Part shown: positions 1 through 24,807 of the stretch, in pieces
How the letters are laid out: every line of letters begins with the position of its first letter
Numbering within the stretch: the first letter of the stretch is position 1
From: Amoebophrya sp. AT5.2
Lineage: Eukaryota; Sar; Dinophyceae; Syndiniales; Amoebophryaceae
Direction of reading: 5' to 3'
DNA length: 24,807 nt
Assembly: GCA_005223375.1 (NCBI GenBank)
Contig: RXOD01004286.1
Location: forward strand, 1 to 24,807
Program-made: the position numbers and the translations under genes
The notes under the pieces: generated by a model
Told to the model about the DNA's origin: nothing
The model's database searches: none
Seen by the model: the letters and a program-made list of their open reading frames with translations, nothing else

Positions 1-136
1 AGTAAGGAGCCTTTTAGATGGAATAGGAAACCCCGAAAGAGGATTACTAGCCCTGGCCTACTAATATCCCCGCAAGAGGACTTAGCTAGGACACAAATTT
101 TACAGCAATTTTAACAACAACTAGTACTGAAGCGCC

Positions 137-169
137 GCAATATACTTCTTTTCGCCTTAAGTATATTGC
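137..169 (+). repeat. 11-bp perfect stem-loop
   Basis: GCAATATACTT (137-147) is the exact reverse complement of AAGTATATTGC (159-169), with an 11-nt pyrimidine-rich loop. It could act in the leader RNA or be a DNA palindrome. No function can be assigned. Confidence 0.6.
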
Positions 170-259
170 TTTTGAAGAACTATTTTTGGAACTGCTTGTT
201 TTGGAGCCGGAAGCTGTGTTTTGAGAATACAGTTGTATACAATTCCTAGGTTGGATTTA

Positions 260-278
260 GTGGTATCGCCAATACCAC
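260..278 (+). repeat. 7-bp stem-loop in leader
   Basis: GTGGTAT (260-266) pairs perfectly with ATACCAC (272-278) around a 5-nt loop. It begins one base before a TGGTATC string that resembles the start of a tRNA primer-binding site, but the match does not extend further. Confidence 0.4.
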
Positions 279-531
279 AGTTTTGGAAGTATCCGTCACG
301 ACCACCAAAATACAACAACCGTACGTACGCAACGACGCGCTCGCCAGCGCTAACTTTTCGCACTACGCTTGTGTGTCCGATTCGGTGGTCTTTGGCTGTC
401 GTGCTTGGCTTCAGTAGCAACAAATCCGCAGCAATTTGGATAGCAATTTGAATCCAGTTTTGACAGCCGTTTTCCTCGATCCCTCCTCGGGTTCTGAGGG
501 ATTTTTCATCTACGCGCGAATTTACATTTGC

Positions 532-610
532 GTAAGTGGTGGAGAATTGGGTGGCTTGGATTCACTTGTTTGACTATCCTTACTCGGATTTTGTTGTTGT
601 TGCCTGGCAG
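532..610 (+). other. Candidate 79-nt intron in the 5' leader
   Basis: A consensus donor GTAAGT starts at 532. A T-rich tract (about 580-602) leads to CAG at 608-610. Removal would bring the leader close to the ATG at 636 and drop an ATG-less open stretch. The acceptor tract is the best one in the leader. This is inferred from splice-site shape only. Confidence 0.35.
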
Positions 611-635
611 CCTAACTAGCCTGGACGTTAGTTGT

Positions 636-1100
636 ATGTCTGCCAGCTCGATTAGTCCTAGTAGTTCGCTCAGCCTTGGCCCCGCTGTTGAGGGGGAGTC
701 CGAGCGTGAGGAGGAGTACTTCAACTGGGACTCCGACTCCGGCGACTCCGATTCCAGCCCCGCGCCCGCTGCTGGGTCCGTGCTGTCTACGGGTCCGAAC
801 TACACGGGCAGAGTCCGTAACGCTAGTTGGTTCCGCGACACCAGTTGGCCGAGCCCCTCCTATTTGGAGCGTGACTCGCTTCGGACGATCGCGCGCGCTT
901 GGGATTCCGTGCGGGAACTCCATCGCGACGTCCTTTTCCTTGAACGCGACTTAAGAATCGCGCGGCGTTGGGGTCCTTTCTATCGGATCCACGACTTCTT
1001 CCGCGGACTTCGAGGGTCCTACTTCCGCTCCGTCTGGTTTTGTCGTTGCCGATCTCGGCGACGCCCGTGGGACGCACAGCCGCTCCGCGATGCCAACTAA
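636..1100 (+). CDS. Accessory ORF1, Ser/Asp-rich protein of 154 aa, unknown function
   Basis: I do not recognise this protein. The frame is open from 528, but the first ATG is at 636, so I start there. Residues 1-50 are rich in Ser, Pro, Glu and Asp, including a run of SD repeats. The middle is helical and charged. The last 40 residues are basic and aromatic (Arg, Trp, Phe). Such acidic-to-basic polarity is common in proteins that bind nucleic acid or assemble, but that is inference. Its stop codon overlaps the start of ORF2 by 11 nt, which suggests coupled translation of the pair. ORFs placed before gag are unusual for Ty3-type elements. Confidence 0.5.
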   Translation: MSASSISPSSSLSLGPAVEGESEREEEYFNWDSDSGDSDSSPAPAAGSVLSTGPNYTGRVRNASWFRDTSWPSPSYLERDSLRTIARAWDSVRELHRDVLFLERDLRIARRWGPFYRIHDFFRGLRGSYFRSVWFCRCRSRRRPWDAQPLRDAN

Positions 1101-1749
1101 GGCAGAGCTCGAGCAGGAGTTGTTTTTGCTCAAGGGGCATCTTCGACAGCAGGACGACACGATCTCCGAGCTGCGCCTCGCGTCGAGCGAGAAGGACGCG
1201 AAGATCGAGAACAAGTCACTCCGCGTCGAAGAACTTGAGGTCGAGTTGGAACGCACAAAGAAGTCGCTGCGCCGCTCCCTTGCCGAGGGTATCATTCACA
1301 AAAAGACGATTAACGATCGGCAGGGAGAAGTTGATACTGCTCGCTCCGTGAAAGGGGATTGCGACCACGCCTCCCACCTGGCTGACCGCATTGTTGAACA
1401 TCTTGCTCGTGCCAAAGGGGGGAATCTCGACACGGACCTGCTCACCAACCTCGCGGAAGTTCTCAAGGGCCGCCTCGGTCAGGTCGAAGAGTCGATCGGA
1501 CCGTTCTCGAAGTTCCCGGACACGGAGGACGACGACAACGAAAAGGGGCAGGTGCAAGCTGCTAGCAGTTGCAAGGCCGCCGACGACGGCTTGTCGCTTA
1601 AGCGCCAGCGGAAGGGTAGTTCTGACGACCAGCTGCAGCTCACCGACGGCCACGACGCCGCGGGTGCCTCTTCGTCGAGCAAGCGCCAGAAGACTGCCAC
1701 TGCCTCGTCGAGCAAGCGCGAGCTGCGACGGCAGTACTACGACTTGTGA
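1090..1749 (+). CDS. Accessory ORF2, coiled-coil protein with basic tail, 219 aa
   Basis: The ATG at 1090 opens a frame of 219 codons, overlapping the ORF1 stop (TAA 1098-1100). Residues 4-70 are a strongly heptad-like, charged helix rich in Glu, Leu and Lys, so a coiled coil is likely. Residues 85-130 look like a second helical region. The C-terminal third is Asp-, Ser- and Lys-rich, with a nuclear-signal-like KRQRK and two copies of an SSSKR motif followed by a basic end. I see no enzyme motif. It may be a self-assembling nucleic-acid-binding accessory protein; this is inference. A conserved hairpin starts 18 nt after the stop. Confidence 0.6.
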   Translation: MPTKAELEQELFLLKGHLRQQDDTISELRLASSEKDAKIENKSLRVEELEVELERTKKSLRRSLAEGIIHKKTINDRQGEVDTARSVKGDCDHASHLADRIVEHLARAKGGNLDTDLLTNLAEVLKGRLGQVEESIGPFSKFPDTEDDDNEKGQVQAASSCKAADDGLSLKRQRKGSSDDQLQLTDGHDAAGASSSSKRQKTATASSSKRELRRQYYDL

Positions 1750-1766
1750 ATTGTTTGGGATAGTTC

Positions 1767-1799
1767 GTTGTTCGGCTTGGGCTTTCCAGTCGCAACAAC
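1767..1799 (+). repeat. Conserved covarying hairpin, copy H1
   Basis: Outer stem GTTGTT/AACAAC (1767-1772 with 1794-1799) has one bulged C at 1793. The inner stem CGGCTTGG (1773-1780) pairs with CCAGTCG (1786-1792) with a G-T pair and a bulged T. It is one of five copies that share the core and the two bulges. It lies between ORF2 and ORF3. Confidence 0.75.
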
Positions 1800-1943
1800 T
1801 TGCTTCTCCTTTGCCCGCCGACCCGATAACTATCGACATAAGCTTATCGTAACTGGCGAGCGCGATCTACTTCGATAGAGCAAATAACTACCACGAAGAT
1901 TTACTGTTACGCAAGCTTCAATTTTAGTGTCACCGCCTGCTTT

Positions 1944-1970
1944 GCTCGGCTTGGGCTTTCCAGTCGCAGC
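1944..1970 (+). repeat. Conserved covarying hairpin, copy H2
   Basis: GCT/AGC (1944-1946 with 1968-1970) encloses the same core as H1, with the bulged C at 1967. Flanks extend the stem with one mismatch. It lies 26 nt upstream of the ORF3 ATG and 177 nt after H1. Confidence 0.75.
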
Positions 1971-1996
1971 TAAGCTACGCTTTACCTAAAACTTGC

Positions 1997-2248
1997 ATGA
2001 GCCAATTCAGGATAGGTGATCGTGTTGAATGGGAAGCTCCCACTTCACTCGAACGAGTTGAATCGGGCGACGGGGCCCTGTCTTTCTGGCAAAGTGGCTT
2101 CGTCGCCGACATCTTCTTGACCGAAGCTGAGATATTTTCGTTTAACACCGGACTTCAGAGGTTCGAATTACGGAGGGTGTCTCACCGATTATTAAGGCTA
2201 GTCGAGCCTGAAATAGAACTAAGTCCTCGGGGAGGGGCCAGTAACTAG
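1997..2248 (+). CDS. Accessory ORF3, small 83-aa protein, possible SH3/Tudor-like barrel
   Basis: A short frame with ATG at 1997 and TAG at 2246. The N-terminus has an IGDRVEW motif, followed by a WQSGFVADIF strand and a closing RRVSHRLLRLVEP stretch. A Gly-Asp-x-Val start, alternating hydrophobic strands and small size are typical of SH3-like, Tudor or chromo-barrel folds, but no defining residue set is visible, so this is inference. The gene sits between hairpin H2 and ORF4. Being short, it could be a chance frame. The regular strand pattern and the hairpin just upstream argue for a real gene. Confidence 0.45.
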   Translation: MSQFRIGDRVEWEAPTSLERVESGDGALSFWQSGFVADIFLTEAEIFSFNTGLQRFELRRVSHRLLRLVEPEIELSPRGGASN

Positions 2249-2307
2249 ATTGACAGTTTTTCGATAAACCCATACATAACGCCTAACGAGGGCACCTTAA
2301 CTACGCC

Positions 2308-5300
2308 ATGGTAAGTATCCGGACCGTCCTCCAGTAAACCGCGCAAGCAGACGGACGGCGAGGCCTACCAAGAGGCCAGGCAGCTCGTCTGTGATCGCCT
2401 CCGGGTGGATCTCGGTACGACGGTCGGGCGTACCGTCCTCGCGGAAATTTTAAAGTTAGGGGTGACTACGCAGAACACCCTCATCGAAAACTACAATTCC
2501 GCGTACGAGGGGGCCTCGAAGAACGACTCGCCAGACGCAGCTACGGGCGACGACGGAGCCGACGACGACTTCAGGAAGTGCCGCGGCTTCTCTTCGTGGA
2601 CCGAGTGGAGACATTCGATCTCCGAGGCCCGCAAGCGCAACCTCCAGTTCCGGAACAGCTACCGCGAACGGACGCAGGGCATCGAAGAGAAATTGAACGA
2701 TCTGAACGAGTGGTTGGACAGCTCGGTGCTTCCTGCGTACCCGAGTCTTCGGACCCAGAATCGGGACGCACTGAGGCGCATTGTGTGCCAGTGGCCCACG
2801 CTTTCGCTCTCTGAAAGACGCATCGTTGAAAACGCGAAGACGCCGTGGCACGACATCCGCAAGGCCCGGCTGAAATTTCGCGCGGCTGACCTCGCGGCCC
2901 AGCGCGCTGCCGGCACCCTGCTAACGGGGCCGAACGCCGCACCGGTTCGGGACGCGGAAGAGATAAAAGCTGACCGCCCGGACTGTGATTGCGACCTGTT
3001 CGCGGCGCCTAGCTCCTCCAAACAGATCGTCGCCTTCAAGGACCCCGGAGGGAGAAGATTGCAGTTCAAGAACACCGCTAAGGCCGATTTCCGGAAGAGC
3101 CGGCTCAAAGGAACGCGGGAGGATACTTCGGACAGCCGTTCGTCATCTTCTTCTTCCTCCTCTTCCTCGGCCTCCCCTTCGCGCCGGACTCTTTCCACCA
3201 GCTCAGAGGTGAAGCGGGATCGCGAAGAACAGGACGCAGAGAGGAAGTCGGACGAAGAAGGAGGTCTGCCCTCGGAGACGCCTCGCGGGCGCGACACTGG
3301 AGTAAAACACGTTTCTAGCTCGGCCATCCCTGCTGGGGCCGCAGCTTCCGGTAGCAGCGGTACTCGTCCCGCATTGCTGAGCAACACAGGAAGGAAGGAT
3401 TCGGGAATTTTGAAGGATCGAGAGCGCGCCTCCTCAGGGGAAGGGCCTCCTCGGAAGAAAGTTCGCTTCGGGTCGCCTGGGGAGCCGGTCGTGCCACGTG
3501 AAGACCCCAGCGAGGTCGACCCGTGGTTTTCTGAGGAAGCTAAAGCTGAGGCCGCGCGCGTACAGAAGAAGTGGGACAAGATCCTCCAGGGCGACAAGCA
3601 CCGCCGGAGCAAAGTTCCCGCTGCCAAGTCCGGTGGTAAAGTTGCAGTTTCTTCGAGCGCTGTTTCGACTGAGGTTACAGCTGCTTCGACTGGATCGAAG
3701 CAGAAAACCGACGGGAAGGAATCTGTTTTTGCGGTAACGCAGTTACCTGTGGTCTCCACGGTCCCTGCTCCCTCGGGATCCGCCTCTGCTGCACTGCGCC
3801 CGGTGCCTACTGCACCCGCCGCGCTCACACACGTCTCCGGACGGACGGTCGTTCAAGTGAGTTCCTGGGGTTGCTTGCAGTCCGGCTCGCTCATCGTGAC
3901 CCAGGCCTCCGCCTGCGACGCGGCGCACCCGCTGATCCAGACCTCTGCTCGCAATACGCCGAGGCCGTCGCCGCCCGTCACTGGCTGCGCCGCTGCGCTC
4001 GCACACGTCTCCGAACGGACGGTCGTTCAATCGAGCTCCTGGGGTTGTTTGCAGTTCGGCTCGCTCACCGTGACCCAGGCCTCCGCCTGCGACACGGCGC
4101 ACTCGCTGATCCAGACCTCTGCCCGCAACACACCGGGGCCGCCACCGCTCGTCGCCGGCTGCACCACGAAGGCTCCTGCACACGCGCCCAGTGGAGTTCA
4201 CACGACTGCTGGGCAAGTAGGCGCGAAGAAGGCCACCCGTTTCTTCGCAGCTCCCCGCAGCAGTGGATCTACCGAGCAGGCGGAGATCGAGGAACGCTTC
4301 ATTACTGAAATAGTATATGATCCTGCAGGGTTAAAAGAAGGAAAGTTCATCCGAGTTGGTGAACGCCGCCGCACCGTCCGGGAGGTGTTCGGGTCGCGCG
4401 AGCGCGTCGCGGCTGCCGCTGCCTTTGCCTACGACGAGTACGTGAGTGCCGCGATCCGCGAAGAAGAAAAGTTACAAGCGGGTCGGGCCTCCGAGGATCG
4501 TCGCGCTTGCCCGCCAAAGGCTTCTGGCGTCCCAGCACCTGTACAACACGGCCACGTCGGCCCGCCGGCCCTGCCGCGCATTCGCCGCGGACCTGCTGAT
4601 CAGGTGCAGGTCGAAGACCGCTTCATCACTGAGGCGGTATATGACCCCGCCGGGTTAGAGGAAGGAAAATTCATCCGGATCGGGGAACGCCGTCGTACCA
4701 TCCGTGAAATATTTGGGTCGCGAGGGAAGGTTGCTGCCGTTGCAAGAGCTACCTGCGACGACGAAGCATCTGCTGTGAGAGCTGGAGCAGTCGCGAAGGC
4801 GAACTACGACGAGGACGTAGCTGAGGCCATTCGCGAAGAAGAGGCTTTGCAGGCACGCCGGGCTGCTAGCAACCGCCGCGCCTGCCCGCCGCGAACTTCC
4901 AGTACTCCAGCTACCGCTCCAGCGCCGGCCGAAGAAGAAGAAGATCTGTGGCCTGGCTATTCGGATCCTGAGGTCCTGGAGTTAGTCGCCGAGAGCAAGG
5001 CCCGTGGTTACGCACATTTGCATCACGACGACTACCACGCGTACGGCGTTAGCGATCATATTTCGCGTGCCCAGTGGCTCGTCTACAAGGCGCGTTCCAA
5101 GGCACGGTCTGGAGGGAAGAACACGCTGGTGCCCGTGAGTGCGCCTAGGGTCGTCCTGAAGGCTGCGCCCAAGGTCGTCCTGAAGGCTGCAGCTAAGCCC
5201 TCACCGACGTCGCGGAATCCTGCCAAGGCCGTTGGCGAGTACCACAAGCTCAACCAGCCCTACGGGTCTCTAGACTCGGAATCCCCGGTTCCCACCGGCA

Positions 5301-5650
5301 TTTTCGCGCGCGAACCCACAAAGGAGGAGGAGAAACTGTTCGAGCAGAAGGCCGAGGCCGCGCGGGAGCTGAAGCGCAAGGTCCGTGCCATCCGTGGCTT
5401 TATCACCGACACCGTCGAGGCCGCCGCGCCTGAGCCCGTTCCCAGTTCGGAGGCTGTTGCGGAAGTTCCGGCCACCGCGACGGAGCACGTCGACGCGGGA
5501 GCTGCTTCCAGCGCCCCGGCAGTCGCAGGACCTGCTGTCCCTAGCAGCACGACAGCTGCAGAACCTCCTGAGGAGACCTTAGAAGACCTCAGCCGGGAGC
5601 TCGACGACGCGATTCAGGGATTCGAGAAGTTGATACAGGAGGACGAGTAG
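2308..5650 (+). CDS. Accessory ORF4, ~1100-aa methionine-free repeat protein with spliced start
   Basis: The open frame runs without a stop to TAG at 5648-5650. It contains no in-frame ATG at all after the start. The only good candidate is ATG 2308-2310, followed at once by GTAAGT. Removing a 40-nt intron (2311-2350) joins ATG to the open frame at 2351. Unspliced, that ATG gives 9 codons and a stop. Seen in the protein (spliced numbering): a charged helical N-terminus (to about 230), a poly-Ser stretch near 264-275 with SR-like sequence, a basic disordered region with PRKKVRF near 365, a 58-aa tandem repeat (492-607), two copies of an FITE...GERRRT module (647-723 and 755-848), and an acidic Ala/Pro-rich C-terminus ending in a helix. 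I recognise no family. Likely a largely disordered structural or nucleic-acid-binding protein. Confidence 0.65.
2311..2350 (+). other. Candidate 40-nt intron directly after the ORF4 ATG
   Basis: The donor GTAAGTATCC starts one base after ATG, and AAGCAG ends at 2350. The 40-nt length moves the ATG into the open ORF4 frame, where the next codons ACG GAC GGC continue without a stop to 5650. A TAAAC string inside could serve as a branch site. It is supported by the lack of any other ATG in that frame. Confidence 0.6.
3821..4168 (+). repeat. Two-copy 174-bp tandem repeat inside ORF4
   Basis: Units 3821-3994 and 3995-4168 encode two 58-aa copies sharing HVS-RTVVQ, SSWGCLQ, GSL-VTQASACD and LIQTSARNTP. 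Conserved Trp and two Cys per unit suggest a folded module, or DNA-level duplication that has since diverged at about one residue in five. Confidence 0.85.
4286..4891 (+). repeat. Two copies of a FITE/GERRRT module inside ORF4
   Basis: Unit 1 (4286-4516) and unit 2 (4610-4891) share ERFITE/DRFITE, VYDPAGL-EGKFIR, GERRRT-RE-FGSR, AIREEE and RRACPP. Unit 2 carries an extra stretch of about 17 residues. The units start 324 nt apart. Highly conserved basic and hydrophobic residues suggest a selected domain; no known family is recognised. Confidence 0.8.
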
Positions 5651-6178
5651 TTTGGGTAGAAGAAGCTGTACAGCCACGCCCTACACTACTGTCTTCGATA
5701 GCGTCGAGATATAGATATACGCACCATTGCATACGCTGGCTTCAATCCTTTAGTGCTCGATTACCGGCTAACTAATTGAATTTCACCTCGAAGAGCCGTA
5801 CTTTCACCTAGTGCTGCTCCTACTTGTAGTTGCGGCGGATCATCTGTATTACTAGACCTGCACCCAGGCTAGCACGGGTTGCCGAGTGGCCCAGATCCTC
5901 GGCAGTTTTCTTTCATCTCCCGATTCGACTTTACTGCGGTCTACTGAAGTAGGGTTTGGACACCCGCCCGGACCGGGGCCGGCGCTGTTGCGCTGGCCGT
6001 TCTGAGCCCAAATAGGAAAATCTCTCCTGCTGTACGGTTCATTAAAACTCCAAACTTTGCTCGATCTACGTGTGCATATACTTCGTTTACGATCTCCTTC
6101 GGTAACTTTGTTCTCTGCCCACGTACTAGCACTATCACTGGTTCTTGAATCAATAAATTTCCTCATAGTTTGCCCAAG
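5651..6178 (+). other. Spacer between ORF4 and the Gag region, no gene seen
   Basis: This 528-nt stretch has no convincing coding frame on either strand. It is of mixed composition, with AT-rich parts (5690-5790, 6040-6170) around a GC-rich patch that folds into the hairpin at 5977-5998. It probably serves as leader for the Gag segment. Confidence 0.5.
5977..5998 (+). repeat. 9-bp GC-rich hairpin upstream of Gag
   Basis: GGCCGGCGC (5977-5985) pairs with GCGCTGGCC (5990-5998), all Watson-Crick except one G-T, with loop TGTT. It would be very stable in RNA and lies about 180 nt before the Gag ATG. It could act in packaging, dimerisation or translation control; none is shown. Confidence 0.6.
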
Positions 6179-8911
6179 ATGTTGTCCCGCACTAGGACTG
6201 ATGCGGGCGGTCGCCTGCCTAGGGTCGCGCTCTTGTTGCCCGTTCTGATTGGCTTTCTTTTCTTCGTGTTTCGGACTTCTAGTCTTGTGTCCTGGAGCCT
6301 TCCCCGACCTGATTCTCATCGCCGCGAGGGCGTCGAGGTATCTCCGTACTCATCTCAGTACCCCTTTTCCCGTTATAGGCTCTCCGACCTTGTCTTGACT
6401 GTCCCCGTTGGATCCCACCGTTCTTTTCGCTCTATTCGCCGCGAGGGCGTCGAGGTATCTCCGTACTCATATCAGTACTCTTTTCCACGCATGTTCGACG
6501 GTACACATGTTAAGACTGCTTTGCCAGATCGCGTGCAAGCGCTCGCTCTCGAGCCACGACTACTCGCTTCTACCTTTCATCGCAGGTGCAGCAAGCATCT
6601 TTGTCATAGTCCTGTCATCTCGGTAGACGCTGTTCCACCTCGATACATTCGACGCTCGAACGACCCCACGATAGATACAAGATCGATTAGTTTCAACAAC
6701 GCAAGTATTGATACGTATTCCGCTTCATTAGAAATACACGAGCTCCACAGCTATTTACCTCAGCACCTACTATTTGAGACGTACTGCAATCTCGGACCGC
6801 TCGGTTTGGTGCTTACCAATCGCAGCCCACGAGATTTCTGTGTTTGCTGCTCGGCTTGGTGTTTACCAGTCGCAGCTGTGAACTCAGACCAAAGTAATTT
6901 TACTGCACCCGCACCAGCAATACTTCTACGACTTGCGACCGGACCTGCGTCGCTCCTCGTGCACACGATGTCCGGCTCACGTGCGGGGACCCCACCTGCC
7001 AGGGCTGGGACCCCTCCCCTCCGGTCCACGACACCGACTCCGTCTGGACGCGCCTCTCTCCGTTCCGTCCCGGGTAATGTTCGCGGGGTCGCCAAACGGT
7101 CGGTGAGCGCGCGTGAGAACTTGAAGGACAAGCGGTCGCGGTCGAAGGACATCTCGGTCCTGAAAATACAAGGAGTACTCTACCAGAAGATCAGTTACGC
7201 TGGGTCGAGTTGGGCGATTGAACGCATAGGGAACCCAGTCACGGAGGACTGCAGTGGTGTTGTGAAGCTGTCGCGGGAGCAGCACAACACGCTGAAGCGG
7301 GCCGGGCAGATCGAGGAACTAAACATAGACGGGCTGCCGCTGAACGTCCAGAACCAGGTCAAGCGCGGGGATGTCCTGGTGACCACTGAGAGCGCTGTGG
7401 CTACCAAGACTGTGGGGGCCCTCCTGGCCTATACGATCGAGTTCCAGGACGCGGTCGAAAAGATTGGTCGCGGCCGGTTTGGGGACGCCAATGCTGGCTC
7501 CGTCCAGGACGACCCTCCCGCCACGGGACCACACCGCCCGGGTGACTTTGCCGGTTCGGGTGTCGGCGCTGCTGGTGAGGTCACGGGGTTATCTGGGAAT
7601 GTAGGAGTTGCTGAGCAGGCAGCTGGAGCATTTGCTCCCCTTGGGCCCTTTGGTAACCCGAATCAGCCTGAACCTAGCCTGAGTGGGCCTTCTTTCGTGC
7701 CGGGGCCTGGGTGCTTCACCAGCGTCGAGGGCAATGTGAGTTCTGCGAGCTCCAGTTCCTTTGAACTGCTTGGGACTCCTTCGGTCGAGTCACTCGCTTT
7801 CGAGGGCGCAGGGACCCCTGCTGACCAGTCGACACACACTCGGCTCAGGGTCTCGAGCCTGGGTGGGATCCCGGGCCTGTCGGGTTTCGGACAGGGTGAA
7901 TCGCAGGACGCCCGCGTTGCGCTGTCGCCGCCCCGGAGCTGCCAGCGTGTTGACGAGGTCTACGCGCCGGTCCCGGTGATTCGACCCAATGTCCGTGTTG
8001 AAGGAAGCTCCTCGAACAACCCGAACATGCCCGATTTCTTCGACCCGACACTCTCACCGGTTCCGGGGGCCCAGGTAGTCGGGACTGTCCCACTGAATGT
8101 GCCGATTGGGGCCGCGGCTCCTCCCGTGATGTATAACATCGGGACCCCGTTCAGCAGCGCTCCGTATGCCGCGGGGTCGGAGACCTCCATCTCCCCGATG
8201 GTTCCTTCGGCGCCACTGGACGTGGGCGGGGACCTCGACGAGAGTATGCATTCGGCCCAGGATTCCTCCGGCCCAGGCGCCTATCGGTCGGCCACTGGTG
8301 GCCAGCCACTTGGCCTGGCAAACCAGCGGGTCAGACAATTGGAGCTGGAGCTTGTCGAGGCGCGCCGGCAGACCGCGATCGCTCAGCAGCAGGTCCAGGT
8401 CAGCCGCCTTTTCCATGACGAAGAACGGACCCGCGTCGAGGCCGAGAGCGCTCAACAACGTGGACATGATCGCGCTTCGTTCGAGGCTTCCTTGCGAAAT
8501 GAGGTTACCTCTGTCAATGCCCGTGCCGAGGAGCGAGTCCGTGCCGCGGAAGATGCACGTGCTTCCGCTCTCGCCGACGCTGAGTACAATTTATCGCGTC
8601 TGACTGCCCGCGAGAAGGAGTTTCAGGCACAGCAGGCCAGTGACGCTGAGCAACACCGGTGTGAGGTTGACCTCCTCGCCCGCCGTGCCGCTGAATCTGC
8701 CGAATCTGTTCGTGCTTCCGCGTCGCGTGAAGCTGCTGTTGCGGCTTCGACCGCCTCCGCACTCCGACGCCAGATTGCTCAGGAGCAGGAGAGGTGTGAC
8801 ACACTCAGTGAGTCGTACTCGCCAGGTTCTCGAAGGCCAGAGAGCTTCCGCAGAGGCTGCTGCCACCGCCTCCGAGAAGCTGGCGCGGGACTTCGCCCTC
8901 CAGAACAATAA
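6179..8911 (+). CDS. Gag-like segment A (910 aa as read), N-terminal hydrophobic leader and coiled coil
   Basis: The first ATG of the frame is at 6179. A second in-frame ATG at 6968 (residue 264) may be the true start, because residues 1-263 include the hairpins H3/H4 and a 117-nt direct repeat, and their third codon positions become AT-rich. If 6179 is used, residues 15-31 form a hydrophobic signal-anchor-like segment. From 6968 the protein starts with an SGSRAGTPP Ser/Pro/Arg-rich tail, then a compact region (7150-7480) with mixed secondary structure, a Gly/Pro/Ser-rich linker (7490-8310) and a charged coiled coil from about residue 714. The coil is cut off near 8810, where it continues in the next frame. 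The final 34 codons to TAA are out of character. No capsid motif is certain. Confidence 0.55.
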   Translation: MLSRTRTDAGGRLPRVALLLPVLIGFLFFVFRTSSLVSWSLPRPDSHRREGVEVSPYSSQYPFSRYRLSDLVLTVPVGSHRSFRSIRREGVEVSPYSYQYSFPRMFDGTHVKTALPDRVQALALEPRLLASTFHRRCSKHLCHSPVISVDAVPPRYIRRSNDPTIDTRSISFNNASIDTYSASLEIHELHSYLPQHLLFETYCNLGPLGLVLTNRSPRDFCVCCSAWCLPVAAVNSDQSNFTAPAPAILLRLATGPASLLVHTMSGSRAGTPPARAGTPPLRSTTPTPSGRASLRSVPGNVRGVAKRSVSARENLKDKRSRSKDISVLKIQGVLYQKISYAGSSWAIERIGNPVTEDCSGVVKLSREQHNTLKRAGQIEELNIDGLPLNVQNQVKRGDVLVTTESAVATKTVGALLAYTIEFQDAVEKIGRGRFGDANAGSVQDDPPATGPHRPGDFAGSGVGAAGEVTGLSGNVGVAEQAAGAFAPLGPFGNPNQPEPSLSGPSFVPGPGCFTSVEGNVSSASSSSFELLGTPSVESLAFEGAGTPADQSTHTRLRVSSLGGIPGLSGFGQGESQDARVALSPPRSCQRVDEVYAPVPVIRPNVRVEGSSSNNPNMPDFFDPTLSPVPGAQVVGTVPLNVPIGAAAPPVMYNIGTPFSSAPYAAGSETSISPMVPSAPLDVGGDLDESMHSAQDSSGPGAYRSATGGQPLGLANQRVRQLELELVEARRQTAIAQQQVQVSRLFHDEERTRVEAESAQQRGHDRASFEASLRNEVTSVNARAEERVRAAEDARASALADAEYNLSRLTAREKEFQAQQASDAEQHRCEVDLLARRAAESAESVRASASREAAVAASTASALRRQIAQEQERCDTLSESYSPGSRRPESFRRGCCHRLREAGAGLRPPEQ
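6320..6485 (+). repeat. Direct repeat, 117-nt period, 34-nt identical core
   Basis: Positions 6320-6353 and 6437-6470 are identical over 34 nt. Similarity continues a further dozen bases with four changes. In the ORF frame both encode RREGVEVSPYS. Perfect nucleotide identity, including third positions, suggests recent duplication or selection on the nucleic acid, not only on the protein. Confidence 0.85.
6799..6826 (+). repeat. Conserved covarying hairpin, copy H3
   Basis: GCT/AGC (6799-6801 with 6824-6826), bulged C at 6823, inner stem CGGTTTGGT paired with ACCAATCG. Relative to H1 the C-G pair is replaced by T-A and the loop-closing G-T by T-A, so pairing is kept by double changes. It lies inside the open frame of Gag segment A, upstream of the ATG at 6968. 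Confidence 0.8.
6849..6876 (+). repeat. Conserved covarying hairpin, copy H4
   Basis: The same fold as H3, exactly 50 nt further on: GCT/AGC, bulged C at 6873, CGGCTTGGT paired with ACCAGTCG, loop GTTT. The loop-closing pair is T-A as in H3, the lower C-G pair as in H1. It lies 92 nt before the ATG at 6968. Confidence 0.8.
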
Positions 8912-10376
8912 GATCATCGAAGGCCAGGAGGCTTCTTCTAAGGCCTACGCCGAGCGGAGCCAGGAGTTGATCGCCGAGAAAACGCGTACCGCCGCCCTCC
9001 TGGAGGAACAGCAAGCCCAGGCAAGCCGTATTAGCGACCTTGCCGGACAGCTCAGGTCTCTGGAAACGCAGTCCGACCAGCGAGACTCTGCTTTGGTTAA
9101 CGAGCAGAACGACCAGCTTGCGAAGTTGTCTTCTACCGTCGCGCAGCTGCAGCAGCAGGCCACGGAGCAGCAAGCGGCTTCCGAAGCGGTTATGTCGCAG
9201 ATGCGCCGGGAGCGCGACGAAGCTGTGCTGTCAGCCACGGCGGCCTCCGGTCAACGAGAATCTGCGTTGGCCGACGACCATAGCGACCAGCTCGTGAGGT
9301 TGTCCGCCACCATCGCGCGCCTACAGCAGCAGGCTAGGGAGCAACAGGTGGCTTCCGAGACGGCTTTGTCACAGCTACGCCAGGAGCGCGACGAGGCTGT
9401 GGTGGCGTCCAAGGCCAGTGGATCGGTTTCCAATGGATATAAAGTAGAGGTTGGAAAGTTGAAGGCCCAAATCGCCGCTGCGATACCAATGATTGGGCAG
9501 ATCAGTGCCTCCTCGTGCGGCATTGGTGGTACCGTGTTGGCTTCCTCCGGGGGCGAAACCGACGTTGGGCGTGACGAGCACGAGTTCAACCAGCCGTACC
9601 GAAGCTCGGTTGCGGGAGCGTCGCGCGGCGGTGGCGGTGCCGGCTCGCTGAATACCGAGCGTTACGCCCGTGAGGCTGCATCTTCCCCGGATGGCCATCA
9701 CGGCGGTAACCCTTCTTTGGGGCGGACAAGTGGAACACAAGACCCACGGGGTCACATACCTAGCAGATTCACCGGTACGAGCCCGCCCCCATTCGGTGGA
9801 CCCAATGTGAACGACGCTACAGGCTCCTCCCACCAGGAATTCTCGCTCCCCGCTCGTGAGACCACCCCGGGGTTCGGGGCAGAGAGGCTCAATCAGACGA
9901 CGTGGCCCCGCGGTTTGACCCCTCCTAGCCGTAGTGCCGGGCAGCAGTGGACGTGGAGTCGCGATGGGTGCATGGCAGGGTCCGGTTCATCCAAGAGCGC
10001 ACGCAAAGGGGATCCTTCCTGGGGGTCTCAAGGAGAGAGGCCTGCCAAGGCATCTTGGAAGAAAGGAGGGGCTGCCCCGGGGTTTGAGGTAGAGAGGCCT
10101 AGCCTTCCGTTCCCTGCCTCTGGCACTACGGCCGCGTCCCGGAATCCTGGCGGCACTGTTACTTCTTCATCACTCCTAGGAGCTCTACAGCCTGTACTAG
10201 GTGAGGGCCCTCTGACTTTCGGTCCTGGCGGAAGCGTTTTGCCGTCGGGTGATCACGCTGAGGCTGCGAGCATCATTTTCGGAGGCGGTAACGAGTCCGC
10301 CCACGAAGATGGGACAGCAAGCCAAGCGAAGGCGAGACGCCGGAATCCATCAATGACGGTGGGGCCGGCGCCTTAG
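8808..10376 (+). CDS. Gag-like segment B: coiled coil with 58-aa tandem repeats, then Gly/Pro-rich linker
   Basis: This frame takes over the coiled coil of segment A at about 8808-8815 and runs to TAG at 10374. It has no suitable ATG at the junction, so it is probably made as a continuation of segment A through a +1 frameshift, an intron, or because one base is missing or extra in this copy. Residues up to about 9440 are a long Ala/Glu/Gln/Arg coiled coil with two 58-aa repeats (9078-9425). After that comes a Gly-, Ser- and Pro-rich region with aromatic residues and two PGF-x-x-ER motifs, typical of a disordered assembly linker. Its last about 25 codons overlap the next frame, which already reads as plausible protein from about 10292. 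No enzyme domain is seen. Confidence 0.6.
   Translation: MSRTRQVLEGQRASAEAAATASEKLARDFALQNNKIIEGQEASSKAYAERSQELIAEKTRTAALLEEQQAQASRISDLAGQLRSLETQSDQRDSALVNEQNDQLAKLSSTVAQLQQQATEQQAASEAVMSQMRRERDEAVLSATAASGQRESALADDHSDQLVRLSATIARLQQQAREQQVASETALSQLRQERDEAVVASKASGSVSNGYKVEVGKLKAQIAAAIPMIGQISASSCGIGGTVLASSGGETDVGRDEHEFNQPYRSSVAGASRGGGGAGSLNTERYAREAASSPDGHHGGNPSLGRTSGTQDPRGHIPSRFTGTSPPPFGGPNVNDATGSSHQEFSLPARETTPGFGAERLNQTTWPRGLTPPSRSAGQQWTWSRDGCMAGSGSSKSARKGDPSWGSQGERPAKASWKKGGAAPGFEVERPSLPFPASGTTAASRNPGGTVTSSSLLGALQPVLGEGPLTFGPGGSVLPSGDHAEAASIIFGGGNESAHEDGTASQAKARRRNPSMTVGPAP
9078..9425 (+). repeat. Two-copy 174-bp coiled-coil tandem repeat
   Basis: Units 9078-9251 and 9252-9425 encode 58-aa copies sharing QR-SAL, DQL--LS, QLQQQA-EQQ-ASE and RQERDEAV-like blocks. 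58 is not a multiple of seven, so the heptad phase shifts between units, as in some long coiled coils with skips. Confidence 0.85.
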
Positions 10377-10441
10377 CAGCGACCTCCCCGCGACCTCCGT
10401 CTGGTTTGGGACCGAGCCCTGCGGACCTCGTCGGTGCAACA

Positions 10442-13400
10442 ATGGGAGCCCTTGCACCAGTGTTCACCAAGCTTCTGGATGCGCAGCAGAGTGCCGTCGC
10501 TACACTCGTCAACGACAGCGGGCGCCAGATGAGTAAGCTCCTCGAATCCAAAGCCGCTACGGACAGACTTCTTGTCGAAACGCTCGAAGAGCTCAAGGCC
10601 GCCCGAGACAAGCCTGCTGCTGAGAGCACTGAGAAGGCCAAGGAGGCTGCGACGGAGGCCGTCCAGCTGCTGTGGAAGGAGCACCGCGGTGGTACGCTCA
10701 ACTCCGAGGAACGACGCACGCGGGATCGCCGGGTTGGTCAGGTCCTGGGGCATGATGATGATGGATACGCTGCCCCCGCCGGTGGCTCCGACGCTGGGTC
10801 TTCCATCCTTGGGTCCATGCTCAACCCCACGAAGTTCATGTTCGACGGATTCATGGAGCGTTACTATGCCGCAAACAGGGAGGCCGTGCAGGACAACGCC
10901 ACCCAGGCGACTGCGCAACGGGCGCAGAGGCTCTACAGCGCGTCGGAGAGCATCGGACGGCTGCAGCGCTTCCTGTGCGGCGCATCGGATCGCGGCGATC
11001 TTGGAAACGATATCAACGCCTTCGCTTACGGTGGTGATCCAAGCGATGCTGTCACGCGCGAAGGTGTGCGCGGGTTTTCTGCCGATGGTGCCGGGTTTGG
11101 ACATGATCCCGAGGTTGCGACCGGGTTGTACATGCTGGGTTGCGGCGAGACTGTGGCTTCGGGGACAGGCCTGTCGACTGAGGCAATGCCTCAATATGAA
11201 TACTGCCGGCGCCAGGGGTTCGACACCGAGACCACCGCGTGGCACCGGCGCGAGTGTGTGGACGATGACCTCCCGGTCAACTTCACGCCCAAGGCATCGC
11301 TTGAGTATCGGTTACTGAAGGCCGTCATCCACTCGGCTACCGTACTTGATTCAGGGTCGGGCCTCGCTCCTGGCGTCGCAAACGTCGCCCCGACGGTCCC
11401 CACGGTATCCTGGACCCGAGAAAGTGTCATCGGCCACTACCAGTCCTACTTCCGAGAGCTTGAGGCTCGACTCACCTACTACGGGCTCCGAGGATGGCAG
11501 CCGTTCGTGCTCGATATCGTCAAGTGTGTCGGGGAGGAATCGACAGAGGCTATGAGTTTGGTCAAGGAGCATGGCACCTACGGTGAACACGAAAACCTGG
11601 TTGCGTTCGCGATCTTCGAGCTGGGGCTGGCCTCAAAGTGCCAGGTGGACTTCGCATCCTTGGTCGCTGAAATTATGGAAGAGCGGTACGTCCCCCTGGA
11701 TATACGGCACGCGTCCGCCCGCACTCGCGGCGGCGAATGGGCTTCGCGGCAGGAGAAAACGGTAAAGAAGCTCCTGGACCTGGGGCTCGACAAGAAGATC
11801 GTCTGGCCACGATACAACACCCGCACCTTCAACGCCTCCGTTTTGTCCGATGGTGTCTACGACCAGGCCTGGATGGAGCGCTACGTCAACGAGGTTGTGA
11901 AGTCCCGGTTGGCGGCCGATGGAAAGGCTGTACCTAGCACCAAGGTGCTGGTAGCGGAGCAGCGGAAGGTGCTGAAGGAGACAGCCTTGGAGTCTATCGT
12001 GCGCTACTGTAGTGTGAACGCTGCGTCGGGGGTTGTGTTCGGGGCCAAGACTTACCTGCGGATGCGTGACCAGAACCGCCGGAACTATCGTTCCACTTTA
12101 GCAGACGAGGGCGAATACGCTGACCCGGTCTCCTACCTGGCGATCGAGGACGATGCCACTGCTGGAAACGATGACCCGCTGTGCCTCGACGTCGAGACGT
12201 GCCGCGCAGTTTCGGCACAAGATGATGCCGAGGCTTGGGCGGAGGAACAGGATCGCTCCTTCATAGCCATCCGCGACGCCGCCAAGGGCAAGGCGCTCCT
12301 TGGGAAAGGAGAGGGCCGCTCGAAATCAGCAGGGAAGAGCAAAGCCTCCGGAGAGGGGTCTTTCCCCGGCGGCAAGGGCAAGAGAGTTTCGGACCACACG
12401 ACCTCCCAGGGAAAAGGAAAGGGGAAACACTCGGGCACCAGTTCCAAAGGAAAATCCGCCAGCACGTCCGCTGGCCCTGCCGAGTCGCCCGACGCTGTCT
12501 GCGCGGCCTCCGCAGCTAACCGGAGCGGGGCCTTCCCGATGGTGGTGCGCTGCTCCGAGATTTGTGGAAACCTCCACCATGGTACGTCTGCGCACACCGC
12601 CTCTGACATTGTTATCGCCACAATGGCGGCAGCGGGAGAAGGCAGTTTCGACACGCAGGATTGTGCGTTGTGTGGGTTCAGGCACCTCGGCTACTTGGTG
12701 TTGCTCGCTGGCCAAGAGGTGTTCCTCTGTCCTACGTATTTGCGGTCGAAGCGGAAGGGGGACGACATGCCCTCCGGGCTTAAGTGCACGAGGCGGTCAA
12801 AGCCAAGCGAACCCTCGATCTTAGTGCCGAAGGTTTTCTCAATCATACGAAGCGGAGAAAAGGCGATGGAAGAATGGTTGAGCTTGGAACGCAACCTCGA
12901 CTGCCGCAAGTACCTTTCGGAGTGCTCCCTGCTGGAGTTTGTGATCTCTAAGGCCCGGGCGGCATACAAGACTGCTTCCAACACCTCATCCGCGACGGTC
13001 GTCGCTACCAGCGCCAAGGCCATGCATTCGCTCACCTCCGGGCTTCCCTATGATATGTGGGACACTACAGATCCTGGCTCCGATTATCTACACTTAATTG
13101 ATGCAATCCACAGCGGCGCCTTCGATGCCCACTATAAAGCACTTGCAGAAGGATCGAACAGCGACGCGGTCGGAGACAACCTGATGCAGCAAGGCGTTGC
13201 GTCGCATCTGAGTGGCATCTCGCTCTCGGATGCAAGTGTCCCGCTGAACCTGCAGTCACTACTGCACCTCGCGGCGGGGTCCCCTACAGATGTAGTGCAA
13301 CAGCTGTGCCGTGCCCTGTCTGGGGCCAGTCTGGCTCCCGCCCCGGTCCCAGCTTCCCCTCCCGCGGCGGTGACCATCACGGACGTCACGCCTCAAAGCC

Positions 13401-16400
13401 CGGAACAGGACCCTACCGCTGCGGTCTTGCGCTCTGTCGGATCGCCTACGGGGTCACCGGTCGCGAGCCCCGCGGTTGCGGCCGCTGCGATGACGGCAAT
13501 GGCCGCTCCTGGAGCGGGTGACGCTGGGGAAGGTCAAGGGCGCATGATGTTGGTGAATTATACTACCGATCCAGGCCTACATATTGCTGGGGGCACAATG
13601 AAGATGTTCTCCTCGGAACCAACCTACGACTCGGCTGCTACAGCTCCCACAGGCTTCACGGAGGAAAACCACACCTCGGACAATGGGACGATGTCCTCGC
13701 GTGACGGATTCGCCGAGGGCAGCGTGGGTACGCCTCTCGAGGAAGGGCAGTTCTCCTGGGACAATCGCAGCAAGGAAGAAGGAGCTGTGTTTGTCAACCA
13801 GACCGACGAGGATGAGCACAGACGTCTCACAGAAGTCGGGACGCACGGCGTTACTCGGTCGGAGCCCTCCACCCGTGTGAGGGTCCGGATGGGGTCGATC
13901 CTCGCTCGGGTTGCTCTCCATGTGTTTTTGCTCGCCCTCCTCTGTCATCTCGGGACGCCCACTACCGCGGTCTTCTACGGTTCCTGCTCTCTTGGATTCG
14001 AGACGACTAAGATCATCCAAGCGAAAACGAGCATGCGAACAGCGGAGCCTCGCGCGTCGCGGACTCTCCTGCCCCTGAACTCGCGAACGCTTCGAAGGCG
14101 CGACGCAGCAGGCCTGCTCGGGAAGCAGAACAGGTACTTGTACTCGAACTGGAGTTGGGGAAGCTTGAACCCGCACGACCTGTTCCACGTCAGCGGCGAT
14201 ACTCTGGCTGAGAACATTGACTTGTGGGGCCAGCGATGGGACGCGTGCATCGAGCGGTTCGTTGCGGATTGTTCGAGGTCCAGTCGCTCAGACAAGAGGA
14301 TCCTTGCCCTGCTCGTCGACCATGACTTCCGCTTCTGGGACCGGGTTGGCGGCTCGCGCAACTGCTGGAATTCGTCTACCCCGAGGGTAATCGCCTCCGC
14401 GTTGCGGGATCTCGAAACTGTGGAGGGGGACGTGTCCATCGTTTTTGCCCTCCAAGAGGATATCTGCTATGGCGTGAAATACCTGGGCAAACCCGGGTTC
14501 GAAGCGCGCGTCCGCGCAGAATTGCTCAAGCTCGAGTGCCCGCGCGTTGCGGCCTCCTTCTTCGTAATGAACACGGACCTGGAAGGGTTGGGACGCTCTC
14601 GTGTTCCATTGTCTTGGAACTGCGCAGGCGCGGTGGCGGCGCAGAAGTATTTCGAGAGCTACCCCCCCGGCGCTGCACGTGTCTCCAGAAGCTTGCATCT
14701 CAATGCTGGCGTCGGGCTGCTCCGTGGACTTGGCCTCGCACCAAAATTTTGTTCCTCTGGTAGACTCCGAATCCCGATTAGGGCGGCCCACCAAATGCTC
14801 CTCAACAATTCCGGTGCCTACTACGCCACCCCGACGGGTACACGTGAAGGGGGAGTCTCTGGAGTGCTCGTGACCGGGCGCCGCCACGTCACCCTCCGTG
14901 ATCTGGTGGATCGGAAACACGTTTTGGTCGAAGGAGTTGGAGGTTTCACCGCGCAAGAGCTCTTCGAGCTTTACACTGGGTCAGGTCATACCGAGAAACG
15001 ACCTCCGGCTCTAGAGTTCAAGGATCCTGATTCCCTCTGGGCAGTTGTTGCTGACGCGGAGGACCTTACTATTGACGACACACCTCTGTCCGACGATGAC
15101 GCCGCCGACGCTTTCTACCTCGAGGCTGAGCGCCAGGCCCACTACGCGCACCCGGATACACAGCGCCAGATGCAGGAGACCGCCGCCAGTTTGCATGGCC
15201 GGGTTCAGCGCGGGTTCCCAGATCACCCGCGCTCCTGCTGGAGCTGTTTTTCGACCGGAGCCCGGCGGCGCGCCACGACAGCTCTCCGCAATCCACGCGA
15301 GCTCGTGCGGCTCCTCCTCTGTGGAGTGGTGCGCTCCTGTTTTTGGGTGGCGGCACTCATCGGGGCTCCCCTCAATGTGGAGATCGCCAGGGACCTTCAA
15401 CTGCCCATGATGTACGGGATCCTGCACTCGCCGGACCCTACCGATGCCTTCCTTAACCGTGTCGGGCCCGGTGGGGTTGGTCAGCTCGCTTTTGATGTCA
15501 ACGGCAGCAACTTCCAGACGCAGCCGGAACCATTGGGCAACAGGGTATGGGGCGGCTTGTACGACAAGAAGAAAAACGCCTTACTCGTGACCTTGTTGTT
15601 GCTTGACACTGGGTGTCTTGTTTCGCGCTACGTGTCTGGCAGCAGCTTGGTAAGTTGCCAGTATTTGGCCGCGAACGACTTGCCCTATTATGCGTACGAC
15701 GGATTTAGTGAAGTGGTGTACTTCGGGTCCCCAGAGTGCGGACGCCAAGCCGAACCGTGTCGGTGGTCGCCTCTGGATCTCCGTTTCAGCGGATGGACGT
15801 CAGACCTCAAGAAGCACCATCCCATCGGCCCGCAGCAGGGGTTCTGTTTTGCTGAGGCCCGGAACCCAGGGAGTTCTCGGCGACTCAAGGCAGTGAGGGA
15901 CAACGACCAATTCTTCAACATGAGCCAACGCGGAGAAGCAGTATCTCAATACGGCGGGGACAACGCAGGGGACATGTTGTGTTCGTGGTCATGGGCCTTG
16001 GCCGTGACATGGTTGTTCTGCTTCGACAGCATCATCCTCGGGCACCAAGACCTCTCGCGCCTCGGGTTATCCCTTTGTCCAGCCGGGACACCCGGAGATC
16101 AGCTCGGCGCATATTTACTGAGCCAAGTGGCGCTCGTCTCTAACAGGAAATTAGTGACGAGTGCCTATGTCCTCCGGGCGCCGCTGCGCTTGCGGAATGC
16201 CAATTTCTGGATACTCGCTAAGGAACGGCTGTTTGGCAAGGAGGCTTCAGCCGGCAAGAGCGACAAGGAACTGAAAGAAAAGTGTGCTAGTCTTGCCCTC
16301 CAACCGAAATCGATGACGCACCACATGGCCATCGCCCGTGAGCTTGTCGCCAGTGGCGTGCCTGTCGCCGTTGATCCGGGATCGTCTATTGGCGCCCCTG

Positions 16401-19006
16401 CCGTGCCCACACCGATCGGATCTGGACCCGCGGCCGGGGACTCACTCCCCGAAGTCAAGCCTACCCTCAAGCAGGTGCAGGACGCAGTCACGTCGGAACC
16501 TGAGATGAGACACTTTTGGTGCTCACATCGGGCAGCCGAATCGATCGCCGACGGCTTCGAGGACCTTACCAGCGGTGACGGTCTCCCTAGTTTGCACCAG
16601 CTACAAGAAGGTATTCGCGGCGAGGTCCTCGCGCGTGGAGATAGTTCGATTTCCGCAGGGCTCCTGCACGGCGTGCTGCAGTCGTCGGAACGTGAGGAGG
16701 ACGAGCTTTTGGACAACCTGCATGAAGACGGAGCCTCTGAGGCCTTTCGACTGCTCGAACCCGAAGAGGATCTCTACGAGTCATCTGACGAAGAAGACGA
16801 GGACTGTCCGTTGGGAATTGCCGCCCAGCGGCGGGCGTACCTGAGTGCCGGCGAACAAGACGGGTTCGACGACAGTATTAGCTACACGGCAGAACAGCGA
16901 GTGGCCGCGCGTGCCTGGGCTGCGGACTCTGCCGACGCTGATCGCCGCCTTGCGGACCTGGAGGGCCGTGGCATCCGGCGGGCACCAGGGTGGCGACTCG
17001 TGGTGCTGTTGTATGTCTTCCTGGGCGGCGTCCTGGAGGATTTCGTGAAGGTGGTCCACGGGGCTTCCCCGGGTACGGATGTTTTTGGGATCGGGTCAAC
17101 CATCGACCCCCTACAGTCCGAAGAAATTTATCGCGCGGTGCAAGTAGTAGTCGAAACCGATGTCCAGTCGTCTACCGGCGGCGTCTCACTCGACGCGGCA
17201 AAGGGGTTCCTACAACTCCTCCTGAGCTCGCGTCTCTGTCGCTACACTGGGTGGGTATACAAAACCTGCGTGAGACGCCCGCGCCGCATGTTCTTGGGTC
17301 TGGCCTGGGCCCCTGGGACATTTTGCGCCCTTGTCCAGACTTGCTTCAGCACTCTTCGCGACCCCAATATCACTTGGCGAGATGTTTGCGGCATTCTCCG
17401 AGCCTGGTGCGGACGTGGGACCGACGAACTCATCGAGAAGTTTGAAGCTGCCGCCGGACCTTCCATCGACTTGCACGCTAGCATGGGCACTACGCTCGAA
17501 CACGAGGATGGGGCCGTCTACGTAGTCGGTAGTCCGTCGGTTCTTCCGGAAACCGACGAGAACGATATTATCCCCGGGCTCGACGACTCCGATAGCGACA
17601 GCGGGGCGGAGTATTGTGCTTCACCTCTTCGCAAGGAGGGCAGCGGGGCGTACGCTTTCAATAGCGCCAGTCTCGACTTCGGCGACAGTGAGAGTGACCC
17701 CGATGACAGTACTTCCTCGCCGGGCATCGACGCGGATGGGAACCTCGAACGCACGTGCCCTTTCGAGGCCCGGTTCAGTGATCAGGGACATCAGCAGCCG
17801 CCGCAGCAGCGGTTCACTTCTTCTACTGGTAGTGGGGAGACACCGCGCAAGGAGCGGCGGAGGTCAGCGGGAGAACGGCTCCGGGCACTGCTTCTCGCGG
17901 TCCCGGGCGTCTCTTTCTTGGTGCCGTATGTCGACGACCTCAATTACGGGTTCAAGGGGCTGTGGAGCTGCCTTTTTAGGACTGGATACACGATGGCTCG
18001 CTCGCTGCAGGTGGGAATGAAGTTCAGCCTCAAGAAAATCCGTGTTGGGCGCGCCTTGGAGATCCTTGGTTGGAAGCTCGACTTCGTCCGGGAATGTCGC
18101 CTCCCCGACCCTGACAAGGCCGGTGCAATTCGCGCCTTCAAGTGGTCTCGGGTCACGAAGTCGGTGAAGATCTTGAAAAAGTTCCTCTGCCAGACCACGT
18201 ACATTCAGGAGGCATACCTGGAGCGTGACGAAGACTACCTCAAGCAATATTTAGACAAAGTCCGGCTCAAGAAAATGGGATCGGATCCGAAGGCAAAGGA
18301 GGCGTTCATCCGGCTGCGCATCGGCCTTTGCCGGCACGTGGAGCTCGGGTCCATCGACGTAGAAAGCGCCCGAGGCTGGCGAAACTTTTGTAGCAAGGAG
18401 AATCCGATCCTGCGTATCTTGGTCGACAGCTCACAGCGACGTGTCTCGGTCTGGGGAATTCAGTACCAAAAGGGGTTCGGGCATCGCGTTGTGTTCGCCT
18501 ACACGAGGAAATTCTCCAAGGAGGAACGCAGCAAACACAGCACGTCATCAGTCCGCATGGAGACTGCTGGTTTGTTGTTTTTAGTCCGTGTCGTGCTTCG
18601 CCGCATTCCGAAAATACCTTTCGTCCTGTATAGCGACAACACGACATTGACGCAGGAACAGCTTTGGAGCTTAATGTCGTCTATCACCACCGTCAAGTCC
18701 CTCGTCAGCATGGCTTCCGAGATCTTGGCCTGTCTGCAGTGTCGCGAAGTCTACGTCTCGAACCTCAAGGGACATTCGATGGTGCTGCCCGACGCGGCTA
18801 CGCGCGTCGACGGGGACGAGGGAGAGGACCTCTTCACGGTGGACCGCTTGCGCGACCTGCTTACGAAGCTGTATCCTATGGGGCTGAGAAGATCGACCCG
18901 GCGCGCATCGAGGAAGAAATCGGCAAACTCGACGAGGAAGACGTTGCAACACCTGCTGTTAAGGTGTTGCGCCAAGGATTGCCGGCCGCCGACGCGACAT
19001 GTTTGA
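10442..19006 (+). CDS. Gag(CA/NC)-protease-RT palm-RNase H polyprotein, 2854 aa
   Basis: The frame is open from 10292, and the upstream part reads as protein, so it probably continues segment B; the first ATG is 10442. Domains (numbered from 10442): helical region with possible capsid fold (about 321-540); Gly/Lys-rich basic stretch with repeated GKG (613-675); CxxC-containing region (about 740-775); disordered Ala/Pro region; hydrophobic signal-anchor-like segment (1150-1177) followed by a globular region of unknown role; retropepsin with DTG at 1722 and ILG near 1864; acidic linker; RT palm motif A with SLDAAKGF (catalytic Asp 2251), motif B GLAWAPGTF (2286), then about 175 extra acidic residues before motif C YVDD (2496); thumb-like region; RNase H with Asp 2662, Glu 2707, Asp 2732, Asp 2784. 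No RT fingers motif precedes motif A. The last 40 codons after 18883 lose the family pattern; the next frame carries on. Confidence 0.85.
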   Translation: MGALAPVFTKLLDAQQSAVATLVNDSGRQMSKLLESKAATDRLLVETLEELKAARDKPAAESTEKAKEAATEAVQLLWKEHRGGTLNSEERRTRDRRVGQVLGHDDDGYAAPAGGSDAGSSILGSMLNPTKFMFDGFMERYYAANREAVQDNATQATAQRAQRLYSASESIGRLQRFLCGASDRGDLGNDINAFAYGGDPSDAVTREGVRGFSADGAGFGHDPEVATGLYMLGCGETVASGTGLSTEAMPQYEYCRRQGFDTETTAWHRRECVDDDLPVNFTPKASLEYRLLKAVIHSATVLDSGSGLAPGVANVAPTVPTVSWTRESVIGHYQSYFRELEARLTYYGLRGWQPFVLDIVKCVGEESTEAMSLVKEHGTYGEHENLVAFAIFELGLASKCQVDFASLVAEIMEERYVPLDIRHASARTRGGEWASRQEKTVKKLLDLGLDKKIVWPRYNTRTFNASVLSDGVYDQAWMERYVNEVVKSRLAADGKAVPSTKVLVAEQRKVLKETALESIVRYCSVNAASGVVFGAKTYLRMRDQNRRNYRSTLADEGEYADPVSYLAIEDDATAGNDDPLCLDVETCRAVSAQDDAEAWAEEQDRSFIAIRDAAKGKALLGKGEGRSKSAGKSKASGEGSFPGGKGKRVSDHTTSQGKGKGKHSGTSSKGKSASTSAGPAESPDAVCAASAANRSGAFPMVVRCSEICGNLHHGTSAHTASDIVIATMAAAGEGSFDTQDCALCGFRHLGYLVLLAGQEVFLCPTYLRSKRKGDDMPSGLKCTRRSKPSEPSILVPKVFSIIRSGEKAMEEWLSLERNLDCRKYLSECSLLEFVISKARAAYKTASNTSSATVVATSAKAMHSLTSGLPYDMWDTTDPGSDYLHLIDAIHSGAFDAHYKALAEGSNSDAVGDNLMQQGVASHLSGISLSDASVPLNLQSLLHLAAGSPTDVVQQLCRALSGASLAPAPVPASPPAAVTITDVTPQSPEQDPTAAVLRSVGSPTGSPVASPAVAAAAMTAMAAPGAGDAGEGQGRMMLVNYTTDPGLHIAGGTMKMFSSEPTYDSAATAPTGFTEENHTSDNGTMSSRDGFAEGSVGTPLEEGQFSWDNRSKEEGAVFVNQTDEDEHRRLTEVGTHGVTRSEPSTRVRVRMGSILARVALHVFLLALLCHLGTPTTAVFYGSCSLGFETTKIIQAKTSMRTAEPRASRTLLPLNSRTLRRRDAAGLLGKQNRYLYSNWSWGSLNPHDLFHVSGDTLAENIDLWGQRWDACIERFVADCSRSSRSDKRILALLVDHDFRFWDRVGGSRNCWNSSTPRVIASALRDLETVEGDVSIVFALQEDICYGVKYLGKPGFEARVRAELLKLECPRVAASFFVMNTDLEGLGRSRVPLSWNCAGAVAAQKYFESYPPGAARVSRSLHLNAGVGLLRGLGLAPKFCSSGRLRIPIRAAHQMLLNNSGAYYATPTGTREGGVSGVLVTGRRHVTLRDLVDRKHVLVEGVGGFTAQELFELYTGSGHTEKRPPALEFKDPDSLWAVVADAEDLTIDDTPLSDDDAADAFYLEAERQAHYAHPDTQRQMQETAASLHGRVQRGFPDHPRSCWSCFSTGARRRATTALRNPRELVRLLLCGVVRSCFWVAALIGAPLNVEIARDLQLPMMYGILHSPDPTDAFLNRVGPGGVGQLAFDVNGSNFQTQPEPLGNRVWGGLYDKKKNALLVTLLLLDTGCLVSRYVSGSSLVSCQYLAANDLPYYAYDGFSEVVYFGSPECGRQAEPCRWSPLDLRFSGWTSDLKKHHPIGPQQGFCFAEARNPGSSRRLKAVRDNDQFFNMSQRGEAVSQYGGDNAGDMLCSWSWALAVTWLFCFDSIILGHQDLSRLGLSLCPAGTPGDQLGAYLLSQVALVSNRKLVTSAYVLRAPLRLRNANFWILAKERLFGKEASAGKSDKELKEKCASLALQPKSMTHHMAIARELVASGVPVAVDPGSSIGAPAVPTPIGSGPAAGDSLPEVKPTLKQVQDAVTSEPEMRHFWCSHRAAESIADGFEDLTSGDGLPSLHQLQEGIRGEVLARGDSSISAGLLHGVLQSSEREEDELLDNLHEDGASEAFRLLEPEEDLYESSDEEDEDCPLGIAAQRRAYLSAGEQDGFDDSISYTAEQRVAARAWAADSADADRRLADLEGRGIRRAPGWRLVVLLYVFLGGVLEDFVKVVHGASPGTDVFGIGSTIDPLQSEEIYRAVQVVVETDVQSSTGGVSLDAAKGFLQLLLSSRLCRYTGWVYKTCVRRPRRMFLGLAWAPGTFCALVQTCFSTLRDPNITWRDVCGILRAWCGRGTDELIEKFEAAAGPSIDLHASMGTTLEHEDGAVYVVGSPSVLPETDENDIIPGLDDSDSDSGAEYCASPLRKEGSGAYAFNSASLDFGDSESDPDDSTSSPGIDADGNLERTCPFEARFSDQGHQQPPQQRFTSSTGSGETPRKERRRSAGERLRALLLAVPGVSFLVPYVDDLNYGFKGLWSCLFRTGYTMARSLQVGMKFSLKKIRVGRALEILGWKLDFVRECRLPDPDKAGAIRAFKWSRVTKSVKILKKFLCQTTYIQEAYLERDEDYLKQYLDKVRLKKMGSDPKAKEAFIRLRIGLCRHVELGSIDVESARGWRNFCSKENPILRILVDSSQRRVSVWGIQYQKGFGHRVVFAYTRKFSKEERSKHSTSSVRMETAGLLFLVRVVLRRIPKIPFVLYSDNTTLTQEQLWSLMSSITTVKSLVSMASEILACLQCREVYVSNLKGHSMVLPDAATRVDGDEGEDLFTVDRLRDLLTKLYPMGLRRSTRRASRKKSANSTRKTLQHLLLRCCAKDCRPPTRHV
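15500..16080 (+). other. Retropepsin-like protease domain
   Basis: A hydrophobic strand leads into LLLLDTGCLVSRYVS (DTG at 15605-15613), matching the catalytic loop of retroviral-type aspartic proteases. SIILGHQDLSRLGL at about 16028-16069 matches the C-terminal ILG-x-D-x-L signature of Ty3 proteases. The gap between them, about 140 residues, is longer than usual (about 60-80), implying an insertion. Activity would need a dimer. Confidence 0.65.
18872..18890 (+). other. Candidate -1 frameshift site at a GGGG run
   Basis: In the polyprotein frame the codons read CCT ATG GGG CTG. G18880-18883 allow a glycine tRNA on GGG to slip back one base and still pair fully; the next codon becomes GCT at 18883 and the integrase frame follows. 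Reading is protein-like up to YPMG in the first frame and from AEKIDPAR in the second. It is not a classic X-XXY-YYZ heptamer. A missing G in the assembly would look the same. Confidence 0.45.
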
Positions 19007-22000
19007 CAGCCTTTGAGGCGCTGCGTGGGATTTTCGCGTTGGGCCAGTATTCCCGTCTCTCTGGTGTTAGCAAAGCTCCGCTGCCCGCACTCACAACCGT
19101 TGACTACGTAGTGCGTACTGGGCAGTTCCGGTCCAGCCCCAACGAGAGATACATTGTTGACTTGGTCTTCCCTTCCACGGAGACTATCTGTGTGGTGCCT
19201 TGCGGACTGGTAGCGTCCAAGATCGACCTGCTTAAGGGCATCGACTTCAAGGTCACCAACTGGGCTTCGCGCGAGGTCAGCGTGACGCCGCAACTCTTCG
19301 TCACGGAAATGGGTAGCAGCAAGAGGATCGATCTACGTGGGGACCTCCTAATAGCTCCTTCCGGGACTGATGCCGCGAGCTTTGCGGCGGTAGAAGACAG
19401 CGCCATTCTCCAGGGCGCGGACGAGGCCGCGGTCGACGCAGCCATCGCCAAGCGGTTGAAGCGAGCCGAGTACAAAATCACACCGGACCAGTTCTCTCGC
19501 GAATGCGCTGAACGGCTCTTCGATGTCCTCAAGGACTGGCCCCTCGCCCTGCAGTGCTGCTTGACTAAGGTTTTCATGGTTTTCCGGGTGGTGCTGTGGA
19601 CCGAGGGGCTTCCGTTCCCGACTGTCATGGTTGCCAGTGCGTATCATCCGATCAAGCCGGACGCGAAGACGGGCGGCTATCGGCGAATTTCCTTAGAGGA
19701 TCTGTTGGACAAAATCCTCCGATTCCACCTAGCCGAGCAGGTGTACGAATCGTTGCTGGGGAAGTACCTGCCGATTTACGGCTTGCCACTGCACCTCAGC
19801 GCTCTTTTCTTAGCTGTGCGCAAGGCGGATTGCCTGGGGCGTTTGATCGTCGATGCGGTCCAGTGTAACAAGCTCTTTCCTCCTTGCAGCTACCCCTTAG
19901 CCTCTTGCGAGATGGTCCACGGAAACTTACTCACGACGCACGTGGCCATGACACTGGGTGACTACATCGCCAAATATGGGCGTGGGGCTGAACTGACACC
20001 TAGTGTGGAAGTTGGCGGAGCACTGCAAGCCTACATCCCGGCGGAGAAGAACGCAGTCGGAAACCTTAAGGAGTTCCTTGTAAAGGGAGATGCTACCTTC
20101 CGGCTTTATCGTTTTACGGACTTGCCTGATTCCGGCAAGCGCGGCGATTCGGTGCTGATGAAGGCTAGCCCCGCAGGTCTCCTTCCCCAAAATGGGGGCC
20201 GGTTCCTCGATATGAAACCAACTGCCGCACGGAGACCGAGGATCCGGGCCGTCGAGCTACTGCACCGTATGCATGAAGGTTGGTTCAAGCACCCGCCTTC
20301 ACCCTGCGAATTTCGCGTTTACAAGGTGATTGAGGGGCTCACAGATCAGGCGTTTGACGCTGCCGCTTCTCAGCCCGGTGGTGTTGAACGTGTCGCGCGG
20401 AAGGTCAGGAACGAGAAAGAGGCGAAGAAAGTCTTCCTCGGCACACCCTCTGTCCCCTTTCTCTGTGCGAACTGCGTTGCGGTTGACACGAACGCGGACT
20501 ATGTCATCTATAGCTGTGGGTCTCTGGCTGACCCTGCTGCCGTGGTCTGCCCACCTGTCGCCGTGCCTGCCGAAGCCGAAAACAAGAAGACGAGCAAGAA
20601 ACGCAAAGCCAAGGGACCACAGAACAAACGAAACAAGAAGGACACCAAGAATGTTGGTCTCCCTGACGGTGGTAACTCTGACTCCCCGCGCAACGCCGCC
20701 GATCCTTCAGCTGGCAGCAGCACGGACCCTCCACGCCAGCCTCCTACCGACGTGCTTGGGGAGGATGTCCTTCCCCTCGATGAGCCCAACAAGGACTTTG
20801 AGGAGGCCGCTGACGAAGCTGGTGATGCGCCCGGTTTAGAGCTGGGCACGGATGGGCCGGGTCTCTTGCTGCCTGCTCCGCACGGCGCTCCAGACGTTAT
20901 TGTCGACCGTGACCGCGAAGAAATCACCATCCCTGGGGTGGGTGGTGGTGCGCCTCAGAATCGTATTCGGACTGGCGTAAAGAAGGGTAAGAAGAAGGCC
21001 ACACTTTTGCCTCTACCTGACCCGATTGGGGACGGTCTTGGTGATGGCGTACCGGTTGCTGGGGAGTCGTTGGAACCGGGTGCCGCCGCGGACGAAGATT
21101 TTCGTGTCAAGCCCGACACCCTGGTCAAGCTACGCACCCAGCAGCTCAAGGACCGAGCCGGGTTCACGAAGAGAGCCAGGCAGCTCGTGGAGTACTTTTC
21201 GGCCAGCGAGCAGGTGTGTTCCGTTGCCCTCGATCCCATGTGCCTCATTGACGACGATCTAGGTGCACAGCCTGTCGAGTCGGGGAAGTACCTGTACAAC
21301 TTGTGTCTAAATCTACTGCGGATGCACTTTGGCGCAGATCTCCAATTCGCGCCTTCGGGGATCCTTGTGGTGTCGAGTCTCCACAAGACCGATGCTGAGC
21401 TCTGGGGCCTTCCGAAATTCGCTACGCGCATCTGCTGTCTCGGGACTGATCCGACGGAGGGATACCGGTTTGGGTTCACGCAGGATTTTACCACGGTGGC
21501 AGACGGGCTCTGGGTTCTGCCCGAACGGGTGTACGTAGTATACAGTCGTGAGATGTCTTCGCTCATAAACATTGATGCCGACTTTCTACGGGCGCTCCGC
21601 ACGGGTCAACACCGGGAGTTGCGGTACGTGTTCGCTGCGCATGACGCCCGCTCTCAAGGTCTCTCCGAAGCTGCTGTCCAAAAACGGGTCGAGGAGGCTC
21701 TTAGCGTACGCAAGAAACCTACGGCTGCTAAGGTGCGCGAAAAGACAGCGGACTCGAAACGGTTTGTGATCCAAGGAGGACTTGTTTTTGTTTTCAGGTC
21801 GGTCTCGCGCGGCTTTTACGTCTGGCTGCCGAAGGACGTCCAGAAGGAGGTGAAGCTGGAAGGGGTAGTTTACCGGAACACCACGCCGCTACGGGTCCTC
21901 TGTTCGTTTGCACACACCACGCGCGGACATGCTGGCCCGACCGCCACCTACGAAATCGTCTTGTCTCTGGGCTTCTTCCACGACGGGTTGCACTCGGAAA

Positions 22001-24111
22001 CGGAGTTAGTCTACAAACTCTGTTTGGAATGCAGCTCGGTCACGGCTGGTCTTAGTCCTCCGGGCATTTCTCGATCCGAGGGCTACGAAGCTCTGCCAAG
22101 TGTGGCGCTATTTGTCGATTTTATGACAAATTTGCCCAGAACAAAGCGGGGGAACACCGTCATTTTTACGGCGAATGATGGTGTGTCCGGCTTCCCGTAT
22201 TATTATGCTGGGAAGCATGCTACCGCGGAGTTTGCGGCAAGCTGCGTTGTCGACATCTATACCAAATACATCGAATGGTATCTACTCCAGCGCAGTGACA
22301 ACGGATCGCATTTTTTGAAGTTGTTCCGCGAGTACCTGGAGCAGCGCCTCACCAAGTTGAACCCGAACAAGGTCCTCCCGCAGCATAAGTACTCCCCTAA
22401 GTACAGTGCCCGCTCGAACGCACCCGTGGAGGCACCTCATAAAATCGCGAATCGGGGTATTCGTCTGGAGCTGTTTGGGGAAGCTGGGTTCGAGCGCGTT
22501 GTCAGTTCGGAAGGGCCTAACTCAGACATGATGCTCACCGAGGAGTCATTCGTCACCGACGCGCCGGACGACGCGCTCTGGGACGAGAAGCTGGACGGGG
22601 TCATTTCGCGTATGGTGGAGCAACCCCTCTCTGGGCTCGGTGGGCTCAGCATCGCGCACCTCCACCGGGGTCGCAGTTCAGCTAACGCCAACAGAGGGCC
22701 CCGCTACACCTCGGGTTTGCTCACGGATGCTACGGGCAAGGAGGTCTCTTCACTTTTGCGGCGCGTGCAGGATCACGGCTTAGCACTGAAGCGGCATCGG
22801 GCCGAAGAGGCTGCTATCAGGGCACGCAAACGCTACGAAGCGCTACATGGATCCGATTTGGGATGGCTCACCCCCGGAGAAGTCGTAATGCGCGTGAAGG
22901 TTTGCCCGCGCAAATTCGAGACGAAACTGGTACGACAGTTGTACGTGCTGAGGCGGGTTTACCAGAACTCTGCCGATCTCGAGCGGCTTGATGGACGTCG
23001 GTATTTCGGGGGGAACCCGTTAAACGTTGTGCTCATGCGCCCCATCAGTTTGTGCTACTCCGCCGTTGTAGCGTACTTGTACGCTTCGAGGCTCAGTAAA
23101 ACCGAAGTCGCTCGGCGTATTCACGACTTGGAGATGTGTGGCACTGAATTCGTTCACGAACTACGTGACGCTGTTGGGCGGTATGGCAGTATTGCTGCGG
23201 GGCGACTGATCACGATCGGATCGCACAATATCGACGGGCTGCGTGCTGGGTTCAAGCGCGGATGGAAATTGCAGATTGCAGGCGAGATTTTGCAACAGAC
23301 TGCCTGCTTTGGACAGGAGACCAAGATCCAGCCGCATCACGAGGGGGAATGGCGTGACATCTTGCATTGCATGTCCGGAACGACTGTGAGCACTGCGCAC
23401 ATCGACTTTCGTAGTTGTACTACTCGCGCGGGTAACTACGGGAGTTTCGCGATGCTAAGGTCCGGCGTCACGCTCCCAGATACCCCTTCACTAGAAGACG
23501 ACAAGGACTACAATCCTGGGCTGGAGGGGCGTATCATCGTTGCAGACCTCGGTGGGGGCGTGGCTGCAGTGAGTTTGTACAACGTGAACAGCGGGAAAGC
23601 GCTGAGTCGCTTGGGGACGCGCTTGCAGTGGGACAAGGCAGTTGCCGATCTCATGATCAATTTGAAAGGAAGGCTTGATTATGTTTTTGTCATCGGCGAC
23701 TTCAACGCCCTATGGGACCATAGTGCATCTTCTCGCGGCTCCGAGGTGACTTACCTCGATGAAGAAGGGGAACGCATCCCTTCCCTCACTGTTGAGGAAA
23801 GCGCATCCCTCCACGGCATGGTTACCAGCAGCAAGTACACCAAAATTGCAGTTACCCACTCCTCGGACGGGTGTCCCTACAACTTCCGCTGCGGGCGTGG
23901 TCACACGGGGGATTTTAGCTTGAGCCACCTCTTCGCCGCTAGCGGACGTGGAAAGACCATCACTCCCCCCATCGGGAATCCTTCGCTCCAAAATTTCACC
24001 GTGGAGAAAATTCCCTCGACGGAAACTGACGCTTTTGTGATGGGGCATCTCGCCATATTGGCTAGCCAGTACGACCATTGCGGCCTCATCTTCCAGGCAG
24101 TGTCGCAGTGA
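18883..24111 (+). CDS. RT-fingers-like region + integrase + AP-endonuclease-like polyprotein, 1742 aa from the frame junction
   Basis: No ATG lies near the start of the meaningful reading, so it is probably fused to the upstream polyprotein by a -1 shift at 18880-18883. Seen in order (numbered from 18883): acidic helix; unknown region; RT-fingers-like motif with ALFLAVRKAD and RLIVDAVQCN (about 305-345); basic nuclear-signal-like stretch KKTSKKRKAK (about 567-590); Pro/Asp-rich linker; integrase zinc finger H-x4-H-x30-C-x2-C (His 1011 to Cys 1050); integrase core with Asp 1079, Asp 1139 in SDNGSHF, Glu 1183; a GPY/F-like post-core region (about 1330-1385); and an exonuclease III/APE-type domain (about 1440-1742). 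Ends with TGA at 24109-24111. Ty3 polyproteins normally stop after the integrase tail, so the nuclease is an extra domain. Confidence 0.85.
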   Translation, partial: AEKIDPARIEEEIGKLDEEDVATPAVKVLRQGLPAADATCLTAFEALRGIFALGQYSRLSGVSKAPLPALTTVDYVVRTGQFRSSPNERYIVDLVFPSTETICVVPCGLVASKIDLLKGIDFKVTNWASREVSVTPQLFVTEMGSSKRIDLRGDLLIAPSGTDAASFAAVEDSAILQGADEAAVDAAIAKRLKRAEYKITPDQFSRECAERLFDVLKDWPLALQCCLTKVFMVFRVVLWTEGLPFPTVMVASAYHPIKPDAKTGGYRRISLEDLLDKILRFHLAEQVYESLLGKYLPIYGLPLHLSALFLAVRKADCLGRLIVDAVQCNKLFPPCSYPLASCEMVHGNLLTTHVAMTLGDYIAKYGRGAELTPSVEVGGALQAYIPAEKNAVGNLKEFLVKGDATFRLYRFTDLPDSGKRGDSVLMKASPAGLLPQNGGRFLDMKPTAARRPRIRAVELLHRMHEGWFKHPPSPCEFRVYKVIEGLTDQAFDAAASQPGGVERVARKVRNEKEAKKVFLGTPSVPFLCANCVAVDTNADYVIYSCGSLADPAAVVCPPVAVPAEAENKKTSKKRKAKGPQNKRNKKDTKNVGLPDGGNSDSPRNAADPSAGSSTDPPRQPPTDVLGEDVLPLDEPNKDFEEAADEAGDAPGLELGTDGPGLLLPAPHGAPDVIVDRDREEITIPGVGGGAPQNRIRTGVKKGKKKATLLPLPDPIGDGLGDGVPVAGESLEPGAAADEDFRVKPDTLVKLRTQQLKDRAGFTKRARQLVEYFSASEQVCSVALDPMCLIDDDLGAQPVESGKYLYNLCLNLLRMHFGADLQFAPSGILVVSSLHKTDAELWGLPKFATRICCLGTDPTEGYRFGFTQDFTTVADGLWVLPERVYVVYSREMSSLINIDADFLRALRTGQHRELRYVFAAHDARSQGLSEAAVQKRVEEALSVRKKPTAAKVREKTADSKRFVIQGGLVFVFRSVSRGFYVWLPKDVQKEVKLEGVVYRNTTPLRVLCSFAHTTRGHAGPTATYEIVLSLGFFHDGLHSETELVYKLCLECSSVTAGLSPPGISRSEGYEALPSVALFVDFMTNLPRTKRGNTVIFTANDGVSGFPYYYAGKHATAEFAASCVVDIYTKYIEWYLLQRSDNGSHFLKLFREYLEQRLTKLNPNKVLPQHKYSPKYSARSNAPVEAPHKIANRGIRLELFGEAGFERVVSSEGPNSDMMLTEESFVTDAPDDALWDEKLDGVISRMVEQPLSGLGGLSIAHLHRGRSSANANRGPRYTSGLLTDATGKEVSSLLRRVQDHGLALKRHRAEEAAIRARKRYEALHGSDLGWLTPGEVVMRVKVCPRKFETKLVRQLYVLRRVYQNSADLERLDGRRYFGGNPLNVVLMRPISLCYSAVVAYLYASRLSKTEVARRIHDLEMCGTEFVHELRDAVGRYGSIAAGRLITIGSHNIDGLRAGFKRGWKLQIAGEILQQTACFGQETKIQPHHEGEWRDILHCMSGTTVSTAHIDFRSCTTRAGNYGSFAMLRSGVTLPDTPSLEDDKDYNPGLEGRIIVADLGGGVAAVSLYNVNSGKALSRLGTRLQWDKAVADLMINLKGRLDYVFVIGDFNALWDHSASSRGSEVTYLDEEGERIPSLTVEESASLHGMVTSSKYTKIAVTHSSDGCPYNFRCGRGHTGDFSLSHLFAASGRGKTITPPIGNPSLQNFTVEKIPSTETDAFVMGHLAILASQYDHCGLIFQAVSQ
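19795..19912 (+). other. RT fingers-like motif downstream of RNase H
   Basis: The stretch encodes ALFLAVRKAD, then GRLIVDAVQCNKLFPP and SYPLAS. These match, in order and spacing, the Ty3 RT fingers pattern (hydrophobic-V-P-K-K, R-hydrophobic-V-D-x-x-x-x-N, Y-P-L). In normal RTs this lies 25-40 residues before motif A. Here it is about 2.6 kb after motif A, in another frame. The catalytic Asp expected after it is not seen (MTLGDYI instead). Confidence 0.55.
21760..22600 (+). other. Integrase zinc finger and catalytic core
   Basis: The N-terminal zinc finger is complete: His 21913, His 21928, Cys 22021, Cys 22030, preceded by the FVIQGGLVF strand typical of Ty3 integrases. The core has Asp at 22117 (FVDFMTN), Asp at 22297 (RSDNGSHF) and Glu at 22429 (APVEAPHK). 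The spacing is 59 and 43 residues; most Ty3 and retroviral integrases have about 35 between the last two, so there is a small insertion. Confidence 0.85.
23200..24111 (+). other. AP-endonuclease / exonuclease III-type (EEP) domain at the integrase C-terminus
   Basis: Motifs in order: SHNIDGLRAGFKRG (Asn 23227, Asp 23233) matching the Asn-x-Asp-Gly-Leu-Arg-Ala signature of APE1; FGQETK (Glu 23317) matching the metal-binding Glu; GRIIVADL then LYNVNSG (Tyr 23578); VIGDFNALW (Asp 23698, Asn 23704); GDFSLSH (Asp 23911) where APE1 has its late Asp; and YDHCGL (Asp 24073, His 24076) for the final Asp-His. Length is about 300 residues, as in the family. The resemblance is closer to APE1/ExoIII repair enzymes than to most LINE endonucleases (inference by eye). 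Expected activity: nicking at abasic sites or 3'-end trimming. Confidence 0.8.
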
Positions 24112-24265
24112 ATAAGCAGCGAAGCTGACTTTGATCGCAAAATCCTCGGCTTCATGTCGCAGGTCCGGCGCCATCAGGAGCCGCGTCAACCAAGAAATAT
24201 GAAATGAGTGGCATGGTGTGTCGGACGGATAATTTTTAATTTCTATCTCATGAACGGATTTTAAC

Positions 24266-24277
24266 AGAAGGGGAGGA
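24266..24277 (+). promoter_or_regulatory. Candidate polypurine tract
   Basis: AGAAGGGGAGGA is a 12-nt all-purine run after a T-rich stretch (GGATTTTAAC), 155 nt past the last stop codon. LTR elements use such a tract to prime plus-strand DNA, just before the 3' LTR. The expected TG at an LTR start does not follow directly. Confidence 0.35.
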
Positions 24278-24584
24278 TCACTATTTCACTCAGAAAGCAA
24301 TTTCAATTTTTTACCGATTACAATTCTATTTGAATATCATTTCTTTTAGCCAGAGAGGCGCTGAGCACATATAGTTGAGGTGACTAAAAACAAATGATCA
24401 TACTTTCTGGCACTTGAATCGATCACTTCTTCGCATTTCTGAATTACTTCATCGTCATCGAATATTTCTGCCATCAACGTCGAGGGTCGTGGGACCAAGT
24501 GATGAGATCTTTGCTTTCGGTTCTTTGTTCATTTTCAGCTCGCCAATAGCTCGCTGATGGTCACTTCGCATACAAAAGATCCTC

Positions 24585-24636
24585 CCCTAGCTTTGCTCAA
24601 TTTCAGACTGCCCTAGCTTTGCTCAATTTCAGACTG
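24585..24636 (+). repeat. 26-bp perfect tandem duplication
   Basis: Positions 24585-24610 and 24611-24636 are identical over all 26 bases. The second copy runs into hairpin H5, sharing its last base with the stem. Confidence 0.95.
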
Positions 24637-24671
24637 ATCGTTCGGCTTGGGGCTTCCCAGTCGCAACGATC
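24636..24671 (+). repeat. Conserved covarying hairpin, copy H5
   Basis: The longest copy: outer stem GATCGTT/AACGATC (24636-24642 with 24665-24671), bulged C at 24664, inner stem CGGCTTGGG paired with CCCAGTCG, loop GCTT. The outer stem differs in sequence from H1 yet pairs perfectly, and the loop-closing pair is G-C. It lies in the 3' region, outside any gene. Confidence 0.85.
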
Positions 24672-24730
24672 TAGTACAAGAAATACTACATTCACGTAAG
24701 GGCCTGAAAATGGCGTAGGAGCAAGGTATA

Positions 24731-24751
24731 CCCAGCAGTCAGGCTGCTGGG
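24731..24751 (+). repeat. 8-bp perfect terminal hairpin
   Basis: CCCAGCAG (24731-24738) pairs exactly with CTGCTGGG (24744-24751) around loop TCAGG, within 60 nt of the window end. AT-rich sequence follows. It may mark the 3' end of the transcript or a regulatory structure. Confidence 0.6.
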
Positions 24752-24807
24752 CATCAAACAACAAAATCAACTAATTAACAATGAATGTCTTTTCCTAAAA
24801 CAGTAAG

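Follow-up and report, generated by a model that had tools for sequence, protein, structure and literature searches.

Five bulged hairpins along a likely giant retroelement with an AUG-depleted 5' region in Amoebophrya sp. AT5.2

The window analyzed here is an entire contig (C490, 24,807 bases) of the Amoebophrya sp. AT5.2 assembly, and it is likely to represent one giant retroelement. Four upstream ORFs, designated ORF0 to ORF3, precede a large Gag-Pol region, and a family of five hairpins, H1 to H5, is distributed along the contig (Table 1).

Table 1. Features of the window
Feature	Position	Strand	Details
AUG-depleted 5' region	1..6967	+	contains H1-H4
ORF0	636..1100	+	154 codons; weak AUG context, weak coding signal; last 11 bases overlap ORF1
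ORF1	1090..1749	+	219 codons; Gag-Pol-like codon usage
Hairpin H1	1767..1799	+	55.0 bits (covariance model); 5-base loop; outer pairs GUU/AAC
Hairpin H2	1939..1975	+	57.7 bits; 5-base loop; GCU/AGC type
ORF2	1997..2248	+	83 codons; weak AUG context; coding status uncertain
ORF3	2315..5650	+	1111 codons, 0 methionine; Gag-Pol-like codon usage
Hairpin H3	6790..6834 (core 6799-6826)	+	42.8 bits; distal outer stem
Hairpin H4	6838..6887 (core 6849-6876)	+	57.2 bits
Gag-Pol region	6968..24111	+	split over several frames in the window copy
Polypurine-tract-like run	24266..24277	+	upstream of H5; putative role, read from sequence
Hairpin H5	24633..24675 (core 24640-24667)	+	55.1 bits; GUU/AAC type like H1; in 3' region

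Judged by eye, the Gag-Pol region appears to contain protease (DTG), reverse transcriptase (YVDD), RNase-H-like and DDE-type integrase motifs. The presumed reverse transcriptase, at 17190-17960, seems by the same inspection to carry a long acidic serine-rich insertion between its motif-B-like and YVDD stretches. No profile confirmed a reverse transcriptase in Gag-Pol and there was no Pfam RT match; the integrase zinc finger gave a weak match to Integrase_H2C2 (E 0.13), and the predicted structures of the integrase-like and RT-like pieces were unusable, with mean pLDDT values of 33.8 and 30.9. The end of Gag-Pol matched Pfam PF03372 (Exo_endo_phos) with an E of 3.4e-05 and 24.2 bits, just below the cut-off of 24.5, and AP-endonuclease chains from the PDB matched this terminal nuclease domain with E values from 1.1e-4. 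The APE-like endonuclease domain, at 23203-24108, follows the integrase-like domain in the same reading frame, a pairing that to our knowledge is unusual for a retroelement.

No long repeat was found between the contig ends, and both ends may lie inside an LTR. The terminal bases 1-6 and 24802-24807 are identical (AGTAAG), possibly by chance and possibly as the trace of a circular or LTR-closed path. A 7-bp hairpin at 258-280 with TGGTATCGCC might be where an initiator-type tRNA primer binds; a search with an initiator-tRNA-type pattern gave no match for an initiator tRNA. Near the 3' end of the contig, a strong hairpin at 24728-24755 is unrelated to H1-H5.

A relative was found on contig C1489 (14,928 bases), which aligns with window positions 6961-22001 in seven segments whose nucleotide identity is 67.5-77%, except for 91% in one of 76 bases. 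C1489 is open along its whole length in a single frame, 4976 codons in all, and the window and C1489 proteins are 84% identical over 1296 alignment columns. For the Gag-Pol piece, dN/dS between the two is 0.048 at a dS of 2.24, which is near saturation. This indicates strong purifying selection on that part of Gag-Pol in the family. The window copy, split over several frames in the same region, probably belongs to this selected family and was disrupted only recently. The covariance model of the hairpins found none on C1489, which begins 11 bases upstream of the match at window position 6961, extends to about 22001 and stops short of all five hairpin positions. No protein relatives were found among about 5.8 billion proteins, where the 7988-7993 top word-sharing candidates were scored per query, and protein scans of IMG/VR matched 1, 119 and 11 stretches, none of which was confirmed.

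The plus strand of the 5' region contains 12 ATGs versus 54.4 expected from dinucleotides, and no other of the 64 triplets there has an observed/expected ratio (O/E) as low as the 0.22 of ATG. For CAT, its reverse complement, the O/E is near normal over the same 6967 bases, at 0.91 (0.66 in 1-2314), while the ratio for ATG is 0.10 in ORF3 and 0.99 in Gag-Pol. Among 54 strands of 27 loci of the same assembly, a non-random set drawn from a pattern search, the lowest ATG O/E was 0.58 and the median 0.98. ORF3 has 2 off-frame ATGs, whereas 1000 synonymous shuffles gave 14.6 on average and never fewer than 7. ORF0, ORF1 and ORF2 contain methionine at the start only; their off-frame counts are 1 versus 1.7, 0 versus 2.4 and 1 versus 1.1, and taken alone these ORFs show no clear AUG depletion and are too short to show any. 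The depletion indicates that the region is read as message, and its simplest cause is that scanning ribosomes cross 1-6967 to the Gag-Pol AUG. An internal translation start, one of the roles offered for the hairpins in the initial annotation, therefore fits poorly, since 7 kb of AUG-depleted sequence ahead of Gag-Pol suggests that ribosomes arrive by scanning.

The 12 ATGs comprise the starts of ORF0 to ORF2, the one at 2308 and eight others, six of which open frames of 2-39 codons. Start contexts are weak for ORF0 and ORF2, moderate for ORF1 and strong for AUG 2308, which is the nearest upstream of ORF3 but lies in another frame. With the exception of this strong AUG, the region has the layout expected of leaky scanning, namely upstream ORFs without an internal AUG and with weak or moderate starts. 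At 2308-2316, just upstream of ORF3, the strong-context ATG is directly followed by GTAAGT, which is splice-donor-like. The sole two ATGs within ORF3, at 4317 and 4641, occupy the same place in a repeated protein module, and each opens a 5-codon frame. The ATGs at 6179 and 6491 share the Gag-Pol frame. The frame that is open from AUG 6179 into Gag-Pol contains H3 and H4 and has no stops, versus 6 and 12 in the other frames; although its codon usage is non-coding-like, H3 and H4 may for this reason overlap coding sequence. H1 and H2 lie near the end of an AUG-free run of 907 bases, and H3 and H4 near the end of one of 461 bases.

All five hairpins proposed in the initial annotation are present at their places on the plus strand and share a common core. 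Written as RNA, the 5' arm of the core is G-Y-U-C-G-G-Y, a bulged U, U-G-G and then a variable pair that is missing in H1 and H2; the loop is GCUU or GUUU (GCUUU in H1 and H2), and the 3' arm is C-C-A-R-U-C-G, a bulged C and A-R-C. Both bulges, reported earlier as a T in the 5' arm and a C in the 3' arm, are invariant in the five copies. Four pairs separate them, the third of which is G-U in every copy. H1 and H2 are identical at 26 of 27 bases. H3 departs from the strict core by one compensated pair, C-G to U-A (T-A in DNA), in agreement with the annotation; the loop-closing G-T pair assigned there to H1 and H2 is not predicted, both copies folding with the longer loop.

The strict core has four matches in the window (H1, H2, H4 and H5) versus none in 100 dinucleotide shuffles. 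A covariance model built from the five copies recovered them at 42.8-57.7 bits, and the next-best site on either strand of the window, on the minus strand, scored 14.2 bits; since the model was trained on the same five copies, this shows that the window holds no further ones, not that the five are real. The copies lie near start or stop codons. H1 starts 17 bases past the ORF1 stop codon, H2 ends 21 bases upstream of the ORF2 AUG, H4 ends 80 bases upstream of the Gag-Pol AUG, and H5 is 521 bases downstream of the last Gag-Pol stop. This bears out the earlier placement of the copies in or next to leader, intergenic and 3' regions, except that H3 and H4 may be partly coding. The outer pairs are of two types: GUU/AAC in the copies after ORF1 and after Gag-Pol (H1 and H5) and GCU/AGC in those ahead of ORF2 and Gag-Pol (H2-H4), a split by position that may be due to chance with five copies. 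Two tandem 26-base units at 24585-24636 run into the foot of H5, and their octamer CTTTGCTC recurs at H2 (1940) and at 6055.

Several lines of evidence indicate that the hairpin structure itself has been selected. In alignment A1, pairing holds in 91.9% of the 74 cells, versus a mean of 80.8 in shuffles, and both sides have changed in 8 of 16 pairs (shuffle mean 3.6), which upholds the compensatory stem changes claimed earlier. For four of the five pair measures no shuffle out of 500 attained the observed value; for the remaining one, further pair types, 10 did. Such shuffles, however, do not give probabilities for related sequences, which can exceed shuffles. A flank-swap test took the 12-base flanks of each copy with the core pairs forced. 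Native flanks gave -8.9, -7.7, -9.7, -12.4 and -11.5 kcal/mol for H1 to H5 (mean -10.0), whereas all 20 swapped combinations were weaker, at -1.1 to -7.5 kcal/mol (mean -3.45). The outer arms are thus unrelated between copies yet pair, as had been noted, and the fit of sequence-unrelated flanks to their own partners is a mark left by selection on a structure. Taken together, pair counts and swapped flanks support the earlier claim of such selection, and we consider the hairpin structure well supported.

Individual folds differ in strength. Stem stabilities are about -15 to -24 kcal/mol, and single-fold z-scores for H1 to H5 are -1.9, -1.6, -2.2, -3.1 and -4.7, which is modest for H1-H3 and clearer for H4 and H5. 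In wider context, H2, H4 and H5 retain pair probabilities of at least 0.95, apart from about 0.5 for the pair beside the bulged U. For H3 the values are intermediate with 40 flank bases, at 0.33-0.55, and rise to 0.61-1.0 with longer flanks. Against the structure, a refolding of H1 is predicted in context, its core pair probability being 0.00 with 40 or 100 flank bases and about 0.4 with 200.

All five copies lie in sense orientation. Since they do so, and since the G-U pair is invariant and the copies stand near start and stop codons, the structure is more likely to act in RNA than in DNA. Bulged stem-loops can also be recognized as folded single-stranded DNA, and the hairpins might thus serve reverse transcription, integration or recombination as a DNA-level signal; with one strand used throughout, a G-U pair (G-T in DNA) that favors RNA and positions that track ORF borders, we hold this to be very improbable.

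The hairpin family seems to be limited to one element. In the 50.7-Mb assembly (2759 contigs) the strict core occurs four times, always in the window contig, and the reversed control gave none. With up to 3 mismatches there were 121 near-matches, three of them H3-H5, versus 113 in the reversed control, among the matches listed. A shorter-loop pattern with up to 2 mismatches gave 12 near-matches, including H1 and H2, versus 2 in the control, a small excess that argues against pure chance. When 19 two-mismatch near-matches (10 with the shorter loop and 9 among the matches listed) were scored with the model, the best reached 18.6 bits, and pattern search plus model scoring, from which more-diverged copies can escape at the pattern step, found no further copy in the assembly. 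Exact hairpin patterns matched 10, 0 and 1 stretches in IMG/VR and, for one pattern only, 27 in GTDB genomes. Chance expectations estimated by hand, about 13 for the 10-match pattern with an assumed size of IMG/VR and about 30 for the GTDB pattern, are of the same order as observed. The 37 IMG/VR and GTDB loci scored at most 27 bits and the lone further IMG/VR match 11.9 bits, versus 42.8-57.7 for the real copies, and these matches look like chance. Rfam gave no window matches at the gathering score; three stretches with hairpins, when scanned permissively, yielded 0, 2 and 2 Rfam hits, none of which came near that score.

Restriction to one element is what would be expected if the hairpins were read by a cognate protein of that element. 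It weighs against the suggestion in the annotation of a tiny mobile hairpin that copies itself. The short, near-identical cores, above all those of H1 and H2, and the small excess of near-matches in the assembly would suit such an entity, but the outer arms differ between copies and nonetheless pair, and the near-matches score far below the real copies; we give a mobile hairpin next to no credence. MITE-like copies with the same arms elsewhere in the genome were not found by the assembly pattern searches or the flank swaps.

We tentatively propose that H1-H5 are binding sites for a protein encoded by the element and act as packaging tags and, near the ORF2 and Gag-Pol starts, as translational operators, a reading that we regard as possible rather than probable. 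That the core is constant while the outer arms change and still pair favors a hairpin read by a protein over a copied sequence, and the position of H2 and H4 shortly ahead of start codons, on a message-like stretch, points to an operator at H2 and at H3/H4. We infer both the binder and the function, and the docking role is a prediction.

In such a scheme, the element would produce one full-length RNA serving as both message and template, along which ribosomes would scan from ORF0 to Gag-Pol. Gag or a product of ORF1-3 would recognize the fixed core, with the outer stem merely presenting it. While this protein was scarce, the element RNA would be translated. Once abundant, it would occupy H2 and H3/H4 and lower initiation at ORF2 and Gag-Pol, and it would also direct the RNA into particles; H1 and H5 would offer it additional places to bind. 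A packaging signal, another role offered in the initial annotation, would fit. Against the scheme, the stems need not by themselves halt a scanning ribosome. H5 also speaks against an operator: in the 3' region control of translation would be pointless, and packaging alone would explain this copy. No hairpin lies before ORF0, before ORF1 or directly before ORF3, and no RNA-binding domain or binder was identified in the element. The predicted refolding of H1 in wider context and the possible coding overlap of H3 and H4 also count against docking.

IRES activity, shunting and RNA processing are possible alternatives, and the main rival is a direct role in ribosome movement. The hairpins would then act on ribosomes as take-off, landing or re-initiation aids, helping them along one polycistronic RNA from ORF0/ORF1 to ORF2 and then to Gag-Pol. 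AUG depletion over 7 kb reveals that translation constrains this very region, H1 starts 17 bases after the ORF1 stop, and the pairs H1/H2 and H3/H4 each stand ahead of the next AUG. The available text of two papers describes plant pararetroviruses that shunt via a stem just after a short ORF and use leaky scanning via AUG-free ORFs (PMC5902531, PMC3291615). However, no AUG-started ORF ends just ahead of H2-H5, ORF1 is not short, the stems are small, H5 is located in the 3' region, and AUG depletion alone makes a hop unnecessary. We therefore consider a role in ribosome movement rather unlikely.

The hairpins might instead be recognized by a nuclease that cuts there, or by the transcription machinery, which would begin an RNA there, so that shorter ORF2 and Gag-Pol messages arise. 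The copies do border ORFs (after ORF1, before ORF2, before Gag-Pol and after Gag-Pol), but separate messages would not demand that AUG be depleted throughout the 7 kb, the 3.3-kb ORF3 included, and cutting does not need two copies per junction. We judge RNA processing improbable.

The protein-docking reading can be combined with scanning into a wider proposal, in which ribosomes would cross about 7 kb through four AUG-cleared upstream ORFs and a protein-read code of five hairpins would decide between start, pass and packaging. We offer it as a speculation that is unlikely to hold in full. If true, the hairpin code and the 7-kb scan would be a new kind of retroelement expression control. How elements and viruses obtain multiple proteins from a single eukaryotic RNA, and how that RNA is turned from a message into a genome, are both long-standing questions. 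The co-occurrence of the hairpin family with an AUG-depleted region of about 7 kb, as against 900 nt in the best precedent in the available literature text, provides short RNA parts that are directly testable. AUG depletion is also transferable, since it can flag scanned regions in orphan elements without detectable relatives.

Literature searches yielded only PMC5902531 for AUG-free leaders and retrotransposons, and vertebrate 5'UTR/uORF work for AUG depletion and leaky scanning; neither result is proof of absence. Among the papers listed for retrotransposons, nothing comparable turned up on stem-loops, repeated hairpins or packaging signals, which again is no proof of absence. New here are AUG depletion over 7 kb in a region that carries H1-H4 and the methionine-free ORF3.

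In overall size the element resembles Burro, a group of giant Ty3/gypsy-like elements of planarians whose ORF1 is given as 4873 aa in the available text (PMC6431247). Like Burro as described there, it exceeds 20 kb, has additional ORFs and would encode a polyprotein close to 5000 aa long, judging from the 4976 open codons of C1489 (PMC6431247). Unlike Burro in that description, it has no Pfam RT match and has a candidate APE-like nuclease domain at its end. The available parts of the Burro paper do not mention repeated hairpins or AUG depletion (PMC6431247). Membership of the element in the LTR order is not established, since no LTR was seen and the reverse transcriptase lacks profile support.

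A second comparison is with plant pararetroviruses. In rice tungro bacilliform virus (RTBV), according to the available text, ORFs I and II contain no internal AUGs over a 900-nt scan (PMC5902531). The element resembles RTBV, badnaviruses and CaMV, as far as the available parts of the sources describe them, in its presumed polycistronic RNA, its ORFs free of AUGs past the start, its weak or moderate start contexts and its structured ORF borders (PMC5902531, PMC3291615). Unlike the 900 nt given for RTBV, the depleted region here is about 7 kb with a methionine-free ORF of 1111 codons. Unlike the stems of pararetroviruses in those accounts, the hairpins are short and repeated, and no short ORF ends ahead of H2-H5. 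The shunt layout, in which a short ORF ends at the base of a stem, was not found; H1 recalls it loosely, following an ORF of 219 codons.

A third comparison is with the hairpin TR of phage MS2; TR carries a bulged base. According to the available text of one source, TR works in translational control as an operator and in assembly as a recognition site, and further packaging signals are dispersed along the MS2 RNA, although disruption of TR gives no discernible defect (PMC4751978). Dispersed packaging signals are several hairpins that share one fixed core on a single RNA, and the five copies, with a fixed core and free but paired arms, show this on what would be one RNA. As with TR in that account, several hairpins of one type would lie on a single genomic RNA. 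Unlike TR, there described as the operator of the replicase cistron in a bacterial RNA phage, the window copies have two bulges and a putative binder, and they lie 21 and 80 bases ahead of presumed eukaryotic starts, after an ORF and in a 3' region. We claim no membership in that system; by analogy, H1-H5 may work in the manner of the MS2 operator and its dispersed packaging signals.
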